A DNA stretch of 64,000 bases, taken from positions 124,001 to 188,000 of the forward strand of contig QHVT01000010.1 in assembly GCA_003223645.1 (NCBI GenBank), read 5' to 3'. Positions 1-64,000 of this stretch are shown here, piece after piece. The first letter of the stretch is position 1; each line of letters starts with the position of its first letter. The DNA is from Acidobacteriota bacterium. Lineage in GTDB: Bacteria > Acidobacteriota > Thermoanaerobaculia > Gp7-AA8. Made by a program: the position numbers and the translations under genes. The notes beneath the pieces are model-generated. The model worked only from the letters and a program-made list of their open reading frames with translations, ran no database searches and had not been told where the DNA came from.

Positions 1-1140
1 ATCGCCTACGCTGTCGCGGCCGCGTACTTTTTTCTGACCTTCAATCTCCTGGCGTTCATCTTCGAAACGATGAAGCATGTCGTGACGCAGCTGATCGGCT
101 ACACCGCGGAAGGCGCGAAGCTGGTATTCGGGCCGTTGGGTGATCCGGCAACAATCGGCGTCATCTTCGCGACGCAGATTCTGCCGACGATCATCTTCAT
201 CGCATCGATCTTCGCGGTCCTCTACTACATCGGCGTGATGCCGATCGTGGTGCGTTTCTTCGCAAAGCTGATGCTGCGCTTCATGGGAACGTCGGGCGCG
301 GAGTCGACGTCGGTCGCCGCGTCGATCTTCATGGGACAGACCGAGGCGCCGCTGACGATCCGGCCGTTCCTCGACCGCATGACGCAGTCCGAGCTGATGA
401 CGATCATGACCGCGGGCATGGCGCACGTGTCCGGCGGCATCATGGCGGCGTACGTGATGATCGCGCACGTCGATGTCACGCACCTTCTCACTGCGGTGAT
501 CATGACCGCGCCCGGCGCGATCATGATGTCGAAGATTTTCGTGCCGGAAACCGAGCAGCCCGAGACCGGCGGCGAAGCGAAGATTGAAGTCCCGAAGCAG
601 GACGTCAACGTCATCGACGCCGCGGGACGCGGGGCGATCGAGGGCTTGCACCTCTCCCTCAACGTCGCCGGAATGCTGATCGCATTCGTCGCGCTCGTCG
701 CGCTGGTGAACGGCTTGTTCGGATACGTGCACGGCTGGCTCGCCGGCACGGCCCCGGCGATCGCGGCGTATTTCCCCGCCAGTCTCGACACGCTGCTGGG
801 ATGGATCTTCCGTCCGATCGCCTGGGCGATGGGCGTGTCATGGAAAGACGCGCCGATCGTCGGCCAGCTCCTCGGCACGCGTATGGTGCTCAACGAGTTC
901 ATCGCGTTCCTGAACCTCGGCAAGATTCCGGCAGGCGTGCTCGATCCGCGCAGCAAGATCATCGTGACGTACGCGCTCTGCGGCTTCGCGAACTTCTCGT
1001 CCATCGCGATTCAGATCGGCGGCATCGGCTCGCTCGCCCCGTCGCGCCGCGGCGACCTCGCCCGCCTCGGCTTCCGCGCGATGATTGCCGGCACGCTCGC
1101 AAACTTCCTCACGGCGACGATCGCGGGAATGCTGTTGTAG
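1..1140 (+). CDS. NupC-family (CNT) nucleoside transporter, 5' end missing
   Basis: Concentrative nucleoside transporter that would import nucleosides across the inner membrane with a cation gradient. The frame is open from base 1, so the ATG at position 70 is internal and the true start lies outside the window. The visible part has alternating hydrophobic segments and conserved CNT core text, including GQTEAPLTIRPF and the MTAGMAHVSGGIMAAYV region, where family members bind the nucleoside and the coupling ion. The C-terminal half (LVNGLFGYVHGWL, then CGFANFSSIAIQIGG) also fits the family. It ends in TAG and converges on hemL across a long inverted repeat that could terminate both transcripts. 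The substrate cannot be told from sequence alone. Confidence 0.9.
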   Translation: MAYAVAAAYFFLTFNLLAFIFETMKHVVTQLIGYTAEGAKLVFGPLGDPATIGVIFATQILPTIIFIASIFAVLYYIGVMPIVVRFFAKLMLRFMGTSGAESTSVAASIFMGQTEAPLTIRPFLDRMTQSELMTIMTAGMAHVSGGIMAAYVMIAHVDVTHLLTAVIMTAPGAIMMSKIFVPETEQPETGGEAKIEVPKQDVNVIDAAGRGAIEGLHLSLNVAGMLIAFVALVALVNGLFGYVHGWLAGTAPAIAAYFPASLDTLLGWIFRPIAWAMGVSWKDAPIVGQLLGTRMVLNEFIAFLNLGKIPAGVLDPRSKIIVTYALCGFANFSSIAIQIGGIGSLAPSRRGDLARLGFRAMIAGTLANFLTATIAGMLL

Positions 1141-1150
1141 CTCAATCCCA

Positions 1151-1255
1151 TGTCATCCCGAGCGTGAGCGAGGGACCTGGGGTTCGGGTGGCGGCACGAA
1201 ACTCGTGCCTTGGCGCCCCGCCCGCCCAGGTCCCTCGCTCGCGCTCGGGATGACA
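1151..1255. repeat. Long inverted repeat between convergent genes
   Basis: The arms 1151-1180 and 1226-1255 are near-perfect reverse complements built around TGTCATCCCGAGCG and GAGGGACCT, with about 45 bases between them. The element fills the gap between the stops of the transporter and hemL. It may act as a bidirectional terminator, but no T-tract is evident, so this is inference. It belongs to the palindromic elements scattered through the window. Confidence 0.8.
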
Positions 1256-1260
1256 AAACA

Positions 1261-2550
1261 TTACGTCGAATACTCCCACGCGACTTTCTTCAGCACGCGA
1301 TCGGCGCGCTCGATCAGCTGAAGAATGTCTTTCTTCGCGTGCGCCGCGGAGAAGAACGCCGCTTCGAGTTGCGACGGCGGCAAGTACACGCCCTCGGACA
1401 GCATGAGGTGGAAGAAGCGCGCGAACTTTTCGCGGTTCGATTGGTTCGCGGACTCGAAGTCTGTCACCGGCCCTTCGGTGAAGAAGAGCGTCCACATCGA
1501 GCCGACCCGATTGAACGTGATCGGCACTCCATGTTTCTCCGCCGCCTTGCGCACGCCCTCTTCGAATTCGCTGGTGCGCTCTTCGAGATCGTCGTAGATC
1601 GAGGAGTTGCGCAGCACGCTGAGCGTCGCGCGTCCCGACGCGACGGCGAGCGGATTTCCAGACAGCGTTCCGGCCTGATACATCGGACCGAGCGGCGAGA
1701 CGAGCTCCATCAATTTGCGCGACGCGCCGTAGGCGCCGATCGGCATGCCGCCGCCGATGATTTTTCCGAGCGTGGTGATGTCGGGCTTGATGTCGTACAA
1801 CGCCTGCGCGCCGCCGTAGGCGACGCGGAATCCGGTCATCACTTCGTCGAGGATCAGGAGCGATCCTTTTTCATCGCAGATCTCGCGCAGTCCTTGGAGG
1901 AATCCCGGCTGCGGCGGAATGCAGCCCATGTTTCCGGCGACCGGCTCGACGATGATCGCCGCGACGTCATCCGTCATCGCCTCGCGCACGGCTTTGAGAT
2001 CGTTGTACGGAACGCTCAGCGTCAGCGCCGTCACTTCCTTCGGCACGCCCGCGGAATCCGGCAGGTTGAACGTCGCGCCGCCCGATCCCGCTTTCACGAG
2101 GAGCGAGTCGACGTGGCCGTGATAGCCGCCGTCGAATTTCATGATCGTGTTGCGCCCGGTCGCCGCGCGCGCGAGCCGCAGCGCGCTCATCGTCGCCTCC
2201 GTGCCGGAATTGACGAGCCGCACCATCTCCATCGACGGCACGGCCTGCACGATCATCTCCGCGATCTCGATCTCGGCCGCCGTCGGCGCGCCGAACGAGA
2301 AGCCGCGCGTCGCCGCCTTCTTCACCGCCTCGACGACGTAGCGGTGGCAGTGGCCGAGGATCATCGGCCCCCACGAACCGACACAATCGATGTATTGAAG
2401 GTTGTCGGCGTCGAAGACGCGTGAGCCGAGGGCCATGTCGATGAACGGCGGCGTGCCGCCCACACCGCGGAACGCGCGCACCGGCGAGTTCACGCCGCCG
2501 GGGATCACTTCCTGTGCGCGTTGAAAGAGAGATTCCGAGTTTTTGCCCAT
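1261..2550 (-). CDS. hemL: glutamate-1-semialdehyde 2,1-aminomutase
   Basis: PLP enzyme of the C5 tetrapyrrole pathway that converts glutamate-1-semialdehyde to 5-aminolevulinate in the cytoplasm. The 429-residue product has the usual family length. It shows the class III aminotransferase signature: the N-terminal VIPGGVNSPVRAF, the cofactor region LLILDEVMTGFRVAYGG, and the active-site lysine in TLGKIIGGGMPIGAYG. VNSGTEATMSALRLAR is the conserved phosphate-binding stretch. The start at 2550 gives the expected N-terminus (MGKNSESLFQRA). No other haem gene is adjacent. It faces the nucleoside transporter, and upstream lies a nested inverted repeat. Confidence 0.96.
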   Translation of the reverse strand: MGKNSESLFQRAQEVIPGGVNSPVRAFRGVGGTPPFIDMALGSRVFDADNLQYIDCVGSWGPMILGHCHRYVVEAVKKAATRGFSFGAPTAAEIEIAEMIVQAVPSMEMVRLVNSGTEATMSALRLARAATGRNTIMKFDGGYHGHVDSLLVKAGSGGATFNLPDSAGVPKEVTALTLSVPYNDLKAVREAMTDDVAAIIVEPVAGNMGCIPPQPGFLQGLREICDEKGSLLILDEVMTGFRVAYGGAQALYDIKPDITTLGKIIGGGMPIGAYGASRKLMELVSPLGPMYQAGTLSGNPLAVASGRATLSVLRNSSIYDDLEERTSEFEEGVRKAAEKHGVPITFNRVGSMWTLFFTEGPVTDFESANQSNREKFARFFHLMLSEGVYLPPSQLEAAFFSAAHAKKDILQLIERADRVLKKVAWEYST

Positions 2551-2561
2551 AGAGGCGTGGG

Positions 2562-2757
2562 ATTAAATCAGAAAGCAAAAAGCGGAAAGCAAAAATGATT
2601 GATGGGAAATCAACCCAGCCCTCGTCATGCTGAGCCGCGTAGACGGCGAAGCATCTCAAACGACGCGAGTGTCGCATTTCGAGAGCCTTCGGCGTCTGCG
2701 CGCCTCAGGATGACGCTCGATTTCTGCTTTCTGCTTTTTGATTTCTGCTTTTCATCA
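2562..2757. repeat. Nested pair of inverted repeats
   Basis: The inner element 2621-2719 has arms around CTCGTCATGCTGAGCCGC and GCGCCTCAGGATGACG. It belongs to the same family as 20164-20265, and a single arm recurs near 43391-43440. An outer pair flanks it: purine-rich AGAAAGCAAAAAGCGGAAAG at 2566-2590, and its mirror TTTCTGCTTTCTGC at about 2722-2757. The outer right arm touches the stop codon of the sugar transferase. Single copies of the outer word recur near 42225-42240 and 43455-43475. Confidence 0.7.
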
Positions 2758-4164
2758 GTACGCGTTTTCGTGGCGCAAACCGCGCACGACCGTCAGGAAC
2801 AGAATCTTCACGTCGAGGAGCAGCGACCAGTTCTCGATGTAGTAGAGGTCGTGCTCGATGCGCATGCGGATGGACGTGTTGCCGCGCCAGCCGTGCACCT
2901 GCGCCCAGCCGGTCATGCCGGCGCGCACTTTGTGGCGCAGCATGTAGTGCGGAAATTCGGAGCGGAACTGCTCGACGAATTCGGGGCGCTCGGGACGCGG
3001 GCCGATCACGCTCATGTCGCCGACGAGCACGTTCCACAGCTGCGGCAGCTCGTCGAGCGACCACGCGCGGATCACGCGTCCCACGCGCGTGCGGCGCGGA
3101 TCGTCTTTCTCCGCCCACACCGCGCCAGTCGCGTTCTCGGCACCGACACGCATCGATCGAAACTTCACGATCTCGAACGGCTTGCCGTCGAGTCCCATCC
3201 GAATCTGCCGATAGAAAATCGGACGGCCGTCCTCCAGCCAGATCGCCAGCGCGACGATGAGCATCACCGGCGACAGCACGATCAGCGCGGCCCCGGCGAC
3301 GATGAGATCGAACGCGCGTTTGACGATGCGGCTCCAGCCTTCGATGCGCGTCTCCGACAGGTTGATGGTCGGCAGTCCGTCGAGGTCTTCGACGCGCGAA
3401 CGCAAAACCATGAATTGCAGGAGATCGGGGACGACGTGGATCGACACGAGCGAGCGTGTCAGCCGGTCGAGGAGCTGCATCATCGCCTGCGACGACGCGT
3501 GCGGCAGCGCGACGAAGACGTGATCGATCTCGTGCTCGCGCACGACTTCTTCGGCGTCGTCGATCGTGCCGAGGCATTCGAGATTGCCGAGTGAGGCATC
3601 GTCGCCGTTGCGGAGATAACCGACGATGCCGAATCCGAGCTGATCGCGCTGCGCGTTCATCCGTTCGAGCACCGCGCGCGCGAGCTCGCCGTTGCCGGCA
3701 ATCAGCACGCGCTCGAGATCTTTTCCGTCGCGATGGCGTCGCTCGACGATCGCGCGCACGAGCGTGCGTCCCGCGATTACGAGCACGATCGCGAGACCCA
3801 GGAACATCGCCAGCGTCGCGCGCGAATAGAGAACGTCGCCGTGTCCCGGCCGCACCCAAAGCAGGACGCCAGATAACACGACGGTCGCGACGACGGAGCC
3901 GATCGCGACAGACAACCACTCCTCGGCTTTCCCGCGCGTCGGGCGGATGCGATAGAGACCCTGCACCGCGAATGCGAGCGGGAAGACGATCGTCACGATC
4001 GGCAGAATCGCGGCGTAGGTCGCGAGATCCTGTTGGCCTTTCGTGACGGGGATGACTTCGAATTGAAAGCGCAGGAACCACGCGCAGAGCATCGCCAGGT
4101 TCGACGCGATGGCGTCGTTGATCAGGTAGACCGTGGCGAGCGCCTTGTGTTTTTTCTCGATCAT
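2755..4164 (-). CDS. undecaprenyl-phosphate sugar phosphotransferase (WcaJ/WbaP-like)
   Basis: Polyprenyl glycosylphosphotransferase that starts surface-polysaccharide synthesis by moving a sugar-1-phosphate to undecaprenyl phosphate at the inner membrane. The N-terminal half has several transmembrane segments (LAMLCAWFLRF, IVTIVFPLAFAV) and a CoA-binding-like central domain (VLIAGNGELARAVLERM). The C-terminal catalytic domain starts near KRAFDLIVAGAALIV and has FRSMRV, RRTRVGRVIRAWSLDELPQL and the VIGPRPERPEFV motif of the bacterial sugar transferase family. The start is set at 4164 (469 aa): its ATG overlaps the TGA of the upstream glycosyltransferase in an ATGA junction. Longer N-terminal readings fall inside that gene. 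It is the last gene of a coupled three-gene operon. Confidence 0.92.
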   Translation of the reverse strand: MIEKKHKALATVYLINDAIASNLAMLCAWFLRFQFEVIPVTKGQQDLATYAAILPIVTIVFPLAFAVQGLYRIRPTRGKAEEWLSVAIGSVVATVVLSGVLLWVRPGHGDVLYSRATLAMFLGLAIVLVIAGRTLVRAIVERRHRDGKDLERVLIAGNGELARAVLERMNAQRDQLGFGIVGYLRNGDDASLGNLECLGTIDDAEEVVREHEIDHVFVALPHASSQAMMQLLDRLTRSLVSIHVVPDLLQFMVLRSRVEDLDGLPTINLSETRIEGWSRIVKRAFDLIVAGAALIVLSPVMLIVALAIWLEDGRPIFYRQIRMGLDGKPFEIVKFRSMRVGAENATGAVWAEKDDPRRTRVGRVIRAWSLDELPQLWNVLVGDMSVIGPRPERPEFVEQFRSEFPHYMLRHKVRAGMTGWAQVHGWRGNTSIRMRIEHDLYYIENWSLLLDVKILFLTVVRGLRHENAY

Positions 4165-5231
4165 CGAAGCGTCTGGAGCTGCGCGCGAAACTCCCGATCG
4201 AAGCGTGCACGCGAAAACCGCTCCGCGTGCGCGCGAATGGCCGGGCGATCCCACTCGCGCGACTCGACTGCATCGAGAGCGCTGCGAAGCGAGTCTACCT
4301 CCGGCCGGTCGAAGAAAATTCCTGTCACGCCCTCCACTAACGTATCGAGGACGCCGCCCTCGCGCAATGCAACGACCGGTATACCCAGCGCCATCGCCTC
4401 CAGCGGCACGATCCCGAAATCCTCGACGCCCGGCAAGATCAGGCTTTGGGCGCGTGCGAGCCGCGCGATGATCTCCGCCCTCGATACGGAGCCCAGCATC
4501 TCGACGTTTGTTTTGCCTCGGCGCTTCAGCTCGTCGAACAGCGGACCGCCTCCGATCACGACCAGCTTCTTGCCCGTCGCAAACGCGAGCTCGACTTTCT
4601 TGTACGGCACGAGCGCGGAGACGATCACGTGATAGTCGCCGCGCTCGTTCTCGATCGGCGCCGACAAAAACGCGTCATCGACATACGGATGCACGACCTC
4701 GGCGTCGCGTTTGTAGTAGCGCTGAATGCGATCGCGAACGAAGCGCGAGTTCGCGACGAAGCGCGTCACTTCATTCGCAGTCGTGACGTCCCACCGCCGC
4801 AGCCACGGCGCGATCGACATCGCCGCCGCGCGCCGCAGCGGACGCGAGCGCGGGAAGTAGTCGTCGAAGCGGTCCCATATGTAGCGCATCGGCGTGTGGC
4901 AATAAGAGAGATGTGGTAGCCCGCGCGCGTTCACACCTTTCGCGACGCAGTGGCTCGACGAGACCACGAGGTCGTACGCGCTGAGGTCCCACTTGCGCAC
5001 CGCGTGCGGAAAGAGCGGAAGCAGTCGCCGATAGTCGCTCGTCGTCCGCGCGAGCTTCTGCACGTTCGACGTGATGATGTTGCGCGACTCGATCTTCGAC
5101 GACACGGAGCCGGGAAAATGGAAGAGCGTGAAGAGATCGGCGTCGGGCAGAATGTCGAGGATCGCTTCGAGCACCGCCTCGCCGCCGCGCATGCCGGTGA
5201 GCCAGTCATGGATGACCGCGACGCGGCTCAT
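4161..5231 (-). CDS. glycosyltransferase family 4 protein
   Basis: GT-B fold retaining glycosyltransferase, probably adding a sugar to a lipid-linked oligosaccharide or exopolysaccharide repeat. The acceptor N-terminal domain begins MSRVAVIHDWLTGMRGGE, and this HDWL.GMRGGE motif is typical of GT4 enzymes. The C-terminal nucleotide-sugar site is seen in VIGGGPLFDELKRRG and in the EX7E region LPGVEDFGIVPLEAMALG. The start at 5231 is preferred over the longer 5288 reading because it begins at this motif and forms an ATGA overlap with the zinc-ribbon gene upstream. It overlaps the sugar transferase downstream by 4 bp, so the three are probably translated together. Confidence 0.93.
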   Translation of the reverse strand: MSRVAVIHDWLTGMRGGEAVLEAILDILPDADLFTLFHFPGSVSSKIESRNIITSNVQKLARTTSDYRRLLPLFPHAVRKWDLSAYDLVVSSSHCVAKGVNARGLPHLSYCHTPMRYIWDRFDDYFPRSRPLRRAAAMSIAPWLRRWDVTTANEVTRFVANSRFVRDRIQRYYKRDAEVVHPYVDDAFLSAPIENERGDYHVIVSALVPYKKVELAFATGKKLVVIGGGPLFDELKRRGKTNVEMLGSVSRAEIIARLARAQSLILPGVEDFGIVPLEAMALGIPVVALREGGVLDTLVEGVTGIFFDRPEVDSLRSALDAVESREWDRPAIRAHAERFSRARFDREFRAQLQTLR

Positions 5232-5407
5232 TGGGCTTTCTTCGGCTCGGGCGTCGACGCCAGCGGATACTCGTCCTTCGCCGCACATTCATTGCAGATA
5301 TGATCGTTCCGGAAGTACTCCTCGGCCGGAATGACGGCCAGGCACTGAACGCAAACGTGCCTGCCGGTCCTCTCCGGAAGCTCGCGCGGCGGAGGATCAT
5401 CGTGCAT
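5228..5407 (-). CDS. 59-aa zinc-ribbon microprotein at head of glycosylation operon
   Basis: Short gene of 59 codons plus stop. The product has two CxxC pairs, C19-V-Q-C22 and C38-N-E-C41, in the arrangement of a small zinc ribbon. It has a proline-rich, charged N-terminus and a lysine-ending tail. Its TGA overlaps the ATG of the family 4 glycosyltransferase (ATGA), which argues that it is translated and coupled to it. An in-frame TAG lies just upstream, so the ATG at 5407 is the only reasonable start, although I see no clear Shine-Dalgarno sequence. The function is unknown. It could be a metal-binding regulator or adaptor of the operon. Confidence 0.62.
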   Translation of the reverse strand: MHDDPPPRELPERTGRHVCVQCLAVIPAEEYFRNDHICNECAAKDEYPLASTPEPKKAQ

Positions 5408-5419
5408 GGAATGGACATT

Positions 5420-5515
5420 CTAGGCGCACAGGCGCAGAGGCTCATAGGCTCATAGGCTCGCGATTCCGCGGCCGCTATGAGCCTATGCGCCCATGAGCCT
5501 CTGAGCCTCTGAGCT
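5420..5515. repeat. Inverted array of short words (CATAGGCTC family)
   Basis: The left arm is a run of near-tandem words such as GAGGCTCATAGGCTCATAGG. The right arm is the reverse-complement run (CTATGAGCCTATGCGCCC, then GAGCCTCTGAGCC). A GC-rich centre (CGCGGCCGC) lies between them. Related words recur at 38431-38465 and 39165-39255. It occupies the divergent gap between the zinc-ribbon gene and the pirin gene. Confidence 0.75.
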
Positions 5516-5558
5516 TCGGTCGGAATGCTGCGTTGTTTACGAGGGCAGGAGCAAAAGC

Positions 5559-6251
5559 ATGATCACCATCCGGAAAGCGGAAGAGCGCGGCCATTTCGAT
5601 CACGGGTGGCTCGACACCTACCACACGTTTTCGTTCGCCGATTACTACGATGCCGACTTCATGGGATTCCGCGCGCTGCGCGTGATCAATGACGATCGCA
5701 TCGCGGCGGGGCGCGGGTTCGGGACGCACGGACATCGGGACATGGAGATCATCACGTACGTGCTCGACGGCTCGCTCGAGCATCGCGACTCGATGGGCAC
5801 TGGTTCGATCATCCGCCCCGGCGACGTGCAACGCATGAGCGCAGGGACCGGCGTGATGCACAGCGAAAAGAATGCGTCGCTCGAGGAGCAGTTGCGTCTC
5901 CTGCAAATCTGGATTCTGCCGGAGCGCCGCGGCATCACGCCGGGATACGAGCAGAAAGAGTTCTCGGCAGAAGAGCGGACGGGAACGCTGCGCCTCGTCG
6001 CGGCGAATGACGCGCGCGACGGCGCGATTACGATTCATCAGGACGTGCAGCTCTACGCGTCGCTGCTGAATGGCGGACCGGTGACACACGAATTTGCGTC
6101 CGGACGCTACGGCTGGCTGCAGGCCGCGAAGGGAAACGCCGAGATCAACGGACAGAAGTTGAAGGAAGGCGACGGCGCGGCGATCTCGGACGAGCAAAGC
6201 GTGACGATCAGCGGGAGCGGGGCGGAGATTTTGTTGTTTGATTTGAATTAA
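5559..6251 (+). CDS. pirin family protein
   Basis: Bicupin metalloprotein of the pirin/YhhW type; characterised relatives act as quercetin 2,3-dioxygenase or redox-sensing proteins. The 230-residue product has the N-terminal cupin typical of the family (DTYHTFSFADYYD) and metal ligands at H57, H59, H101 and E103 in GTHGHRDMEI and GVMHSEKN. These match the pirin metal site in identity and spacing. The C-terminal cupin is short, as in YhhW. It is a single gene between two inverted repeats. The physiological substrate is not evident from context. Confidence 0.93.
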   Translation: MITIRKAEERGHFDHGWLDTYHTFSFADYYDADFMGFRALRVINDDRIAAGRGFGTHGHRDMEIITYVLDGSLEHRDSMGTGSIIRPGDVQRMSAGTGVMHSEKNASLEEQLRLLQIWILPERRGITPGYEQKEFSAEERTGTLRLVAANDARDGAITIHQDVQLYASLLNGGPVTHEFASGRYGWLQAAKGNAEINGQKLKEGDGAAISDEQSVTISGSGAEILLFDLN

Positions 6252-6326
6252 TTGACGGTTGCGTAGTCGCGCGGTTGCGCAGCAAAAGCGCCGCGTAACC
6301 GCGCGACTGCGTAACCGCGTAACCGA
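6252..6326. repeat. Inverted array of GCGGTTGCG words
   Basis: The left arm TTGCGTAGTCGCGCGGTTGC pairs with the right arm CGCGTAACCGCGCGACTGCG across a short AAAAGC centre. Each arm is built of near-tandem words of about 8-10 bp. The same family recurs at 52632-52712. It fills the whole gap between pirin and the thioesterase gene, so any ribosome-binding site for the latter lies inside the repeat. Confidence 0.78.
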
Positions 6327-6812
6327 ATGCTGCTCCTCTTTCGCTTCCTGCGCGTCGTGATCGCGAGCATCTTTCGCTCGCGCATCGACCCGCTCGGCGA
6401 ATCGATCGTGCACTTCCTGGTGCTGCCGCACGACTGCGATCTCAACATTCATCTGAATGCCGGCCGCTATCTCAGCTTCATGGACGTCGCGCGCATCGAT
6501 CTCATCGGACGCACGCGGCTCGGACGCGGCCTCCTGAAGAAAGGCTGGCGCCCGATCATGGGCGGCTGTCAGGTCTTGTATCGCCGCGAGATCCGTCCGT
6601 TCGAGCGTTTCCGCATCCGCTCGCGCGTCATCGGATGGGACGAGAAGTGGTTCTATCTCGAGCACATCGCGGAGAAAGGCGCGGACACGTTCTGTGCGAA
6701 GGCGACCGTGCGCACGCTGATTCGCGGCAAGAGCGGAAACGTGAAGCCGCAGGATGTGCTCGCGCTCGTCGGCGCGGAGGGTTTGAGATCGCCGGAATAT
6801 GAAACATTCTGA
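6327..6812 (+). CDS. acyl-CoA thioesterase-like (THEM6-like hotdog) protein
   Basis: The 161-residue protein has a single hotdog fold of the 4HBT/THEM6-like group. Typical stretches are LPHDCDLNIHLNAGRYLSFMD (the N-x-H-x-N-x-x-Y-x-x-x-x-D type active-site helix), then KKGWRPIMGGCQVLYRREIR and the strand WDEKWFYLEHI. Members hydrolyse acyl thioesters, but the substrate here is unknown. The N-terminus is hydrophobic and could associate with the membrane. The ATG lies directly after an inverted repeat with no clear Shine-Dalgarno sequence. The gene is followed by another repeat and then nth on the same strand. Confidence 0.82.
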   Translation: MLLLFRFLRVVIASIFRSRIDPLGESIVHFLVLPHDCDLNIHLNAGRYLSFMDVARIDLIGRTRLGRGLLKKGWRPIMGGCQVLYRREIRPFERFRIRSRVIGWDEKWFYLEHIAEKGADTFCAKATVRTLIRGKSGNVKPQDVLALVGAEGLRSPEYETF

Positions 6813-6873
6813 GTGGAGCGGCGGCCGCCGGATTCTCGCGAGGGTCGGCGGCCGAGAGCGGCCGCCGCTCTAC
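6813..6873. repeat. GTGGAGCGGCGGCCGC-family inverted repeat
   Basis: It runs from GTGGAGCGGCGGCCGCCGGA to GCGGCCGCCGCTCTAC and is self-complementary around a central TCTCGCGAG. Relatives lie at 9918-9941 (inside a perfect palindrome), 18006-18083, 42318-42375 and, within a coding sequence, at 58031-58100. It sits between the thioesterase gene and nth. Confidence 0.82.
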
Positions 6874-6880
6874 AAGACCT

Positions 6881-7501
6881 ATGAAACGAACTGAGAAAGC
6901 GAAAAAGATCGGCGAGATCCTCGATCGCCTCTACCCGCAGCCGCCGATCCCGCTCGCGCACCGCGATCCGTTCACGCTCCTCATCGCCGTGCTCCTCTCC
7001 GCGCAAACGACCGACGCGCAGGTCAACAAAGTCACGCCCGCGCTCTTCGCTCGCGCGAGCACGCCTCTGGAAATGGCGGCGCTGAGCGAAAGCGAAATTC
7101 ACTCCTTCATCAAGAGCTGCGGCCTCGCTCCATCGAAGGCGCGCAACATCAAGAAGCTTGCGCACAAACTGCTCGACGAATACGGCGGACAAGTTCCGCG
7201 CGACATCGATGAGCTCGAGAAACTTCCCGGCGTCGGACACAAAACCGCCAGCGTCGTGATGACGCAGGCGTTCGGCGAGCCGGCGTTCCCGGTCGACACG
7301 CACATCCATCGACTCGCGCAGCGCTGGAAGTTGTCGAAAGGGAAAAATGTCGAACAGACGGAAGCGGACTTGAAGAAAGTCTTCCCACGCGACGAATGGG
7401 CGCGCCGTCATCTGCAGATCATTTATTTCGGCCGCGAGTATTGTCCCGCCCGCTCGCACGAGCCTGACAGCTGCCCCATTTGTGCTTGGGCGCGCAAATA
7501 A
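6881..7501 (+). CDS. nth: endonuclease III (DNA glycosylase/AP lyase)
   Basis: Base-excision repair enzyme that removes oxidised pyrimidines and cleaves the abasic site. The helix-hairpin-helix motif is LPGVGHKTASVV, with catalytic K121, and the catalytic aspartate is D139 in FPVDTHIHRL. The length (206 aa) is normal. The C-terminal iron-sulphur loop is atypical. It has C188, C198 and C201 only, in the pattern C-x9-C-x2-C, instead of the four-cysteine C-x6-C-x2-C-x5-C of the E. coli enzyme, and the protein ends five residues after C201. I recall similar three-cysteine tails in other bacterial lineages, so this may be a subfamily trait rather than damage. Confidence 0.94.
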   Translation: MKRTEKAKKIGEILDRLYPQPPIPLAHRDPFTLLIAVLLSAQTTDAQVNKVTPALFARASTPLEMAALSESEIHSFIKSCGLAPSKARNIKKLAHKLLDEYGGQVPRDIDELEKLPGVGHKTASVVMTQAFGEPAFPVDTHIHRLAQRWKLSKGKNVEQTEADLKKVFPRDEWARRHLQIIYFGREYCPARSHEPDSCPICAWARK

Positions 7502-7513
7502 CCTTGCTATAAT
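7486..7513 (+). promoter_or_regulatory. Extended -10 promoter, near-leaderless
   Basis: A perfect TATAAT at 7508-7513 is preceded by TGC (extended -10). A weak -35, TTGGGC, lies at 7486-7491 with a 16-bp spacer. Transcription would start near 7520, only a few bases before the GTG at 7526, giving an almost leaderless mRNA. It overlaps the end of nth. Confidence 0.6.
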
Positions 7514-7525
7514 CACCGCCGTCCC

Positions 7526-9775
7526 GTGCGGTCTCTCAAATTTCTCCTCGTGTGTGCGGTCGCGCTGCCTCTGTGGGCAGGCGAATTCGACATCCACTCC
7601 GCGCCCTCGTGGGTGGAGCGCGTCCCCGTCGACGCGTCGATCAGCGTCGCCAAGGAACACGTGCGCTGGGGCATCTACGACATCCTCACCGATCACCAGG
7701 TGCGCGTCCAGGCCAATACGGAATCGCAGTACTTCCGCACCGTCCGCAAAGTCCTATCTCCGCATGGCGTGCAGAACGCCTCGGAGCTGACGCTCGACTT
7801 CGATCCCGACTTCGAGCACCTCACGATTCACGAGGTCACGCTGCTCCGCAACGGCAAGCGCATCGACGCGATGGATCCGCACGAGATCCGCGTCATCGAC
7901 AAAGAAGAAGAGGCGGACGACAAGATTTACGACGGCGAGCGTAGCGCGCTGGTCATCCTGCGCGACGTGCGACCCGGCGACGTCATCGATTACTCCTGGT
8001 CGCTCGACGGCGTGAACCCGATTCTCAACGGCAAGTACACCGACGAATACGAACTGAGTCGCAGCGTTCCGGCGAAGCGACTCCGTCACCGCCTGCTCTG
8101 GCCGGCCGGACGTCCGCTGCAATGGCGCGGCGCGAATCCCGCGATCGCGACGGTTGGTAGCGAACAGCAATACGTGTGGGAAAAGACAGAAATCGACGCG
8201 CTCAACGTCGAGGACCACACGCCCGCATGGTTCGAGCCGTGGGAGTCCGTGCAGGTGACGGAGTTCGCGTCGTGGAACGAAGTCGCGACGTGGGCAAACG
8301 CGATGTTCCAGCTCGACGCGCGCTCCATCGAAGAAGTGAAAAAACTCGCCGCGAAGATTTACGGCGAGCACGCGACGCGCGACGAGCGCATCACCGCCGC
8401 CATCCGGTTCGTTCAGGACGACATCCGCTACCTCGGCATCGAGATGGGCCGCAACTCGCACGAGCCGCATCAGCCGTGGGAAACGCTCGACACGCGCTGG
8501 GGCGACTGCAAGGACAAAGCGCTGTTGCTCGCGTCGCTCCTCCGCGAGCTCGGACTCGAGGCCTATCCCGCGCTCGTCAACACGACGACGCAGCATCGCC
8601 TCGATGAAAAGTTGCCGTCGCCGTTTCTCTTCGACCACGTGATCGCGCAGGTCATCGACGCCGGCCGCACGTACTGGGTCGACGGCACGTTCGACGACCA
8701 GGGCGGCACGCTGCGCACGCTGGAGACGCCGAACTACGGCCGCGCGCTGGTCGTGCGCCCCGGCACGCACGCGCTCACGAAGCTCGAGACGAACACGAAA
8801 GGCTCGACGTTCGTGCAGCAGACCTACACGACGGCCGACTACAAGAAGCCGGTCACGCTCGAAGTGAAGACGACCTACAGCGGCAGCGACGCCGACGGAT
8901 TTCGCAGCGACCTCGCAGGCATGTCGATCGACGACTTCGCGCACACGCGCATCAACGAGCTGGCCACCGACCAGCCGAAGATCGTCGCGACGCATACGCC
9001 GGTCGTCAAAGACGATCGCCTCCGCAACATCATCGTCGTGACGGAAACGTATCGCGTGTCCGAGCTCTGGAAGGACGGCAACTGGACGTGGTACCCGCGC
9101 ACGACCGAGTCGTATCTGAACAAGCCGGAGACGATGATCCGCACGATGCCGCTGGAGTTCGACTATCCGCTCGACGTGCGCGAGAACGTCACGTTCAATT
9201 TTCCCGAGACCGTTGAAGTCGAGAAGAAGACGACCGTGACGGAGACGCCGACGTTCCGCTACGAGCGCGTCGTCGATCAGAACGGACACGCCGTCACGAT
9301 CCGGCAGTCGCTGCGCGCGCGACGCAACTCCGTCGACGCGAAGGACGTTCCCGATCATCTGACGAAGATGAACGCGATCTGGAGCGAGATCGGCTATCGC
9401 CTCTATCCCGAAGGCGCGCAGCCCGCCGTCACAGAATCGCGCGCGTCGGTCCTCCCCGCAAAGTGGGGCCTCGGCATCTTCATCGTCGGCGCATTCGTCG
9501 GCCTCTCGTGGATGCTCGCCACGCGCCGCCGCCCGCTCATGCCCGCGGCGGCAATCGCGTTCCGTCCCGGAGAAGCGCCCGCGTCCGCGGTGGCGGTCAA
9601 CGGCTCGCACGAGATCAACGCCCACCTTGCCGGCCTCGCCTGCTCCTGCGGCGCGCAGCACTACAACCCGCCCGACGTCCAGCGGGCGCGCTACGCCGAG
9701 CGCGAGATGACGATCGTCACCAGGCAATGCGCGGCGTGCGGACGCGAGCAGAGCGTGTACTTCACGGCGGCGTAG
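7526..9775 (+). CDS. DUF3857/transglutaminase-like exported protein with C-terminal zinc ribbon
   Basis: Large exported protein of 749 residues. A signal peptide (RSLKFLLVCAVALPLWAGE) is followed by a beta-rich DUF3857-type domain, then a transglutaminase-like domain with a plausible triad: C328 in WGDCKDKALLL, H371 in LFDHVIAQV, and D386 in YWVDGTFDD. A beta-sandwich region of the DUF2569/DUF3858 type follows, then a transmembrane helix near residues 650-668 (WGLGIFIVGAFVGLSWML). The tail carries two cysteine pairs (CSC, then CAAC about 40 residues on) that could form a cytoplasmic zinc ribbon. The start is GTG, just after a strong extended -10 box. The catalytic part would be periplasmic, perhaps acting on peptides. 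The role is unknown. Confidence 0.85.
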   Translation: MRSLKFLLVCAVALPLWAGEFDIHSAPSWVERVPVDASISVAKEHVRWGIYDILTDHQVRVQANTESQYFRTVRKVLSPHGVQNASELTLDFDPDFEHLTIHEVTLLRNGKRIDAMDPHEIRVIDKEEEADDKIYDGERSALVILRDVRPGDVIDYSWSLDGVNPILNGKYTDEYELSRSVPAKRLRHRLLWPAGRPLQWRGANPAIATVGSEQQYVWEKTEIDALNVEDHTPAWFEPWESVQVTEFASWNEVATWANAMFQLDARSIEEVKKLAAKIYGEHATRDERITAAIRFVQDDIRYLGIEMGRNSHEPHQPWETLDTRWGDCKDKALLLASLLRELGLEAYPALVNTTTQHRLDEKLPSPFLFDHVIAQVIDAGRTYWVDGTFDDQGGTLRTLETPNYGRALVVRPGTHALTKLETNTKGSTFVQQTYTTADYKKPVTLEVKTTYSGSDADGFRSDLAGMSIDDFAHTRINELATDQPKIVATHTPVVKDDRLRNIIVVTETYRVSELWKDGNWTWYPRTTESYLNKPETMIRTMPLEFDYPLDVRENVTFNFPETVEVEKKTTVTETPTFRYERVVDQNGHAVTIRQSLRARRNSVDAKDVPDHLTKMNAIWSEIGYRLYPEGAQPAVTESRASVLPAKWGLGIFIVGAFVGLSWMLATRRRPLMPAAAIAFRPGEAPASAVAVNGSHEINAHLAGLACSCGAQHYNPPDVQRARYAEREMTIVTRQCAACGREQSVYFTAA

Positions 9776-9905
9776 CCGCCACGGGCGGCTGCGTGGATTG
9801 CTCTGCCTTGCGGCATGCTTGTCGCCACGTCACGATCTGCGGCTTCGAGCGGCGCAACGCGCCTGAGATCGTCGTTTCTGCCGCGCAGACTCCTAACCTC
9901 TCCAA

Positions 9906-9953
9906 TCACGACGAACTGTGGAGCGGCGGCCGCCGCTCCACAGTTCGTCGTGA
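9906..9953. repeat. 48-bp perfect palindrome between convergent genes
   Basis: Bases 9906-9929 are the exact reverse complement of 9930-9953, with no spacer. The centre (GTGGAGCGGCGG and its mirror) is the core of the repeat family found at 6813-6873 and 18006-18083. The outer arms (TCACGACGAACT) are not shared with those copies. It lies between the stops of two convergent genes and could form a very strong hairpin. The rest of the 200-bp gap shows no gene. Confidence 0.9.
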
Positions 9954-9976
9954 AGAACAAACCGGGAGGACGAAGC

Positions 9977-11272
9977 TCATCTCCTCATCAGCTTCCGGCT
10001 CGATCCATCCTCTAACTTCACGAACTTCGGCACGTCCCCATCCGCGATCCGCATCTTCACCGCGCGCACTTCGCCCATGCCGTGCTCGGGGATCACGTAT
10101 GCGCTCGCCGCGTTGCGCGCCCAGGCGTACGTCACCGTCGCCGGCGTGACGACGACGTTCGGCGTGTTCAGCGTCTGATCGACGATCCCGCCGTCCGCGC
10201 CGCGCGATTCGGCCGACCAGCCGTCGTGCGTTTTTCGGAAACGCGCGCGCGTCACAGTCGCACGCATGTGCGCATCGATGGTCCCGCGGCTCGTCACCTC
10301 AACGAACTCCGGCGACGCCCAGGTCTCGATTGACGTGCCGTCGCGTTTGCGGATCACGCTGTGGATGATTTTTTCATACACTTCGAACTGCTCCGTTCCT
10401 TCGACGCGATGCCGCGCGTTGCGCAGCAGGTACGTTCCGGTGGTTTTCAATGAGCCGCGCTCGTGGCGTCCCGGATGCGGCTTCGGCGTGCCGTTGACGA
10501 TGTCGACGATGTCTTCTTCGACCGTCGCGCCCGCGGGCGTTTCGACGAACCGTCCGACCTCGACCATTGAATTGACGCCTCCCGGCGTCGGCCCTTTGCG
10601 CACGATCACCGTCGGCACGTTGGTGATGTTCTCGCCCTGCACGACATCCATCGGCGTCGTGAAGTCGGGGCCGACGCCGATCAACTCGACGGTCAGATTC
10701 GGGTTCGCCGCTCTCGCGATCGACTTCAGCAATCGCGGCACGTGCTGCCGGCTGTCGCCGCACCACGTCGCCATCACGATCTGCAACCGCACCGGCGTGT
10801 CGATCTTCCGCAGCCGCTCGATCATCGCCGGATCGGGCTCGTACGTCTCGTTGATCGCGTGCCACGTCGGCGCGGTCTGCCACAACTCCTCGATCGTCAT
10901 CGGTCCGGCCTTCGACTGGTGCGCCGTGACGAGCAGCGTCTTGCCGTCCAGCGTCGCGAGGTACGTCGAGTCCGTCGCCTTCACCACGCTTCCTGCGTGC
11001 GCGCCTTTCGGCTCCGCCGCGCTCGTCGCGGTCATGTGATCGGCGCTGATCACAAACTCCGACTTCGGCATGCTCGACACTTCCGTCGACTGCGGATCGA
11101 AATACACGACATGATCGCCGCAGACGATCGCGAACATGCGCGGCGACGTCGTGACCAGCGTCTGCGCGCCGCGATCCAGTTTCCCGTTGACGTAGACATC
11201 GCGAATGCTGTCCCGCCATTCGCGCGGAGCGGTGGAAAGAACCGTGGCCATGAGGATGAAAGCGAGGCGCAT
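9977..11272 (-). CDS. exported thioredoxin-fold protein
   Basis: 431-residue secreted protein. The start is placed at 11272, where ATG follows AAGGAG at good spacing and opens a short signal peptide (MRLAFILMATVLSTA). The longer reading from 11374 would begin in non-coding sequence. The central domain has a thioredoxin-like fold with the WCGDSRQHVPRL motif in place of WCGPC, which keeps one resolving-type cysteine. It is followed by VPTVIVRKG, the cis-proline region. The N-terminal ~150 residues and the C-terminal ~150 residues are beta-rich and not recognised. Similar single-cysteine WCxDS proteins are thiol-handling or structural members of the superfamily. The substrate is unknown. Confidence 0.75.
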   Translation of the reverse strand: MRLAFILMATVLSTAPREWRDSIRDVYVNGKLDRGAQTLVTTSPRMFAIVCGDHVVYFDPQSTEVSSMPKSEFVISADHMTATSAAEPKGAHAGSVVKATDSTYLATLDGKTLLVTAHQSKAGPMTIEELWQTAPTWHAINETYEPDPAMIERLRKIDTPVRLQIVMATWCGDSRQHVPRLLKSIARAANPNLTVELIGVGPDFTTPMDVVQGENITNVPTVIVRKGPTPGGVNSMVEVGRFVETPAGATVEEDIVDIVNGTPKPHPGRHERGSLKTTGTYLLRNARHRVEGTEQFEVYEKIIHSVIRKRDGTSIETWASPEFVEVTSRGTIDAHMRATVTRARFRKTHDGWSAESRGADGGIVDQTLNTPNVVVTPATVTYAWARNAASAYVIPEHGMGEVRAVKMRIADGDVPKFVKLEDGSSRKLMRR

Positions 11273-11424
11273 CGGGGTGGCTCCTTTTCGTTTTGCGGAT
11301 GGGACGCGGCGGTTCCAAATGAAGTTTCGCTCTTGAAATTTATTTGCGAAGACGGCATGTTGCGTTCGGCACAACGTCTGTATTTGGAAACGGGAAATCG
11401 GATACCAGCAAGGAGATCTCGGAG

Positions 11425-11628
11425 ATGCGCAGCACCGGTAAAGTCAAGTGGTTCAACGACGCTAAGGGCTTTGGTTTCATCACGATGGAAGGCGGCGAAG
11501 ACGTGTTCGTACACTTCTCGTCGATTCAGTCGAAAGGCTTCCGCTCGCTTCCTGAAGGAGCAGCGGTCGAGTTCGACCTCGTGCAGGGACCGAAGGGACT
11601 GCAGGCGTCCAACGTGACGACGTTCTGA
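11425..11628 (+). CDS. cold-shock protein (CspA family)
   Basis: Single-stranded nucleic-acid-binding beta-barrel protein of 67 residues that can melt RNA structure during cold or stress. Both RNA-binding motifs are present: KGFGFITM (RNP1) and DVFVHFSSI (RNP2). The start at 11425 matches the family N-terminus ([12 protein letters not shown]) and follows AAGGAG at 9 nt. It has a leader of up to about 150 nt from the divergent gene, a length at which cold-shock genes often carry thermosensing structure, although I cannot demonstrate one. A strong intrinsic terminator follows. Confidence 0.95.
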
Positions 11629-11654
11629 TCGACGAATCAACAACAAACCGACGG

Positions 11655-11683
11655 AAAGGACGGCGTAAAAGCCGTCCTTTTTT
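11655..11683 (+). terminator. Rho-independent terminator of the cold-shock gene
   Basis: The 10-bp stem AAAGGACGGC (11655-11664) pairs perfectly with GCCGTCCTTT (11671-11680) around the loop GTAAAA. The T-run extends to 11683. It starts 26 bases after the csp stop. Confidence 0.95.
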
Positions 11684-11702
11684 GCATTGCACTTCGTCAT
11701 CC

Positions 11703-11794
11703 GTTCCCGCGCCCGCTCCCGCGCCCGCTCTCGTGCCCGGGGTGGGCGGAACGTAATCGCTTCGCGCCCCCACCCCGGGCGCGGGCGCGGGAAC
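11703..11794. repeat. CGCGCCCG-array inverted repeat, copy 1
   Basis: The arms are arrays of the word CGCGCCCG (left) and its complement (right), from GTTCCCGCGCCCGC to GCGGGCGCGGGAAC. They surround a core GGGTGGGCGGAACGTAATCG plus CTTCGCGC. The same core type, CGCTTCGC between GGGTGG-like arms, recurs in the copies at 16128, 23921, 32510 and 35541. Confidence 0.85.
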
Positions 11795-11808
11795 CTCAAT
11801 ATCAACCC

Positions 11809-14010
11809 ATGAAACGACTCCTCTTCTTCGTCCTCCTCGCTCCCCTCGCCGCGCGCGCCGCCGACATCGACGTCGTGCGCACGCAGTACACCGGCTACTA
11901 CACCGCCGCCGGCGCATCGCGCGCCACCTCGCGAATGCAGGACGCCCTCGGCGCACTCGAGTCGGTCACGCGCGACGTCACCGCGCCCGGTTTCCTGCGT
12001 GACGACGGAAGCTGGAGCGACATCGATTACGCCGACGTTCCGGACGGCGCGTGGTCGCCGTGGGCGCACACACAGCGTCTCATCGTGATGGCCAAGGCGT
12101 ATCAGACGCCGGGACAACCGTACTATCGCGACCCTCGGCTGCGCGGACAGATCGACGCCGCGCTCGCATACACGAAGCGCTTCTACGGCGCGACGATCGT
12201 CCCCACCGGCAACTGGTGGTTCTGGACGATCGGCATCCCTCTCGACCTCGGTCCGACGCTCGTGCTGATGCGCGGCGAGATCGACGCGCAGACCTACAAC
12301 GATCTCGTCCTCGCGATGTACACGCGCATCGGCAGCTCGCCGGCCGCGCGCGGCATCATCGGTCCCGTGCCGACCGCCGAGAATCTGGTCTGGTCCTGCT
12401 TCACGCATCTCACTCTCGGATTGTTGAAAGACGATCCGACGATGCTGACCGCGGCCGCGAGCGCGATGAGCAGCGTCGCGCGTCCGACCGTCGGCGAGGG
12501 CATCAAGAGCGATCGCTCGTTCCACCAGCACGGTGCGCAGCTGTACACCGGCGGCTACGGCGGATCGTTCGCCGCGGATGTCGCGCGCCTCGCGCACATT
12601 ACGCGCGGCACGCAGTACTCGCTTTCGAGCGACGCGCTCGCGTCGTTCAGCGACTACGTCGCCGACGGAATCGCGTGGTCGCTCTACGGCGACTACTTCG
12701 ACGTGTCGGTCATCAGCCGCGAAGTCGCGCGTCCGTCATCGACCGGCTTTCAGGGACTCGCCGCGCTCTTGCAGGCATCGCAGTTTTCGTCGGCGCGGCA
12801 AAATGAAATCCGCTCCGCCGCATCGAAAATGCTGCAGTCGTGGCACGGCACGATGACGCCGGAGCTCGCCGGACTCGCGGCGCAAATCGAATCCGCCGGT
12901 TACGCCGCCGCCGCGTGGCCGTCCGGCCATCGCCATTACTTCGCGTCCGACTACACGATCCATCGCCGTGCCGGCTGGTTCGCGTCGATCAAGATGTTCT
13001 CGACGCGCACGAAATCGGGGGAGCGCACGAACGATGAAAACCTCCTCGGCGCGCGCCAGTCCGACGGCCGCTTCTATCTCGTCCTCGGCGGCAACGAATA
13101 TTTCGGCCGCGACATCTGGCCGGCGCTCGACTGGACGCGACTCCCCGGCACGACCGTCGAACAGAAAGCCGACACCGCGAACGACACGTTCGGCTACGGC
13201 ACGCGCACGTTCGCCGGCGGCACGGGCGACGGACAAAACGGCGTGTCGGCGATGGAGCTCGCGCCGCTCAACTCGTCGCTCACCGCGCGCAAGTCGTGGT
13301 TGTTCTTCGACGACGCGATCGTGTTTCTCACGAACGGCATCACCGCCACGAATCCGAATCGCGTCGAGACGATCGTCAACCAGTGGCCGCTGATGAATGC
13401 GAATTCGCAGCTCGCGCGCGGCTCCGACTGGATGCAGCTCGAGAACGTCGGCTACTGGTTCCCGACGACCACTGCGAGCCTCAAGACGTCGCGCGACTCG
13501 CGCAGCGGCGCATGGTCCGCGCTGGCGACGAACAACGACGCGTCGACGCAGACCAAGCCGTTCGTGACGATGTGGATCGATCACGGCACGGCGCCGGTGA
13601 ACGCGACCGCCGAATACGCGATCGTCCCGAACGTCTCCGCCGCCGCGATGCAACAGTGGGCCGCGACGCGGCCGCTCTCGATCCTCGCCAACAACGAGCG
13701 CGTCTCCGCCGTGCGCGACAATCGCACCAACGCAATCGGCATCACATTCTGGACGCCGGGCAGCAGCGTCGAAGGCATTCAAAGCGACGCACAGGCCGTC
13801 GTCTACATCAACGGAAAAGAAATCTGGGCAGCGGATCCGAACGCGAATGCGACCGGCACGTTCACGCTCACGATTCCCGGCCGCTTCACCGCAAGCGTGC
13901 CGTTCACGACCGGCGTGTCGTCGACGACGCTGCGCATTCCGCGCGCGTCAGGACAGACGACGCACGTCGCGCTCACGCCGTTGCCGATCAAGCGCCGTTC
14001 CGTGCGTTAG
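11809..14010 (+). CDS. polysaccharide lyase family 8 (chondroitin/hyaluronate/xanthan lyase type)
   Basis: Secreted enzyme of 733 residues that would cleave a uronic-acid-containing polysaccharide by beta-elimination. After a signal peptide (MKRLLFFVLLAPLAARA) comes the alpha/alpha toroid domain with NWWFWTIGIP (N135 onwards). The putative catalytic residues are N192 in TAENLVW, H241 in FHQHGAQL and Y250 in GGYG. The H-to-Y spacing of 9 equals that of chondroitinase AC (H225/Y234). The C-terminal beta-sandwich domains begin near HRRAGWFASIKMFSTR and include NDENLLGARQSDG, another PL8 hallmark. No SusC/SusD or other polysaccharide-utilisation gene is adjacent, so the substrate within the family is open. 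Confidence 0.9.
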   Translation: MKRLLFFVLLAPLAARAADIDVVRTQYTGYYTAAGASRATSRMQDALGALESVTRDVTAPGFLRDDGSWSDIDYADVPDGAWSPWAHTQRLIVMAKAYQTPGQPYYRDPRLRGQIDAALAYTKRFYGATIVPTGNWWFWTIGIPLDLGPTLVLMRGEIDAQTYNDLVLAMYTRIGSSPAARGIIGPVPTAENLVWSCFTHLTLGLLKDDPTMLTAAASAMSSVARPTVGEGIKSDRSFHQHGAQLYTGGYGGSFAADVARLAHITRGTQYSLSSDALASFSDYVADGIAWSLYGDYFDVSVISREVARPSSTGFQGLAALLQASQFSSARQNEIRSAASKMLQSWHGTMTPELAGLAAQIESAGYAAAAWPSGHRHYFASDYTIHRRAGWFASIKMFSTRTKSGERTNDENLLGARQSDGRFYLVLGGNEYFGRDIWPALDWTRLPGTTVEQKADTANDTFGYGTRTFAGGTGDGQNGVSAMELAPLNSSLTARKSWLFFDDAIVFLTNGITATNPNRVETIVNQWPLMNANSQLARGSDWMQLENVGYWFPTTTASLKTSRDSRSGAWSALATNNDASTQTKPFVTMWIDHGTAPVNATAEYAIVPNVSAAAMQQWAATRPLSILANNERVSAVRDNRTNAIGITFWTPGSSVEGIQSDAQAVVYINGKEIWAADPNANATGTFTLTIPGRFTASVPFTTGVSSTTLRIPRASGQTTHVALTPLPIKRRSVR

Positions 14011-14078
14011 AACAATCCGGGCGGTGGCCCCTTGCCCGCAAGCGGAGGAGAGGGTGGCGCCCGTACGGCGTGACGGAG

Positions 14079-15233
14079 TTACGAGCCGCCTTTTCCACCC
14101 AGATTCAATCTCGCCAGACCGACGCCGACGAAATATTGGCGCACGTCCTTGAACATGGCGCCCGCGGAACCGTCCTCGAACGAGGCGACGCCATAGAAGC
14201 CTCGCTTGTTGTCCGCCATGTACGCGATGTTCACCTTGTACATCTTCTGGGTGCGCGGGATGTTCGTGGCGCGATTGTTCAGGTCATTGACCGTCCACGT
14301 GCCGCTGAACGAGACCTGGTAGTCGTCGAAGAGGAAGAGGTGATACAGCGCCGTCCCTTCGAACTTGCGCCCCGCCGAGGACGCGCTCTCGCTGTGCTGA
14401 TTGCTGTAGCCGTAGGAGGCGGTGAATGACAGCGGCGCGGCGATGAATGAGCCCTGCGTGGAAAAGAGCGTGAAGGAGCGGATCAGCGGAATCCAGCCCG
14501 CCACTTTGAAGACGGCATTGACGTCGTGCGAGTCGCTGTGAAACGCGCGATCGGTTTGCAGCTCGATCCCGGCGCTGCCGTGCATCCACAAACGCCCGGC
14601 ATTGAAGTTCGTCATCTGCACCCCGGCCGCCGCGCGGTTCGTGTCCGCAAACGCGGTCGAGTCGGCATCGGTGGTGTCGATCGAGATCGTTGCCGTCGAC
14701 TGCAGCCGCGTCCTCGTCGCCGCCTTCCGTCCGAACACGCCGCCGCGCAGGTAGCCGCCGGATCCCTGAAAGCGGATCGCATCGAGGTTCGTCGCGTCGG
14801 TCGTCGGATTGTTCGGGTCCGTGTTCGGCGCCTTCGCCGGACCGACTGACCAGTTGTACTTCGTCTGATTCAGCACCGTCAGCGGATCGGCCGGGATCAC
14901 GCTGACCGTCACGTTCGTCGTCTGGTACTGCAGCGTCGCGTTCTGCGCGCCGGAGAGCAGCTCGAGGTTCTCCTGCGCCTTCGTCCTGTCGACGACCGCC
15001 GCGTCGACCACGGTGAATCCGAAGACGGATGTCACTTTTTTGACATTCGTCTCGAACTGGCTGCCGCCGACGCCGATCAGCATCGGCTGCCCTTCCACCG
15101 GGTTCGCGGTGCCGGAGCAGATCACCGCCGTGACCTGCGTCTCCGACAGTCCCTGGATCTTGTTCGTGCAGGTCGCGGTCTGCGCGAGGGCGGGCAGCGT
15201 CGCCAGCAAGAGCAGCAGCACCGCGCGCTTCAC
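14079..15233 (-). CDS. exported beta-rich (outer-membrane-like) protein of unknown family
   Basis: 384-residue protein that begins with a clear signal peptide (KRAVLLLLLATLPALAQTA) and continues with alternating short strands rich in Asn, Thr and aromatic residues. It ends in amphipathic strands (AMFKDVRQYFVGVGLARLNL), as expected for a porin-like beta-barrel. I do not recognise the family. GTG at 15233 is preferred because its bases overlap the TGA of the upstream gene (GTGA) and it opens directly on the signal peptide. It is third in an operon after DinB and a 133-aa protein. It may form a barrel or surface protein together with that upstream partner. Confidence 0.7.
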   Translation of the reverse strand: MKRAVLLLLLATLPALAQTATCTNKIQGLSETQVTAVICSGTANPVEGQPMLIGVGGSQFETNVKKVTSVFGFTVVDAAVVDRTKAQENLELLSGAQNATLQYQTTNVTVSVIPADPLTVLNQTKYNWSVGPAKAPNTDPNNPTTDATNLDAIRFQGSGGYLRGGVFGRKAATRTRLQSTATISIDTTDADSTAFADTNRAAAGVQMTNFNAGRLWMHGSAGIELQTDRAFHSDSHDVNAVFKVAGWIPLIRSFTLFSTQGSFIAAPLSFTASYGYSNQHSESASSAGRKFEGTALYHLFLFDDYQVSFSGTWTVNDLNNRATNIPRTQKMYKVNIAYMADNKRGFYGVASFEDGSAGAMFKDVRQYFVGVGLARLNLGGKGGS

Positions 15234-15631
15234 GGCGTCACCAGCGTCGCGATCCCGGTCACGAGATCGCTCACCACGGTGACCTGATTCATTTCCTTCA
15301 GCGTCGCGAAGACCGGAGCGAGCGCGGGGCACTGATAGTTTTTCTCGCTGATGCAGTTGGTAATGCCGTTGCCGAGGAACTGGATGACGGTGTCGCCGAT
15401 CGTCGACCAGACGATGCGCGAGGTCTGATTGCTGATCGACGGGAAACCCTGCTGCACGAAGTTGGCGACGATGCAGTTGAAGATCACCGCCTTCTTCGCG
15501 TCATCCGCCGTCGCCGACGTGCTGACGGCGAGCAGCGCGCCGGCCGCGTCGCCCGCGTCGGCGGCCTGCTGCAACTGCGATGGGTTGTCGGAAGGCGTGC
15601 CTCCGGCGGGATCACTCTCGTCCGTTGCCAT
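15230..15631 (-). CDS. 133-aa protein of unknown function, coupled to the barrel-like protein
   Basis: Short protein without a clear signal peptide. An N-terminal acidic, Pro/Ser/Gly-rich stretch (MATDESDPAGGTPSDNP) is followed by predicted helices. Three cysteines are spread along the second half (FNCIVANF, TNCISEKN, YQCPALAP). It overlaps the DinB gene by 20 bp at its start and the beta-rich protein by 4 bp at its end, so all three are probably translated from one message. I do not recognise any domain. Confidence 0.6.
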   Translation of the reverse strand: MATDESDPAGGTPSDNPSQLQQAADAGDAAGALLAVSTSATADDAKKAVIFNCIVANFVQQGFPSISNQTSRIVWSTIGDTVIQFLGNGITNCISEKNYQCPALAPVFATLKEMNQVTVVSDLVTGIATLVTP

Positions 15632-16112
15632 GCTGCGATCTCTCCTTTACCTGCTCTTCGGTGAGACCGTACATCGGCGGCGTCGGGATGTCGAGCATCG
15701 AGCAATAGAGATAGAGCTGCCCGCGATGATGCACCTCGTGCTCGATCATCGACCGCAGCCACTTCCGCACGCGCAGCTCCGCGCCGCCCGGCGTCATGCA
15801 CTTGCGATCGAGGTCGTCGTCGCCGAGCGCGGAGAAGATCGCCATCGACTCCGCATGCATCCGCTTCATGTAGTCGACGACCGCGTCGTAGCCGTCCGCG
15901 AGCTCGCGCCCGTGCCCGGGATACGCGCTCGGCTTCAGCTGCGCGTTCTCCGCGAACATCCAGCGCTCGATCGCGCCGAGGTGCCGCATCACATCGCCAA
16001 ACGCGAACTTCCCTTCCTTGAACGTCCAGTCGATGCGATCGGGCGGCACGCACGCGACGACGCGCATCGTGCGCTCGCGGATGCGGTCGAAGTAGGAGAT
16101 TAGCTCGTTCAT
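15612..16112 (-). CDS. DinB family protein
   Basis: 166-residue four-helix bundle of the DinB/YfiT superfamily, metal-dependent proteins that often act as thiol transferases or detoxification enzymes. The family pattern is visible: MRHLGAIERWMF with a conserved His in the second helix, and SMIEHEVHHRGQLYLY, which supplies the C-terminal histidines of the metal site. The start at 16112 gives MNELISYFDRIRERTMR, a typical first helix. It is first in the operon with the 133-aa protein and the barrel-like protein. Upstream lies an inverted-repeat element. Confidence 0.88.
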   Translation of the reverse strand: MNELISYFDRIRERTMRVVACVPPDRIDWTFKEGKFAFGDVMRHLGAIERWMFAENAQLKPSAYPGHGRELADGYDAVVDYMKRMHAESMAIFSALGDDDLDRKCMTPGGAELRVRKWLRSMIEHEVHHRGQLYLYCSMLDIPTPPMYGLTEEQVKERSQHGNGRE

Positions 16113-16127
16113 AAATAGATTCTACGA

Positions 16128-16220
16128 GCCCGAGCCCGCGCCCGCTTCGGGGCCCGGGGCGGGTGAGATAGGTCGCTTCGCTCGCCCGCCCCGGGCGCGG
16201 AAGCGGGCGCGGGCTCGGGG
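16128..16220. repeat. CGCGCCCG-array inverted repeat, copy 2
   Basis: The left arm CGAGCCCGCGCCCGCTTCGG pairs with the right arm GGAAGCGGGCGCGGGCTCGG around a core containing GGTCGCTTCGCTCGCC. It belongs to the same family as 11703-11794. It fills the gap between the DUF4349 stop and the DinB start. Confidence 0.85.
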
Positions 16221-16222
16221 AC

Positions 16223-17038
16223 TCACGACGACGTGGCCATCCGCTGCCGCCGAATGATCTTCCACACGAGCGCCGCCGCGAGCGAGAGCATTCCGAGAAT
16301 CGGTGCGACGTAGATCAGCAGCCAGATCGCCGTCGTCGCGATCGACTGCAGCACGTGCACGAGCGCGCGGCTCGCGTCTTTCATGATCACGACCGGCTGC
16401 CAGCCCGGCTCGACGACCGGCTGCGCGATGAAGTCGGGCGCGATCTCGAGCGACACCGAAGACATCGAAGTCACTTGCCCTAGATACCTCATGCGGCCTT
16501 TGATCTGTTCGATCTGCGCGCGAATGGTGGTGATCTGCTGATGGATCTCCAGCACTTCCTGCGCCTTCTTCGCATTTTTGCGAATATCGGTCATCAGCTC
16601 GCGCAACTCCGCTTCCGTCGCCTCGAGGTTGCGCAGCTGCGACTCGAGGTCGACGTACTCCTGGCTCACGTCCTCGCTGCTGATCGTCTCGTTCTCGACT
16701 CGCTTCGCGAACGTGCGGATCGCGGCGAGCGTCGACGTCAGCTTGTCGGACGGCACGCGCAGTGTCAGTGTCGCGCGCAGCAGCTCGCCGTCGCGCCAGA
16801 TGTGCGAGCCGGCGACGTATCCGCCCTGCGCTTCGATCGACTGCGTGACCGCGTCGACGGTTTTCGCCGTGTCGGCGACGATGATCTTCACGTTCGCCGT
16901 ACGCACGATCATGCGCGTCGCGGCAGCTTCTCCGGCAGGTTTCGGTTGCGCCATCACGGTGTCCGCGGCGACCGGAGCTTGTTCGTTCTTGCACGCGAAC
17001 GCGAGCACGAGAATCAACAGAGCGATGAGCTTTCTCAC
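16223..17038 (-). CDS. DUF4349 domain lipoprotein
   Basis: Membrane-anchored periplasmic protein. It has an N-terminal lipoprotein signal (LIALLILVLAFAC, with Cys as lipidation site), then a DUF4349 domain: NVKIIVADTAKTVDAVTQSI, followed by GGYVAGSHIWR and LTLRVPSDKL. A long coiled-coil (EYVDLESQLRNLEATEAELR and following) comes next, then a C-terminal transmembrane helix (AIWLLIYVAPILGMLSLAAA). GTG at 17038 is chosen over the one 12 bases upstream because GGAGG lies just ahead of it. Family members have no settled function; some resemble envelope-stress or lipoprotein assembly factors. The next gene upstream, macro, is separated by about 40 bp. Confidence 0.85.
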   Translation of the reverse strand: MRKLIALLILVLAFACKNEQAPVAADTVMAQPKPAGEAAATRMIVRTANVKIIVADTAKTVDAVTQSIEAQGGYVAGSHIWRDGELLRATLTLRVPSDKLTSTLAAIRTFAKRVENETISSEDVSQEYVDLESQLRNLEATEAELRELMTDIRKNAKKAQEVLEIHQQITTIRAQIEQIKGRMRYLGQVTSMSSVSLEIAPDFIAQPVVEPGWQPVVIMKDASRALVHVLQSIATTAIWLLIYVAPILGMLSLAAALVWKIIRRQRMATSS

Positions 17039-17078
17039 GATTTCCTCCACACGCTCCGTTGGACACGCGCGTGCGGAT

Positions 17079-17573
17079 TCAGGAAACCAACGCGCGCTCG
17101 TACGCGGCGCAAACGTCGGCGCCGAAGCAGGCGAAGATCACGCGATCGAGCTCGTGCTCGCGCGTGCGCACTTCGCGCACCGCGATCTCCGTGGCGGCGT
17201 CGATCGGATATCCGTACACGCCGCAGCTGATCGCGGGAAACGCGATCGTGCGGACGCCGTTCTCGATCGCGAGTCGCAGCGAATTGCGATAACACGACGC
17301 GAGCAATTCCGGCTCGTCCTGCGTTCCGCCGCGCCAGACCGGGCCGACGGTGTGAATGACGTGACGCGCCGGCAATCGATAGCCGCGCGTGATGCGCGCC
17401 TCGCCGGTCGGACAGCCGCGGAGCTTCTCGCACTCTTCGAGCAGCTGCGGTCCGGCCGCGCGATGGATCGCGCCGTCGACGCCGCCTCCGCCGAGGAGCG
17501 AGGAGTTGGCGGCGTTGACGATCGCGTCGACGTCGAGCTTCGTGATGTCGCCGCGATAAATCTCGAGACTCAC
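17079..17573 (-). CDS. macro domain protein (ADP-ribose/O-acetyl-ADP-ribose processing type)
   Basis: 164-residue single macro domain. The diagnostic blocks are present: [20 protein letters not shown] (adenosine/ribose loop) and [12 protein letters not shown] (diphosphate loop), with [10 protein letters not shown] between them. These match the MacroD-type proteins that remove ADP-ribose or deacetylate O-acetyl-ADP-ribose. The GTG start at 17573 overlaps the TGA of the EVE gene (GTGA). The longer reading to 17909 runs through that gene and is rejected. The tight coupling with EVE suggests a shared job in nucleotide or modified-nucleic-acid handling. Confidence 0.93.
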
Positions 17574-17983
17574 TTCTTCTTTCCGAGCTTCACGACGATG
17601 TCGTACTCCGCCTTCGTCACCGGCTGAATCGAGAGGCGCATCCCCTTCTTCGTCACGATCATGTTCTCGAGTCCCGGCGTCGCCTTCAGTGTGTCGAGCG
17701 ACACGATCTCCGGAAACTTCGCGACGAACTTGATGTCGACCATCGACCAGTTCGGATCCTTCTTCTCCGGCCGCGCCTCCGCGCTCACTTCCGCGAGTCC
17801 CGTCACGCCCGACGGATCCGCGCTGGACGCGTAGAACAACACTTTGTCGCCGACCGACATCTGATCGCGCATGAAATTGCGCGCCTGAAAATTGCGCACA
17901 CCTTCCCAACTGGTGGTGCTGTCGCGCTTGAGGTCATCGATCGAGTAAGCGGAGGGTTCGGATTTCATGAGCCAGTACTTCAT
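17570..17983 (-). CDS. EVE domain protein (PUA-like reader of modified bases)
   Basis: 137-residue single EVE domain. The family N-terminus [18 protein letters not shown] is followed by [34 protein letters not shown] and [14 protein letters not shown], all typical of EVE proteins that bind modified cytosine or adenine in nucleic acids. The C-terminus is basic (GKKK). It is first of a two-gene operon; its TGA overlaps the GTG of the macro domain gene. No methyltransferase or restriction gene is nearby, so a housekeeping RNA role is as likely as defence. Confidence 0.93.
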
Positions 17984-18005
17984 AGGGCGTCATTCTAATC
18001 GTCGA

Positions 18006-18083
18006 CCTGTGGAGCGGCGGCCGCCCTCGGCCGCCGGATTCTCGCGAGGGGTCGGCGGCCGAGGGCGGCCGCCGCTCCACAGG
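18006..18083. repeat. GTGGAGCGGCGGCCGC-family inverted repeat
   Basis: It extends from CCTGTGGAGCGGCGGCCGCC to GGCGGCCGCCGCTCCACAGG, with inner complementarity around ATTCTCGCGAG. It is closest to 6813-6873. It lies in the divergent gap between EVE and the zinc peptidase, so any promoter for either gene must overlap or flank it. Confidence 0.85.
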
Positions 18084-18118
18084 AACATCGGGCACCCGTC
18101 TTGAAGCAGCGTCAACCG

Positions 18119-19153
18119 ATGGTCGCCTTCGAGCAGGCTCCGCCGGAAGCGCGCGCGCTTCTGGGCGTTCCGATTCGCGAGCTCGGGCTTTCGCTCGAGG
18201 CGTCGCCGGTGGCGCGTCTCGTCACGCAGATGTATGCGGAGCTGGAGTCGAAGGGGCTGCGTCGATTTCATCCGAATTGCTATCTCACGGACGAATGGGG
18301 ATGTCCGTCCGGCGAGCCGGTGATCGGGATTCCGTTTTACCTCGGCGATCCGCGCGTTGCGCACATCGAGGACGCGCTCAACGACGTCGAGAGCGAGCGC
18401 GAGATCATGATGTACCTGCGCCACGAAGCGGGTCACGCATTCAACTATGCGTACGAGCTGTATCGCTCCGTCGCGTGGCATCAGCTGTTCGGATCGTTCC
18501 GAAGGCCGTATCGCGACGACTATCCGTTCGTGCCGTTCTCGCGCGACTACGTGCGCCACATCGCCGGCTGGTACGCGCAGAAACATCCCGACGAGGATTT
18601 CGCGGAGTCGTTCGCGGTGTGGCTCGATCCCGACTCGCACTGGCGCGAGCGCTACGCGGGATGGGGCGCGATGCGGAAGCTGGAGTACGTCGAGCGCATC
18701 GCGCGCGAGCTCGGCGACGTCGATCCGCCCGTCGACATCGGTGAGACCGACATCACGGTCGAAGAGATGTCGCAAACGGTCGAGCAGTTCTATCGCGACT
18801 TCCAGGTCGACGAGACGCCGCTCATCTCGGACCTCGCGCTCGACACCGATCTCACCGACATCTTCGAGCGGCGCGCGCGCGCCGGCGGCCGCGACGTCCT
18901 CTCGGCCACGGAATTGCTGGCCGGCCACCGGCGTGACATCGTCGACAAAGTCAACTACTGGACCGGGGTGCGGCGCACGCTCGTGCGCGAACTGGTCCTG
19001 GCGATCGAGCGGCGGCTGCGCGAGCTCGATCTCGTCGCGTTCCGCGAGCGCAGCCGCGAACAGATGATGGAGCTGACCGTGTACATCACCGCGCTGGCGA
19101 TGACGTTCCTCACCGGCAAGAAGCCGCTGCGCCACCGGAGAGCCGCCCGATGA
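18119..19153 (+). CDS. putative zinc-binding metallopeptidase coupled to an ATP-grasp ligase
   Basis: A gluzincin-like zinc peptidase of about 344 residues. The active-site helix is LRHEAGHAFNYAY (H102-E103-x-x-H106 from this start), and a downstream glutamate in DEDFAESFAVWLDP would be the third zinc ligand. The spacing and sequence fit the putative zinc-binding metallopeptidase family. No signal peptide is visible, so it is probably cytoplasmic. A TTG at 18101 is an alternative start; neither has a strong Shine-Dalgarno sequence. Its TGA overlaps the ATG of the ATP-grasp gene (ATGA). The second half (TEEMSQTVEQFYRDFQ-like region to the basic tail) is helical and unassigned. Confidence 0.78.
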   Translation: MVAFEQAPPEARALLGVPIRELGLSLEASPVARLVTQMYAELESKGLRRFHPNCYLTDEWGCPSGEPVIGIPFYLGDPRVAHIEDALNDVESEREIMMYLRHEAGHAFNYAYELYRSVAWHQLFGSFRRPYRDDYPFVPFSRDYVRHIAGWYAQKHPDEDFAESFAVWLDPDSHWRERYAGWGAMRKLEYVERIARELGDVDPPVDIGETDITVEEMSQTVEQFYRDFQVDETPLISDLALDTDLTDIFERRARAGGRDVLSATELLAGHRRDIVDKVNYWTGVRRTLVRELVLAIERRLRELDLVAFRERSREQMMELTVYITALAMTFLTGKKPLRHRRAAR

Positions 19154-20163
19154 AGGTGACGATCCTCTTCAACACCTGGGAGGGATCCGAAAGCTATCCC
19201 GGTGAAAACGCGGAGGCACAATCGAAGAGCAAGCGCAAAAAGAAAAAGAAGAAGACCGACGTCGAGGCGATCTCCGACGCGCTCCGCGACCTCGGACATG
19301 AACCTTCCACACTCGCCGTCGACGGGCGCCAGCCGACGCTCACGCGCGTCGCGCGCCATCAGGCCGATCTCTTCTTCAATCTCGTCGAGTCGTATGCCGG
19401 CAACGACACGATGGAGATGCACTTCGCCGCCTATCTCGATCTCGTCGGGAAGAAGTACACCGGCGCCGGTCCGCAAGGTCTCTTCCTCGGCATGGACAAG
19501 ACCGTCGCCAAGAAAATCATCCGCTATCACGGCCTCTACACGCCTTACTCCGCGGTCGTCTACAAAGGCATCGTCGAGTCCGCGCAGGACATCAACTTTC
19601 CGGTGATCGTGAAGCCGGCCTCGGAAGACGCGTCGAAGGGAATCGATGCGGCCGCGGTGGTGAGCACGGTCAAGGACCTGCTCGAGCGCATCCACTATGT
19701 GCACTCCGAGTTCGACTGCGCCGCGCTGATCGAGGAGTACATCGAGGGCCGCGAGATCTACGCCGCGATCCTCGGCAACGATCGCCCCGAAGTCCTCCCG
19801 CCGATCGAGCTCGATCTCTCGAAGCTGCCGGAAGGCATGCCGCACATCGCCGGCTATGAAGTGAAGTTCGACGTCAACACCGCAGCCTATCGCAAGACGA
19901 AGTCGGCGCCCGCGCGCGATTTGTCCGACGAAGTGCTCGAGTCGATCGAGCACACCGCGACCACGGCATTCCGCGCGATCAAACTGCGCGACTACGGCCG
20001 CCTCGACCTGCGCGTGACGGATAAAGGACGCGTGTATGTCCTCGAAGCGAATCCGAATCCGTGGCTCGATCCCGCGTCGGAGTACGCGATGGCGGTGAAA
20101 GAGAGCGGGCGTTCGTACACGCAGCTGATCGGAGAGATCGTCGAGTCAGCGATGCGGCGGTAG
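19150..20163 (+). CDS. ATP-grasp ligase, D-Ala-D-Ala ligase-like
   Basis: 337-residue ATP-grasp enzyme resembling D-alanine-D-alanine ligases. The core is seen in FFNLVESYAGNDTMEMHFAA, YTGAGPQGLFLGMDKTVAKK, FPVIVKPASEDASKGID, LIEEYIEGREIYAAILG and the metal-binding VLEANPNPWLDP. It differs from a normal Ddl in having a lysine-rich insert near residues 28-36 (KSKRKKKKKK) and in lacking a mur/fts neighbourhood. It overlaps the zinc peptidase gene by 4 bp. A ligase that joins amino acids or peptides plus a coupled peptidase suggests a peptide-conjugation or tagging pair, but the substrate is unknown. Confidence 0.85.
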   Translation: MKVTILFNTWEGSESYPGENAEAQSKSKRKKKKKKTDVEAISDALRDLGHEPSTLAVDGRQPTLTRVARHQADLFFNLVESYAGNDTMEMHFAAYLDLVGKKYTGAGPQGLFLGMDKTVAKKIIRYHGLYTPYSAVVYKGIVESAQDINFPVIVKPASEDASKGIDAAAVVSTVKDLLERIHYVHSEFDCAALIEEYIEGREIYAAILGNDRPEVLPPIELDLSKLPEGMPHIAGYEVKFDVNTAAYRKTKSAPARDLSDEVLESIEHTATTAFRAIKLRDYGRLDLRVTDKGRVYVLEANPNPWLDPASEYAMAVKESGRSYTQLIGEIVESAMRR

Positions 20164-20265
20164 TGTCATTCCGAGCCGCACAGACGGCGAGGAATCCCCG
20201 GCGTAAGGACGCTGCTCGCTAGTCGGCGGGGGATCCTTCGCCGTCTTCGCGGCTCAGGATGACAC
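20164..20265. repeat. GTGTCATTCCGAGCC-family inverted repeat between convergent genes
   Basis: The arms GTGTCATTCCGAGCCGC and GCGGCTCAGGATGACAC pair, with an inner matching pair around GGATTCC and GGATCC. It belongs to the same family as 2621-2719. It begins just after the ATP-grasp stop and overlaps the last codons of the aminotransferase, so it contributes to both 3' ends. Confidence 0.85.
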
Positions 20266-21483
20266 TCGGTACTGCTCCAACGCCACCCGCAACACCTCCA
20301 CCGCCGCCCGCAGGTCGTGCTCGTTGAGCACGTACGCGATGCGCACTTCGTCGTGGCCGAGGTCGGAGGCGTAGAAGCCGCGCGCGGGGGAGAGCATCAC
20401 CGTGGCGCCGTTGTGCGAGAAGTCGGTGAGCAGCCAGATCGCGAAGTCTTCGGCATTTTCGATCGGGAGGCGCGCGACGAAGTAGAACGCGCCTTCCGGC
20501 TTGGTGAAGAAGACGCCGGGGATCGACGTGAGTCCTTCGTAGAGCACGTCGCGGCGGTGCTGGTATTCGGCGACGACGTCGCGTGTGTAATCGTCGCCGA
20601 CGTTTTCCGCGCCGAGGGCGATGAACTGCGCGAGACCCGGCGGCGAGAGGCGGCCCTGCGCCATGCGCAGGCAGCCTTCGTAGACGTCGGTGTTGCGCGT
20701 GATGAGAGCGCCGAGGCGGATGCCGCAGGCGCTGTAGCGCTTGGAGAGACTGTCGACCACAATCACGAAGTCGTGCGCGTTCTCGAGCTGCAGCGCGCTG
20801 ACCGCGGTGCGGCCGTCGTAGACGAACTCGCGATAGACCTCGTCGGAGATGAGAAAGAGGCCGTGATCGCGGCAGAACGACGCGACCATCTCCAGCTCTT
20901 CGCGCGAGTAGACGGTGCCGGTGGGATTGTTCGGATTGCAGAGCAGCACGATGCGCGTGCGCGGCGTGAGCGCGCGCTCCCACACGTGGCGCTGCGGAAC
21001 GTGGAAGCCGTCGCGTCCGCGGCTCGTGACCGGCACGATGTTGAGGCCGGCCATCGTCGCAAAGGCGAGATAGTTCGCGTAGTACGGCTCGACGACGAGC
21101 ACGTCGTCGCCTTCGTTCGCGCAGGCAAGCATCGCGAAGAGAATCGCCTCGCTGCCGCCGGTCGTCGCGAGGATCTGCGACGTGTGCAGCGATGCGCCGA
21201 CGCGACGCTCGTAGTAGCGCTGCAGCATCGACAGGAACTCGGGCGTGCCGGTGGAGGGCGAATACTCGAGCACGCGCACGTCGAGCTGCGCGAGTCGATC
21301 GCGCATGCAGGCCGGCGTCTCGATGTCGGGCTGGCCGATGTTGAGGTGATAGACGTGCGTGCCGCGCGCCTTCGCGACTTCCGCGAGCGGCGCGAGCTTG
21401 CGGATCGGCGAAGCCGGCATGCGCGCCGCGCGGTCGGAGACGGCGGGCGCGCGGCGCGTTTCGAGCTCGTCGAGCGACACCAT
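20254..21483 (-). CDS. class I PLP aminotransferase (aspartate aminotransferase-like)
   Basis: 409-residue fold-type I aminotransferase. The conserved substrate-arm text is HLNIGQPDIETP, the cofactor ring stack is TGGSEAILFAMLA, then come LLCNPNNPTGTVYSREEL and LISDEVYREFVY. The PLP lysine lies in VVDSLSKRYSACGIRLGAL, and the carboxylate-binding arginine in HDEVRIAYVLN. Such enzymes transaminate amino acids, but the substrate is not fixed. Its ATG shares one base with the TAA of the 54-aa gene upstream (TAATG), so it is probably translationally coupled. The C-terminus lies within an inverted repeat. Confidence 0.93.
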   Translation of the reverse strand: MVSLDELETRRAPAVSDRAARMPASPIRKLAPLAEVAKARGTHVYHLNIGQPDIETPACMRDRLAQLDVRVLEYSPSTGTPEFLSMLQRYYERRVGASLHTSQILATTGGSEAILFAMLACANEGDDVLVVEPYYANYLAFATMAGLNIVPVTSRGRDGFHVPQRHVWERALTPRTRIVLLCNPNNPTGTVYSREELEMVASFCRDHGLFLISDEVYREFVYDGRTAVSALQLENAHDFVIVVDSLSKRYSACGIRLGALITRNTDVYEGCLRMAQGRLSPPGLAQFIALGAENVGDDYTRDVVAEYQHRRDVLYEGLTSIPGVFFTKPEGAFYFVARLPIENAEDFAIWLLTDFSHNGATVMLSPARGFYASDLGHDEVRIAYVLNEHDLRAAVEVLRVALEQYRVSS

Positions 21484-21647
21484 TACTTCTTCTTCGCCGC
21501 GCTCCTCATCGCGGGATGTTTGGCCTGCTTCTCCGTCTGCGCGAGCTCCTGTTTCGGGCGCTCGCGATCGTCCAGCCGGTCAGAGCCATCGCTCTGTCCG
21601 CTTCCGCCGACTTTGTAGTAGTTCTGGTTCGGATGTTGTTTGCTCAT
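21483..21647 (-). CDS. 54-aa highly polar microprotein coupled to the aminotransferase
   Basis: The product opens MSKQHPNQNYYKVGGSGQSD and ends in a lysine run (AAKKK). It is rich in Gln, Asp, Arg and Lys, has no Cys and no hydrophobic segment, and is probably disordered. The stop TAA and the aminotransferase ATG overlap as TAATG, and the gap to the DPP IV gene upstream is only 8 bases, so it sits inside an operon. I do not recognise the family, although short KQHPN...YYK-type proteins feel familiar from other soil bacteria. Confidence 0.6.
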   Translation of the reverse strand: MSKQHPNQNYYKVGGSGQSDGSDRLDDRERPKQELAQTEKQAKHPAMRSAAKKK

Positions 21648-21655
21648 GCGTCCCG

Positions 21656-23881
21656 TTACTGCGAACCGGTTGCCAGCAGATTCCTGCGAATGAACTCCAA
21701 AACCGTCTTCTGCAAGTGCGCGATCGTCTTCTTGTCCGTCACGCTGTGCCTCGTCCGCGGGTACATCATCAGCTCGAACGTTTTCCCCTCGCGCTGCAGC
21801 TCGTAGGCGAACTGATACGTGTTCTGCGCGTGGACGTTGTCGTCCGTGGTTCCGTGGATCAACAACAACCGGCCGTGCAAATTCTTGGCGGCGAAACGCG
21901 GCGAGCTTTTGCGATAGCCGTCGGGGTTGTTCTGCGGCATGAGCATATAGCGCTCGGTGTAGATGCTGTCGTAGTCGCGCCAGTCGGCGACCGTGCCGCC
22001 GGCGATGCCGGCCGAGAACATCGTGCTGTGCGTCAGCGCGTAGCTGACCATGAAGCCGCCGTAGCTCCACCCCTGCAGCATCACGCGGTTGCCGTTGACG
22101 TACGGCTGTGACTTGAGCCAGGTGATGCCGTCCTCGATGTCGCGCAGCTCCAGTTCGCCGAAATTCTTGTAGACCGGCCACGCCGACACCGCGCCTTTGC
22201 CGCTCCCCGTGCGGTTGTCGCATAGCCAGACGATCACGCCCTGCTGCGCGAGGAAGTAGTGGAACAGCCCGCGCGTCGACGACTTGTCCCACGCGTTCTT
22301 CACCATCGGCGCGTGCGGGCCGGCGTAGAGCGGCTGATAGACGGGATACTTTTTCGCCGGATCGAAATTCGCCGGCTTGATGATCATCGCTTCCATCGGG
22401 AAGCCGTCGCGCGTCTTCACCTGCAAGAGCTCCGCGCGCGGAAGGTTATACGCAGCCAGCGCCGCGACTTTGTTCTCGTCCACGACGTGCGCGAGCTTGC
22501 CGGCGGAGTCGTACACGCGCACCTGATCGGGCGTACGCAGATCGCTCCACTTGTCGGCGTAGCGCGTGAGCGACGGATTGAACGTCGCCGCGTGCGTCCC
22601 TTCCTGCGACGACAGCCGCTCGAATCCGCTGCCGTCGAGTCTCACGCGATCGACGTCCTGTCCGATCGCGCTGCGCTCGGTCGACGAAAAGTAAACATAC
22701 GTACCATCGCTGCCGTAGAGGTCGTGCACTTCCCAGTCGCCGCTCGTGAGCTGCTTCTCGAGCGTGCCGTCGTTTTTGTAGCGATAGATGTGGCGCCATC
22801 CGCTGCGCTCGCTCTGCCAGAGAAACGAGCCGTCCTTCAGCCAAACCGGATTCGCGATGGGATCGACCCATGTCTTCGTCGTCTCGTGAATGACGGTGGA
22901 GGACAGGCAATCCTGCCTGTCCCGGACAGGCGAGATCGCCTGTCTCCCACAATCCGCGAACACGAGATCGAGCCACGTCTGCTCGCGGTTCTGCACCTGA
23001 TAGCTGAGCGTGTCGCCGTTCCAGGCGACGTTGACGATCAGGAACTCGCCGGACGAATAGCGCTCGTTGTCGATCGCCGTCGCCTTGCCGCCGCTCGCCG
23101 GCACGACGAACAGCTTCGCGCGCGGATTCGGATCGCCGGCCCTCGGATAGTCGTAGACCTTCACGTCGAGGGGATACGGGATGTGATCGACGATCGTGAA
23201 CTCCGGCACCGGACCCTCGTCGAGCTGCAGAAACGCAATGCGCGACGAATCGGGACTCCACCAATAGCCCTTGAAGATCCCGCGGCCGTACACCTCTTCC
23301 TGATAGACGTAGTCGAGCTTCCCGTTGAGAAGCTGCGCGTTGCCATCGGTCGTGAGCTGGCGCTCGCGGCCGGCGAGGTCGACGACGAACAAGTTGTTCG
23401 CGCGAATGAACGCGATTCGTTTCCCGTCCGGACTGAACGTCGCTTCCTCTTCCTTCCCCGCCGTCGACGTCACACGCGTCACGCTGTTGCGGCCGAGGTC
23501 GTAGAGATACAGGTCGTCGGCGAGATCGAGAACGATCGCGCTCTTCTTCGCATCGAACTTCAGGTCATCGAGCTCCGTCGCCGACTTCGCGACGTCCGCC
23601 GAGAGTCCCGCATCCTGCAACGCGCGCTGCAGCTTCGCCTTGTCGAAGAACGGCCGCGACTTGCCGGTGGCAGTGTCGAAGAGACGCCACTCCACGAGAT
23701 CGCCCTTCTCATCCGTCTTCGGCCAGACGAACGTCGAGTCATCGATCCACTCGAACCCGCTCTGGATCGCGCCGCTGAAGTACACGCGCTGCGTCGGGTC
23801 ATACAGCGCATCGAACGTGATCTCTTTTTTCTGCGCGAGGAGAGGAAGAGCTACGAGAAGCAGAAGGAGGAGTCTGCGCAT
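21656..23881 (-). CDS. dipeptidyl peptidase IV-like S9 serine peptidase
   Basis: Exported 741-residue prolyl-oligopeptidase-family enzyme (S9B) that removes X-Pro or X-Ala dipeptides from peptide N-termini. A signal peptide (MRRLLLLLLVALPLLAQ) is followed by an eight-bladed propeller region and the alpha/beta-hydrolase domain with nucleophile S606 in GWSYGGFM, aspartate in IHGTTDDNVH and histidine in RTRHSV. The start at 23881 opens on the signal peptide; a longer reading enters an upstream repeat. Between the strands LDLVFAD and VIHETTKTWVD there is an in-frame insert encoded by a palindromic element (22896-22950). It adds about 18 residues that family members are not expected to have. Confidence 0.92.
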   Translation of the reverse strand: MRRLLLLLLVALPLLAQKKEITFDALYDPTQRVYFSGAIQSGFEWIDDSTFVWPKTDEKGDLVEWRLFDTATGKSRPFFDKAKLQRALQDAGLSADVAKSATELDDLKFDAKKSAIVLDLADDLYLYDLGRNSVTRVTSTAGKEEEATFSPDGKRIAFIRANNLFVVDLAGRERQLTTDGNAQLLNGKLDYVYQEEVYGRGIFKGYWWSPDSSRIAFLQLDEGPVPEFTIVDHIPYPLDVKVYDYPRAGDPNPRAKLFVVPASGGKATAIDNERYSSGEFLIVNVAWNGDTLSYQVQNREQTWLDLVFADCGRQAISPVRDRQDCLSSTVIHETTKTWVDPIANPVWLKDGSFLWQSERSGWRHIYRYKNDGTLEKQLTSGDWEVHDLYGSDGTYVYFSSTERSAIGQDVDRVRLDGSGFERLSSQEGTHAATFNPSLTRYADKWSDLRTPDQVRVYDSAGKLAHVVDENKVAALAAYNLPRAELLQVKTRDGFPMEAMIIKPANFDPAKKYPVYQPLYAGPHAPMVKNAWDKSSTRGLFHYFLAQQGVIVWLCDNRTGSGKGAVSAWPVYKNFGELELRDIEDGITWLKSQPYVNGNRVMLQGWSYGGFMVSYALTHSTMFSAGIAGGTVADWRDYDSIYTERYMLMPQNNPDGYRKSSPRFAAKNLHGRLLLIHGTTDDNVHAQNTYQFAYELQREGKTFELMMYPRTRHSVTDKKTIAHLQKTVLEFIRRNLLATGSQ
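22896..22950. repeat. Palindromic element inside the DPP IV coding sequence
   Basis: The arms 22896-22922 and 22924-22950 match at 22 of 27 positions as reverse complements (GTGGAGGACAGGC and GCCTGTCTCCCAC). The reading frame stays open through the element and encodes a Cys/Arg-rich stretch (CGRQAISPVRDRQDC). It resembles the element inside the M1 aminopeptidase gene, with the same GACAGGC/GCCTGTC words. Confidence 0.88.
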
Positions 23882-23888
23882 GGCGCGC

Positions 23889-24030
23889 GGGACTCTAGCA
23901 GAACGCGACTGCACGCCTGTGCTCCCGCGCCCGCGCCCGTGCCCGCTCCCGTGCCCCGGGCGGGTGGCGAGCGAAGCGACAGAACCCACCCACCCCGGGC
24001 GCGGGAGCGGGCACGGGCGCGGGAGCGGGC
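23889..24030. repeat. CGCGCCCG-array inverted repeat, copy 3, with conserved flank
   Basis: The inverted array spans 23921-24030, with a core in reverse orientation (GGCGAGCGAAGCGACAGAAC). To its left, bases about 23889-23916 (beginning GACTCTAGCAGAACGCGACT) are identical to the left flank of copy 4 at about 32480-32507. The unit is therefore larger than the palindrome alone. It lies in the divergent gap between DPP IV and the phosphatase gene. Confidence 0.85.
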
Positions 24031-24134
24031 GGCGGGTACACGTCGGAACGCCGCCGTCTTCGGCGGCTGGCCCGGCGGCGTCCTCGCGGACGCGTGTAGG
24101 CGCATAATCATGCACATACTCACAAAAGTTTGAT

Positions 24135-25427
24135 ATGCCGCACCAGGACGATCTTGCCGCGCTGCGCCGGGAGAACGATCGGCTCCGCCGCGCCGTGCAG
24201 GAGCTCTCGACGCTGAACGATCTCTCGCGCGCGATCGGTGCCTCTCTGCGATCGGACGAAGTGATGCAGACGATCATCAATCGCTCGCTCAAGGCGGTCA
24301 ACGCGGAGCAGGGGGTCGTCACGCTTTTCGATCGGCGTGATGGAGATCGCGTCGACGCGAACACGCTCGTGCGCGCGAACGAGAGCAGCATCGGCGCCCC
24401 GCGCTCGTTTCACGCGACGCAGGCGATCCTCGGCTGGATGCAACTCAACAAACGGCCGCTCGCGATCGCCGACACGGCCGCGGATCAGCGTTTCAGCGGA
24501 GTTGCATGGGACGAAAACATCCGTTCGCTCCTTTGCGTGCCGCTGCTCATCAAATCGCAATTGACGGGCGTCCTGGCGGTCTACAACAAGAAAAACGGCC
24601 GGCAGTTCGACGCCGATGACGAGCGCCTGCTCGCGATCATCGCAACGCAGTCCGCGCAGATCGTCGACAACGCGCGCCTGTACGAAGAAGAGAAGGCGCT
24701 GTCGGCGATGCGCGAGCAGGTCCGCCTCACCGCGCAGATCCACGCGCATCTTCTGCCGCGCGCGAATCCGTCGATCGAGGGATATGAAGTCGCCGGACAC
24801 AGCGTCGCCGCGCAGGACATGGGCGGCGACTACTTCGACTACAACGCGCTGCCGAACGGCGCGTGGTCGATCTCCGTCGGCGACGTCTCGGGCAAGGGAC
24901 TTCCCGCCTCCCTCCTGATGGCGAACGTGCAGGGAGTGATTCGTTTGCTGTCGTCCCTGAACGTGCCGCCGGCAGAAGTGATGAGCCGCGCGAATGCGCT
25001 GCTCTGCCGCAGCACGCCGCAGGAGAAATTCGTGACGTTCTTCTACTCGACGCTCGATCCGTCGAGTCACGCGTTGACGTTCTGCAACGCCGGCCATACG
25101 CCGACGTTCCACTTCCATCGCGACGGCATCGCGCGCCTCGTCACCGGCGGCGCCGTTCTCGGCATGCTCGAGACATTTGCCTATCGACAGGACTCGGTGA
25201 CGCTGGACCGCGGAGACGTCGTCGTCATCTATTCGGACGGCGTGACCGACGCGATGGATGCGGACGAGCGCGAGTTCGGCGAGCAGAGATTGCTGGACGT
25301 CGTAGACGGACGTCGAGACGAGTCCGCATCCTCCATTCTCGACACGCTGCTCGAAGCCGTGCGACACCACCAGCATCAACAGCCGCAGTACGACGACATC
25401 ACTGCCGTCGTCCTCAAACGCACATGA
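24135..25427 (+). CDS. GAF-SpoIIE (PP2C-type) phosphatase, RsbU-like
   Basis: Cytoplasmic 430-residue signalling phosphatase. A short N-terminal coiled coil (LAALRRENDRLRRAVQEL) leads into a GAF sensor domain (about residues 30-190). A linker helix and a SpoIIE/PP2C domain follow, with metal-binding motifs MGGDYFDY, VGDVSGKGLPASLLM, FCNAGHTP and VVVIYSDGVTDAMD. Enzymes of this type dephosphorylate anti-sigma antagonist proteins or other Ser/Thr phosphoproteins. Its TGA overlaps the ATG of the kinase gene (ATGA), so a phosphatase and a kinase are made together, probably acting on the same pathway. Confidence 0.93.
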   Translation: MPHQDDLAALRRENDRLRRAVQELSTLNDLSRAIGASLRSDEVMQTIINRSLKAVNAEQGVVTLFDRRDGDRVDANTLVRANESSIGAPRSFHATQAILGWMQLNKRPLAIADTAADQRFSGVAWDENIRSLLCVPLLIKSQLTGVLAVYNKKNGRQFDADDERLLAIIATQSAQIVDNARLYEEEKALSAMREQVRLTAQIHAHLLPRANPSIEGYEVAGHSVAAQDMGGDYFDYNALPNGAWSISVGDVSGKGLPASLLMANVQGVIRLLSSLNVPPAEVMSRANALLCRSTPQEKFVTFFYSTLDPSSHALTFCNAGHTPTFHFHRDGIARLVTGGAVLGMLETFAYRQDSVTLDRGDVVVIYSDGVTDAMDADEREFGEQRLLDVVDGRRDESASSILDTLLEAVRHHQHQQPQYDDITAVVLKRT

Positions 25428-28400
25428 TCGGGCGCACACTGGGCCACTACCGCGTCACCGATCGCCTCGGCGAGGGCGGGATGGGCGTCGTCTATCGCGC
25501 CGAGGATTTGAAACTCGGACGAATCGTCGCGCTGAAGTTCCTGCCACCTGAGCTGACGCGCGATCCCGAGTCGAAGAAGCGCTTCGAGCGCGAGGCGAAG
25601 GCCGCCTCGCAGCTCGATCATCCGAACATCTGCACGATCCTCGACTTCGGCGAGAGCGAAGACGACGGGCAGATGTACCTGGCGATGCCGTGCTACGACG
25701 GCGAGTCGCTCGCGCAGCGCGTGGAGCATGGTCCGATGCCGCTCGCCGAGGCAGCCAGGATCATCGAGCAGATCGCGCGGGGACTGGGGAAAGCGCACGC
25801 CAACGGCATCGTTCATCGCGACATCAAGCCGGACAACGTGATGGTGACGCGCGACGGCGTCGCGAAGATCCTCGACTTCGGTCTGGCCAAGCTCCAGCTG
25901 GCGTCGCGCATCACCAAGACGAATACGACCGTCGGCACCGCGGCGTACATGCCCCCCGAACAAATCCGCGGAGAAAACGTCGGACCGCAGGCCGACATCT
26001 GGTCCCTCGGCATCGTCTTCTTCGAACTGCTGACCGGCCGGCTGCCGTTCCGCGGCGAGTACATCGAAGCGCTCGCGTACGCGATCCTTAATGAACAGCC
26101 GGAGAGCATCCCCGAACATCCGGACGCCGATCGCATCATCAAGCGGATGCTGCGCAAGGATCCGCTGCAGCGTTACCAGACCATCGACGAATTCCTCGCG
26201 GACCTGCTCGAGCGGAAACGCTCGCGCGTCGATAAACATCAGCTCCCGAACGGCGCGCGACTCGGGCCGTATGAAATCGTGAAGCCGGTCTCGACGAGCG
26301 TCTTTCTCGCGAAAGACACACGCCTCGCTCGTGAAGTCGCGATCAAAGTTCTGCCGCCCGAGTTTCCGGAGATCGATCGCTTCCGCCGCGACGCGAAAGC
26401 GATCTCGCACCTGACGCATCTGAATGTCTGCACGCTCTTCGACGTCGGCGAGCAGGAAGGCGTCGATTACGTGGTGATGGAGTTTCTCGAGGGCGAGACG
26501 CTCGCGCAGAAGAAGACTCCGCTGCCGGTTGCGCAGGTGCTGAAGATCGGGATGCAGATCGCCGACGGCCTCGCGGCCGCGCACAAACACGGAGTCGTGC
26601 ATCGCGACCTGCGGCTTGCGAACGTGATGATCACGAAGTCGGGTGTCGCGAAGCTGCTCGACTTTGGACTCGCACGCGACGCGGGCGCGTACCTCTCGCC
26701 GGAGCAGATCGAAGGAAAAGAAGCCGACTCGCGCGCCGACATCTTCGCGCTCGGCCTCCTGCTGTACGAGCTCGCCACCGGCCGCCCGCCCTTCAACGCC
26801 GCGAGCAAAGCGGGGCTCATGGCCGCGATCCTCGAGCACGACGCCGCGCCGCTTCGACAAATCCGTTCCGCGATTCCGCCCGCGCTCGATCGCTTGATCC
26901 GCACCTGCCTCGAGAAAAATCCCGACGACCGCTTCTCGTCCGCGCACGACGTGATGCTGGAACTGCGAGCGATGATGGAGACACCGTCGGTCGTTCGTAA
27001 ACGCGTTCCGTACGGCGCGATCGCGGCGGTGCTCGTCATCGCCGCGATCGGATACGCGCTCTATCGCTTCGGCGGCACGCGTGCCGTCGCTCCGCGTCCG
27101 CGCACGTTCACGCAGCTCACGTTCACGGAAGGGCTCAACACGTTCCCGACGATCGCGCCCGACGGAAAGTCGATCGCGTACGTTTCGGCGCAGTCGGGAC
27201 AACGCGACATCTACATCCAGCGCGTCGACGGACGGACGGCCGTCAATCTCACGAACGACTCGCCCTACGACGACTCCGAGCCCGCGTTTTCGTTCGACGG
27301 ATCACAGATCGCGTTTCGGTCCGAGCGCGACGGAGGCGGCATCTTCATCATGGGCGTCACCGGCGAGTCGGTGCGGAGGCTGACGGATTTCGGGCATAAC
27401 CCGACTTGGTCGCCGGACGGAATGCGCATCGCGGTCTCGACGGCCGGAGTCGAAGTGAAGCCGCACATGCGCACCGTCGTGCCGGGCGAGCTGTGGCTGA
27501 TCGACACACGAACCGGCGAAAAGAAGCCGCTCACTCAGCATGGAAGCGGCGGCCCCGACTTCGGACGCGACAGCGATGCCGTGCAGCCGAGCTGGTCGCC
27601 GCACGGCAAGCGGATCGCGTTCTGGGGAATCTCCGATCAGCAATGGACGCGCGATCTCTGGACGATCGATCCCGATGCGCCCGAGCCGAAGCGGACGGTC
27701 GTGCGCGTGACCTCCGATCCCGCGCTGGATTGGAATCCCGTCTGGTCGCCGGACGGGAAGTATCTCTACTTCGGCAGCAATCGCGACGGAACGCTGAACC
27801 TCTGGCGGATCGCAATCGATGAAACGAAGGGAATGCCGGCGGGAGCGCCTGAGCCGCTGTCGCTGCCCGCGCCGCTGGCCGCCAATTTCAGTTTCTCGCG
27901 CGACGGCGACCTCGCCTACGTTGCGATGACGCGCTCGCACCGCCTGCTGGCATTACCGATCGATGCGAACAACACGCGCATGGGGTCGCCGCGGCCGCTG
28001 TTCGGCACCTCGCAGGAGATCGCGAGCTTTCAACCGTCGTCCGATGGGCAGATGATCGCGTTCATGACCGTCAGCGGCGCGAGCGAGAATCTGTTCGTCG
28101 CCAATCCGGACGGCAGCCGTTTGCGGCGGCTGACGAACGATGCCGTCAAAGATCGCGCGGTGATCTGGTCGCCCGACGACAAGACGCTCTACTTCTATTC
28201 GAATCGCGATGGTCCGTATCACATCTGGAGCATCCGAGCCGACGGCAGCAGCCTCGCGCGTGTGACCGACGACGCGGATCTGCAGCGTCACGGCCTCCGC
28301 GATCTCTATTTGTCGGATGTCTCGCCCGATGGACGGACGCTCGTCGCGCTCGGCGAGCGCTCGATCGCACTCGTACACCTCGACCGGCCGATCGCGAGTC

Positions 28401-28789
28401 GCGTCGAGGCGCTGCCGGTCATCATGGACGGACCGAGGTTCTCGCCGGATGGAAAATGGCTCGCCGGGTTCAGCATCGATCCGGATACCGCGCCCGCGGG
28501 CATCACGCTCTACTCATTGCAAACCGGACGTCACGAACTGTTGCTGGACCACGGCATCACGCCGTTGTGGCTTCCCGATGGAAGGCACCTGATTTTTTTC
28601 GAAGCGCAGAGCATCGGGATCCTGGACATCGCGACTCGCCGCGTGGCCATGCTGCCGTTCACGCCGTTGACGGGAGTCGACTTCAGGCTATTCCGTCCGT
28701 TCGTGTCCGCCGACGGCTCCACGCTGTACATCCGCCAGACTCTGGAGCAAGGCAACGTATGGATCGCCGCTTTCAAAAGTGAGCGGTAG
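25424..28789 (+). CDS. tandem Ser/Thr kinase-pseudokinase with TolB-like beta-propeller
   Basis: 1121-residue membrane protein. The first kinase domain (residues about 8-265) is complete: LGEGGMGVVY loop, VALKFLPPE lysine, H131-R-D133-I-K-P-D-N138, DFG at D151 and an APE-like PPEQ. The second (about 285-515) keeps VAIKVLPPEF and DFG but lacks a glycine-rich loop (PVSTSVFLAKD), has HRDLRLAN (R397 instead of the catalytic-loop Lys) and a very short activation segment, so it is probably a pseudokinase or regulatory domain. A transmembrane helix (AIAAVLVIAAIGYALYRF) near residue 530 is followed by repeated SPDGK-type WD40/TolB blades, presumably periplasmic. The start at 25424 is fixed by the ATGA overlap with the phosphatase gene. 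Confidence 0.93.
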   Translation: MIGRTLGHYRVTDRLGEGGMGVVYRAEDLKLGRIVALKFLPPELTRDPESKKRFEREAKAASQLDHPNICTILDFGESEDDGQMYLAMPCYDGESLAQRVEHGPMPLAEAARIIEQIARGLGKAHANGIVHRDIKPDNVMVTRDGVAKILDFGLAKLQLASRITKTNTTVGTAAYMPPEQIRGENVGPQADIWSLGIVFFELLTGRLPFRGEYIEALAYAILNEQPESIPEHPDADRIIKRMLRKDPLQRYQTIDEFLADLLERKRSRVDKHQLPNGARLGPYEIVKPVSTSVFLAKDTRLAREVAIKVLPPEFPEIDRFRRDAKAISHLTHLNVCTLFDVGEQEGVDYVVMEFLEGETLAQKKTPLPVAQVLKIGMQIADGLAAAHKHGVVHRDLRLANVMITKSGVAKLLDFGLARDAGAYLSPEQIEGKEADSRADIFALGLLLYELATGRPPFNAASKAGLMAAILEHDAAPLRQIRSAIPPALDRLIRTCLEKNPDDRFSSAHDVMLELRAMMETPSVVRKRVPYGAIAAVLVIAAIGYALYRFGGTRAVAPRPRTFTQLTFTEGLNTFPTIAPDGKSIAYVSAQSGQRDIYIQRVDGRTAVNLTNDSPYDDSEPAFSFDGSQIAFRSERDGGGIFIMGVTGESVRRLTDFGHNPTWSPDGMRIAVSTAGVEVKPHMRTVVPGELWLIDTRTGEKKPLTQHGSGGPDFGRDSDAVQPSWSPHGKRIAFWGISDQQWTRDLWTIDPDAPEPKRTVVRVTSDPALDWNPVWSPDGKYLYFGSNRDGTLNLWRIAIDETKGMPAGAPEPLSLPAPLAANFSFSRDGDLAYVAMTRSHRLLALPIDANNTRMGSPRPLFGTSQEIASFQPSSDGQMIAFMTVSGASENLFVANPDGSRLRRLTNDAVKDRAVIWSPDDKTLYFYSNRDGPYHIWSIRADGSSLARVTDDADLQRHGLRDLYLSDVSPDGRTLVALGERSIALVHLDRPIASRVEALPVIMDGPRFSPDGKWLAGFSIDPDTAPAGITLYSLQTGRHELLLDHGITPLWLPDGRHLIFFEAQSIGILDIATRRVAMLPFTPLTGVDFRLFRPFVSADGSTLYIRQTLEQGNVWIAAFKSER

Positions 28790-28856
28790 GTTTTTCACCG
28801 CACCAGACACTCCTTAGATGAGGGCTTCCGGTCCGTACCCGAACAAAGGAGTGGTG

Positions 28857-29117
28857 ATGGCAAAGATCAGAGATCTGGGAATCAGTTTCATTCCCGAGGC
28901 CAGACAGCCGGAGCACGCCGGTGTCTTCGCCGCGGGTAAAAAGAAGCCGCCGCCTTGCTACGGCGTATCGTGTGAAAAATCGCAATGTCCCACCGCCGCA
29001 ACCGGCGGCAATAAAAAGCCGGCGGAGAAGAAAAAGAAAACGATCTCCCGCAACGCAGTCGAGCAGCTCCACGCTCAAATGCAGCAGAAGATCGCGCGGA
29101 TGGAGCTCACGAAATAG
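28857..29117 (+). CDS. small Cys-containing peptide, candidate RiPP (lanthipeptide-like) precursor
   Basis: 86-residue peptide that starts at an ATG with AAAGGAG just upstream (28846-28852). The N-terminal part (MAKIRDLGISFIPEARQPEH) looks like a leader. A central segment, residues 31-50 (PPPCYGVSCEKSQCPTAATG), carries C34, C39 and C44 with S38, S42, T46 and T49, the residues needed for thioether rings. A strongly basic stretch (KKPAEKKKKT) follows, then a C-terminal helix (NAVEQLHAQMQQKIARMEL). A core in the middle, not at the end, is unusual. Its TAG shares one base with the GTG of the HopA1-like gene, which ties it to the modification enzymes. The assignment rests mainly on context. Confidence 0.72.
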   Translation: MAKIRDLGISFIPEARQPEHAGVFAAGKKKPPPCYGVSCEKSQCPTAATGGNKKPAEKKKKTISRNAVEQLHAQMQQKIARMELTK

Positions 29118-30202
29118 TGGCGGGGCCGGAAGCCCACGTCCGCGCGAGCCCGTTCGTCGAGCTCAAACGACTCGCCGGCCTCGACGCCGCACAGCGCGCG
29201 CAGTTCGCGGAGCTGGAAAGCGATCCGAATTTCTACGGCCTCTTCATTCCAAAGCCTCCGCTCACGACGAATCTGAAAGCGGTCGAACGCGAAACCGCCG
29301 AGCTCTTTCTTTCGCTGGCAATCCCGTCGCGCGTATTGGTTGACGATCACATCATCGATCTCGTGCTCGACGGCGTTCTCGAGATCGAAAGCGACGGCGA
29401 ATTCGTTTGTGGCGCTGACGCCGTCTCCATCCTCTGCGATCCGATCTCATCGACGGCGACTCGTGGACTCTCGCGTGATGCGCTCCTGCACGCGCAGGAT
29501 CTCGAGTTGAGCGACGCGCGGGAATTGACGTTCGCGCTCTACCTCTACAACCGCATCCCGCTCACGCCGTTCTGGAAAGCGCGCTTCCCGAATCCCGCCG
29601 CCATCCTCGCCCACCTCGGCGCCGATCGCCTCGCCGGTCATTGGGCCGCGGGCCGGCACGATCACTGGCTCAGTTGGTCGAGAACGACGTCGCACGACGC
29701 CAGCGCCGTCACGTACAAGCTCTACGTCAGTCCGCGCCCTGAACGGATCCGCGACGCGTTCGACGCCGTCGTGCGCGTGCTCGCCGAAGTTCCGGAGACG
29801 GCGTTCAAGATCGGCGACAGCGCGGCCGGTCTTCTCCGTCCCGACAAGCTCGTCCTTTACTTCACGACGCGCGAGCAGCTCGACGAAGTCGCGGATGCAC
29901 TGCGCCGCGAGCTGTCCGGCTGCGACGCGCACGGCGTTCCCTTCACCGCCGGCCTCGATGACAGCGGTCTCCTTTCGTGGGGCATCGATCCGCCCGACAA
30001 CGATCGCCCGCTGCGCTGGCTCGACTCGGAGAGCTGGCGTCTCTGGATCGCGCAGCGCCTCGGTGCCGCGCTGTCGGTCGCCGCGTTGGCGCGCAGCGCA
30101 TCGGCGATCGAGCCGTGGCGCTTCGCCGTCGAGCGCGTCCGCCGCGCGGGCGTCGACGTCGACACGTGGACTCCCTCGCCTCGCCTCTGGAGCCGCGCGT
30201 GA
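29117..30202 (+). CDS. HopA1-like protein, candidate phospho-Ser/Thr lyase of the RiPP locus
   Basis: 361-residue cytoplasmic protein. The N-terminal half is helical (FVELKRLAGLDAAQRAQFAE). The C-terminal half, from about residue 195, resembles the HopA1 effector family used as the lyase (LanY/LxmY-type) in class V lanthipeptide clusters: YKLYVSPRPERIRDAF, FKIGDSAAGLLRPDKLVLYF, HGVPFTAGLDDSGLLSWGID. The lysines in FKIG and RPDK are candidate catalytic residues. I recognise this from memory of the family and cannot score it. GTG at 29117 overlaps the stop of the precursor (TAGTG), and its own TGA overlaps the GTG of the kinase-cyclase (GTGA). It could supply the elimination step that class III/IV synthetases carry in their own N-terminal domain. 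Confidence 0.68.
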   Translation: MAGPEAHVRASPFVELKRLAGLDAAQRAQFAELESDPNFYGLFIPKPPLTTNLKAVERETAELFLSLAIPSRVLVDDHIIDLVLDGVLEIESDGEFVCGADAVSILCDPISSTATRGLSRDALLHAQDLELSDARELTFALYLYNRIPLTPFWKARFPNPAAILAHLGADRLAGHWAAGRHDHWLSWSRTTSHDASAVTYKLYVSPRPERIRDAFDAVVRVLAEVPETAFKIGDSAAGLLRPDKLVLYFTTREQLDEVADALRRELSGCDAHGVPFTAGLDDSGLLSWGIDPPDNDRPLRWLDSESWRLWIAQRLGAALSVAALARSASAIEPWRFAVERVRRAGVDVDTWTPSPRLWSRA

Positions 30203-32440
30203 ACATCACCGCGCCGTTCGTGCTGCAGGACGATGTCGTCCTCATCCCCTGCGCCGACTTGAGCGACGACATGCGCGGACGCATCTCGTTCGACGAGGGC
30301 GACTTCACGCTGTCGCGCCGTCACGGCCGCGCGCTGACGCAAGTCATCGACGGAGAGACGGCCGCGTTGCTCTCGCGCTTCCGCGAGCCGTGCACCATCG
30401 TCGACGCGGTGTTCGAGAACAGCCGCTCCTTCGGCAGGGATGCGAAGACGTCGCTCGACGAGGTCCTGCCGCATCTCGAGACCTTTCTCGACCATCGCGT
30501 CCTCGTGCCGGCGGGCTCCAAGCACGAAACGTCGATCCGGCCGCGCTACGACACCGGGACGACGATCGGCGGATGGGAGATCGTCCGCTGCGCGAGCCTG
30601 ATCGAAGACACGGAGATCTATCAGCTGCGCAAGGGAAGCGAAGTCGCCGCGTTGAAGATCGCGCGCACGCGCGACGTGCGTCCGCTCTTCGACAACGAGG
30701 CGTCGGTGCTGCGTCATCTCGACGGCAGCGGCATCGCGCCGCGCCTCATCGATTCCGGCGAGCATGAGAAGCGGCCTTATCTCATTCTGGAATGGGCAAA
30801 CGGCGTCGAAGCGTCCGTGGCCGCGGCGCAGCGCCGCTGCGACCGCACCGCGCTGATCGAGATCTGCGCGTCGATCGCGGCGGCGTACGCGACGTTGCAC
30901 GCACGCGGCGTGCTGCATGCCGACGTGCATCCGCGAAACGTCATCGTGGGCGAAAAGGTGCTGCTCCTCGACTTCGGCTACTCGCGCGTCGCAGACCGCC
31001 CGCCGGTCGTCGGCCGCGCCGGCGTCAACTACTTCTTCGAACCGGAGTATCCCACCGTCGAAGCGTCTCCGCGCGGCGAGCAGTACGCGATCGCGGCGCT
31101 GCTCTATCTGCTCCTCGCCGGCGATCACTATCTCGACTTCCGTCTCGAACGCGAGGAGATGGCGCGGCAGATCGCGAACGATCCGCCGCTGCCGTTCGCG
31201 AAGCGCGGCATTCCGCCGTGGCCCGACGTGGAAGCGATTCTCTTCCGCGCGCTCGAAAAACATCCCGAGCGGCGACACGTGTCGGTCGAAGAGCTGGCAG
31301 CGCTGCTCGCCGGGGCGCGCGACGTTGCGGCGGCGGAGTCGCTGGCAACACCGGTGTCGCAGGAGGCAAAGACGTTTCTCGAGTCGACGCTGCAATCGTT
31401 CGCGCGCCGCGGCGCGATGTTCCGTTCGCGCTATCCGCGGGCGCCGAAGGCATCGATCAACTTCGGCTGCGCGGGCGCGGCGGCGGGGATGCTTCGCATT
31501 GCCGAGGCGCGCGGCGATCCCGCGCTGCTCGCGCTGTCGAGAGTCTGGTGCGCGCGCGCGACGTCGCTCGTCGGCGATGACGGCGCGTTCTACAGCGACG
31601 AAGGCAACCTGTCGCGCGAGTCGATCGGCGACGTCACCCCGTATCACACCGAGTCCGGCGTCCACGCCGCGCGCGCGATGATTGCCGCCGCGAGCGGCAT
31701 CCACACGGACGATGCCGTCGACGCATTTCTCGCCGCTTCGCGCAAGCCATGCGCGGAGCTCGATCTCACCCTCGGCCGTTCCGGCAGCCTGCTGGCCGCG
31801 TCGATGCTGCTCGCGCTCGGCGAGCACGAAGAGCTGCGCGCGTTCGGAACGGAGACTAAACACGCGATCTGGAGCACGCTGCGTGATCGTCCCTCCATCG
31901 ACGGCTCCCTCGGCATGGCCCACGGCTGGACCGGTTATCTCTACGCCGCGCTGCGCTGGTGCGCCGCGTCGGGCGATGCGCTGCCGTCATCGCTGATCGA
32001 GCGGCTTCACGAGCTTGCGTCTCTGAAGATCGTCGAAGGCCGCGGTGCGTATTGGCCGTCGTGGGAAGCAATGACCGCCAGCTGGTGCAACGGCAGTGCG
32101 GGCCAGGTCTTCCTCTTCGCGCTCGCACATCGATTGTTCGGCGACGCGCAGTGGCTGCAGCTCGCGGAGCTCGCGGCATGGCACGCGTGGGACGAGCCGC
32201 GCGCCAACGCGAGCCTCTGCTGCGGCACCGCCGGCCGCGCCTACGCGCTGCTCAATCTCTACAAACAGAGCGGCGCAAAAGAATGGCTGAGCCGCGCGCG
32301 CCAGCTCGCGAACGACGCCGCGCGCGCGGCATCGGATACCGCGGAGCGACCGAACGCGCTGTGGAAGGGAGAGCTCGGCGTCGCCGTGCTCATCGCCGAT
32401 CTCGCCTCGCCCGAAAACGCGCGAATGCCATTTTTCGAAT

Positions 32441-32442
<2 letters not shown>
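30199..32442 (+). CDS. RRE-like/kinase/LanC-like fusion, lanthipeptide synthetase candidate
   Basis: 747-residue protein, start GTG at 30199 (GTGA overlap). Residues 1-115 look like a PqqD-like peptide-recognition domain (FTLSRRHGRALTQVIDG, then FREPCTIVDAVF and FLDHRVLVPAG). Residues about 120-370 form a protein kinase with the catalytic loop H240-A-D242-V-H-P-R-N247 and D258-F-G. Residues about 390-745 form a LanC-like alpha/alpha toroid: GRSGSLLA, GMAHGWTG (H575), SWCNGSAGQ (C630) and LCCGTAGRAY (C674, C675). The usual zinc ligands are Cys, Cys and His; here all three would be cysteines, as in the ProcM-type clade. It would phosphorylate Ser/Thr of the peptide and close thioether rings. 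No OspF/SpvC-type lyase domain is seen. Confidence 0.85.
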
Positions 32443-32631
<189 letters not shown>

Positions 32632-32642
32632 TACGTGAGGTG

Positions 32643-35504
<2,862 letters not shown>

Positions 35505-35540
35505 TGCGGATCGGAGTCTATCGCAACGTTTTTCTCGACG

Positions 35541-35659
35541 CCTTTCCCGCGCCTCTTTCCCCGTGCCCGTGCCCGCGCCCGCTCCCGCGCCCGGGGCGGG
35601 TGGGTAACGTAGTCGCTTCGCGCCGCCCGCCCCGGGCGCGGGCGCGGGCGCGGGAAAGG
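35541..35659. repeat. CGCGCCCG-array inverted repeat, copy 5
   Basis: It extends from CCTTTCCCGCGCC to GGCGCGGGAAAGG around the core GGTAACGTAGTCGCTTCGCG. It lies in the divergent gap between acnA and the M1 aminopeptidase gene and leaves about 40 bases on either side for promoters. Confidence 0.85.
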
Positions 35660-35701
35660 CCGCGATAACGAAGCACGCCGTGGCCGAGTATCCTTCCGCG
35701 C

Positions 35702-38314
35702 GTGAAACGCGCCTTTTTCGCTTCGCTCCTCCTCCTCTTCTTCGCCGTCACCCTCGCCGCGCAAACAGTCCGCCTCGGCAATGACGTCGTTCCGCTCGCG
35801 CAGAGCATCGTGCTCGATGCCGATCCGCGCAAAGACGACTACAGCGGTTCGACGACCGTCGACGTGCAGGTGAAGAAGCCGGTGACGTCGTTTCTCATTC
35901 ATGCGGTCGATCTGACGGCGAACACGATCACGCTCGACGACATCGCGCTGGCGCAGGCGAAGGGACAGGATGGAACGTTGCAGCTCACCGCGCCCGCGCC
36001 GCTCACCGCCGGCAAGCACGTTCTGAAAATCGCGTTCACGAACAAGTTCAACCGCCAGTCGGTCGGCCTCTACAAAGTCATCTCGAAAGGCGAGCCGTAT
36101 CTCTTCACGCAGCTCGAAGCGATCGACGCGCGGCGCGCGTTTCCGTGCTGGGACGAGCCGGGATTCAAGATTCCTTACCGCCTTACCGTCACGATTCCCG
36201 ACTTCGATGACGCGGTGTCGAACACGCCGATCGCGTCGGAGTTGAAAGCGAACGGCACGAAGACGCTTCGCTTCGCGCAAACGAAGCCGCTGCCGTCGTA
36301 TCTCATCGCGCTCGCCGTCGGACAGTTCGACTTCACGCCGATCAACGGCATGAGCGTTCCGGGCCGTGTCGTCGCACCGAAGGGACAAGGCAGGCTGGCC
36401 GCGTACACGGCGCAGATCACGCCGCCGATCGTCGCGGCCCTCGAGAAGTACTTCAACGGAAAGTATCCGTTCGAGAAACTCGATCTCATCGCCGTTCCCG
36501 AATTCTGGGCCGGCGCGATGGAGAATCCCGGCGCGATCACGTATCGCGACACGGTCCTGCTCCTCGACTCCGCCACCGCGACGCCGACGCAGAAGCAAAC
36601 CGACGCCAAGATCACGGCGCACGAGCTCTCGCACATGTGGTTCGGCGATCTCGTGACGATGGAGTGGTGGGACGACTTCTGGCTCAACGAGTCGTTCGCC
36701 GACTGGATGGGCGACAAGATCACCGACGTGGCGTTCCCCGAATTCGAGACCGGCATCTCGGAGCTCGACACGATCGGGGCGATCATGAACCTCGACGCGC
36801 GTCCCGCGACCGCGCCGATTCGCAAGCGCAACGCGACTCCGGCCGACGCGATCGCGAACGTCGGCATCGCCTACAACAAAGGCAAAGCCGTGCTGTCGAT
36901 GTTCGAGAATTGGGTCGGCCGCGAGAAGTTCCGGCAGGGCGTGCTCGATTACCTCGAGGCCAACGCGTGGGGCAACGGCAACGAGTCCGAATTCTTCGCC
37001 GCCGTCAGCAAACACGCGCCGAAAGGCTTCGCGCCGGCGATGGAGAGTTTTCTCAATCAGCCCGGCATTCCGCTCGTGACGGTGGAGCTCACCGGCCCGA
37101 ACGAGATTCGTCTCTCGCAATCGCGCTTCTCGACCTCGGAGGCAACGCCGGAGACGTGGCAGATTCCGGTATCGATCCGCTACCCCGGCGGCACGACATC
37201 GGTCCTCCTCGACGCGCCATCGAAGACCATCAAGCTCGACTCCGGTGTAGGACAGGCTTTCCAGCCTGTCCCCCGGGCGCAGGTTGGAAAACCTGCTCCA
37301 CACCAAGTCCCGAAACTCACTTGGGTGTTCCCGCAGGCGAACGCCTTCGGCTACTACCGCTGGAAGATGCCGCTGGACGCGATGTCGAAGCTCGCCGAGG
37401 AGAGCGCGAGCGTGCTGACGCCGGCGGAGCGGCTCGCGTTCGCGGGCAATCTCACTGCGCTGTTCCGCAACGGCACGATTCACGGCGACGCGTTCCTCGG
37501 TCTCTTCGCGCATCTCACCAACGATCCCGATCCGAACGTCCTCTCCGCGCTCCTCGGCGATCTCGATCTGATCCACAACGCGTTCGAGAGCGACGCCACG
37601 CATCCGCTGCTCAGCGCGTACGTGCGCAAAACCTTCGGTCCCGCGCTCGATCGCGTCGGCTTCGAGCCGAAGGCGGGAGAGCCGCAGACAGTGACGATCG
37701 TCCGTCCGCAACTCATCCGCACGCTCGCGCTCTACGGCGACGACGAACGCGTCTGGTCCTTCGTACGCGAGCGCCTGCCGAAGTTTCTCGCCGATCCGTC
37801 CTCCGTCCATCCGACACTCGCCAGCACCGTGATTACCCTCGGCGCAGTCCACGGCGACGAAGCGCTCTTCAACGAATACAAGCGGAGGTTCGAAGCAGCC
37901 GTCAATCCCGGCGAGCGCACGCGCTACGTCACCGCACTCGGACGCTTCACCGACCCGCAGCTGCGCAGCCGCGCGCTCGAATACGGACTCACCGAGGCCG
38001 TCCGCGCGAACGAGCTCGCCGCGCTATGGGGCACGACCAGCCTCGCCACGTCGAAGGAGCGCGACGAATTCTTCGACTGGGTCCTCGCCCACTTCGACGC
38101 CATCACCAAACGCCTCCCGCCCGCCTTCGCCGGCAGCCTCGCGAGCGCCGCCAACGGCTGCGAGCCCGAGCGCGTCGCCAAAATGCGCCAGTTCTTCGCC
38201 AGCCGGAACCTCGAAGGCACCGGCCGCGCGCTCACGAGAGTCACCGAGCAGGTGAACGAATGCGCGGCGCTGCGCGCGCGGGAGATGGATGCGGTGGCGC
38301 GGGCGCTGCGATGA
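35702..38314 (+). CDS. M1 family zinc aminopeptidase
   Basis: Exported 870-residue gluzincin aminopeptidase. A signal peptide ([20 protein letters not shown]) precedes the N-terminal beta domain. The exopeptidase motif is GAMENPG, the zinc site is H307-E-L-S-H311 with E330 in [10 protein letters not shown], and the catalytic tyrosine is probably in [13 protein letters not shown]. The C-terminal ERAP1-like helical domain is complete. The start is GTG at 35702. At residues about 515-534 the frame passes through a palindromic element (37245-37303) that encodes [19 protein letters not shown], placed between the beta-sandwich linker and the helical domain. M1 enzymes trim peptide N-termini. One class III lanthipeptide leader peptidase is of this type, but this copy may simply be a general peptidase. 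Confidence 0.94.
37245..37303. repeat. Palindromic element inside the M1 aminopeptidase gene
   Basis: The left arm GTGTAGGACAGGCTTTCCAG pairs with the right arm that ends AACCTGCTCCACAC, around CCCCCGGGCG. It stays in frame. The intergenic relative at 61165-61265 has the same plan (GTGTAG...TTTTCCAACC...GGCTGGAAAGCC...CCACAC). Confidence 0.9.
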
Positions 38315-38330
38315 GGTCTTCTCAGTTTAT

Positions 38331-38465
38331 CCCGCGCGCAGACGCGGGATCTCCGGTGATACCGCGACGCAGTTGCCGATGACACTCCATGGGCAACACC
38401 CTGCCGGTGCAACCCGAGATCCCGCGCCTTACTATGAGCCCCTGCGCCTATGAGCCCCTGAGCCC
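38331..38465. repeat. Repeat-rich gap: CGCGGGATCTCC palindrome plus single GAGCCCCTG arm
   Basis: GACGCGGGATCTCCGGTG (from about 38341) is mirrored by the reverse-complement words near AACCCGAGATCCCGCG (to 38427). It is followed by one arm of the CATAGGCTC family, ACTATGAGCCCCTGCGCC (38431-38465), without a partner. No gene is visible in the ~195-base gap before the CADD-like gene. Confidence 0.65.
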
Positions 38466-38510
38466 AGTACGCTACACTCCGCGCGCACACAAAAACGCTC
38501 GGAGGTACCG

Positions 38511-39164
38511 ATGGATCCCGTTCAAGTCCTCGACGCGCGCATCGCGTCCAAGCATCTCCTCAATCACACCTTCTATCAACGCTGGACGGCCGGCACGCTG
38601 ACACGCGAAGAGCTGCGCGACTATGCGGCGCAGTACTTTCACTACGCGATGGCGTTCCCGACGTTCATCAGCGCGATGCACGCGCACACCGACGACATCG
38701 CGACGCGCCAGTTGCTCCTCGAGAATCTCATCGAAGAAGAGCGCGGCAGCGAGAATCACCCCGAGCTCTGGCTCCGCTTCTGCGAGTCCCTCGGCCTCAC
38801 GCGCGATGACGTCCGGCGCGGCAGCGCGAACGACGCCACGCGCCATCTCATCGGCACCATGAAATCGCTCGCGCGCGAAGGCGCGCTGCACGAAGGCCTC
38901 GCCGCGTTGTACGCGTACGAGTCGCAGATCCCCGACGTCGCGAAGGCGAAGATCGAAGGACTCGCGAAGTGGTACGGCATTCAGAAAGATCGCGACATCG
39001 CGTTCTTCGCCGTCCACATGGACGCCGACGTCGCGCACTCGCAGACGTCGCGCGAGATCCTGCGCGACCTCTGCGACGACGAGTCGAAGACGAACGCGGC
39101 GGACAGCGCAGCGTCACGCACGCTCGACGCGCTGTACGGCTTCCTCGACAGCGTCACCGCTTAA
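38511..39164 (+). CDS. CADD/PqqC-like haem-oxygenase-fold protein (putative folate metabolism)
   Basis: 217-residue all-helical protein of the TenA/PqqC fold, closest in feel to the CADD group, whose chlamydial member makes p-aminobenzoate for folate. Family text includes LLNHTFYQRWTAGTLTREEL, the metal-binding ENLIEEERGSENHPELW and ALYAYESQIPDVAKAKIEGL, with the late histidine in FFAVHMDADVAHSQ. The ATG at 38511 follows GGAGGT at ideal spacing. It stands alone between two repeats. No pabA, pabB or pabC is in the window, which would be consistent with, but does not prove, an alternative pABA route. Confidence 0.82.
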   Translation: MDPVQVLDARIASKHLLNHTFYQRWTAGTLTREELRDYAAQYFHYAMAFPTFISAMHAHTDDIATRQLLLENLIEEERGSENHPELWLRFCESLGLTRDDVRRGSANDATRHLIGTMKSLAREGALHEGLAALYAYESQIPDVAKAKIEGLAKWYGIQKDRDIAFFAVHMDADVAHSQTSREILRDLCDDESKTNAADSAASRTLDALYGFLDSVTA

Positions 39165-39255
39165 GCAGGCGCAAAGGCTCAAAGGCCGCTCGCCCGGCGT
39201 GGCTGCGCGGCGGCCTCCTCTGAGCCCTTGAGCCTCTGCGCCTTTGAGCCTCTCT
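39165..39255. repeat. Inverted array of GGCTCAAAGG words, overlapping the acyltransferase 3' end
   Basis: The left arm GCAGGCGCAAAGGCTCAAAG is mirrored by the right arm CCTTGAGCCTCTGCGCCTTT around GGCGTGGCTGCGCGGC. It sits between two convergent genes. The acyltransferase reading frame continues through most of it before reaching its stop at 39179, so the last ~23 residues of that protein are repeat-encoded. Confidence 0.8.
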
Positions 39256-40672
39256 CCGGCCAGCCGCGGCGCTTCACATCCTCGAACGACACGAGCGCGT
39301 TCGCGTAGTAATCGCGGAGCAGCTTCTCCTCCGGATTCCATTCCCACGCGTCCTCGATGGTGCCGATACCACCCTGATCGAAGAGATCGTCGTGCCACTG
39401 ATCGACCGGCACGATCAGCTTCCGCAGCGTGAGCACGAAGTGCGCGGCGCGCCAGATTTCCTTCGGCGTCTTCTCGCGCAGCAGCCACGGCCGGGCCCTC
39501 CACTCTTCGCGCAACTGCGCGATCCCCGCGAAGATCTGCTCCTCCGTCATCACGCCGTTGCGCGCAAACAGCGTCGCGACGAGCGACACCGGCGTGACCG
39601 GAAACGCGTTCGAGATCTCCGTCATCACGAGCTCCGCGAGCTGTTGAATCGCGGCCTTGCGCTCTTCGAACATCGGCGCGAGCGCGTCGGGGTGAGCGCG
39701 GATGAAATCGTCGACGAGCACCGGCTCGCCGAACGTCACGATCGCGTAGCCGTAGCGCGAGAAGCGGCTGAAGAGTCCGCGGATCGAGCTCTTGAAGAGA
39801 TAGCTGAACGTCGTCCGCAGCTTCTCCCCTTTCGTGCGCCGCTCTTCGCGTCCGATCAGCTCCTCGGTGAGATTGCGGTCTTCGAGCACGCGGTCGTAAT
39901 TCACGACCGTCGGGATGAGATACAGCGGCGCGGTGAACGTCGGATCGCTCTTCGCCATTACGAGATAATCGAGCATCCCCAGCTTCGGCTTCTGAAATGC
40001 GCCGTCGCGCGTCAGCCCGCCCTCGATGAACACGCCCTGCGTCACGCCGTGCTTGGTGATCGTCTGCACGAACTTCGAGAGGATCGCGTGATACAGCGGC
40101 TCGCGATAACGGCGCCGCACGAAATATCCGCCGAACCATTTGAAGACGTGATTCAGCGGCCACACGCGCGCCCACTCGCCGATCGCGTACGACAGCGAGA
40201 TGAACTTGAACAGCATGTGCGCGACCAGCACGTAGTCCGCGTTCGAGCGGTGATTGATGATGAACACCACCGACGCGTCTCTCTGCAGATGCTCCGTGAA
40301 ATCGCGGATCGGCCGCCGCTCGACCACGACGCGGTAGAGAAAATTCATGATCGCGCGCGCGAGCGGCGCGCCGATGCGGTAGTACGCCAGCAGATTGAAC
40401 TTCGGCACGATCTCGCGCAGATACTTCCCCGCCTGCTCCCGCGCCTCATCGATCGAGACGTGATGCTCCTTCGCGTACCCCTGCACCGTCTGCACAACCT
40501 CGGCGCTCCCAAACACCTCCAACTCGATCGCCGCGTACCGGCTCTTCAACTTGAAGCGATTGATGCGAATCCGCCGCGCGCGCTGGAATCGACGGGCATG
40601 CTTCTTCGCGTACACGAACACCGGAATGGCGAGCGCGACCAAAACGGCGGCGAGGATGAGGAGAGCAGTCAT
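39179..40672 (-). CDS. PlsB-like glycerol-3-phosphate/1-acyl acyltransferase
   Basis: 497-residue membrane-associated acyltransferase. After an N-terminal transmembrane helix (TALLILAAVLVALAIPVFVY) the PlsC-type domain has block I, IINHRSNADYVLV (H-x4-D), block II GGYFVRRRYREPLY, block III GVFIEGGLTRDGAFQKPKLG and block IV near APLYLIPTVVNYD. This layout resembles PlsB-type glycerol-3-phosphate acyltransferases more than short PlsC. The start at 40672 opens on the helix; a longer reading from 40780 enters a repeat. The C-terminal ~23 residues (ERGSKAQRLKGSEEAAAQPR region) come from the inverted repeat and have probably replaced the original tail. Confidence 0.88.
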   Translation of the reverse strand: MTALLILAAVLVALAIPVFVYAKKHARRFQRARRIRINRFKLKSRYAAIELEVFGSAEVVQTVQGYAKEHHVSIDEAREQAGKYLREIVPKFNLLAYYRIGAPLARAIMNFLYRVVVERRPIRDFTEHLQRDASVVFIINHRSNADYVLVAHMLFKFISLSYAIGEWARVWPLNHVFKWFGGYFVRRRYREPLYHAILSKFVQTITKHGVTQGVFIEGGLTRDGAFQKPKLGMLDYLVMAKSDPTFTAPLYLIPTVVNYDRVLEDRNLTEELIGREERRTKGEKLRTTFSYLFKSSIRGLFSRFSRYGYAIVTFGEPVLVDDFIRAHPDALAPMFEERKAAIQQLAELVMTEISNAFPVTPVSLVATLFARNGVMTEEQIFAGIAQLREEWRARPWLLREKTPKEIWRAAHFVLTLRKLIVPVDQWHDDLFDQGGIGTIEDAWEWNPEEKLLRDYYANALVSFEDVKRRGWPERGSKAQRLKGSEEAAAQPRRASGL

Positions 40673-40695
40673 GCCGAGGTCGCGATAGTGTAATG

Positions 40696-40757
40696 GAGTG
40701 GTGCGCGCTTCCAGCGCGCCTTTGGGTGGGGAGGCGCGCCGGAGACGCGCACCACTC
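40696..40757. repeat. GAGTGGTGCGCGC-family inverted repeat, intergenic copy
   Basis: It runs from GAGTGGTGCGCGCTTCCAGC to CGCGCCGGAGACGCGCACCA plus CTC. The two other copies of this family in the window are inside the glycerol kinase coding sequence (53608-53676 and 54166-54225). It occupies the divergent gap between the acyltransferase and the 223-aa gene. Confidence 0.9.
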
Positions 40758-40791
40758 CACGGGGCATCGCGTTTGAACATACCTGACTGCG

Positions 40792-41463
40792 ATGGGCGAG
40801 GCTCTACGCGCCGAACGACCGCAGACCCTGGAACAGGGCGACCTCACGTTCCTCTACCGTCCCCGTGTCGAAGCCCAGCACCCCGAAGACCTCGGCGACG
40901 TCCAAAGAATCCTGCTCCTCCTCTCCCCCGACCGCGCCGTCCATCAAAGACTGATCGTGATCGGCCGCAAACGCGTCGCAAGATCCAAGCGGCGCGAACG
41001 ATTCTGGGGCTACGTCGACCTCGTGCTTGCCCCCTACGACATGCAAGCCGCCCTCGACGCGCAAGTCTACGGAACCAAAACCCGCGGCCTCCGCCACCTC
41101 CCCGCCGCCCGCCCCTTCGCCCACGGCACCTACGACATCACGACCCACGGCCCCCACTCCCACCTCCGCTGGACCGTCGACCACATCGAGCCCCACGACC
41201 CCGTCGTCACGGATTTGTCGATCGAACGCGCAGCGGACTACATCGTCACCATCGCGAATCCCGACCCGATCGCATGGGGACTCATCGAGACTCCCGATTT
41301 GCAATCGGAATTATTCGACGAGCTCGAGTTGCACGTGACGATTCCCACGCCTTTTCCGCCCAACTTGCAATCGCGATTCGGCGATCGGCGCTTCATGCAG
41401 TTGGACTCGATCGAGTGGCTGGAGCATCCGGGGGCGGAGGTTGTGTTTGTGGGGGTGGGGTGA
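40792..41463 (+). CDS. conserved hypothetical protein, 223 aa
   Basis: Cytoplasmic protein without signal peptide or membrane segment. It has a motif order I associate with an unnamed family of bacterial proteins: GDLTFLYRPRVEAQ near the start, DVQRILLLLSP, LIVIGRKRVAR, ERFWGYVDLV, ARPFAHGTYDI, then HSHLRWTVDHI and a C-terminal IANPDP. No catalytic motif is obvious, and the HSHL/GRK stretches could bind a phosphorylated ligand. The G+C-rich codon use matches the neighbours. A single gene flanked by a repeat upstream and a gene-free stretch downstream. The function is unknown. Confidence 0.75.
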   Translation: MGEALRAERPQTLEQGDLTFLYRPRVEAQHPEDLGDVQRILLLLSPDRAVHQRLIVIGRKRVARSKRRERFWGYVDLVLAPYDMQAALDAQVYGTKTRGLRHLPAARPFAHGTYDITTHGPHSHLRWTVDHIEPHDPVVTDLSIERAADYIVTIANPDPIAWGLIETPDLQSELFDELELHVTIPTPFPPNLQSRFGDRRFMQLDSIEWLEHPGAEVVFVGVG

Positions 41464-41823
41464 GCGACATGCGCCTGGAACGCCGGCGTTCCAATCACAC
41501 TTCTTTCCGCGAGTAATCGATCGTCACACTGAAGTGCCGCAGGATGTCACCTCGGGGCGCGGTTCCAGGCGAGCGCGGATAGCGATCTCGAGGCTGCGCA
41601 GCGGGTGGAAGGCATCGTGAAAGCGGGATTGGATGGCAGGAAACGCGGACGTCACCGCCTGTGATTTCACGCGAACCTCACGCTGCCACCCTTTACAACC
41701 AGCCACCTCGGTATTATTATGGATCTACTGATTGGATGATCCGCTAATCCAAGCAAGCACAGTCGACTGACGGAGTACCGCGCGGATATATGTGTGTGTG
41801 CGGAAAACCTGAAGGAGAGTGTC
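41464..41823. other. Gene-free stretch upstream of the Ig-like secreted protein
   Basis: I see no credible coding sequence here. A 16-bp perfect palindrome (GGAACGCCGGCGTTCC, about 41477-41492) lies near the start. The last 110 bases are markedly AT-richer than the window (GGTATTATTATGGATC near 41710, then ATATATGTGTGTGTG), which would suit a promoter and leader for the gene at 41824. The AAGGAG before that gene is at 41812-41817. Confidence 0.5.
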
Positions 41824-42153
41824 ATGAGGAAGATTCTTGTTCTCTCGATCATCTCGCTGTTCATCGCCGGCATCGCCTCCGCTGTTTGTTTCCTCGATTT
41901 CATTTCTGAATCGCTTCCCGACGGCACCGTGAATCAGGCCTACAGCTTCCAGATCCAGGCCTGTTGCGGCACGACTCCCTACACCTACTCGATCTACTCC
42001 GGGTCCCTCCCCGCAGGCCTGTCTCTCAGTAGCGGCGGACTGATCTCCGGGACGCCGACCAGCGTCGGCTACACGACGGTGTTCATCCGCCTGACGGACA
42101 GTGCCAGCCCCGCCTGCACGCTCGTTCGCGCGTACGAGTTGCACGTGTACTGA
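41824..42153 (+). CDS. small secreted protein with a putative Ig (He_PIG) domain
   Basis: 109-residue exported protein. A signal peptide ([19 protein letters not shown]) is followed by one bacterial Ig-like domain of the He_PIG type, recognisable from [41 protein letters not shown] and a final strand YELHVY. Four cysteines (C21, C46, C47, C104 approximately) could form disulphides. The start is set at 41824, where ATG follows AAGGAG. Such domains normally occur in long adhesin-like proteins; a stand-alone copy is unusual. It is followed by the gene-free repeat block. Confidence 0.78.
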
Positions 42154-43509
42154 TTTCGAAGTCCGGTTCTCGTTTCCCGTTGCGTGGCGTCCACTCCGCC
42201 GCGCAACGGGAAAATTCGGAAATCAAAAAGCAGAAGGCAGAGATGTGAAGCGCCGATCGTCACCCTGAAGTCGCGAAGACGATGAAGGGTTTGAACAGCG
42301 AGCGTCGTAGTTGAGATCCTCGGCCGCCGACCTCTTGCGAGAAACCGGCGGCCGAGAGCGGCCGCCGCTCCACAGGTTCGTGATCGAAGGCTCCCTGGAG
42401 GATTCAAGCAGGCCGCATGTTGCTCGTCTGTGGCGAGCTCTGGCCGCGCACCCAGTTCGTGGTCACGATCCTCGTCGCCGAATGCATCGATCCCGTCGGC
42501 GGAACCAATGCGGCTCTGACACTTCAGACCCGCGTATTCGACGCGACGCCGTGGATCCCTATGCCGCATGTCATCACTCACTTCGCCGCAAGTGACCGTC
42601 ACTTCGCCGCATGTCATCGCCGCTTCGCCGAACCTGACCTCTCACAGCCACGTCCTCAACGCGACGTCATGCATCACTTCGCCGCAAGTCATCGTCACTT
42701 CGCGGGACCTCACCCGGCTCTGACCGCTCAGAGCCGCGCACATCGCTGTACGTCATCGCTCTCCTCTTGTATCCCTCGCGGCTCTGAGACTTCAGAGCCG
42801 TGTCCTCAACGTGACACCGTGGATCACGACGCCGCATGTCATCACTCATTTCGCCGCAAGTGACCGTCACTTCGCCGCAAGTGACCGTCACTTCGCCGAA
42901 CCAATCCGGCTCTGACCGCTCAGAGCCGCGTCCTCAACGCGACGTCATGCATCACTTCGCCGCAAGTCATCGATCCCTTCGCGGGACCTCACCCGGCTCT
43001 GACCGCTCAGAGCCGCGCACATCGCTGTACGTCATCGCTCTCCTCTTGTATCCCTCGCGGCTCTGAGACTTCAGAGCCGTGTCCTCAACGTGACACCGTG
43101 GATCACGACGCCGCATGTCATCACTCACTTCGCCGCAAGTCATCGTCACTTCGCCGAATGTCATCGACGACTTCGCCGAACCAATCCGGCACTGACCGCT
43201 CAGAGCCGCATCCCCAAATACGACGTCATGCATCACTTCGCCGCAAGTCATCGATCTCTTCGCCGGACCTCATCCGCCTCTGGGCCCTCAGAGCCGCGCG
43301 CATCGCTGCACGTCGTCGATCTCCTCCTACATCCCTGGCGTCTCTGACATTTCAGAGCCGCGAGCGTATGCCGATGTCGCAGGCTACTCTTCGTATTTTG
43401 AGATCCTTCGTCGCGCTTTCGCCGACTCAGGATGACGGGATGCGGTCCCGACATTTCTGCTTTCTGCTTTTTGCTTTGGGGCGCAGGAAAGCCTGCGCTA
43501 CACGAAGGA
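42154..43509. repeat. 1.35-kb gene-free block with 278-bp tandem repeats full of hairpins
   Basis: No credible gene. From about 42651 a unit repeats with a period of 278 bases: its GACGTCATG landmark is at 42663, 42941 and, at 281 bases, 43222. The third copy is more diverged and ends near 43370. A degenerate partial copy covers 42520-42650. Each unit has hairpins with stem GGCTCTGA/TCAGAGCC and 4-nt loops (CCGC at 42716-42735, GACT at 42780-42799), plus a micro-repeat ACTTCGCCGCAAGT. Left of the array are a degraded GTGGAGCGGC-family copy (42318-42375) and an AGAAAGC word. Right of it are single arms of two other families (about 43391-43475). Confidence 0.88.
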
Positions 43510-44736
43510 TTACTCGAAGCGCAGGGCTTCGATCGGATCCAGGCGTGCGGCTTTGAATGCGGGGTACCAGCCGAATCCCGTTCCGATCAGGGAGCAGACG
43601 ACGAGTCCGGTGATCGCCCATCCCCACGGGAACACCATCGCGATGTCGAGCCAGATGGCGACGCCGTTGCCTCCGGTCACGCCTAACAGGATGCCGATCA
43701 GTCCTCCGAGCTCGGAGAGCACGATTGCCTCGAGGAGGAATTGGCGGACGATGTCTTTTCGGCGCGCGCCGATGGCTTTGCGGATGCCGATCTCGCGCGT
43801 TCGCTCGGTCACGCTGACGAGCATGATGTTCATGATGCCGATGCCGGCGGCGACGAGGGCGATGACGCTGACGACGAACGCGCCGACGCGAATGGTGCCG
43901 GCGACCTGGGCGAACGCGGAGACGAGCGTGTCGTTGGAGTAGACCTCGAAGTCGTTTTCGCGGCCGAGCTTGAGTCCGCGCGCGGTGCGCATCGCGCCGA
44001 TCGCCTTGTCGAGCGTCGCGTTGTACGTCGCCTGCGACGTCGACTGCGTCGCGACGTTGACGGTGCGGTTCGCGTGGCCGAAGTCGCCGAAGAAGGTCGT
44101 GATCGGGACGAGCACGAGATCGTCCTGGCTCTGTCCGAACGACGACCCTTTCTCCGCGAGCACGCCGACGATCTCGTACGGCATCTCGTTGACCTTGACC
44201 CACTTGCCGATCGGCGTTTCATTCGGAAAGAGTTTTTTCTGAATGCTCGTGCCGACGACGGTGATGCGGCGGTTGAGGTCGACGTCGTCCGCGGCGATGT
44301 TGCGGCCGTAGCCGAGCGTGTACGCGTTCGCGGTGAGGAAGTGCTCGTTGGTGCCGACGATGGTGCGGCCCTGCAGCTTCGTGCGGCCGAAGCTGACCGG
44401 CTTCCCGCCATCGAACACTTTGAAGCAGATGGTGCTGGCCTGCCCTTCCATCAGCCGCGCGTATGCGCGCGCCTGTTCGAGCGTGATGTCGCGACGGTTC
44501 TGAAACTTCTCTTCCGGGTCGCGCGTGTTCATCACCGGATACTTCGCGAACTGGAAGAGATTGCTGCCGAGGAAACTGAGGCCGCCTTCGATCGACGTTT
44601 GGATGACGCTGAGCGCGGTCATCACGCCGATGACGGAGAAGACGCCGATCGTCACGCCGAGGATCGTGAGGACGGAGCGCAGCTTGTTCGTCTTCAACGC
44701 GAGCAGCGCCATCCGGATGGTTTCAGTCGGGCTCAT
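43510..44736 (-). CDS. MacB-like ABC transporter permease (no ATPase domain)
   Basis: 408-residue inner-membrane permease of the FtsX/MacB superfamily. The N-terminal helix region is KTNKLRSVLTILGVTIGVFSVIG. A large periplasmic domain follows, then three C-terminal helices after VSVTERTREIGIRKAIGARR, the coupling motif that contacts the ATPase. It ends with LDPIEALRFE. The start is at 44736 (MSPTETIRMALLAL); the longer reading to 44883 is encoded by a repeat. It is last in an operon with a second permease and a periplasmic adaptor, separated from the former by a 138-bp inverted array. No ATPase gene is adjacent. Confidence 0.93.
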   Translation of the reverse strand: MSPTETIRMALLALKTNKLRSVLTILGVTIGVFSVIGVMTALSVIQTSIEGGLSFLGSNLFQFAKYPVMNTRDPEEKFQNRRDITLEQARAYARLMEGQASTICFKVFDGGKPVSFGRTKLQGRTIVGTNEHFLTANAYTLGYGRNIAADDVDLNRRITVVGTSIQKKLFPNETPIGKWVKVNEMPYEIVGVLAEKGSSFGQSQDDLVLVPITTFFGDFGHANRTVNVATQSTSQATYNATLDKAIGAMRTARGLKLGRENDFEVYSNDTLVSAFAQVAGTIRVGAFVVSVIALVAAGIGIMNIMLVSVTERTREIGIRKAIGARRKDIVRQFLLEAIVLSELGGLIGILLGVTGGNGVAIWLDIAMVFPWGWAITGLVVCSLIGTGFGWYPAFKAARLDPIEALRFE

Positions 44737-44745
44737 GGTTTCCTT

Positions 44746-44883
44746 GGTGCTGAGTGACGGGTGCTGAGTACTGGGTGCCGGGTGCTGAGTGCTGGGTGCC
44801 GGGTGCTGAGTGCTGGGTGCTGCGTAAGAACGTACGCACGCAGCACGCAGCACCCAGCACTCGGCACTCAGCACCCGGCACAT
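44746..44883. repeat. Inverted array of GCTGGGTGCC words within the export operon
   Basis: The left arm is six or seven near-tandem copies of a ~8-bp word (GTGCTGAG/TGCTGGGTGCCG). The right arm is the mirror array (CAGCACCCAGCACTCGGCAC), with GTAAGAACGTACGC at the centre. Siblings lie at 46132-46210 and 63749-63832. The mRNA joining two permease genes would have to contain this hairpin. Confidence 0.9.
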
Positions 44884-44885
44884 TT

Positions 44886-46127
44886 CTATTCATATCGAAG
44901 CGCTTCGATCGGATCGAGGCGCGATGCGGACAACGCGGGCGCGAATCCGGAGAAGATGCCGGTGAGGGTCGAGACGATCAGTCCCGCGATGACGAGACCG
45001 TAGGAGAATGAGATCGGGAATGACGGCGCGGCCGCGGCGACCGCGGTACACATCAGCCACGACAATCCGAGTCCGATGACGCCGCCGACGAGACAGATGG
45101 ACACGGCTTCGACGAGGAACTGCAAAAGGATGGTGCGCCTTCGCGCGCCGACGGCCTTGCGCGTGCCGATCTCGCGCGTGCGCTCTTTCACGCTGACGTA
45201 GGTGATGTTCATGATGCCGATCGCGCCGACGAAGAGCGCGAGTCCGGTGACGAACAATCCCGCGGTGGCGATGCCGGCCTTGATCGGACCGATGGTCGAG
45301 CGCAGTGCGCCCTGTTCGTTGATCGAGAAGTCGTCTTTCTGTTCGGGCTGCAGTCCGCGCACGCGGCGCATCGCGCCGGTGAGCTCGTCGCGCGCCGCCT
45401 CCATGTGGTTCTTGTCGCGCATCTTCACGCGGACCTGCGTGTCGAGCCGCGAGCTGAACGTTTTCATGAATGCGCCGAGCGGCACGACGGCGTAGGTGTC
45501 GAAGCTGAAGAGGCCGAGGAACGTGCCTTGTTTCGCGTAGACGCCGATGACGCGGAACGGCGAGCCGTTGAGCAGAACGGTCTTTTCGAGCGGTGTTTCG
45601 TTCGGGAAAAGCGCTTCGGCCACGTCATATCCGAGGACCACCACGTTGCGCCCGCCGCGCGACTCCGCCTCGTTGAAGAAGCGCCCTTCCTTGAAGGACG
45701 ACGTCGACGTCACGAGAAACTCGTCGGTCGTTCCCTGCGTGAACACGCCGGTGACTTCGTTGTCCGCATATTTCACGTTGCGCACCGTGTTCATCGCCGG
45801 AACGGCCGTGATGAGCTGCGAGTTCGGCGTGTCGCGGATGATGCGCTTCAGCTCCTCGGCGTAATGAACGTCCATGCGCCGGCGGTTGCGATAGTTCCAC
45901 CAGTCATCGACGTTGCGCCACGGCCACTTCTCGACGTACAGGATGTCGTCGCCGATCACGGAGAGGCTGCGCTCGAAGCCGACTTCGATGCCGCCGATCG
46001 CGGAGCCCATCAGCGTGACGGCGATGATGCCGATGATCACGCCGAGGGCGGTCAGCGCCGAGCGCATCTTGTGCGCGCGGATGATGCCGAAGGCGATGCG
46101 GAACGACTCGATGATTTCCTGCAACAT
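44886..46127 (-). CDS. MacB-like ABC transporter permease (no ATPase domain), second copy
   Basis: 413-residue FtsX/MacB-type permease. The N-terminus is IRAHKMRSALTALGVIIGIIAVT. Its periplasmic domain contains an unusually Trp/Arg-rich stretch (WPWRNVDDWWNYRNRRRM). The C-terminal three-helix part follows YVSVKERTREIGTRKAVGARRR and ends LDPIEALRYE. It pairs with the 43510 permease to form a heterodimer that would work with the adaptor upstream, as in MacAB-like export of peptides, lipids or antibiotics. The ATPase subunit must be encoded elsewhere. It is flanked on both sides by inverted arrays of the same repeat family. Confidence 0.93.
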   Translation of the reverse strand: MLQEIIESFRIAFGIIRAHKMRSALTALGVIIGIIAVTLMGSAIGGIEVGFERSLSVIGDDILYVEKWPWRNVDDWWNYRNRRRMDVHYAEELKRIIRDTPNSQLITAVPAMNTVRNVKYADNEVTGVFTQGTTDEFLVTSTSSFKEGRFFNEAESRGGRNVVVLGYDVAEALFPNETPLEKTVLLNGSPFRVIGVYAKQGTFLGLFSFDTYAVVPLGAFMKTFSSRLDTQVRVKMRDKNHMEAARDELTGAMRRVRGLQPEQKDDFSINEQGALRSTIGPIKAGIATAGLFVTGLALFVGAIGIMNITYVSVKERTREIGTRKAVGARRRTILLQFLVEAVSICLVGGVIGLGLSWLMCTAVAAAAPSFPISFSYGLVIAGLIVSTLTGIFSGFAPALSASRLDPIEALRYE

Positions 46128-46131
46128 AAAT

Positions 46132-46210
46132 GTGCTCGGTGCTGGTGCTGGGTGCTGGGTGCTGGGTGCTGCGCTTCTAACTCAGCACTCGGCACTCTGC
46201 ACCCGGCACT
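46132..46210. repeat. Inverted array of GCTGGGTGCC words, second copy in the operon
   Basis: The left arm GTGCTGGTGCTGGGTGCTGG is mirrored by AACTCAGCACTCGGCACTCT and CACCCGGCAC around GCGCTTCT. It separates the adaptor stop from the ATG of the second permease, leaving only a few bases for the ribosome-binding site of the latter. Confidence 0.88.
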
Positions 46211-46212
46211 TT

Positions 46213-47535
46213 CTATGTCTTTTCCTTCTCGATGGCGACCTTCGCTCCGTCTTTCAGGCGTCGCGAGATCGCGGTGTAGGAGCCCGACACGATCTCGTCT
46301 CCCGGCTTCACGCCGTTCCTGATCTCGATGAAGGTGTTGTCGGCGATGCCGGTGTCGACTTTCTGCATCTTCACTTTGTCGCCCTGCTTGACGAATACCA
46401 CGCGCTGGAGCTTGAGGCGCAGCGCGCGCTCTTTCTGTTTCTCCAGTGTTTCATTCGTAACATCGGCGCGGTTATCACCGGATTTATCGGCCGCTTCCTG
46501 GCGCACGCGCTTGCGCTCGAGCTCCTCGGGCGAGAGGTTGCTGTCCGAGCTGCGCACCGTCACGGCCTGGATCGGAATGGCGATGACGTTCTTCACGGTC
46601 GCAGTCTCGACGTCGGCGGTCGCGCTCATCCCCGGACGCAGACGCAGCGAGCGGTCGGGGATGCTGATCTTCACTTCGAAGTTCGTGACTTCTTCCTGCG
46701 TTCCGGCGTTGCGCGTCAGCGCGGTCGACGCGATCTCGCGGACGATGCCGCGCACTTCGCGATCGGGATAAGCGTCGATGGTGATGCGCGCGCTGTCGCC
46801 GACTTTCACGTCGACGACGTCGTTCTCGTTGACGTTCACGCGCGCTTCCATGTTGTCGAGATCGGCGATGCGCATCACTTCCGTGCCGGCGAACTGGCTC
46901 GTGCCGACGACGCGCTCGCCGACGCGGCTGGTGAGCGAGCTGATGGTGCCGTCGCTCGGCGCGTAGATGACGGTCTTGATCAGCGTCTGGTTGATCTGCC
47001 GCAGGGCTCCCTCGGCCTGCTGGATCTCGAACATCGCGCCGTCGAGTCCCGCCTTGGCGCTGTCGTACGACGTCTTCGCGGTGTTGCGCTCGGACTCGGA
47101 GAGCAATCCGTTGTCATACAACTTCTGAATGCGTTTGTATTCGCTCTCTGCTTTCGACAGCTCGGCGCGGAAGCGCACGCTCGCTGCCTGCGCACCGCTC
47201 AACGCGGCCTGCTGCGACTCGACCTGCGCGCGGTAGGTGTCCGGCTTGATGCGCAGCAGCAGCTGCCCTTTGCGCACGGACTGCCCTTCCTTGACCGGGA
47301 TCTCGACGATCTCGCCCGATACTTCCGGCGCGATCTTCACTTCGACTTCGGGCTGGATCTTCCCGGTCGCGGTGACGACCTGGGTGATGTTCGTGCGGAA
47401 TGCTTTGTCCGTCGTCACGAGGATCGGCTTCTCGCCCTTGCGCTTCCCCGCCATCGCAATGAACACGATGACGACGAGCACGATGATGCCGATGATGATG
47501 AAAAGCTTCTTTCGGGAACGCTTCCGCTCTGCCAT
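46213..47535 (-). CDS. MacA/HlyD-type periplasmic adaptor protein
   Basis: 440-residue membrane-fusion protein. The N-terminal anchor helix is KLFIIIGIIVLVVIVFIAMAG. It is followed by the lipoyl half-motif (VTATGKIQPEVEVKIAPEVS and VKEGQSVRKGQLLLRIKPDT), a long coiled-coil hairpin (QVESQQAALSGAQAASVRF to TLIKTVIYAPSDG), a beta-barrel (VNVNENDVVDVKVGDSA) and a membrane-proximal domain. A ~35-residue polar insert (SPEELERKRVRQEAADKSGD) interrupts the last domain. It is first in the three-gene export operon. No outer-membrane TolC gene is in the window. Confidence 0.93.
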   Translation of the reverse strand: MAERKRSRKKLFIIIGIIVLVVIVFIAMAGKRKGEKPILVTTDKAFRTNITQVVTATGKIQPEVEVKIAPEVSGEIVEIPVKEGQSVRKGQLLLRIKPDTYRAQVESQQAALSGAQAASVRFRAELSKAESEYKRIQKLYDNGLLSESERNTAKTSYDSAKAGLDGAMFEIQQAEGALRQINQTLIKTVIYAPSDGTISSLTSRVGERVVGTSQFAGTEVMRIADLDNMEARVNVNENDVVDVKVGDSARITIDAYPDREVRGIVREIASTALTRNAGTQEEVTNFEVKISIPDRSLRLRPGMSATADVETATVKNVIAIPIQAVTVRSSDSNLSPEELERKRVRQEAADKSGDNRADVTNETLEKQKERALRLKLQRVVFVKQGDKVKMQKVDTGIADNTFIEIRNGVKPGDEIVSGSYTAISRRLKDGAKVAIEKEKT

Positions 47536-47582
47536 GACCTCATCATACGGATTGCAGCAAAAAAGTTTGCAGCAGCGTGATA

Positions 47583-47765
47583 ATGCCGCGCATGCTGCGA
47601 CGTTCGCTTTCCATTCTCGCCGCTGGCGGCGATCCGCATCTCGACACGCTGCGCGCGAACATGCTCATTCAGAACGGCGACCTCGGCGTCGCGCTCGCCG
47701 ATCTCACGACCGTTCCGGAGTACTCGGAATTCGTCCGCTCGAGCGCGTACGGACGGTTGCAGTGA
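47583..47765 (+). CDS. short protein of about 60 aa, coupled to the next gene
   Basis: The frame from ATG at 47583 (a GTG six bases upstream and another ATG at 47592 are alternatives) encodes MPRMLRRSLSILAAGGDPHL and continues to GRLQ. There is no membrane segment and no recognised domain; the middle looks like one TPR-like helix pair (HLDTLRANMLIQNGDLGVAL). Its TGA overlaps the GTG of the 103-aa gene (GTGA), which is the main reason to accept it. It diverges from the adaptor gene with only ~47 bases between. Confidence 0.5.
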   Translation: MPRMLRRSLSILAAGGDPHLDTLRANMLIQNGDLGVALADLTTVPEYSEFVRSSAYGRLQ

Positions 47766-48073
47766 GCGTTCGCTTCGAGACTGACGGCGGCTTCATGGGA
47801 CGCGGCATCGGTTGGGTCGCAATCGAAGACGATCGCGTCACGGCGAGCGATGGCTTCCGCACATTCGAAGGAACACTGACCGCTGACGAAGAGCGCGAGC
47901 TGCAAGCGCTGCTCGATTCCGTGCAATGGGACGCGCCGCCGGGACGCGTGCACGCCGATCAGATCACGTACACGCTCACGAGCGGAGAGCGAGCGGTGTC
48001 GTGGCGCGGCGAGAGCGATTCGAACGAAGTGCGCGAGTGGATGTGGAAGTTGCGCGCGCGGATCGCGAGATAG
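47762..48073 (+). CDS. protein of 103 aa, unknown function
   Basis: GTG start overlapping the preceding stop. The product (VSVRFETDGGFMGRGIGWVA and on) reads as a compact beta-rich domain: alternating strands FETDGG, GIGWVAIEDD, FEGTLTADEE, then a helix and the strands DQITYTLTSGERAVSWRG, ending in a basic helix (VREWMWKLRARIAR). I do not recognise the family. The DNA is codon-like throughout, and the stop is followed at once by a repeat. Confidence 0.62.
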   Translation: MSVRFETDGGFMGRGIGWVAIEDDRVTASDGFRTFEGTLTADEERELQALLDSVQWDAPPGRVHADQITYTLTSGERAVSWRGESDSNEVREWMWKLRARIAR

Positions 48074-48167
48074 TCCTAGAAGTCCTATCAGTCCTAGAGG
48101 TCCTATCAGTCCTATCAGTCCTATAGGACCAATGAGACGAATAGGACTTTCTAGGACTGATAGAACA
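48074..48167. repeat. Inverted array of AGTCCTATC words
   Basis: The left arm is GTCCTAGAAGTCCTATCAGT plus four further near-tandem copies. The right arm (ATAGGACTTTCTAGGACTGA) is shorter and mirrors it. It is the only copy of this word family in the window and shows the same design: short tandem words in one arm, reverse-complement words in the other. Confidence 0.82.
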
Positions 48168-48178
48168 TTCGGGGCCAC

Positions 48179-48212
48179 AAAAAAATGCGGCGGCCTTTTT
48201 GAGGCCGCCGCA
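48179..48212 (-). terminator. Rho-independent terminator of the M4 protease gene
   Basis: On the minus strand an 11-bp stem (TGCGGCGGCCT, mirrored 48202-48212) with a 5-nt loop is followed by a run of seven T (48179-48185 read as A on the plus strand). It lies 20 bases after the stop of the M4 protease. Confidence 0.93.
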
Positions 48213-48232
48213 CTTTCGTTCATGGTGAAGTT

Positions 48233-50386
48233 TTACGGATGCGTGGAGCAGAGCGAGAAGGTGCCGCCTCCGCTGTATGCATAGATGCGCCACCGGTAAG
48301 TGCCGGCGGTCGCGGTGTAGGTGATGTTCTCCGTTGCGGTCGTGCCTTCGCTTGCCGCGACCTGCGCCCAGGTGGAGCCGTTCCACTTCTGCAGGTAGAG
48401 GTCGAAGTCGACGCCGGTGCCGGTGAGCTTGCCGCTGATCGTGCCTGCATTCGACGTGAAGCCGCTTGTGGTCGGCTGATACGACGTCGCGCCGGTGCCG
48501 CTGAGCGAGCCGGTGTACGTGTTGGTGCAGGTCGAGCCGCCGGTGTAGGTCGCCTTCAGCGTCACGCCGGAGTAGGCGCTGAAGCCGTTGAGGCTGATGT
48601 ACCAGTCGCCGGCCGCAGGACTCGACATCGTGCAGGTCTCGGCGTTTCCGTTGACGTACGGCCGGCAGTTGTAGCTCGAGCTGGTCGGAATCGATCCGAA
48701 CTTCACATACATATCGGCATCGCCCGTGCCGCCGGACATCACGACCTGCAGCTGCGTCTGTCCGCTCGGAACCGTGATCTTGAAGTTCGTCCAGCTGCCG
48801 GTAGCGCCGCTGAGGTTCGTGACCGCAACGCCGTTGGTGAGGGTCGTCGTGCCGCCGCCGCCACCGCTGCCGCCCGGAGCGCCGACCGCGTCCCACGCCG
48901 CATTGACTGAAGCCGCGGCCGTGGCGCCGTAGAGATCCGTCGCCGCCTGTGCGGTGCCGGTGCGCGCGCTGGAGAATCCGGTCGACGAAGTCCAGTACGT
49001 GGTGAGCGCGCGATACCAGATGCGCTGCGCCATGTCGAGCGACGTGCTCGACGTCGCGCTGAGCGGCGTCACGTTGACGCTCGTCCTGCGCGGATGCGTG
49101 CCGCCCATGACCATGAGGTAATACGCAAGGTTGGCAATGCCGGAGTTCGTGTGGACGCCGCCGTGATCGAGAGTGCCGGTGTAGCGCGTCGGGTAGTAGT
49201 CGGAGTCGCCTGCCGCTGCAGGATCGTTCATGTAGCGGAGCGCGTCGCCGGCCGTCGACGGCGTGTAGATGTCTTCGCCGACCTTCCAGGTGTTCGCGTT
49301 CGGCGTGCCGCCGTTCTTCGAGTACGCCTCGCAGGAATTGCCGAGGATGTCGGACGTCGCTTCATTCAGCGCGCCGGACTCGTTCGAGTAGACGAGATTC
49401 GCGGTGCGCTCGGTGACGGCGTGCGTGAGCTCGTGCGCGTCGACGTCGAGCGCCTTCGACAGCGGCGCGAACTGCGAGCCGTCGCCGTCGCCGTAAACCA
49501 TCTGCGATCCGTTCCAGAACGCGTTGTTGTAGTTCGACAGGTAGTGCACCGACGAGATGATCTGCGCGCCGGCGTTGTCGTAGGAATCGCGGTTGAAGAC
49601 GTTCTTGTAGAAGTCGTAGGTGTTGCCTGCGTAGTTGTACGCGGCCTGCGCCGTCGTGTCGCTGGTCTGCGTACCGCCCTCGGACCAGAGCAGCGTGCCG
49701 GGAAGCGCGGAGCCGTTGTTGGCCGTGTAAACCTTCCGGCTCTTCAGGCGCTTGTAGATGCTGTCCGTGAAAATCAGGTCGCCCGTGCCGGTCGCATTCG
49801 CGTAGACGCGGACGAGCTGCGCACCTTCCGCATCTTTGTACGAAATCGTAGCAACCCACGCGAGGTAGGCCTGGCTGCGCTCGTTGACGACGTACACGAG
49901 CGAGGGGCTGGCCATCATCGTCGGGAAGTCGGCGCCGATCTCGTTGGCCGCGTTACTGATCGCGGAGTAGCCGTCGACCGTCGCATGACGCGGCAGCTTT
50001 TCGTCGTCGCCCGGCATGAAGCGGCCGTTCAGCGCGATGACGTTTCCGCTCGCATCGGCGTGCACGATCATTTCCGCGCCGACGACCGGAAGACCGCGAT
50101 ACTTCTCCTGGAACTTGATGTGCGTCTGCCCGAGGTTGTCGGTGACGGACGAGACGGCATCGAAGTCTTCGACACCGTTCATGTGCAGCAGCTCGCGCTG
50201 CGCTTTCAGAAAGTCCTTCGCGGCTTTGTCTTTCTGTCCGGCGCCGAGCGATCCGAGATCGCCCGTGACGAATGTCGGGACTCCGTTGGGATCCTGATCG
50301 TGAATTTTGATCTTGCTGTCGGAGGTGGGGTTCTTTGCCAGGGCGACCGTGGTAGTGAATGCGAGAACGACAATCAGCTTCTTCAA
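48233..50386 (-). CDS. M4 thermolysin-like metallopeptidase with two C-terminal PPC-type domains
   Basis: Secreted 717-residue zinc endopeptidase. The order is signal peptide (MKKLIVVLAFTTTVALA), FTP/PepSY propeptide to about residue 215 (EKYRGLPVVGAEMIVHADAS), and the M4 catalytic domain with H318-E-L-T-H322 and zinc ligand E342 in NESGALNEATSDI. The acid-histidine region is GGVHTNSGIANLAYYLM. Two beta domains follow: a PPC domain (TVPSGQTQLQVVMSGGTGDA) with a disulphide pair, and a second PPC-like one (GTGVDFDLYLQKWNGSTWAQ) at the end. Such C-terminal domains aid secretion or surface binding and are often trimmed. It has its own strong terminator. Confidence 0.95.
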   Translation of the reverse strand: MKKLIVVLAFTTTVALAKNPTSDSKIKIHDQDPNGVPTFVTGDLGSLGAGQKDKAAKDFLKAQRELLHMNGVEDFDAVSSVTDNLGQTHIKFQEKYRGLPVVGAEMIVHADASGNVIALNGRFMPGDDEKLPRHATVDGYSAISNAANEIGADFPTMMASPSLVYVVNERSQAYLAWVATISYKDAEGAQLVRVYANATGTGDLIFTDSIYKRLKSRKVYTANNGSALPGTLLWSEGGTQTSDTTAQAAYNYAGNTYDFYKNVFNRDSYDNAGAQIISSVHYLSNYNNAFWNGSQMVYGDGDGSQFAPLSKALDVDAHELTHAVTERTANLVYSNESGALNEATSDILGNSCEAYSKNGGTPNANTWKVGEDIYTPSTAGDALRYMNDPAAAGDSDYYPTRYTGTLDHGGVHTNSGIANLAYYLMVMGGTHPRRTSVNVTPLSATSSTSLDMAQRIWYRALTTYWTSSTGFSSARTGTAQAATDLYGATAAASVNAAWDAVGAPGGSGGGGGTTTLTNGVAVTNLSGATGSWTNFKITVPSGQTQLQVVMSGGTGDADMYVKFGSIPTSSSYNCRPYVNGNAETCTMSSPAAGDWYISLNGFSAYSGVTLKATYTGGSTCTNTYTGSLSGTGATSYQPTTSGFTSNAGTISGKLTGTGVDFDLYLQKWNGSTWAQVAASEGTTATENITYTATAGTYRWRIYAYSGGGTFSLCSTHP

Positions 50387-50571
50387 GATGTTTTAACCCG
50401 GCCCTTTCTTCGTTATTGACCCATAAGTAGGCGGGCGGGCAGAAAGGCAACGGCGATACCACATAGCTAAGTTGTTGATTCTGTTGGTATGGACTAATTT
50501 ACATGGATCATTAACTGATCCCGATGCGTTGTTACGGATCGGTTTCGAGGGTCATGAACTGACCTAAAGGA

Positions 50572-52623
50572 TCAGCGCACGACCCGTGCGCGCGTCCGCC
50601 ACGACGCGGCGCCTGCCGGATCGCCGAAAGTTTCGAGCTGTTTGGCGATGTCGAGGCAGACGGCTGGCTTCGGATGTTGCGCGGCGAGACGCACTAATGT
50701 TGTGTTCGCCGCTGCGCGCTGTCCGCCAATCAACTGCAATAGAGAGAGGTCGGCATATGCCTGCAAGTCGTGCGGATCGGCTTCGATCGCGCGTTGAAAC
50801 TCGCGTTCTGCATCGGCGGGACGATTGAGACGCGCGAGCGCGTCGGCGGCAACATAGTGAAAGCGCCGCGGCAGCGACGCGCCAGTGGCTTTGCGCTCGC
50901 GCTGCACGTCATCGAGCAGTTGCAGCGTCCGCGCGTAGTCGCGCTGCAACGATGCGATGCGCGCCGCGAGAAACAGCGCGTGCGTTTTCTCGGCCGGCGA
51001 TGACTCCGCTGCTGCTTCTTCGCGCGTGGCGGTTGCGACGTCCTGCCGCGCGAGCGCGATCTCGCCGAGGAGCAGATGGGCGCCGGGCTGCTTCGCGGAG
51101 AGCGCGATCTGCGCGTGCGACGCGGCGTCGTCGATCTTTCCGGATTCGAGCAGCGCGAATCCGGCGGAGAGCGCGAACGAGCCCGCAAGGCGCGGCGTCC
51201 TCGCGATCCCCTCCTCGTACACACGAACGGCGGATTCGGCATCGCCGATCGTGTCGTACTCCTCGCCGAGCTGCTCGCGCACATCGCTCCATCGCGGATT
51301 TTCCGCGAGCAGCGCTTGCAGCGCAGCGATCGCGCCGGCGTGATCGCCGTGCGCGCGAAGATCGGCGACCGATTTCAATCGACCGAGTTGGCCGATGACG
51401 TCTTTCGGATCGGGAAGCGGACCGCTCGCGGCTTCGGCGCCCGCGTTGATGTAGCCGAGGGCGGCGAGCTTCTTCGCTTCCTCCGGATCAATGCGGTCGG
51501 GTGCGGCGAACGCGCCGCCGAGATCTTGCGCGAGCTGGCGAGACGCGCTGAACGCGCGGCGCTCGCGATCGATGATGTTCGTCCGCTCGCGCGGATCGCG
51601 CGCGAGGTCGTACACCTCGCCGCGCGGCGCATCGATGACGTGCTGATGATCGCGAACGATCGATCGCAGCTCCGACCAGCCGAGGTGAATGCGCGGGAAG
51701 AACGACTCCGCGTAGGCGGCGCGCGAGGCGGGCACATCGCGAAGCAGCGACACGCCTTTCATCGACGAAGGCGGCGCGATGCCGGCGGCGTCGAGAATCG
51801 TCGGCGCGACGTCGATGAGCTGCGCGTTCGTGTCAGCATTCCCGGTCGCGCGCCGCGCGTTCTTCGGCAGCTTCACGATCAGCGGCACGTGCAGGTCTTC
51901 GGCGTAGAGAAACACGCCGTGTTCCTGCTCGCCGTGATCCATCAGCCCTTCGCCATGATCGGAGACCAGCACGATGATCGCGCGGTCGTAGATGCCGCTC
52001 GCTTTCAGATGATCGAGAAACGCGCCGGTGATCGCGTCGGCCGCGCGCACGTCGTCGTCGTACGCCGGCTCGTACGGCGCGTGCGGCTCGTAGAGATGAA
52101 GAAAGTAGAAGAACGGTTCGTCGCGATGCGCGTCGATCCACTCCTCCGCGATTTTCTCCGTCGCCGTCCCGCGCCGCTGCAGCGCGCCGATCGGAGCGCC
52201 TTCGACGAGACCGATCGCATCGTCGTAATTTTCGAAGCCGTTCGCCGCGCCTGTCGTCGCGCGCAGCACGTACGCGGACACGGCTGCGCCGGTGCGATAT
52301 CCATTCGCACGCAGAACCGATGCGAGCGTCGGCTTCGCGCCGTCGAAGTGATAGCCGGAGTTGTCGCGCACTCCGTGCTCCGGCGGCAGGAGGCCGGTGA
52401 AGATCGAGAGGTGCGACGGCAGCGTGAGCGGGCAGTGCGACCAGGCGTGGCGAAACGCCATGCCGTCGCGCGCAAGCGCGTCGAGATGCGGCGTGCGCTG
52501 CGGCGTCACGCGATCCGCGCGCAGCGTGTCGATCGAGATCAGGATGACGGGCGGCGGCTGGCGCTTCGCGCACGCGGCGAGGAGCAGCAGAACGAGCGCG
52601 CAGCGCTTCACGCGCGCGACCAT
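50572..52623 (-). CDS. sulfatase-like (alkaline phosphatase superfamily) lipoprotein with TPR domain
   Basis: 683-residue exported lipoprotein (lipobox LLAAC, C18). The N-terminal catalytic domain resembles sulfatases: ILISIDTLRAD (metal aspartate D32), T67-L-P-S-H in CPLTLPSHLSIFTGLLPPEH, and VLVSDHGEGLMDHGEQEHG. The nucleophile position normally held by the formylglycine Cys/Ser of C-x-P-S-R is T67, so it may use threonine like phosphoethanolamine transferases and other phospho-transferring relatives. Residues about 420-680 form TPR helices (AVRVYEEGIARTPRLAGSFA). Sulfatase-TPR fusions of this TLPSH type recur in related phyla. The substrate is unknown. A GTG 12 bases further in is an alternative start. 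Confidence 0.85.
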   Translation of the reverse strand: MVARVKRCALVLLLLAACAKRQPPPVILISIDTLRADRVTPQRTPHLDALARDGMAFRHAWSHCPLTLPSHLSIFTGLLPPEHGVRDNSGYHFDGAKPTLASVLRANGYRTGAAVSAYVLRATTGAANGFENYDDAIGLVEGAPIGALQRRGTATEKIAEEWIDAHRDEPFFYFLHLYEPHAPYEPAYDDDVRAADAITGAFLDHLKASGIYDRAIIVLVSDHGEGLMDHGEQEHGVFLYAEDLHVPLIVKLPKNARRATGNADTNAQLIDVAPTILDAAGIAPPSSMKGVSLLRDVPASRAAYAESFFPRIHLGWSELRSIVRDHQHVIDAPRGEVYDLARDPRERTNIIDRERRAFSASRQLAQDLGGAFAAPDRIDPEEAKKLAALGYINAGAEAASGPLPDPKDVIGQLGRLKSVADLRAHGDHAGAIAALQALLAENPRWSDVREQLGEEYDTIGDAESAVRVYEEGIARTPRLAGSFALSAGFALLESGKIDDAASHAQIALSAKQPGAHLLLGEIALARQDVATATREEAAAESSPAEKTHALFLAARIASLQRDYARTLQLLDDVQRERKATGASLPRRFHYVAADALARLNRPADAEREFQRAIEADPHDLQAYADLSLLQLIGGQRAAANTTLVRLAAQHPKPAVCLDIAKQLETFGDPAGAASWRTRARVVR

Positions 52624-52631
52624 AGCATGCA

Positions 52632-52712
52632 GGACATGCGGTTAGGCGGTTGCTCGGTTACGCGGTTGCTCGGAACTGCGCAACCGCGTGACTGCGCAAC
52701 CGCGCAACCGGA
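52632..52712. repeat. Inverted array of GCGGTTGC words, second copy
   Basis: The left arm TGCGGTTAGGCGGTTGCTCG is mirrored by CAACCGCGTGACTGCGCAAC around GGAACTGC. It belongs to the same family as 6252-6326. It lies in the divergent gap between the sulfatase-like gene and glycerol kinase. Confidence 0.82.
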
Positions 52713-52748
52713 ATCGCGCCACTCCACGCCGGCGAATAGAATCTGCCG

Positions 52749-54326
52749 ATGCCCGCCGCCATCCTCGCGCTCGACCAGGGCACGACCAGCTCGCGCGCGA
52801 TCGTGTTCGACGAGGCGGGACGCCCGCTCGCCAGCGCGCAGCGCGAGTTCCGGCAGTTCTATCCGCAGCCCGGCTGGGTCGAGCACGACGCGACGGAGAT
52901 CTGGTCCACGCAGAGCGCGGTGATGGCGGAAGCGATCGCGCTTGTAAAAAGTATGTCACCGCGCGTGGAGATCGCGGCGATCGGCATCACCAATCAGCGC
53001 GAGACGACAGTCGTGTGGGATCGCGAGTCCGGCGTGCCGGTCGCGAACGCCATCGTGTGGCAGGATCGAAGAACTGCCGCGATGTGCGACGGTCTTGCGG
53101 CGGGAGGACACGAAACGTTCGTGCGCGATCGCACGGGTCTCGTGATCGACGCGTACTTTTCCGGCACGAAGCTGCGCTGGCTCCTCGATCGCTGCGATCG
53201 CGATCCCGAGCGGCTCGCGTTCGGCACGATCGATTCCTGGCTGGTGTGGAACCTCACGCGCGGCGCGGCGCACATCACCGACGTCACAAACGCGTCGCGC
53301 ACGATGCTCTTCGACATCCACCGCGCTGAGTGGGACGACGAGCTCCTCGCGCTCCTCGGCGTTCCGCGCTGCGTCCTGCCGCAAGTGAAATCGTCGAGCG
53401 AGATTTACGCAAAGACCACTGACGGCATCCCGATCGCCGGCATCGCCGGCGATCAGCAGGCGTCACTGTTCGGCCAGCGCTGCACGCGCGCGGGGATGGC
53501 GAAGAACACCTACGGCACCGGCTCGTTCGTGGTGATGAACACGGGCGAGCACGCGGTGTCGTCGAAGAACGGACTCCTCGCCACGATCGCGTGGCAACTG
53601 GGCGATGGAGTGGTGCGCGCCTCCGGCGCGCATTCGGGCGGGGGAACGAAAGGCGCGCCGGAGGCGCGCACCACTCGATGCTACGCGCTCGAAGGCAGCA
53701 TCTTCATCACCGGCGCGGCGGTGCAATGGCTGCGCGACGGCCTCGGCATCATTCGCACCGCGCCGGAAGTCGAAGCGCTCGCGGCGTCGGTGCCGGACAG
53801 CGGCGGCGTGGTGGTCGTGCCCGCGTTCACGGGCCTCGGCACGCCGCACTGGGACGCGTACGCGCGCGGCACGATCAGCGGCATCACGCGCGGCACGAGC
53901 GCGGCGCACATCGCGCGCGCGACGCTGGAGTCGATCGCGCTGCAAACCGCGGACGTGCTCGACGCGATGCAGATCGACTCCGGCATCGCCATCGACGAGC
54001 TGCGCGTCGACGGCGGCGCGTCGACCAATGATCTATTGATGCAGATGCAGGCCGACATCGCCGGCATCCCCGTTATCCGCACGCGCGTCCCCGAGACGAC
54101 CGCCCTCGGCGCCGCCTACCTCGCCGGACTCGCGGTGGGCTTCTATCGCGACCTGGACGACCTCGGAGTGGTGCGCGCCTCCGGCGCGCTTTCGGGCGGG
54201 GGCGCGCCGGAGGCGCGCACCACTCCGCAGCTCGTCTTCACGCCGCAAATGAGCGCGTCCGAGCGCGCGTCGATGCGCGAGCGATGGGCGCGCGGCGTGG
54301 AGCGTGCCAAAGGCTGGGCGATCTAG
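52749..54326 (+). CDS. glpK: glycerol kinase with two palindrome-encoded inserts
   Basis: 525-residue FGGY kinase that phosphorylates glycerol to sn-glycerol-3-phosphate. Landmarks are [83 protein letters not shown] and the C-terminal [17 protein letters not shown]. Two in-frame inserts of 23 and 20 residues, both starting GVVRASGA, are encoded by copies of the same palindromic element (53608-53676 and 54166-54225). The first splits the normal [15 protein letters not shown] junction. The second sits before the last helix ([11 protein letters not shown]). Catalytic motifs are intact, so the enzyme may tolerate both. The glpF and glpD genes are absent here. Confidence 0.95.
53608..53676. repeat. 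Protein-coding palindromic element 1 in glpK (69 bp)
   Basis: It begins GAGTGGTGCGCGCCTCCGGC and ends GCGCGCACCACTC. Its length is exactly 23 codons. It is read as [20 protein letters not shown] plus RTT. The same family lies in intergenic DNA at 40696-40757. Confidence 0.95.
54166..54225. repeat. Protein-coding palindromic element 2 in glpK (60 bp)
   Basis: It has the same arms as element 1 with a shorter centre, exactly 20 codons. It is read in the same phase and orientation as element 1, giving [20 protein letters not shown]. Confidence 0.95.
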
Positions 54327-54348
54327 ATATACTGACGAACACAATCAC

Positions 54349-55227
54349 ATGTGGGTTGATACCGATCAGCGGGCGGCAGCGATCCGCGGCGGAGCGGTCG
54401 ATCTCGACCGGATCGACTGGCTGCGTTGCGCGCCGTTCGTCCTTCTGCACCTCGGCTGCTTCGCGGTCTACTTCATCGAATGGATGTGGGATGCGGTGAT
54501 CGTCGCCGCCGCGCTGTACTTCGTGCGGATGTTCGGCATCATCGGTATCTATCACCGCTACTTCTCGCACCGCACCTTCCGCACGTCGCGCGCGATGCAG
54601 TTCGCGTTCGCGATCCTCGGCGCGTCGTCCGCGCAGCGCGGGCCGCTGTGGTGGGCGGCCAACCATCGCGAACATCACCGCACGTCCGACACCGAAGGCG
54701 ATCCGCATTCGCCGCTGCGCGTCGGGTTCTTCCGCGCGCACGCCGGCTGGTTCATGTCGTCGCGCTGGTTCGAGACGAATTACTAGCGCATCGGCGACTT
54801 CGCGCGATTCCCCGAGCTGGTGTGGCTCAATCGCTTCGACAAAGTGATCCCGCTCGCGCTCGGACTCACGCTGTTTCTCTGCGGCGGACTCGATCTCTTC
54901 ATCTGGGGCTTCGTGATCAGCACGACGCTGCTCTTCCACGCAACCGCGAGCATCAACTCGCTCGCGCACCTCTTCGGCAGGCGCCGCTACGAGACCGGCG
55001 ACGAGAGCCGTAACAACCTCTGGCTCGCGCTCATCACCCTCGGCGAGGGATGGCACAACAATCACCACCAGCACATGAGCTGCACACGCCAGGGCTTTTA
55101 CTGGTGGGAGATCGACGTGACGTACTACGTGCTGCGAGTGCTGTCGTGGATCGGGATCATCTGGGACCTGAAGCCGGTGCCGGATGTCGCGTACGATCCC
55201 GCGCGTCAGCTGCAGCGAATTGCGTAA
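54349..55227 (+). pseudogene. acyl-CoA/fatty acid delta-9 desaturase interrupted by one in-frame TAG
   Basis: Membrane di-iron desaturase of the stearoyl-CoA desaturase type, about 292 codons. All three histidine boxes are present: HRYFSHR, HREHH and HNNHHQH. The N-terminal helices (APFVLLHLGCFAVYFIEWMW) and the long C-terminal part are also intact. A single TAG at 54784-54786 cuts the frame after SSRWFETNY; the same frame continues RIGDFARFPELVWLNRFDKV without a shift. Relatives have an acidic residue at this point, so GAG-to-TAG is the likely change. It could be a recent nonsense mutation, a sequencing error or read-through. TAG is an ordinary stop for other genes here. Confidence 0.9.
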
Positions 55228-55625
55228 ACCGACGTCGCGCGCGCGACGACTCGCTGGTCCGCGTCTTCGAGATCGCACTCCAGGTGCGCCGTTCCGCGTC
55301 CGCGACGAATGACACGCGCGTGCGCGCTGAGCGTGCCGTTCACGATCGGCGCGAAATAGCTCATCTGCATCTGCAGCGTCGCGAACGACTCGCCGTCGGC
55401 GGCGATCGTCGCGAGCGCGGTTCCCATCGCGACGTCGGCGAGATCGCAGAACACGCCGCCGTGCAGCGTGCCCATCGCGTTATGCAACCGATCGGTTGCC
55501 GTCAGTTCGACGCGCGCTTCGCCTGCGCCGAGGCTCACCGGCCGCACTTGCAGGAGCGTCGCGATCGGCGCGAGCTCGATCTCGCCGGCGAGCCACTTCT
55601 CGACGAGCGCGGAGAGTTTGCTCAT
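55206..55625 (-). CDS. PaaI-family hotdog thioesterase
   Basis: 139-residue acyl-CoA thioesterase-like protein. The family core is LHNAMGTLHGGVFCDLADVAMG, where the HGG/D cluster forms the active site. It is followed by ATLQMQMSYFAPIVNGTLSA and the final strands HLECDLEDADQRVVARATS. The start at 55625 (MSKLSALVEKWL) is preferred over 55658. Its stop overlaps the 3' end of the desaturase pseudogene by 22 bp in convergent orientation. It may hydrolyse aromatic or short acyl-CoA thioesters; the specific substrate is not evident. Confidence 0.9.
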   Translation of the reverse strand: MSKLSALVEKWLAGEIELAPIATLLQVRPVSLGAGEARVELTATDRLHNAMGTLHGGVFCDLADVAMGTALATIAADGESFATLQMQMSYFAPIVNGTLSAHARVIRRGRGTAHLECDLEDADQRVVARATSVYAIRCS

Positions 55626-55658
55626 TGTCCGAATCGCCGCAGCCACTCTATGCCGCAA

Positions 55659-55956
55659 CGAGCGGTGGCTCGCTCGTCGAAGCCGCGGCGGCCGAGGAAT
55701 ACGTGTTCTCGCCCATCGTCCGCCTCTCGATTGATTTTTGAATGTAACGAAGGACGGACGGAATGTCTACCGCCGAGGAGAGCGGGCATCTTGCCCGCCT
55801 CACCGGGGGCGGGCGAGACGCCCGCTCTCCTATTGCCTTCGAAAGCGTTCCACACCGTCTATACGATCTCTTCGGATCGAGAATACGCACGGCGGGCTGT
55901 TGCGATTCTTCTCGCTAGCTAGAGTTTCAGCTCGCGGAGCCGTTCGACGGGATCTC
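55659..55956. other. Gene-free stretch with an AGGAGAGCGGGC inverted repeat
   Basis: I see no convincing gene in this ~300-bp gap. At 55776-55831 lies a full copy of the AGGAGAGCGGGC family (mirror GCCCGCTCTCCT). Directly after the MNT gene, the minus strand reads GTGAGAGATCCCGTCGAACG and stops after 14 codons. This is the position where a HEPN (HepT) partner would start, so the toxin gene may have been lost, but the evidence is thin. Confidence 0.55.
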
Positions 55957-56256
55957 TCACACCGGCACCGCTTCGGCGATTACTCGATCACGAATCCGAT
56001 CTTTCAGCCCGCGTGCCGTGATCACATCAACCGGTCTTCCGAGAAGCTCAGTTAATTCCGCCACGAGGCCGCCGAGATCGAAGAGGCTTCGGTCGGGTTG
56101 CAATTCAACGAGAAAGTCGATGTCGCTCATTTCGTCGGCTTCGCCGCGCGCGACGGAGCCGAACACGCGAATGTCCGATGCGCCGTATTGCGCGGCGATC
56201 GCAAGAATTTCTGAGCGGCGTTGCGCGACTAGCTCGTCGCGTTGCATCGAAGTCAT
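55957..56256 (-). CDS. MNT-type nucleotidyltransferase (MntA-like antitoxin domain)
   Basis: 99-residue minimal nucleotidyltransferase. It has the G-S-x10-D-x-D core: IRVFGSVARGEADEMSDIDFLVEL, with G-S and the D-I-D pair that bind metal and NTP. Then comes the typical LFDLGGLVAELTELLGRPVDVIT and a short C-terminal tail. MntA proteins AMPylate and silence a HEPN toxin (HepT) encoded next to them. Here no intact HEPN gene follows, so it is an orphan or the relic of a toxin-antitoxin pair. It starts 18 bases after the stop of the MGH1 gene on the same strand. Confidence 0.88.
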   Translation of the reverse strand: MTSMQRDELVAQRRSEILAIAAQYGASDIRVFGSVARGEADEMSDIDFLVELQPDRSLFDLGGLVAELTELLGRPVDVITARGLKDRIRDRVIAEAVPV

Positions 56257-56274
56257 TTCACCACAACGCCGCGC

Positions 56275-59070
56275 TCACCGCCGCCATTCATCGATCACGT
56301 TCGCGATCAGTCCCGTCCATCCCGTCTGATGGGAGGCGCCGAGGCCTTCGCCCGTATCGCCGTTGAAGTACTCGTGGAACCAGACGAGATGGCGCCAGTG
56401 CGGGTCCTTTGCGAAGAGCTCGGACTTGCGCGTGCCGCGCGGACCGAAGACGGGGCGGTAGCCGTCGGCGTCGGGGAGGAAAATGTCGATGAGACGGTCG
56501 GCGAGGGTGCGCGCGACGCCGGTGAGTGTCATGGTCTGGGCGGCGGGAGGGACGAGCGACGCGACGCGGATGCCGCGCGTGTGGACGTGCGTCGCGCCGG
56601 CGCCGATGCCTTCGCTCGCGCGGGTGTCGCTCTCCGCATCGCGCGCGACCTCTTCGTCGACTTCGACGCGCACGAACTCGCCGAATGCCTTCTCCAGCTT
56701 GCGCAGCGTCTCGATCATCAGGAACGTCGTCGGGAACCACACCGGTCCGCGCCAGTTGCTGTTGCCGCCTTTCAGAATCACCGTCGCCTCGGCGGGCTCG
56801 TATCCGACCGACGCATCGCCGAGGGTGAAGGGATGCTCTTCGTGAAACTTGCTGAGGCTGCGCATGCCGAACGGCGAGAGGAATTCGTCGGGCTCGGCGA
56901 CGCGCGCGAGAAGATGCTGCAGCTGGTTCTGATCGACGACGGCGAGGACGTGCGTGAAGTCGTGATCGTTCTTCACCGTCGTCACGCACTGCTCGACGAT
57001 CTCGCGGCGATGTTTGAGGAACCAGTCGAGGTTCTCGCGGAAGGACGGGAACGGCTCGATCCACTTTCCTTCCAGGCGCTCGACGGCGTAAAGCGGAATG
57101 AGTCCGACGAGCGATCGCACGCGGATCGGCGCGACCGAGCCGTCGCCGAATCGGAGGATGTCGTAGAAGAATCCATCCTCGGCATCCCATAGCGTGCGAT
57201 TGCCGCGCACCATCTTCATCGCCGCGCCGATGTAGACGTAGTGCTCGAAGAATTTCGTCGCCAGACTCTCGTACGTCGAGTTCGTCTTCGACAGCTCGAG
57301 CGCGATGCGCATCATCACGAGCGAGAACATGCCCATCCAGCCGGTGGCGTCGCTTTGCTCGAGCACCGCGTCGCCCAACGGCTTGCTGCGGTCGTAGAGC
57401 GCGATGTTGTCGAGGCCGAGGAAGCCGCCTTCGAAGACGTTGTTTCCTTCGCGATCGACCTTGTTCACCCACCAGGTGAAATTCAGCAGCAGCTTGTGAA
57501 AACACTTCTCGAGGAACGCGACGTCCGCCTTGCCGCCGCGGATGCGATCCATGTTGTAGACGCGCCACACCGCCCACGCCTGCACGGGCGGATTGAGATC
57601 GGAGAATTCCCATTCGTACGCGGGGATCTGTCCGCTCGGATGCTGGAACTGCTCGAAGAGCATGAGCCAGAGCTGCTCCTTCGCGAATTCGCCGTCGATG
57701 AGCGCGTAGACGACGGAGTGAAACGCGAGGTCCCACGCCGCGAACCACGGATACTCCCACTTGTCCGGCATCGAGAGGATGCGCATGGAGTTGAGGTGGC
57801 GCCACCGCGAGTTGCGCCCGCGCTGCCGCTCCGCGGGCGGCGGCGCGGCGGGATCGTCGCCGTCGAGCCAGACGTCGACGTCGAAGAGATAGCTCTGCTT
57901 GTTCCAGAGCATCCCGGCGAAGGCCTGGCGCTGGATGTTTTTCTCCTCGTCGCTGGCGTTGGGCGGGTGGATGGAGGAGTAGAAAGCGTCGGCTTCCGCT
58001 CGACGCGCGTCGACGATCGAAGCGAGCTCTGTGGAGCGGCGGCCGCTTCGGCCGCCGAGCTCTCGCGAGACCCCGGCGCCCGAAGCGGGCGCCGCTCCAC
58101 CAGGACCGAGGCGCATCAACAGCGTCTTCGACTCGCCCGGATCGAGCTCGTAGCGAATCCACGCGCACGCCTTTGTTCCCGTTTGCTCCGGGTTCACCGC
58201 TTCGCGTTCATCATTGATGATGTAGCGATGAAATGCGTCCTTCACGTAGGGCGTGCGGGAGGAGACGCCGTATAAGCGCTCTTTGTTGGTCTCGTTGTTC
58301 GTGAAGAGCAGCTTCGCTTCGCCGGGAACTTCGAGCACGTATTGTCCGATGCGCGTGTCGTGCAGCAGGCCGCTGAGCGGCGGTGCGTGGGTGTCGTCGG
58401 CGACCAGGTTTCCGTCGACCGCGCGGATGACCGGCGGCGTGACGTCGCCGGGACTCCACGACCACGTGTTGCGGAACCAGAGGTGCGGGATGAGGTGCAG
58501 CGGTGCGCGGTCAGGGCCGCGATTGTGCGCGGTGACGCGGAAGACGAGCGTCTCCTCATCCTCTTTCGCGATCTCGATCTCGATGTCGAAGTAGCGGCCG
58601 TCGTCGAAGACGCCGCTGTCGATCAATTCGAACTCGGGATCGCGCAAACCGCGCCGGCGGTTTTCGTCAAGCAGTTGACGATATGGATATTCGGCTTGCG
58701 GATACTTGTAGAGCATCCGCTGATAGGCGTGACTCGGCAGCGCGTCGAGGTAGAAGTAACACTCCTTCACGTCCTCGCCGTGATTCCCCTCCGTCGGCAC
58801 GAGTCCGAAATAGCGCTCCTTCAGAATCGGATCGCGCTCGTTCCAGAACGCCATCGCCCAGCAGAGGATCTGGTAGCGGTCGCAGACGCCGGCGATGCCG
58901 TCCTCGCCCCAGCGGTACGCCTTCGACCGCGCGTGATCGTGCGGAAAATAGCGCCACGGATCGGAGTCCGCGCTGTAGTCCTCGCGCACCGTCCCCCACG
59001 CGCGGTCGGCGAGGTACGGCCCCCATGCGCGCCAGCGGGAGTGGGCGGAGAGACGGTCGCGCTCGGACAT
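56275..59070 (-). CDS. MGH1/GH63-type glycoside hydrolase
   Basis: 931-residue cytoplasmic glucosidase-like protein of the MGH1 (mannosyl-oligosaccharide glucosidase-related) family. The N-terminal beta-sandwich carries [20 protein letters not shown] and [15 protein letters not shown]. The C-terminal (alpha/alpha)6 barrel contains [40 protein letters not shown] and [16 protein letters not shown], with [20 protein letters not shown] near the end, the region that holds the catalytic acids in the family. The start at 59070 is chosen because codons further up lie in an inverted repeat. An in-frame palindromic element at 58031-58100 adds a Gly/Ala/Ser/Arg-rich stretch in the linker between the two domains ([20 protein letters not shown]). 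Confidence 0.9.
58031..58100. repeat. Protein-coding palindromic element in the MGH1 gene
   Basis: The left arm GTGGAGCGGCGGCCGCTTCG and the right arm CGAAGCGGGCGCCGCTCCAC match as reverse complements with few differences, and TCTCGCGAG lies at the centre. It belongs to the GTGGAGCGGC family that is intergenic at 6813-6873 and 18006-18083. The host frame stays open. Confidence 0.92.
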
Positions 59071-59145
59071 ATCGGATGGCAGATGGCGGATGACAGATGG
59101 CGAACACGATTCCGCCGTCTGCCATCCGCCATCTGCCATCTGGAA
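59071..59145. repeat. Inverted array of GATGGCAGATGGCG words
   Basis: The left arm CGGATGGCAGATGGCGGATG and following is mirrored by GCCGTCTGCCATCCGCCATC. It starts immediately upstream of the MGH1 start codon and would be read as an N-terminal extension if the upstream ATG at 59139 were used. It is the only copy of this family in the window. Confidence 0.82.
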
Positions 59146-59192
59146 GTTTATGGGTCTAGCAGAAATACGAACGATCGTGCTATTTTCCCATT

Positions 59193-60098
59193 ATGACTGC
59201 CAGCGCCCAGACCGCCGCTCCGCGCCACGTCACTGCTCCCTCCCTCATGCGATCCGCGATCCGGGCGCTGGCGCTCGTCGCGCCGCCGCTCTCCGTGCGT
59301 GCGGCGGCGCGTTTGTTCCGCTTCCCCACCCGCCCGCGCGACGCTGCGCTTCCCGGCGAGCGCTTCGCGGTGCGGATGGTCCGCTCGTCCGAAGGTTTGT
59401 GGGTGCCGCTGCCCTCAGCGGCACCGCGACCGCTGAGGGCAGCGGTCGCCACAAGAGTCGTTCGCGGCGGCGTGCGCGGCGAAGGGCCGCTCGCGATTCT
59501 CGCGCACGGCTGGGGCGGTTCGGAGCAGCAGTTCGACGTCCTCGGCGACTCGCTCGTCGCGCGCGGCTTCCGCGTCGTCACGTTCAGCATGATCGGACAC
59601 GGCGCGTCGAGCGGCCGCTTCTCGTCGATGGTCGAGTTTCGCGACAGTCTGCACGCGGTCGTTTCAAAATTCGGCGAGCCGCACGCGATCGTCGGCCACT
59701 CCCTCGGCGGCGCCGCATGCGCGCTCGCGGTGAGCGAGGGGTTGCACACGAATCGCCTCGTGCTCATCGCCGCGTCCGCGCATCCGTCGCGCTACCTCAA
59801 CAACTTTCTCGACTGGCTCGAGTTTCCGCATCATCTCCGCGCGCGCGTCGTCTGGCATTTCGAGAAGACGCTGCGCTTCGCGTGGAAGCGATTGGATATT
59901 GAAGCCATTGGACCGCTCGTGAATGCGCCGACGCTGATCATCCACGATCGCGCGGATCGCGAGGTGCCGTACTCCGAGGGAGCGGACGCGGCGAGGCTGA
60001 TTCCGGGGGCGCAGCTGGTGACGGTCGAGACCCTCGGACACCGGCGAATTCTCCGCGATGACGGAGTGGTGTCACGCATCGCCGACTTCATCGCATAA
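59193..60098 (+). CDS. alpha/beta hydrolase
   Basis: 301-residue serine hydrolase. The oxyanion motif is LAILAHGWGGSEQQF, the nucleophile elbow is IVGHSLGGAAC, and the late aspartate and histidine lie in LIIHDRADREVPYSEG and LGHRRILRDDG. The N-terminal part has a hydrophobic helix (IRALALVAPPLSVRAAARL). At codons about 70-87 the frame passes through an inverted element (59399-59452) that encodes a Pro/Ala/Arg-rich stretch (GLWVPLPSAAPRPLRAAVAT) just before the first core strand. The substrate is unknown. The KAS III-like gene starts only 8 bases after its stop, so the two are probably one operon. Confidence 0.9.
   Translation: MTASAQTAAPRHVTAPSLMRSAIRALALVAPPLSVRAAARLFRFPTRPRDAALPGERFAVRMVRSSEGLWVPLPSAAPRPLRAAVATRVVRGGVRGEGPLAILAHGWGGSEQQFDVLGDSLVARGFRVVTFSMIGHGASSGRFSSMVEFRDSLHAVVSKFGEPHAIVGHSLGGAACALAVSEGLHTNRLVLIAASAHPSRYLNNFLDWLEFPHHLRARVVWHFEKTLRFAWKRLDIEAIGPLVNAPTLIIHDRADREVPYSEGADAARLIPGAQLVTVETLGHRRILRDDGVVSRIADFIA
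59399..59452. repeat. Protein-coding palindromic element in the alpha/beta hydrolase gene (54 bp)
   Basis: The left arm GTGGGTGCCGCTGCCCTCAG and the right arm CTGAGGGCAGCGGTCGCCAC match as reverse complements with few differences around GCGGCACCGCGACCGC. Its length is exactly 18 codons and the frame stays open. No intergenic copy of this word family is in the window. Confidence 0.9.
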
Positions 60099-60105
60099 TT
60101 CGCAG

Positions 60106-61170
60106 ATGCACAGCGTCATCACCGCGACGGGAAGCCACATCCCTTCGGTCCGCGTGCCGAACGAGCATTTCCTCGGCCACGATTTCCGCGGCGCCGATCA
60201 GAAGACGATCGACAAATCGAACGCGGACATCCTCAAACAGTTCGAGTCCATCACCACGATTCGCGAGCGGCGCTACGTACCGGACGATCTCGACACGAGC
60301 GACATCGCCTTCGACGCTGCACGAAAAGCGTTGCAGTCCTCGAACATCGATCCGGAGCAGCTCGACGGCATCATCGTCGCGCACAACTTCGGCGATGTGC
60401 GCGCAGGCAGCCAGCGGCTCGATCTCGTCCCGTCGCTCGCCGCGCGCGTGAAAGCGAAGCTCGAGATTCGCAATCCGTTTTGTCCGGCGTGGGATTTGAT
60501 CTTCGGTTGTCCGGGATGGCTGCAGGGAGTGATCGTCGCCGATCAGATGATTCGCGCCGGCGACGCGCATCGCGTGATGGTCATCGGCGCGGACACGCTC
60601 TCGCGCATTTCCGATCCGCACGATCGCGACAGCCTGATTTACGCGGACGGCGCGGGGGCGGTGGTCGTCGAAGGACGCGAGACGAATGACGGCGTGCTCT
60701 CGCGCGTCACGCGCTCTGACACGCTCGAGCACTCGGGGATGCTGTTCATGGGGACGTCGTACAACCCCGAGGCGTTTTTGGAGTCGCTGTTTCTCAAGAT
60801 GGAAGGGCGCAAGCTGTACAAGTACGCGCTCAATCACGTCGCGGGAACGGTGAAGGAAGCGCTCGACCGCGCCGGCGTGCATTTGCGCGACGTGAAAAAG
60901 GTGCTGATCCATCAGGCCAACGGCAAGATGGACGAGGCGATCCTCGACGCGGTGTACGACCTCTATGACGCCGGCACGCCGTCGCCCGACGTGATGCCGA
61001 TGACGATCTCCTGGCTCGGCAACAGCTCCGTCGCCACGATTCCGACGCTGCTCGACCTCCTCGTGCGCGGCGAACTGGAAGGACACGCGATCCACGCCGG
61101 CGACATCATCGTGTTCGCATCGGTCGGCGCGGGGATGCACATCAACGCGGTCGTGTATCGCTGGGTGTAG
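60106..61170 (+). CDS. beta-ketoacyl-ACP synthase III-like (FabH-like) enzyme
   Basis: 354-residue thiolase-fold condensing enzyme. The likely Cys-His-Asn triad is C in FGCPGWLQG, H in VLIHQANGKMDEAIL and N in SWLGNSSVATIP. YADGAGAVVVEG and SVGAGMHINAVVYRW are further FabH features. The start at 60106 (MHSVITATGSHIPSVRVPNE) is the family N-terminus. It differs from housekeeping FabH in a long DNHF-type early loop (NEHFLGHDFRGADQKTIDKS) and resembles synthases that use longer acyl groups. The gene follows the alpha/beta hydrolase at 8 bp, a pairing seen in head-to-head hydrocarbon (Ole) loci. OleC and OleD are absent, so this is only a hint. Confidence 0.9.
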   Translation: MHSVITATGSHIPSVRVPNEHFLGHDFRGADQKTIDKSNADILKQFESITTIRERRYVPDDLDTSDIAFDAARKALQSSNIDPEQLDGIIVAHNFGDVRAGSQRLDLVPSLAARVKAKLEIRNPFCPAWDLIFGCPGWLQGVIVADQMIRAGDAHRVMVIGADTLSRISDPHDRDSLIYADGAGAVVVEGRETNDGVLSRVTRSDTLEHSGMLFMGTSYNPEAFLESLFLKMEGRKLYKYALNHVAGTVKEALDRAGVHLRDVKKVLIHQANGKMDEAILDAVYDLYDAGTPSPDVMPMTISWLGNSSVATIPTLLDLLVRGELEGHAIHAGDIIVFASVGAGMHINAVVYRWV

Positions 61171-61265
61171 CGCGGGTTTTCCAACCCGCGCCCCCGGGAG
61201 GCTGGGTGTAGCGCGGGTTTTCCAACCGGCGCCCCGGGCGGCAGGCTGGAAAGCCTGCCCCACAC
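61160..61265. repeat. GTGTAG...TTTTCCAACC inverted element with a partial duplication
   Basis: GCTGGGTGTAGCGCGGGTTT occurs twice (61160 and 61201 onwards). The right arm GGCAGGCTGGAAAGCCTGCC then CCACAC closes the palindrome. The stop codon of the KAS III-like gene is part of the first copy. It belongs to the same family as the in-frame element in the M1 aminopeptidase gene (37245-37303). Confidence 0.85.
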
Positions 61266-61365
61266 GGAGGACGCGCTGCTCACGAAACCGGACGAGTTGC
61301 ACTGAGTTTCCCCACAAAACAGGCTGTGCAGTGCGGACTAGAATCTGCAATGTGAGGTTTCCACT

Positions 61366-62481
61366 ATGCGTCGTCTTTTTCTAATCGTCCTCCTCCTCTT
61401 CCCCATCGCTGTCTTCGCGCAATCGGACTGGGTCTCGTACAACGACTCCGGCTGCATCGGCGGCAGTACCTGCACCGATCGCCGCTTGCGCGTCGCGCTC
61501 GACGATCGTCCCGTGATCGGCGTTCGCTTCTACGCGCACGATTCCATCGGCGAGAAAGCCGAAGGTGTGTTGCGCGTGAAGATCGACGGCAACACGATCG
61601 ACGGCCATGTCGACATTCCGCGCAACGGAAAGACATTCACCGTCGACGTCGATCAACTGCTCGGACGCTATCTCGTGTTCGAGCCGGTCAACAACGACGA
61701 AGTCGAGATCAGTCGCATTCAGGTGTTGTACGGCCGCGGTGTGAGCCGTCCGCGCGACAGCCGGGGCGGTGGTGGCGGCGGCGGTGGCGGACGCAGTACC
61801 GGATGGCGCCCGTATCCGAGCGCGAAGGGCTGCATCGGAGGCGAGGAATGCCGCCGCAACGGCTCGCGCATCACGATCGCGCTCGAAGACCAGCCGGTCC
61901 TCGGCGTCCGCTTCTTCGCGCAGGACAACATCGGCACACGCGCCGACGGCCGGTTGAACGTCCGCATCGACGGCAACACCGTGCAGTCCTACATCGACGT
62001 GAAGCGCGACGGACGCACGCACGAATTCGAAGTCGACAGCGTGCGTGGGACGCGGCTCGTGATCGAGACCGCGAACGACGACGAAGTCGAAGTCAAGGAC
62101 GTCGAAGTGTTGTACGGTCGCGGCGGCGGACGTCGCGGTGGCGGCGGCGGCAACTGGTCGCGCGAGGCGACGAACGAAGGCGGCTGCATCGGCGGCGAAA
62201 CATGCGGCGGGAAACGCGCGCGGATTCGCATCCCGATCTACGGACGCTCGGTCGCGCAGATCCGCTTCTACGCGCGCGACGACGTCGGCACGCGCGCCGG
62301 CGGCGAGCTGCGCATCCGCATCGACGAGGAAGTGATCCAAGACTATCTCGACATCAAACGCGAGGGCGGCAACTACTCGTTCGACGGACGCGGAGTCTCG
62401 GGCGACTACGTGATCATCGAGCCGGCGGAGGACGACGAAGTAGTCGTGCGCGACGTGCGCGTGACGTTCGCGCCGGATTGA
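61366..62481 (+). CDS. secreted protein with three tandem ~105-residue domains and poly-Gly linkers
   Basis: 371-residue exported protein. A signal peptide (RRLFLIVLLLFPIAVFAQ) is followed by three related domains. Each begins with a Gly-Cys-Ile-Gly-Gly-x-x-Cys motif (GCIGGSTC, GCIGGEEC, GCIGGETC) and contains VRFYAHDSIG-like, R-V-K-I-D-G-N-T-like and D-E-V-E-I/V-x-x-V-x-V-L-Y-G-R-G-like strands. The linkers are Gly-rich (RGGGGGGGGGRS and GRRGGGGGNW). The Cys pair at each start probably forms a disulphide. I do not recognise the domain. The acidic D-D-E-V pattern could bind calcium. It stands alone, with a TAGAAT-like -10 near 61337. Confidence 0.85.
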   Translation: MRRLFLIVLLLFPIAVFAQSDWVSYNDSGCIGGSTCTDRRLRVALDDRPVIGVRFYAHDSIGEKAEGVLRVKIDGNTIDGHVDIPRNGKTFTVDVDQLLGRYLVFEPVNNDEVEISRIQVLYGRGVSRPRDSRGGGGGGGGGRSTGWRPYPSAKGCIGGEECRRNGSRITIALEDQPVLGVRFFAQDNIGTRADGRLNVRIDGNTVQSYIDVKRDGRTHEFEVDSVRGTRLVIETANDDEVEVKDVEVLYGRGGGRRGGGGGNWSREATNEGGCIGGETCGGKRARIRIPIYGRSVAQIRFYARDDVGTRAGGELRIRIDEEVIQDYLDIKREGGNYSFDGRGVSGDYVIIEPAEDDEVVVRDVRVTFAPD

Positions 62482-62486
62482 CACAA

Positions 62487-62543
62487 AGGAGAGCGGGCGT
62501 CCCGCGCCCGCCCACGGGAGGCGGGCAAGATGCCCGCTCTCCT
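62487..62543. repeat. AGGAGAGCGGGC inverted repeat between convergent genes
   Basis: AGGAGAGCGGGCGTCCCGCG is mirrored by AAGATGCCCGCTCTCCT. The right end lies in the stop codon of the DUF4105 gene. It belongs to the same family as 55776-55831 and the half copy at 32441. Confidence 0.88.
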
Positions 62544-63357
62544 ACTGGCGAATCCGCAGCGAGAACTGCGGATCATTCGCGAACTTCTCGGCGCGCGAGT
62601 TGATGTGAAACGACTCGCGCGCTTGTTCGAACGGCAGGTTCGTGTCGATGAGGCCGAGCTTGTACGCGAGACGGTCGGAGTAGCCGGGCAGGAACACGGC
62701 CGGGTGCAGCGGGATGCGGCCGGGCATCAGCGCGTTGACGTGGCGCACGAGGTTGGTCGTGCAGGTGTTCGTCAGCGTGTTGTAGAACTCGGGATGTTGC
62801 GCGACGTCGTCCGCCCGCTTCAGCATCGACACGAACATCGCACGCATCCGCTCCGGCGTCGTCCGCATCGGATAGAGATAGACCGGATCTTTCCGAACGT
62901 TCGAGCGCAGCTTGATGAGATCGCGCTCGTCGCCGACGACGTACATGATCTCGTACTGCCGCAGCAGCCCTTTCAGCGGCGAGAACGCTTCCCCCTTTTC
63001 CTTCCGGATCTCGACCGAGATCGCGACGAAGTCGTCGTCGCCGAAGCCGAAGCTCACGAATGTGTGCGCCGCGACGGGACCGCCAAACGGCTCGACGACA
63101 AACCACGCCGACTCGAGCCTGCGCAGGTCGAACGTCTTGTCGTACCACGCCGGCGTGAAGCGATCGGCGTTCTCGTACTGAAAATTACGGATGTTGCGAA
63201 TCGTGACCAGCGGCCCGTCGAACGTCGCGACGGGAAGCGTCTTCTGATCGATGGTCCAGTCGCGCACGTTCGACGGACGCACGATTGCGATCATCGCCGT
63301 GCGGATCGCCGCGAGACCGGCGACGATTCCGACGATCCAGCGCCAGCGCTTTCTCAC
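62542..63357 (-). CDS. DUF4105 (Lnb N-terminal-like) membrane protein
   Basis: 271-residue protein with one N-terminal transmembrane anchor (WRWIVGIVAGLAAIRTAMIA) and a periplasmic DUF4105 domain. The domain is recognised from AHTFVSFGFGDDDFVAISVEIRK in part, then YEIMYVVGDERDLIKLRSN and YNTLTNTCTTNLVRHVNAL, where the His and Cys of the NTCTTNL block look like a papain-fold active site. The function of DUF4105 is not established. The GTG start at 63357 overlaps the TGA of the PilZ-like gene (GTGA), so the pair is coupled. Confidence 0.88.
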   Translation of the reverse strand: MRKRWRWIVGIVAGLAAIRTAMIAIVRPSNVRDWTIDQKTLPVATFDGPLVTIRNIRNFQYENADRFTPAWYDKTFDLRRLESAWFVVEPFGGPVAAHTFVSFGFGDDDFVAISVEIRKEKGEAFSPLKGLLRQYEIMYVVGDERDLIKLRSNVRKDPVYLYPMRTTPERMRAMFVSMLKRADDVAQHPEFYNTLTNTCTTNLVRHVNALMPGRIPLHPAVFLPGYSDRLAYKLGLIDTNLPFEQARESFHINSRAEKFANDPQFSLRIRQ

Positions 63358-63704
63358 ATCATCGGTGCGCGCGGACGCTCGCGCGTCTCGAAGAGGCTCT
63401 CGATCGCCTTCGCGTCTTCGTCGTTGATGTGCACGAACTCGATGCCGACTTCGGCGTAGCCATCATCGAGCTGGCGCTCGTACACCGCGCGGCCGAGGGC
63501 CTTGATCACATGATCGCGATCGATCGCAATCAAAAGCTCGACCGCGACGCCCATGCCGACACGCTCGCTGGTCACGACGCAACATCCGCCGAGAGCCATC
63601 GTCTTGGTCATCGCGAAGCCTTCGACTCCCGTGTCGAGTTTCGTGACGAGAACGGAATGATGCGACGCGATGCGTGGAAACCGGCGAAGAGCAGCCTCGG
63701 ACAT
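63354..63704 (-). CDS. PilZ-like domain protein
   Basis: 116-residue protein that looks like a single PilZ-type beta-barrel: an N-terminal basic RRFPRIASHHSVLV, then ALGGCCVVTSERVGMG with the loop of small residues, and the closing strands DDGYAEVGIEFVHINDED. The canonical c-di-GMP motif RxxxR...D/NxSxxG is only partly kept, so ligand binding is uncertain. ATG at 63704 follows GAGG at good spacing and is preferred over the GTG at 63719. It is coupled to the DUF4105 gene. An AT-rich patch (GGCGCATTATAACG) near 63736-63749 may be its promoter. Confidence 0.72.
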   Translation of the reverse strand: MSEAALRRFPRIASHHSVLVTKLDTGVEGFAMTKTMALGGCCVVTSERVGMGVAVELLIAIDRDHVIKALGRAVYERQLDDGYAEVGIEFVHINDEDAKAIESLFETRERPRAPMM

Positions 63705-63748
63705 GTGAACCTCGTACACCTTTGATGGAACCCTGGCGCATTATAACG

Positions 63749-63832
63749 GTGCTGGGTGCTGGGTGCCGGGTGCTGAGTCAAACCATACCCAGCACCCAGC
63801 ACCCAGCACCCAGCACCCGGCACCCGGCACCA
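63749..63832. repeat. Inverted array of GCTGGGTGCC words, third copy
   Basis: The left arm GTGCTGGGTGCTGGGTGCCG is mirrored by five near-tandem CAGCACCCAGCACCCAGC words around AGTCAAACCATA. It lies in the divergent gap between the PilZ-like gene and the cytochrome gene. Confidence 0.9.
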
Positions 63833-63871
63833 TGTGAAACTGCAAACGAAGGCTGCGCATCCAACCTGCGA

Positions 63872-64000
63872 ATGAAGAAGTTAGAGAAAAAGCACCCGCT
63901 CGCGATCCGCTGGTTCCACTGGATCAACTTTCCGCTCCTCGCGCTGATGATCTGGAGCGGCACGCTGATCTACTGGGCATATCCGCGTTACGCCAACCTG
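63872..64000 (+). CDS. cytochrome b-type membrane protein, 3' end missing
   Basis: Only the first 43 codons are in the window (MKKLEKKHPLAIRWFHWINF and on). The RWFHWINF helix has the haem-ligand histidine pattern of cytochrome b561-type or thiosulfate-reductase/oxidoreductase cytochrome b subunits. It continues LLALMIWSGTLIYWAYP. The ATG follows a weak GCGAATG context. Confidence 0.72.
   Translation, partial: MKKLEKKHPLAIRWFHWINFPLLALMIWSGTLIYWAYPRYANL

What the first reader, a model, noticed from the sequence alone, without database searches (positions are those of the whole stretch)
22896..59452. Palindromic elements inserted in frame in five unrelated enzyme genes
Six long inverted repeats lie inside coding sequence: DPP IV (22896-22950), M1 aminopeptidase (37245-37303), glycerol kinase twice (53608-53676, 54166-54225), MGH1 glucosidase (58031-58100) and alpha/beta hydrolase (59399-59452). 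Each keeps the host frame open. Three have lengths that are exact codon multiples (69, 60, 54 bp). For at least three of the families, the same arms occur in nearby intergenic DNA. Where I know the protein family, the extra residues fall at loop or linker positions and catalytic motifs are intact. Rickettsia palindromic elements are the known precedent for repeats that become peptide segments; I know of no such description for this kind of genome.
Basis: partly seen in the sequence, partly recalled or inferred. Interest (0 to 1): 0.93.

Follow-up and report, generated by a model that had tools for sequence, protein, structure and literature searches.

The report
Mobile palindromes coding peptides inside genes
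In this draft bacterial genome, probably an acidobacterium, families of short mobile DNA palindromes sit inside ordinary enzyme genes without breaking them, so that the cell should read them as extra peptides of about 20-30 amino acids; this is known from a few other bacteria, but here it is frequent and one family prefers a single reading frame.

Summary
All six palindromes are where stated, keep the frame open, and are absent from every relative aligned at the site: glpK 25 of 25 (both sites), DPP IV 18 of 18, M1 19 of 19, glucosidase 19 of 19, hydrolase 8 of 8. They are REP doublets (REPINs): tag plus hairpin, spacer, inverted copy. A 1.6-Mb sample of this genome, probably Acidobacteriota, holds 198 doublets in five families; 53 lie deep inside genes. 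Where coding signal reaches both edges on one strand, 38 of 42 stay in register. Family D (glpK) is in genes in 46 of 65 cases, 41 of the 46 in one frame. One RAYT transposase gene, flanked by family A doublets, is the likely mover of that family. Insertions are often not clean: host residues are lost. REP doublets inside ORFs were reported for Opitutus terrae and others (PMC3733652), and RPEs for Rickettsia. So: a real, intense case of a known kind; I found no report of it for this phylum. New: the frame statistics and a mostly intragenic family. There is no protein evidence.

The parts
22896..22950 (.). Family B REP doublet (ACAGGC hairpins) inside the DPP IV-like gene 21656-23881(-); reads CGRQAISPVRDRQDCLSST, from about residue 310
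   Evidence: net +11 aa; absent in 18 of 18 relatives; in register
37245..37303 (.). Family B REP doublet in the M1 aminopeptidase gene 35702-38314(+); reads [20 protein letters not shown]
   Evidence: absent in 19 of 19 relatives aligned; in register
53608..53676 (.). Family D REP doublet, first site in glycerol kinase 52749-54326(+); reads [24 protein letters not shown]
   Evidence: net +21 aa; absent in 25 of 25 relatives aligned; unit has 203 matches in this genome
54166..54225 (.). Family D REP doublet, second site in glycerol kinase; reads [21 protein letters not shown]
   Evidence: (net +15 aa; absent in 25 of 25 relatives aligned)
58031..58100 (.). Family A REP doublet (the RAYT-flanking family) in the glucosidase-like gene 56275-59070(-); reads [24 protein letters not shown]
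   Evidence: absent in 19 of 19 relatives covering the site; in register; same units flank the RAYT gene
59399..59452 (.). Family C REP doublet in the N-terminal part of the alpha/beta hydrolase ORF 59193-60098(+); reads LWVPLPSAAPRPLRAAVAT, not the frame used by the 10 in-gene C copies of the sample
   Evidence: (absent in 8 of 8 relatives aligned); gene caller starts the gene downstream
18009..18080 (.). Intergenic family A REP doublet
40696..40757 (.). Family D REP doublet at codon 7 of the called gene 39179-40780(-); possibly leader DNA
61206..61265 (.). Intergenic family B REP doublet
55777..55830 (.). Intergenic family E REP doublet
62488..62542 (.). Family E REP doublet at the end of gene 62542-63357(-)

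Best explanation
The palindromes are REP doublets (REPINs), non-autonomous single-strand transposons of at least five families that spread through this genome. Family A was most likely moved by the one RAYT (Y1/HUH) transposase found here; the movers of B-E are unknown. Copies landed in and between genes with the same end structure and no detectable target duplication. Copies that broke reading frames or essential folds were lost. The survivors inside genes are in register, stop-free, and often sit at loops, linkers or termini, where they should be translated as inserts of about 18-33 residues, often with loss of neighbouring host residues. Shown: doublet structure, copy number, absence from relatives, register, frame bias, RAYT gene with flanking family A doublets. 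Inferred: that the RAYT moved them, that selection after insertion (not a frame-aware mechanism) made the bias, and that the peptides are in the mature proteins and roughly neutral.
For: Tag plus hairpin plus inverted partner in all six. 198 doublets in five families in 1.6 Mb. Whole-genome unit counts at up to 2 mismatches: D 203, A 230, C 197, B 55; reversed-pattern control 0 in this genome in all four searches. RAYT gene (Pfam Y1_Tnp, 32.9 bits against a cut-off of 23) with four family A doublets around it, one upstream and three downstream, the first of the three supplying its C-terminal codons. A 53%-identical RAYT of relative G005 is bracketed by two GTAG-tagged doublets of another family. 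Register kept in 38 of 42 same-strand embedded copies, p=1.7e-14 against 1/3. D frame 41 of 46; C frame 10 of 10 called in-gene copies, 10 of 11 with the hydrolase. Same end flanks in and out of genes. No clear excess of target duplications. Absent from the relatives aligned and from the 14 same-genus homologues inspected. Hosts include PurL, a CCA/poly(A)-polymerase-type enzyme, an AroDE-type fusion and histidine ammonia-lyase.
Against: Only one RAYT was found, so families B-E have no visible mover. The RAYT-family A link is not borne out across genomes: G006 holds 161 family A units, but its two matches to this RAYT are partial (51% over 61 residues, 34% over 90), though it has four Y1_Tnp matches; G008 has the nearest RAYT (60%) but no family A units. 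Of 10 RAYT loci scanned (own plus nine relatives, some cut by contig ends) 6 show no strong palindrome and a seventh has one only about 900 bp away. The peptide-composition rule (chosen frame richest in A/G/S/T/P) fails for family B (3 of 12, expected 4.8) and is weak for E (3 of 6). Family A's frame use does not differ from a guessed target's codon phase (12 of 21 against 63%, p=0.65). No expression or protein data; the genome is a draft.
Confidence: 0.85

Rival explanations
1. Family D (and perhaps C) is adapted to live in genes: the element's sequence has been shaped so that it is stop-free and reads as a harmless linker in the frame it usually takes, so that genes are its normal niche, unlike other REPs.
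For: D is in genes in 18 of 23 sample doublets against 49 of 175 for the other families (p=4.5e-6), not different from the coding fraction 0.845 (p=0.39). 41 of 46 in one frame, not explained by the codon phase of a YGCR target (39%; p=2e-12). D is stop-poorer than palindrome-keeping shuffles (2.92 open frames against 2.56 +- 0.07, reached by 0 of 300 shuffles).
Against: Copies are related, so the shuffle test overstates significance. A, B and E are also stop-poorer than their shuffles but mostly outside genes. C is less open than its shuffles (1.61 against 2.21) yet shows the purest frame choice. Selection after insertion alone can give the same picture. 42 of the 65 D doublets come from stretches picked because they hold D.
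Confidence: 0.25
2. The hairpins act as RNA or DNA devices inside genes (ribosome pausing, endonuclease cleavage, supercoil or protein-binding sites), and the peptide is a by-product.
For: Very stable hairpins, down to -65.7 kcal/mol for 69 bases; REPs elsewhere are held to affect supercoiling, termination and mRNA stability (PMC3733652, abstract).
Against: No shared host function among the 16 of 20 examined hosts with a Pfam match. Family D is in no other of the 60 genomes searched bar 3 stray matches. Frame choice within C and D points to the protein as the thing under selection.
Confidence: 0.08
3. Assembly or binning artefact, or pseudogenes decaying after insertion.
For: Draft genome in 51 contigs, 96.67% complete.
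Against: Register is kept in 38 of 42 embedded copies, the opposite of decay; homology to relatives runs on both sides of the element through the length of glpK, DPP IV, M1 and the glucosidase; hosts include housekeeping genes.
Confidence: 0.03

Closest known systems
Intragenic REP dimers of the GTAG superfamily, e.g. Opitutus terrae (Di Nocera et al. 2013, PMC3733652; abstract, sections 15 and 16, and passages read)
   Same: REP dimers inside ORFs, 20-30 encoded residues, sometimes two in one gene, several families per genome, RAYT genes flanked by REPs; O. terrae also has a family tagged mostly GTGG (the text read does not say whether its intragenic copies are of that family)
   Different: Probably a different phylum; here a register test and frame-choice counts were made, one family is mostly in genes, and loss of host residues at the site is seen. 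The counts in that paper's Figure 7 and supplements were not seen, so no numerical comparison is made
REPINs and RAYTs (Bertels and Rainey 2011, PMC3116915, passages read; TnpA-REP biochemistry, PMC8266576, passages read)
   Same: Inverted REP doublets with tagged ends, high copy, RAYT gene flanked by its REP family; a GTGG tag still supported cleavage by one TnpA-REP in vitro, less efficiently
   Different: REPINs of P. fluorescens were analysed in extragenic space; here 53 of 198 doublets are deep in genes
Rickettsia palindromic elements, RPE (Ogata 2000, 2002; neither read, known through passages of PMC10969869 and PMC3733652)
   Same: Palindromic mobile elements in frame in unrelated genes, read as peptide segments, copies in and out of genes
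   Different: RPEs are given as about 150 bp in PMC10969869; here 53-99 bp doublets with GTGG/GTAG tags, and a RAYT gene. No sequence comparison with RPEs was made

Membership tests
REPIN (REP doublet) | Short hairpin with a GTAG-like tag at one end | tested here: met
   B carries GTAG; A, C, D carry GTGG; E carries GGAG, an outlier (tag read by eye)
REPIN (REP doublet) | Units occur mainly as inverted pairs | tested here: met
   198 doublets; 152 single units and 13 other arrangements, among the singles many 6-mismatch hits of D and E that are probably chance
REPIN (REP doublet) | High copy number, same family dispersed | tested here: met
   203, 230, 197 and 55 units for D, A, C, B, reversed-pattern control 0 in this genome; E not counted genome-wide
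REPIN (REP doublet) | RAYT gene flanked by the same family | tested here: met
   Family A only: one doublet upstream, three downstream. B, C, D, E: no RAYT found
REPIN (REP doublet) | Located in extragenic space | tested here: inconclusive
   131 of 198 are not inside genes with 15-bp margins; family D is mostly inside
REPIN (REP doublet) | Excision/transposition by the RAYT | not testable with these tools
   needs reads or biochemistry
RAYT transposase | Y1_Tnp domain with HUH motif and catalytic tyrosine | tested here: met
   PF01797 at 32.9 bits, over the cut-off; MPDHVHLIV and the tyrosine of YIFNNPV in the translation (these motifs are recalled, from no call)
Protein-coding palindromic element (RPE-like behaviour) | Insert in frame in unrelated genes, empty site in relatives | tested here: met
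Protein-coding palindromic element (RPE-like behaviour) | Insert present in the mature protein | not testable with these tools
   needs mass spectrometry
Rickettsia RPE family by sequence | Sequence relatedness to the RPE families | not tested
   no RPE sequence was fetched

The most novel reading that the evidence does not exclude
Family D is a REPIN that has made coding sequence its habitat: a mobile element under selection to encode a benign linker peptide (GVVRASGA...GAPEARTTP) in a preferred frame, so that it can multiply inside genes at little cost, and in passing gives the species new protein loops that no relative searched has.
Probability: 0.22. Interest if true: 0.75.

Novelty: new member of a known kind. 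Interest (0 to 1): 0.5.

Why it matters
It gives a 6.4-Mb genome with 53 deep intragenic REP doublets in a 1.6-Mb sample, two of the families found in no other of the 60 genomes searched apart from stray matches, together with a RAYT gene flanked by one of the families. That makes an old question testable: whether mobile palindromes feed new loops into proteins, and whether they evolve to be harmless when translated. It also warns annotators that such inserts are genome-specific and not part of the enzyme family.

Tried and rejected
Target-site duplications: lengths 3-6 at offsets -3 to 6 on either side, 400 combinations for each of five families; the best excess was in D (7 seen, 2.0 expected, z=3.1), taken as none. 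Codon phase of a guessed target as the cause of frame bias: can account for A, not for C or D. Fuzzy regular-expression counting of units was judged unreliable and replaced. Structure of glycerol kinase: weak model (mean pLDDT 64.9, seven sequences); both inserts lie in low-confidence stretches, which says little. A first register test with loose flanks gave 43 in register, 21 shifted, 18 opposite, 116 undecided; some shifted cases lay at gene junctions, so I then required coding up to both edges (38, 4, 3, with 153 of 198 set aside). Of the 38 at least one (C21 85622-85692) is a false positive at a gene end with a stop inside; the four shifted cases lie at junctions of two called genes. Relatives aligned were part of those fetched: glpK 25 of 29 relative loci (the four left out were distant), M1 19 of 29, hydrolase 8 of 29 (the best by E-value), glucosidase 20 of 29 (the rest second pieces of the same genes). 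Same-genus homologues: 95 host entries queried, 14 pairs passed and were printed; two (C21_672488, C4_333157) show net losses (-51, -35 aa) in diverged stretches and are not informative. Pfam was run on 20 of the 93 host proteins. Papers: search listings only; PMC3733652 abstract, sections 15 and 16 and passages; PMC3116915, PMC8266576, PMC10969869 passages; Ogata 2002 not held.
Full report
What is there. The six inverted repeats are at the stated coordinates and each folds into a strong hairpin, -34.6 to -65.7 kcal/mol. A scan for strong ungapped palindromes found 53 in the first 300 kb of contig C21 and none in a triplet-shuffled copy; three of the six (both in glycerol kinase, and the glucosidase one) pass that scan, the other three have less regular arms and do not. 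The genome has 6,379,710 bases in 51 contigs. Of 18 named relatives of the DPP IV protein, the best 70% identical, 14 are labelled Acidobacteriota or one of its classes, two of them Thermoanaerobaculia, so I place the genome there; that assignment is inferred.

What they are. Each palindrome is built of two inverted copies of a unit made of a tag and a hairpin: GTGGAG-CGGCGGCCGCTTCGGCCGCC (family A, glucosidase), GTGTAG-GACAGGCTTTCCAGCCTGTC (B, DPP IV and M1), GTGGCG-ACCGCTGCCCTCAGCGGTC (C, hydrolase), GAGTGGT-GCGCGCCTCCGGCGCGC (D, glycerol kinase twice), plus a fifth family E. This is the architecture of REP doublets (REPINs). I took 1.6 Mb of the genome as contiguous stretches of four contigs, trained a simple gene caller on it (1,232 genes), and found 198 doublets (A 71, B 50, C 31, D 23, E 22, one mixed), 152 single units and 13 other arrangements. 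Many of the single D and E units match with six mismatches and are probably chance; single units enter no count below.

Genes and intergenic DNA. 72 of 198 doublets lie inside called genes, 67 with 15-bp margins, 53 at least 40 residues from either end of a gene of 120 residues or more. The coding fraction is 0.845, so in-gene copies are depleted overall, as expected under selection. Family D is different: 18 of 23 in genes, against 49 of 175 for the others (p=4.5e-6), and not different from the coding fraction (p=0.39). With 40 further stretches chosen because they hold D, D is inside genes in 46 of 65 doublets, at a gene edge in 14, between genes in 5.

Frame. I asked, without using openness across the element, whether the coding frame of the left flank matches that of the right flank. 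Of 198 doublets 45 had clear coding signal up to both edges: 38 in register, 4 same strand but shifted, 3 opposite strands. 38 of 42 against 1/3 gives p=1.7e-14; other flank sizes gave 39 of 44 and 30 of 32. The shifted ones lie at junctions of two called genes; at least one of the 38 is a false positive at a gene end. Within families one frame dominates: C 10 of 10 called in-gene copies (VxxAALSG...; the hydrolase of the window, which my caller did not count, uses another), D 41 of 46 (GVVRASGA...), B 9 of 12, A 12 of 21. In D nearly all frames are open (2.92 of 3 on average), so openness does not force the choice. For C, D and A the chosen frame is mostly the one richest in A/G/S/T/P (10 of 10, 40 of 46, 16 of 21), but not for B (3 of 12) or E (3 of 6). 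A guessed insertion target could explain A's frame use but not C's or D's.

Empty sites. None of the relatives aligned carries the element: glycerol kinase 25 of 25 at both sites and DPP IV 18 of 18, M1 19 of 19, glucosidase 19 of 19 that cover the site (20 aligned), hydrolase 8 of 8. From about 0.4 Mb of a same-genus genome 14 homologues could be laid against element-bearing proteins and none shows the element. The insertion is often not clean. Net change is close to the element's size in glycerol kinase site 1 (+21 for 23), M1 and the hydrolase, and in C4_369594 (+21 for 23), L271 (+19 for 20) and L272 (+19 for 21). It is much smaller in DPP IV (+11 for 18), a gamma-glutamyltranspeptidase (+3 for 21), C4_63952 (+8 for 31), C6_50358 (+7 for 31) and L259 (+8 for 21). 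Against solved structures, the ornithine-cyclodeaminase-like host gains about 1 residue and PurL about 7, for elements of 18 (my counts). So host residues at the site were replaced or lost, at once or later; I cannot tell which.

Hosts. Of 20 host proteins given to Pfam (of 93) 16 had a match: among them histidine ammonia-lyase, gamma-glutamyltranspeptidase, AraC and NtrC-type regulators, PurL, a poly(A)-polymerase/CCA-type enzyme, an AMP-binding enzyme, a sensor kinase, a Ser/Thr kinase, and a fused 3-dehydroquinase/shikimate dehydrogenase in which the D element (residue 180) lies between the two domains (16-177 and 205-287). Some elements are thus between domains and others within a domain.

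The mover. The genome has one match over the Y1_Tnp cut-off. The gene carries an HVH motif and is flanked by family A doublets, one upstream and three downstream, the first of which supplies the last codons of the gene itself. A 53%-identical RAYT in relative G005 is bracketed by two doublets of another GTAG-tagged family, so such genes do sit with REPs elsewhere too; but of 10 RAYT loci scanned (own included) only 3 show strong palindromes close beside the gene, one more has one about 900 bp away, and 6 show none. Against a simple one-to-one link: G006 has 161 family A units and only partial matches to this RAYT (though four Y1_Tnp matches), and G008 has the nearest RAYT but no family A. Among the 59 other genomes, C has no match and D three stray ones, A is in G006 (with three 2-mismatch matches in G002), B in G009 (109 units), and none of A-D is in the same-genus genome G001, all at up to 2 mismatches. 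The ends have the same flanking bases in and out of genes (for C a T in 61 of 62 ends), so both come from one population. No clear target duplication was seen. These points fit single-strand transposition by a RAYT, which stays inferred.

Known or new. Di Nocera et al. 2013 (PMC3733652) report REP dimers inside ORFs of many species, most in Opitutus terrae, coding 20-30 residues, sometimes two in one gene, and suggest flexible linkers or loops as tolerated sites; O. terrae also has a family whose tag is mostly GTGG. In the passages I read, Acidobacteria appear there only through transposases flanked by other inverted repeats. Rickettsia RPEs behave alike (passages in PMC10969869). My searches found no report of intragenic REPs for this phylum: 'repetitive extragenic palindromic' with 'intragenic' and 'Acidobacteri' returned only PMC3733652, and 'Thermoanaerobaculia' with 'palindromic' returned one genomic survey whose text I did not read. 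I therefore file the find as a new member of a known kind, strongly developed, with three added points: the register statistics, the frame choice, and a family that is mostly inside genes. Whether that family is adapted to coding sequence is open; I give it 0.22.

Noticed in passing
L009:1878-1949 (G000:C4, end of the RAYT gene): The RAYT reading frame runs into its own family A doublet, which supplies roughly the last 25 residues before DDELP ([24 protein letters not shown]).
   Followed up: partly
window 44775-44881, 63748-63817, 59075-59140, 5430-5508: Arrays of 7-base and similar units (GGGTGCT, GATGGCG/GATGGCA, AGGCTCATAGGCTC) that run forward and then reverse-complement, forming long palindromes; units of this kind are among the commonest 14-mers of the sample.
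   Followed up: no
window 16129-16219, 23924-24029, 32520-32625, 35572-35654: Long GC-rich palindromes built of CCCGCG/CCCGTG hexamers around a similar core (about GGGGCGGGTGG...CCGCCCGCCCC), mostly between called genes; a different repeat kind from the REP doublets.
   Followed up: no
window 1151-1255 and 20162-20266: Inverted repeats with ends TGTCATCCCGAGCG and AGTGTCATTCCGAG, the latter with GGATCCTTCGCCGTC; 14-mers of both recur in the sample.
   Followed up: no
sample of G000: 14-mers of a motif GGTTGCAAATGAAAACAGGC occur 31 to 39 times in 1.6 Mb; comparatively AT-rich in a GC-rich genome, nature unknown.
   Followed up: no
L061:8952-9887 (ornithine-cyclodeaminase-like protein): A family C peptide appears to stand in for a native stretch of similar length rather than being added.
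   Followed up: partly

What the first reader, a model, noticed from the sequence alone, without database searches (positions are those of the whole stretch)
28857..32442. Three-gene lanthipeptide-like locus with a split architecture
A Cys-containing small peptide, a HopA1-like protein and an RRE-like/kinase/LanC fusion are joined by one- to four-base overlaps. Class III and IV synthetases carry lyase, kinase and cyclase in one chain; class V uses separate HopA1-like and kinase-like proteins without a zinc LanC. Here the lyase candidate is separate, while kinase and zinc-type cyclase are fused behind a peptide-recognition-like domain. This looks like an intermediate or distinct class. Related arrangements may already have been reported; I cannot check.
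Basis: partly seen in the sequence, partly recalled or inferred. Interest (0 to 1): 0.92.

Follow-up and report, generated by a model that had tools for sequence, protein, structure and literature searches.

The report
New split-type lanthipeptide synthetase system
Three overlapping genes encode a small cysteine-containing peptide and two enzymes that very probably phosphorylate it, strip the phosphate to leave reactive residues and close them into sulfur-bridged rings; this enzyme layout recurs in at least nine bacterial phyla and fits none of the six described lanthipeptide classes.

Summary
P0001 (28857-29117), P0002 (29117-30202) and P0003 (30199-32442) overlap by 1 and 4 nt. P0002 is a free-standing phosphoSer/Thr lyase: its AlphaFold model (pLDDT 89) matches LxmY (class V), CuvL (class IV), HopA1 and SpvC, and its lysine/arginine active-site set is invariant in 22 homologues. 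P0003 is RRE + PknB-type kinase + zinc LanC; the RRE call is backed by Foldseek (PqqD, TbiB1, MibB). At least 26 further loci in nine phyla, two on plasmids, keep lyase then kinase-LanC, usually behind a precursor with a conserved leader, a variable Cys/Ser/Thr core and a helical tail. P0001 ranks first of 982 window segments for both leader and tail models built without it. In Nitrosomonas the cyclase has decayed and the precursor keeps one Cys. No literature held here describes this architecture; automatic annotation would file it as class IV, whose defining fused lyase is absent, or leave the lyase 'hypothetical'. Chemistry is inferred; nothing was expressed. Best reading: an undescribed lanthipeptide synthetase class.

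The parts
28847..28851 (+). Shine-Dalgarno-like AGGAG just before the ATG of P0001
   Evidence: sequence
28857..29117 (+). P0001, precursor peptide, 86 aa (leader MAKIRDLGISFIPEARQP; core CYGVSCEKSQCPTAAT with 3 Cys, 2 Ser, 2 Thr; tail TISRNAVEQLHAQMQQKIARMELTK)
   Evidence: leave-out leader and tail HMMs both rank it first of 982 window segments; not in Pfam, NCBIfam or PHROGs
28857..28910 (+). leader, family consensus M.FKVKDLMI..LP (here MAKIRDLGISFIP)
28956..29003 (+). putative core, residues 34-49
   Evidence: position between conserved leader and tail; family comparison
29040..29114 (+). conserved C-terminal helical tail ('follower'), residues 62-86
29117..30202 (+). P0002, separate phosphoSer/Thr lyase, 361 aa (LanY/HopA1-like)
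   Evidence: AlphaFold pLDDT 89.4, pTM 0.87; Foldseek top 25 all pSer/pThr lyases or synthetases that contain one
29117..29386 (+). RRE-like N-terminal domain of the lyase, residues 1-90
   Evidence: profile-profile match to the RRE of P0003: prob 80%, E 1.3e-5, score 35.7 against at most 18.5 in 40 column shuffles
29459..30199 (+). lyase domain, residues 115-361; invariant K201, Y203, S205, K231, R241, D243, K244, D291, R308; Y248 in 21 of 22
30199..32442 (+). P0003, RRE-kinase-LanC fusion, 747 aa
30199..30534 (+). RRE domain, residues 1-112
   Evidence: AlphaFold pLDDT 84.3; Foldseek PqqD, TigE, MibB, TbiB1, ThcOx
30535..31398 (+). PknB/LanL-type protein kinase domain; K153, E167, HxD H240/D242, N247, DFG D258/G260 invariant in 18 of 18
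   Evidence: PF00069 E 7e-15
31411..32439 (+). LanC cyclase domain; H575, zinc ligands C630, C674, C675 in 16 of 18 (lost only in two Nitrosomonas loci)
   Evidence: PF05147 E 4e-24

Best explanation
A lanthipeptide maturation system with an undescribed enzyme layout. The P0001 leader is held by two related RRE domains, one at the N-terminus of P0003 and one at the N-terminus of P0002. The P0003 kinase phosphorylates Ser/Thr of the core with ATP; the P0002 lyase eliminates phosphate to give Dha/Dhb (K231 as general base, K201 activating the carbonyl or holding phosphate, R241/K244 stabilising the leaving group, by analogy with SpvC, CaoY and ThurKC); the zinc LanC of P0003 adds Cys thiols to make (methyl)lanthionine rings. 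Domain folds, active-site conservation, operon and family membership are shown computationally. Leader binding, complex formation, reaction order, ring pattern, tail function, export and bioactivity are inferred or unknown.
For: Lyase fold; RRE fold; kinase and zinc-LanC profiles with invariant catalytic residues; lyase RRE homology; co-occurrence: 20/20 genome-contig loci plus 7/7 lyase copies in 396 Acidobacteriota genomes have the RRE-kinase protein next door; lyase stop to kinase start within -46..+24 nt in 21 of 22; correlated divergence r=0.91 (18 loci) or 0.83 (14 non-redundant), 0 of 5000 permutations as high; a precursor directly upstream in about 25 of 27 testable loci; Nitrosomonas lost the zinc/His LanC motifs while its precursor has one Cys; no other recurrent neighbour.
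Against: No biochemical data. P0002 reaches no curated cut-off (RamC_N 18.4 against 27 bits; no PF17914 hit), and direct profile comparison with three LanY and one LanKC sequence was not above control, so the lyase call rests mainly on a predicted fold. The catalytic His of SpvC/LanKC is Tyr here. Neither transporter nor leader peptidase is linked to the module. RRE Foldseek E-values are modest (best 2.4e-3). The Nitrosomonas correlation is one evolutionary event.
Confidence: 0.86

Rival explanations
1. It is a broken-up class IV (LanL) enzyme: an ordinary LanL whose lyase domain became a separate gene in this lineage.
For: All 18 kinase-LanC proteins match the class IV LanL model, the strongest of the lanthipeptide models overall (best 1.6e-51; window 135 bits); zinc LanC kept.
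Against: 135 bits against a cut-off of 650. The lyase's best fold match is class V LxmY ahead of CuvL; both halves carry an RRE; the layout is kept across nine phyla with its own precursor family. A gene fission alone would not add two RREs.
Confidence: 0.1
2. It is a class V system whose APH kinase was replaced by a kinase-LanC fusion.
For: LxmY is the best structural match; R241 and Y248 occupy the CaoY R229/Y236 positions by motif (PMC9486802).
Against: The defining LanK APH kinase is absent, no LanD/F420 partners recur, and class V-type operons sit elsewhere in the same genome with clearly different lyases. K201 is Lys as in LanKC, not Arg as in CaoY.
Confidence: 0.12
3. The enzymes dehydrate (or only phosphorylate) P0001, but lanthionine is not the physiological product; for example the modified precursor acts as a signalling or structural protein.
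For: Long precursors (up to 282 aa), no dedicated transporter or protease nearby, Nitrosomonas variant lacks a working cyclase.
Against: Zinc and His motifs of LanC kept in 16 of 18 together with Cys-bearing cores (3-33 Cys).
Confidence: 0.12
4. P0001 is not the substrate; the enzymes act on another peptide and the ORF is fortuitous.
For: P0001 is short, lacks repeats and has only 3 Cys.
Against: Ranks first of 982 for two independent models; overlaps the lyase gene; ribosome site; same position as relatives.
Confidence: 0.04

Closest known systems
Class IV lanthipeptide synthetase LanL (VenL, CuvL; NF038150)
   Same: PknB-type kinase followed by zinc LanC in one chain; strongest lanthipeptide model for the family
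   Different: no lyase domain in the chain; RRE added at the N-terminus; far below the model cut-off; precursor family different and mostly too long for the 120-aa limit used in genome mining (PMC7268733)
Class V LanK/LanY(/LanC): cacaoidin CaoK/CaoY, lexapeptide LxmK/LxmY
   Same: free-standing HopA1-like lyase; LxmY is the closest solved structure; equivalent Lys/Arg/Tyr motif positions
   Different: APH kinase replaced by PF00069 kinase fused to LanC; lyase carries an RRE-like domain; Lys instead of Arg at the CaoY R187 position
Class III LanKC (ThurKC, PneKC, SalKC)
   Same: related lyase and kinase folds, Lys at the K65 position and FK base
   Different: single chain, no zinc ligands, leader bound without an RRE (PMC10604976)
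Class VI (Streptococcus LanKCb)
   Same: kinase-centred enzyme acting on a short peptide
   Different: kinase with truncated lyase and cyclase domains, described as one synthetase (PMC10676316); here lyase and LanC are full length and split
RRE/PqqD-like domains of RiPP enzymes
   Same: fold; fused at the N-terminus of modifying enzymes
   Different: the RRE-Finder main text mentions RRE fusions such as LanB, dehydrogenase, glycosyltransferase and GST, and the search terms LanC and LanKC do not occur in it (PMC7470986)

Membership tests
Class IV lanthipeptide synthetase (LanL) | lyase, kinase and LanC in one polypeptide | tested here: not met
   lyase is a separate gene in the window and in all relatives
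Class IV lanthipeptide synthetase (LanL) | LanC domain with zinc ligands | tested here: met
   C630, C674, C675, H575
Class IV lanthipeptide synthetase (LanL) | NCBIfam NF038150 above curated cut-off | tested here: not met
   135 bits, cut-off 650
Class III lanthipeptide synthetase (LanKC) | one polypeptide with LanC lacking zinc ligands | tested here: not met
   zinc ligands present; lyase separate
Class V lanthipeptide system | separate HopA1-like lyase LanY | tested here: met
   fold match LxmY E 1.3e-7; by sequence only weak
Class V lanthipeptide system | separate APH-family kinase LanK | tested here: not met
   kinase is PF00069 (7e-15; APH 5e-9) and fused to LanC; no APH gene nearby
Class VI lanthipeptide synthetase | kinase with truncated lyase and cyclase domains in one synthetase | tested here: not met
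   full-length separate lyase; LanC matching Pfam positions 98-348 of 350 in the window and 7-349 in the paralogue
HopA1/OspF-type phospho-lyases | fold and Lys base | tested here: met
   K231 invariant
HopA1/OspF-type phospho-lyases | beta-elimination of phosphate | not testable with these tools
   needs assay
RRE domain | PqqD-like beta-strand/three-helix fold | tested here: met
RRE domain | binds cognate leader | not testable with these tools
   needs binding assay
Lanthipeptides | (methyl)lanthionine in the product | not testable with these tools
   needs mass spectrometry

The most novel reading that the evidence does not exclude
A seventh, phylum-crossing class of lanthipeptide synthetases: a two-protein enzyme (RRE-lyase plus RRE-kinase-LanC) that captures one precursor through two homologous RREs and processes a core lying between an N-terminal leader and a C-terminal helical tail; the same RRE is also lent to tailoring enzymes (a 2OG-Fe(II) oxygenase in Cupriavidus), and a cyclase-dead Nitrosomonas branch makes dehydrated peptides without rings.
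Probability: 0.6. Interest if true: 0.85.

Novelty: new variant of a known kind. Interest (0 to 1): 0.8.

Why it matters
Lanthipeptide classes are defined by how kinase/lyase/cyclase activities are packaged. This packaging is absent from classes I-VI, spans nine phyla of mostly uncultured soil and water bacteria, and escapes current tools: kinase+LanC is labelled class III/IV, the lyase is 'hypothetical protein', and most precursors exceed the 120-aa cut-off used in mining. It offers a tractable two-protein system for testing how RREs coordinate separate enzymes on one substrate and how HopA1-type lyases entered RiPP pathways, plus a large set of very Cys-rich cores (up to 33 Cys).

Tried and rejected
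Viral-contig scan with P0002: none. PDB sequence search with the lyase alignment: nothing. hhalign of the lyase family with small LanY and LanKC sets: positions align as expected with LanY, but scores equal an unrelated control, so not used as proof. Pfam/PDB sequence search for the RRE: nothing. Recurrent transporters, proteases or other tailoring genes: none beyond the precursor family. Weak RRE hits in G030/G068 (E about 5e-5) belong to 748-aa proteins with no lyase next door; by eye they carry HAD-phosphatase-like motifs, not a kinase, and were left out. A LanC-wide phylogeny was considered and left out because no labelled LanL set could be fetched. Further literature searches found no description.

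Full report
1. What is there. Three + strand genes overlap: P0001 28857-29117, P0002 29117-30202 (1 nt overlap), P0003 30199-32442 (4 nt overlap). The window belongs to a 6.38-Mb genome whose sampled phylum is Acidobacteriota (the G069 locus L012 is the same contig as L032, titled Acidobacteriota). The same genome has a paralogue of the whole locus at C44: a 263-aa precursor with several CTDCTTQQFSICGTSP-type repeats, a lyase (about 52% identity) whose start overlaps it as ATGA, and a kinase-LanC (about 52%).

2. The lyase. By sequence P0002 gives only a sub-threshold RamC_N hit (E 0.0016); of 22 homologues three hit HopA1 PF17914 (best E 7.6e-4). The AlphaFold model built on 22 homologues is confident (pLDDT 89.4, pTM 0.87), and its 25 best PDB matches are all phosphoSer/Thr lyases or synthetases that contain one: LxmY 9dk3 first (E 1.3e-7), then CuvL, HopA1 4rsx, SalKC, ThurKC, PneKC, SpvC and OspF. 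Invariant in 22 of 22: K201, Y203, S205, K231, R241, D243, K244, D291, R308. By motif, K201 corresponds to SpvC K104/ThurKC K65 (Arg187 in CaoY), K231 to SpvC K136/ThurKC K94/CaoY K219, R241 and Y248 to CaoY R229/Y236, and K244 to ThurKC K117; residue roles are from PMC9486802 and PMC10604976, the correspondences are my reading of the alignment. The His of SpvC/LanKC (ThurKC H67) is Tyr203 here, as in LanY-type 'RVYF' motifs.

3. The fusion protein. P0003 contains PF00069 (7e-15) and PF05147 (4e-24). All 18 full-length relatives match the class IV LanL model, the strongest lanthipeptide model overall; the window protein scores 135 bits against its cut-off of 650. Kinase residues K153, E167, H240xD242, N247 and D258/G260 are invariant; the LanC His and three zinc Cys (WCNG, CCG) occur in 16 of 18. 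The first 112 residues match no profile, but the model (pLDDT 84) finds PqqD (E 2.4e-3), TigE, MibB, TbiB1 bound to leader, and ThcOx: RRE domains.

4. A second RRE. The lyase's first 90 residues match the P0003 RRE profile (hhalign prob 80%, E 1.3e-5, score 35.7; 40 column shuffles at most 18.5; reversed 13.1; lyase C-domain, kinase and LanC 11-19). Short lyases (L029, L030, L031, L032) lack it. In Cupriavidus (L055) the same RRE is fused to a 2OG-Fe(II) oxygenase (PF13640 E 3e-12).

5. Family survey. One scan of genome contigs gave 20 loci in Acidobacteriota, Armatimonadota, Gemmatimonadota, Chloroflexota, Eremiobacterota, Actinomycetota, Verrucomicrobiota and Pseudomonadota, going by record titles; plasmids added Paenibacillus (Bacillota) and Cupriavidus, and four more Acidobacteriota genomes followed. 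Kinase-LanC follows the lyase in 20 of 20 (some cut by contig ends), within -46..+24 nt in 21 of 22 counting the window and C44; L014 has one inserted gene. In 396 Acidobacteriota genomes every one of the 7 lyase copies (6 genomes) has the RRE-kinase next to it. Lyase and kinase divergence correlate (r 0.91; 0.83 non-redundant; no permutation of 5000 as high). In Cupriavidus the intact kinase-LanC is on the opposite strand.

6. Precursors. Upstream of the lyase stands a family with leader M.FKVKDLMI..LP, a variable core with 3-33 Cys, and a coiled-coil-like tail; about 25 of 27 testable loci by inspection and HMM, some with divergent leaders (exceptions L032, L058). P. peoriae repeats the whole leader-core-tail unit. 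No curated library knows the family. P0001 is its shortest, simplest form and ranks first of 982 segments for both ends.

7. Natural test. Two Nitrosomonas genomes keep lyase, RRE and kinase but have lost LanC's WCNG, CCG and His motifs; their precursors have a single Cys. Loss of ring-forming partners on both sides fits the lanthionine model; it is one event.

8. Mechanism. Shown: genes, folds (predicted), residue conservation, co-inheritance. Inferred: leader capture by two RREs, phosphorylation, elimination, cyclisation, and complex formation (by analogy with LxmKY and CaoKY heterodimers, PMC12141560, PMC9486802). Unknown: ring pattern, order, peptidase, export, activity.

9. Known or new. 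Classes III/IV need one chain, V an APH kinase, VI truncated domains (PMC10676316); each fails on a tested feature. Open-access searches found no description, but most subscription papers and preprints were not searched, so priority is uncertain.

Noticed in passing
L010 (G000:C10:1000-16000), minus strand 6886-11636: Class V-type operon in the same genome: 457-aa Cys-rich repetitive candidate precursor (many PTL.G.TCP..C units), APH kinase, HopA1/LanY protein and LanC, next to a papain-like peptidase gene.
   Followed up: partly
L011 (G000:C1) 5167-8429 +: APH kinase followed by a HopA1-LanC fusion protein (PF17914 3e-42, PF05147 6e-55), another packaging of lanthipeptide enzymes.
   Followed up: partly
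L030 7474-9576 and L031 7624-9726 (Nitrosomonas): Kinase protein with a decayed LanC domain, paired with a one-Cys precursor; a possible ring-free dehydropeptide branch.
   Followed up: partly
L055 8894-10057 + (Cupriavidus plasmid): RRE of this family fused to a 2OG-Fe(II) oxygenase directly after the lyase; the kinase-LanC gene lies on the opposite strand.
   Followed up: partly
L054 6951-7760 (Paenibacillus peoriae plasmid): Precursor in which the entire leader-core-tail unit is tandemly repeated.
   Followed up: no
L020 448-1146: Precursor core with 33 Cys in runs such as CTACSACTAGCSACTACTACSACTA.
   Followed up: no
L027 6383-6694: In-frame stop just before a sequence resembling the conserved tail; tail loss, or assembly error.
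   Followed up: no
window 24863-28789: Ser/Thr kinase plus PD40 propeller protein directly upstream; similar genes flank L018 and L022. Possibly regulatory, possibly just common in Acidobacteriota.
   Followed up: no
window 21656-24391 (-) and 35702-38314 (+): DPP-IV-like S9 peptidase and M1-type aminopeptidase (by eye) near the locus; S9-type enzymes remove leaders in some class III systems (own knowledge), and a related gene lies near L028. Weak lead.
   Followed up: no
window 32511-32629: G+C-rich imperfect inverted repeat between P0003 and the next gene; similar stretches near 23.9 kb and 35.6 kb look REP-like.
   Followed up: no

What the first reader, a model, noticed from the sequence alone, without database searches (positions are those of the whole stretch)
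28857..29117. Precursor candidate has its Cys/Ser/Thr segment in the middle
Typical lanthipeptide cores are C-terminal. Here C34, C39 and C44 with S38, S42, T46 and T49 lie centrally, followed by a Lys-rich run and a helix. Either the C-terminal part is a follower peptide, or the basic stretch is a cleavage site and the product is internal. Alternatively the peptide may be modified for an internal, non-secreted role.
Basis: partly seen in the sequence, partly recalled or inferred. Interest (0 to 1): 0.7.

Follow-up and report, generated by a model that had tools for sequence, protein, structure and literature searches.

The report
Lanthipeptide precursor with an internal core
This small gene encodes a peptide whose cysteine-rich middle is probably stitched into thioether rings by two neighbouring enzymes, while both of its ends act as handles; the same three-gene set recurs in many unrelated bacteria with an enzyme layout that fits none of the described lanthipeptide classes.

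Summary
In detail: 28857-29117 (+) encodes an 86-aa peptide with C34, S38, C39, S42, C44, T46 and T49 in the middle, followed by a Lys-rich run and a helix. It overlaps a 361-aa lyase gene, which overlaps a 747-aa kinase-cyclase gene. The A-Y-KC cassette recurs beside a second copy in the same genome and in about 40 loci from many phyla. There the N-terminal strand motif (KDLMIxV; here IRDLGISFIP) and a C-terminal amphipathic helix are conserved. The central Cys/Ser/Thr segment varies from about 10 to 165 residues and often holds tandem repeats. So the core is internal, with a leader and a follower-like tail. Y folds like class V LanY, HopA1 and the LanL/LanKC lyase domains, with the catalytic Lys, Lys, Arg and Tyr invariant. 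KC is a protein kinase plus a zinc LanC (Cys/Cys-Cys ligands in 39/39), but its N-terminus is an RRE fold instead of a lyase. Y's N-terminal domain is a relative of that RRE. This layout (RRE-lyase + RRE-kinase-LanC + tripartite precursor) meets none of the class III-V definitions tested. Ring formation, cleavage, the follower's role and function are inferred. The Lys run is not a conserved cleavage site.

The parts
28847..28851 (+). Shine-Dalgarno AGGAG, 5 nt before the ATG of the precursor gene
   Evidence: read directly from the sequence
28857..29117 (+). precursor peptide gene (A), 86 aa
28857..28937 (+). N-terminal leader (residues 1-27) with the conserved strand motif KIRDLGISFIP (family: FxVKDLMIxVxP)
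   Evidence: leave-one-out HMM rank 1 for 39 of 41 precursors incl. window; 0/5000 shuffles vs L018
28956..29003 (+). central core, C34-T49: three Cys, two Ser, two Thr
   Evidence: position equivalent to the hypervariable Cys/Ser/Thr segment of homologues
29013..29039 (+). Lys-rich linker (residues 53-61); not conserved in the closest relatives
   Evidence: alignment A6
29043..29114 (+). C-terminal amphipathic helix (residues 63-86; helix inferred from sequence), follower-like; equivalent to LxxLKxQLxxALxxVE of homologues
   Evidence: 1/5000 shuffles vs L018 tail; C-flank HMM
29117..30202 (+). Y: 361-aa stand-alone phospho-Ser/Thr lyase, LanY/HopA1-like
   Evidence: AlphaFold model pLDDT 92.7; PDB matches LxmY, HopA1, CuvL, ThurKC, SpvC/OspF; K201, K231, R241, Y248 invariant in 39 homologues
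29117..29431 (+). N-terminal domain of Y (about residues 1-105), RRE-like
   Evidence: hhalign to the KC N-domain, probability 91%, E 9e-7, reversed control 0.1%; TigE RRE Z 6.8, 2.5 A over 70 residues
30199..32442 (+). KC: 747-aa RRE - protein kinase - zinc LanC cyclase
   Evidence: Pfam Pkinase E 7.6e-15 and LANC_like E 4.3e-24; alignment A2
30199..30537 (+). RRE-fold N-terminal domain of KC, where a LanL has its lyase
   Evidence: model pLDDT 85.5; best PDB matches TigE, PqqD, MibB, TbiB1 + leader, NisB
30631..31395 (+). Ser/Thr kinase domain with catalytic K153, E167, HxD motif, N247, D258
31753..32436 (+). LanC cyclase domain with WC630NG and C674-C675-G zinc ligands
   Evidence: WC[NHY]G and CCG in 39 of 39 KC homologues

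Best explanation
The gene encodes a tripartite lanthipeptide-type precursor: N-terminal leader, internal core, C-terminal follower-like helix. Most likely mechanism: the KDLMIxV-type leader strand docks on the RRE domain of KC, and perhaps of Y. The C-terminal helix helps hold or orient the substrate, possibly on the second RRE-like domain or between the two enzymes. The KC kinase phosphorylates core Ser/Thr, Y eliminates phosphate to give dehydroalanine and dehydrobutyrine, and the zinc LanC domain of KC adds C34, C39 and C44 to these to form up to three (methyl)lanthionine rings. The core is later freed by unlinked proteases or stays within the modified protein. Shown here by computation: the gene, its conserved three-part layout, operon linkage, the folds of Y and the KC N-domain, and conserved catalytic and zinc residues. 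Inferred: all chemistry, peptide binding, the follower's role, cleavage and function.
For: Y and KC lie on one strand within 100 nt in 41 of 45 loci. A precursor with the same layout lies next to them in 38 of 43 retrieved loci. In leave-one-out tests the N-terminal motif is the top-ranked ORF for 39 of 41 precursors and the C-flank for 29 of 41. The flanks are conserved while the core varies: in the two precursors of L021, N-terminus 90%, core 48%, tail 83% identity; L012 vs L018, 60/33/57%. The core span is 15.7% Cys and 11.4% Thr, with a median of 48 residues and range 1-165. Y matches LxmY at Z 16.2, HopA1 15.7 and CuvL 15.3. K201, K231, R241 and Y248 match the spacing of SpvC K104/K136/R148/Y158 and CaoY R187/K219/R229/Y236 (PMC9486802) and are invariant in 39 homologues. 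The KC N-domain's best PDB matches are RREs. The LanC ligands are intact in 39 of 39.
Against: No product, modification or expression data. No transporter or protease is shared among neighbours. The window's own tail is short and its weak match to the family C-flank model alone (8 bits, 2 of 2000 shuffles score more) is convincing only with the L018 comparison and the context. RRE matches of the KC N-domain (Z up to 10) exceed those of other winged-helix proteins (Z 7.8-8.6) only moderately. In very close pairs (L023/L024, L036/L040, L026/L027) the core is about as conserved as the flanks. The fold of residues 63-86 of A was not predicted.
Confidence: 0.8

Rival explanations
1. The C-terminal helix is not a follower to be discarded but a working part of the mature product: the protein stays full length, with a ring-containing middle held between two functional ends (for example a cell-bound, metal-binding or assembly-forming modified protein).
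For: No protease or exporter is shared among the neighbours. Many homologues carry large repetitive cores, up to 165 residues, and long two-helix tails of about 60 residues, which look more like a structural protein than a small antibiotic.
Against: The tail is conserved like the leader rather than like the core, as expected for an enzyme-recognition element. In the window and several relatives it shrinks to one helix of about 24 residues.
Confidence: 0.25
2. The basic stretches on both sides of the core (KKKPPP and KKPAEKKKK) are the processing signals, and a trypsin-like protease frees the internal product; the tail is a by-product.
For: The window core lies between two basic stretches; short-core relatives L026, L027 and L031 also have Pro/Lys/Arg-rich linkers before the helix.
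Against: L012, in the same genome, and L018, the closest relative, have no such run; most homologues lack it.
Confidence: 0.12
3. Y and KC modify the core but the end product is not a thioether peptide: dehydration or phosphorylation only, or another cross-link.
For: Only the machinery is inferred; other pathways with HopA1-like lyases use other partners and give other end groups (PMC9415263).
Against: The LanC domain keeps its zinc ligands in all 39 homologues, and the cores pair many Cys with Ser/Thr.
Confidence: 0.1
4. The peptide is a small unmodified zinc-binding or housekeeping protein that happens to lie next to the synthetase genes.
For: Three Cys in a short basic peptide.
Against: Homologues vary completely in the Cys segment and were found beside Y-KC; no Pfam or NCBIfam domain matches the window peptide.
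Confidence: 0.02

Closest known systems
Class IV lanthipeptide synthetase LanL (e.g. CuvL, PDB 8car)
   Same: Protein kinase domain followed by a zinc LanC cyclase; KC scores higher with the class IV model (135 bits) than with class III (84 bits); Y resembles the CuvL lyase domain (Z 15.3).
   Different: The lyase is a separate gene; KC starts with an RRE fold; KC is far below the class IV cut-off (135 vs 650 bits); zinc ligands Cys / Cys-Cys; precursor has an internal core and a C-terminal helix.
Class V lanthipeptide dehydratase LanK/LanY (lexapeptide LxmKY, cacaoidin CaoKY)
   Same: Stand-alone HopA1-like lyase; Y's best structural match is LxmY (Z 16.2); no His at the SpvC H106 position (Y203 here), as in CaoY.
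   Different: The kinase is fused to a zinc LanC; Y keeps Lys where CaoY has Arg187; Y has an RRE-like N-terminal domain; precursor tripartite.
Class III LanKC (ThurKC, PneKC, SalKC)
   Same: Same lyase fold as Y (Z 11-14) and the same kind of kinase.
   Different: KC has zinc ligands and no lyase domain. PMC10604976 states that the class II-V enzymes contain no identifiable RRE.
RRE proteins (PqqD, TbiB1, NisB/MibB RRE, TigE)
   Same: Fold of the KC N-domain (Z 8-10) and, more weakly, of the Y N-domain.
   Different: Fused to a lanthipeptide kinase-cyclase and to a lanthipeptide lyase; peptide binding untested.

Membership tests
[quoted passage not shown]
   KC residues 1-113 have an RRE fold; the lyase is the separate gene Y
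Class IV lanthipeptide synthetase (LanL) | score over the NCBIfam LanL cut-off | tested here: not met
   135 bits against a cut-off of 650
Class IV lanthipeptide synthetase (LanL) | LanC domain with zinc ligands | tested here: met
   WC630NG and C674-C675-G; both motifs in 39 of 39 homologues
Class III (LanKC) | cyclase domain without zinc ligands | tested here: not met
   ligands present in 39 of 39
Class V (LanK + LanY) | stand-alone HopA1-like lyase | tested here: met
   LxmY Z 16.2, HopA1 Z 15.7; catalytic residues invariant
Class V (LanK + LanY) | separate aminoglycoside-phosphotransferase-type kinase, no LanC | tested here: not met
   the kinase is fused to LanC; Pkinase (E 7.6e-15) fits better than APH (E 5.4e-9)
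RRE-dependent RiPP | RRE fold in a modifying enzyme | tested here: met
   for KC; weaker for Y
RRE-dependent RiPP | RRE binds the leader peptide | not testable with these tools
   no complex prediction or binding assay available
Lanthipeptide | lanthionine or methyllanthionine in the product | not testable with these tools
   needs mass spectrometry
RiPP with follower peptide | conserved segment C-terminal to the core | tested here: met
   C-flank leave-one-out HMM and shuffles
RiPP with follower peptide | follower needed for modification and removed afterwards | not testable with these tools
   needs co-expression of truncated precursors

The most novel reading that the evidence does not exclude
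A further, so far unnamed class of lanthipeptide synthetases: a two-protein machine in which an RRE-lyase and an RRE-kinase-LanC, each carrying its own related recognition domain, grip the two ends of a tripartite precursor and modify an internal core of 10 to 165 residues, including long tandem-repeat cores.
Probability: 0.5. Interest if true: 0.8.

Novelty: new variant of a known kind. Interest (0 to 1): 0.7.

Why it matters
Described lanthipeptide precursors put the core at the C-terminus, and the class II-V enzymes are reported to lack an identifiable RRE (PMC10604976). Here a lyase and a kinase-cyclase, separate proteins, each carry an RRE-like domain, and the precursor has conserved segments at both ends of an internal, highly variable core. 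If both ends are gripped, this is a natural way to modify very long or repetitive cores, and so a scaffold for building multi-ring peptides. It links class IV and class V, so it bears on how the lyase, kinase and cyclase came to be fused. It occurs in many phyla, and cultured strains exist. Miners limited to precursors of 30-120 aa (PMC7268733) or to the fixed class models would tend to miss or misfile it.

Tried and rejected
Pfam and NCBIfam gave nothing for the window peptide, and no shared meaningful family for 35 precursors. Sequence search of the PDB with the Y and KC N-domain profiles gave only chance-level hits; the folds were needed. Pfam PqqD, HopA1 and RamC_N matches were too rare or weak to count alone. 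A common exporter or protease was sought among 107 neighbouring ORFs; the best-represented families were protein kinases (4 members), PD40, response regulators and TetR (3 each), so no such partner is claimed. Zinc-binding housekeeping protein: rejected. Lys run as a family-wide cleavage site: rejected. Candidates in L017/L059 and L015/L060 were too unlike the rest to count as precursors; L049 and L053 gave none, and in L056 Y lies at the contig end. Papers searched by words: no description of this layout was found, but the library holds open-licence papers only, so an earlier description in a subscription journal cannot be ruled out.

Full report
Observation. The ORF at 28857-29117 (+) is as described: 86 aa, with C34, S38, C39, S42, C44, T46 and T49 in the middle, then a Lys-rich run and a helix-like tail. 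It has a good ribosome-binding site (AGGAG, 5 nt before the ATG). Its stop codon overlaps the start of a 361-aa gene (Y, 29117-30202), which overlaps a 747-aa gene (KC, GTG 30199 to 32442). The three genes look like a translationally coupled operon.

Homologues. Y was searched first in 396 genomes of the phylum. This gave a second cassette in the same genome (L012) and five other genomes. A profile found Y in 13 of 148 genomes of the class, and a scan of the genome collection with a Y alignment gave 43 loci. Their titles name Acidobacteriota, Gemmatimonadota, Planctomycetota, Chloroflexota, Cyanobacteria, Pseudomonadota, Actinomycetota, Nitrospirota, Bacteroidota and Verrucomicrobiota. Many are metagenome bins, which can be mislabelled, but cultured strains are among them. 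Relatives titled Thermoanaerobaculia lie in the same family and class as the window genome, so the window is probably from that class of Acidobacteriota (inference).

Linkage. Y and KC lie on one strand within 100 nt in 41 of 45 loci. A precursor was recognised in 38 of the 43 scanned loci, usually directly upstream of Y (median gap 54 nt); in L046 it lies downstream of KC, and L021 has two. This count was made by reading the ORF lists.

What varies and what is kept. The N-terminal motif is FxVKDLMIxVxP in most members (window: MAKIRDLGISFIP; L018: MPKIKDLGINVVP; L012: MPKVKDLGVTVVP). HMMs of the first 20 residues, each built without the locus tested, rank the true precursor first among 2000 background ORFs in 39 of 41 cases, the window included. 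HMMs of the C-terminal flank do so in 29 of 41; the window ranks second. The window N-terminus beats 5000 of 5000 shuffles against L018, and its tail (ISRNAVEQLHAQMQQKIARME vs LTRESIAQLREQLQQQIAQLD) beats 4999 of 5000. The middle differs: tandem CTDCTTQQFSICGTSP in L012, GCYASG in L013, ATPVTCVTAT in L032, CGACSHAAT in L021. The Cys span has a median of 48 residues (range 1-165) and is 15.7% Cys, 7.2% Ser and 11.4% Thr. In the two precursors of L021 the identities are 90% (N-terminus), 48% (core) and 83% (tail); for L012 vs L018, 60, 33 and 57%. In very close pairs all three parts are similar. So the middle behaves as a core and both ends as recognition elements.

Enzymes. Y: AlphaFold model pLDDT 92.7. 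Its best PDB matches are LxmY of the lexapeptide dehydratase (Z 16.2), HopA1 (15.7), CuvL (class IV, 15.3), ThurKC, SalKC and PneKC (class III), and OspF/SpvC. K201, K231, R241 and Y248 fall at the spacing of SpvC K104, K136, R148, Y158 and CaoY R187, K219, R229, Y236 (PMC9486802), and are invariant in 39 sequences. The catalytic His of SpvC (H106) is replaced (Y203), as in class V, while the first Lys is kept, as in class III/IV. This mapping is by spacing, not by a superposition seen residue by residue. KC: kinase (E 7.6e-15) and LanC (E 4.3e-24) by Pfam; kinase catalytic residues conserved; LanC ligands WCxG and CCG in 39 of 39. The three-Cys ligand set recalls ProcM-type cyclases (own knowledge, not tested). 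The KC N-domain (residues 1-113; pLDDT 85.5) matches TigE, PqqD, TbiB1 with leader, MibB, NisB and ThcOx, that is, RREs, where a LanL has its lyase. The Y N-domain is related to it by profile comparison (probability 91%, E 9e-7; reversed control 0.1%) and matches the TigE RRE (Z 6.8). So both enzymes probably carry an RRE-like domain; this is firmer for KC than for Y.

Mechanism. Inferred from these families: leader strand on an RRE, kinase phosphorylation of core Ser/Thr, lyase elimination, zinc-LanC ring closure with C34, C39 and C44, with the tail helping to hold the substrate. Nothing here shows binding, modification, cleavage or export. No exporter or protease is shared by the neighbours.

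Comparison with known systems. The layout meets some defining features of class IV (zinc LanC, kinase) and of class V (stand-alone HopA1-like lyase) but fails others: no lyase in KC, 135 bits against a class IV cut-off of 650, and a kinase fused to LanC. Class III is excluded by the zinc ligands. PMC10604976 states that class II-V enzymes contain no identifiable RRE. Mining of class III/IV clusters has used kinase plus LanC models and precursors of 30-120 aa (PMC7268733), so such loci may have been binned as class IV and longer precursors missed. No paper found in the open library describes this layout, which is not proof of novelty.

Verdict. It is a new variant of the lanthipeptide kind, perhaps a class of its own.

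Noticed in passing
window 23882-24031, 32472-32627, 35560-35664: Interspersed GC-rich palindromic element (tandem CCCGYG units forming hairpins, copies 86-100% alike) in gaps between genes, one just downstream of KC; similar reading frames occur upstream of the precursor in L012.
   Followed up: partly
G000:C10:7894-8967 (L084) and G000:C1:16415-17359 (L085): Two further LanC-like genes in the same genome, open frames 627 and 739 aa, outside the A-Y-KC cassettes.
   Followed up: no
L058, L078, L080: A precursor subgroup whose middle has almost no Cys but a conserved DPNCGGTSLETIPTPITPV stretch.
   Followed up: no
L029:7211-7948: A precursor that reads as two fused copies (two leader motifs, two helical tails), the first without a Cys core.
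   Followed up: no
L042, L045, L048, L051: A precursor subgroup with a different leader motif (like RAKxLRVQIPCG); L042 and L051 share the core CDAGCSDSPQSA(V/F)CPPPPP.
   Followed up: no
window 25430-28786: Upstream neighbour encodes two kinase domains followed by a PD40 beta-propeller; Pkinase/PD40 proteins also flank a few other cassettes.
   Followed up: partly
window 42510-43360: Tandem repeat of about 279 bp, 3.1 copies, with inner 21-bp repeats.
   Followed up: no
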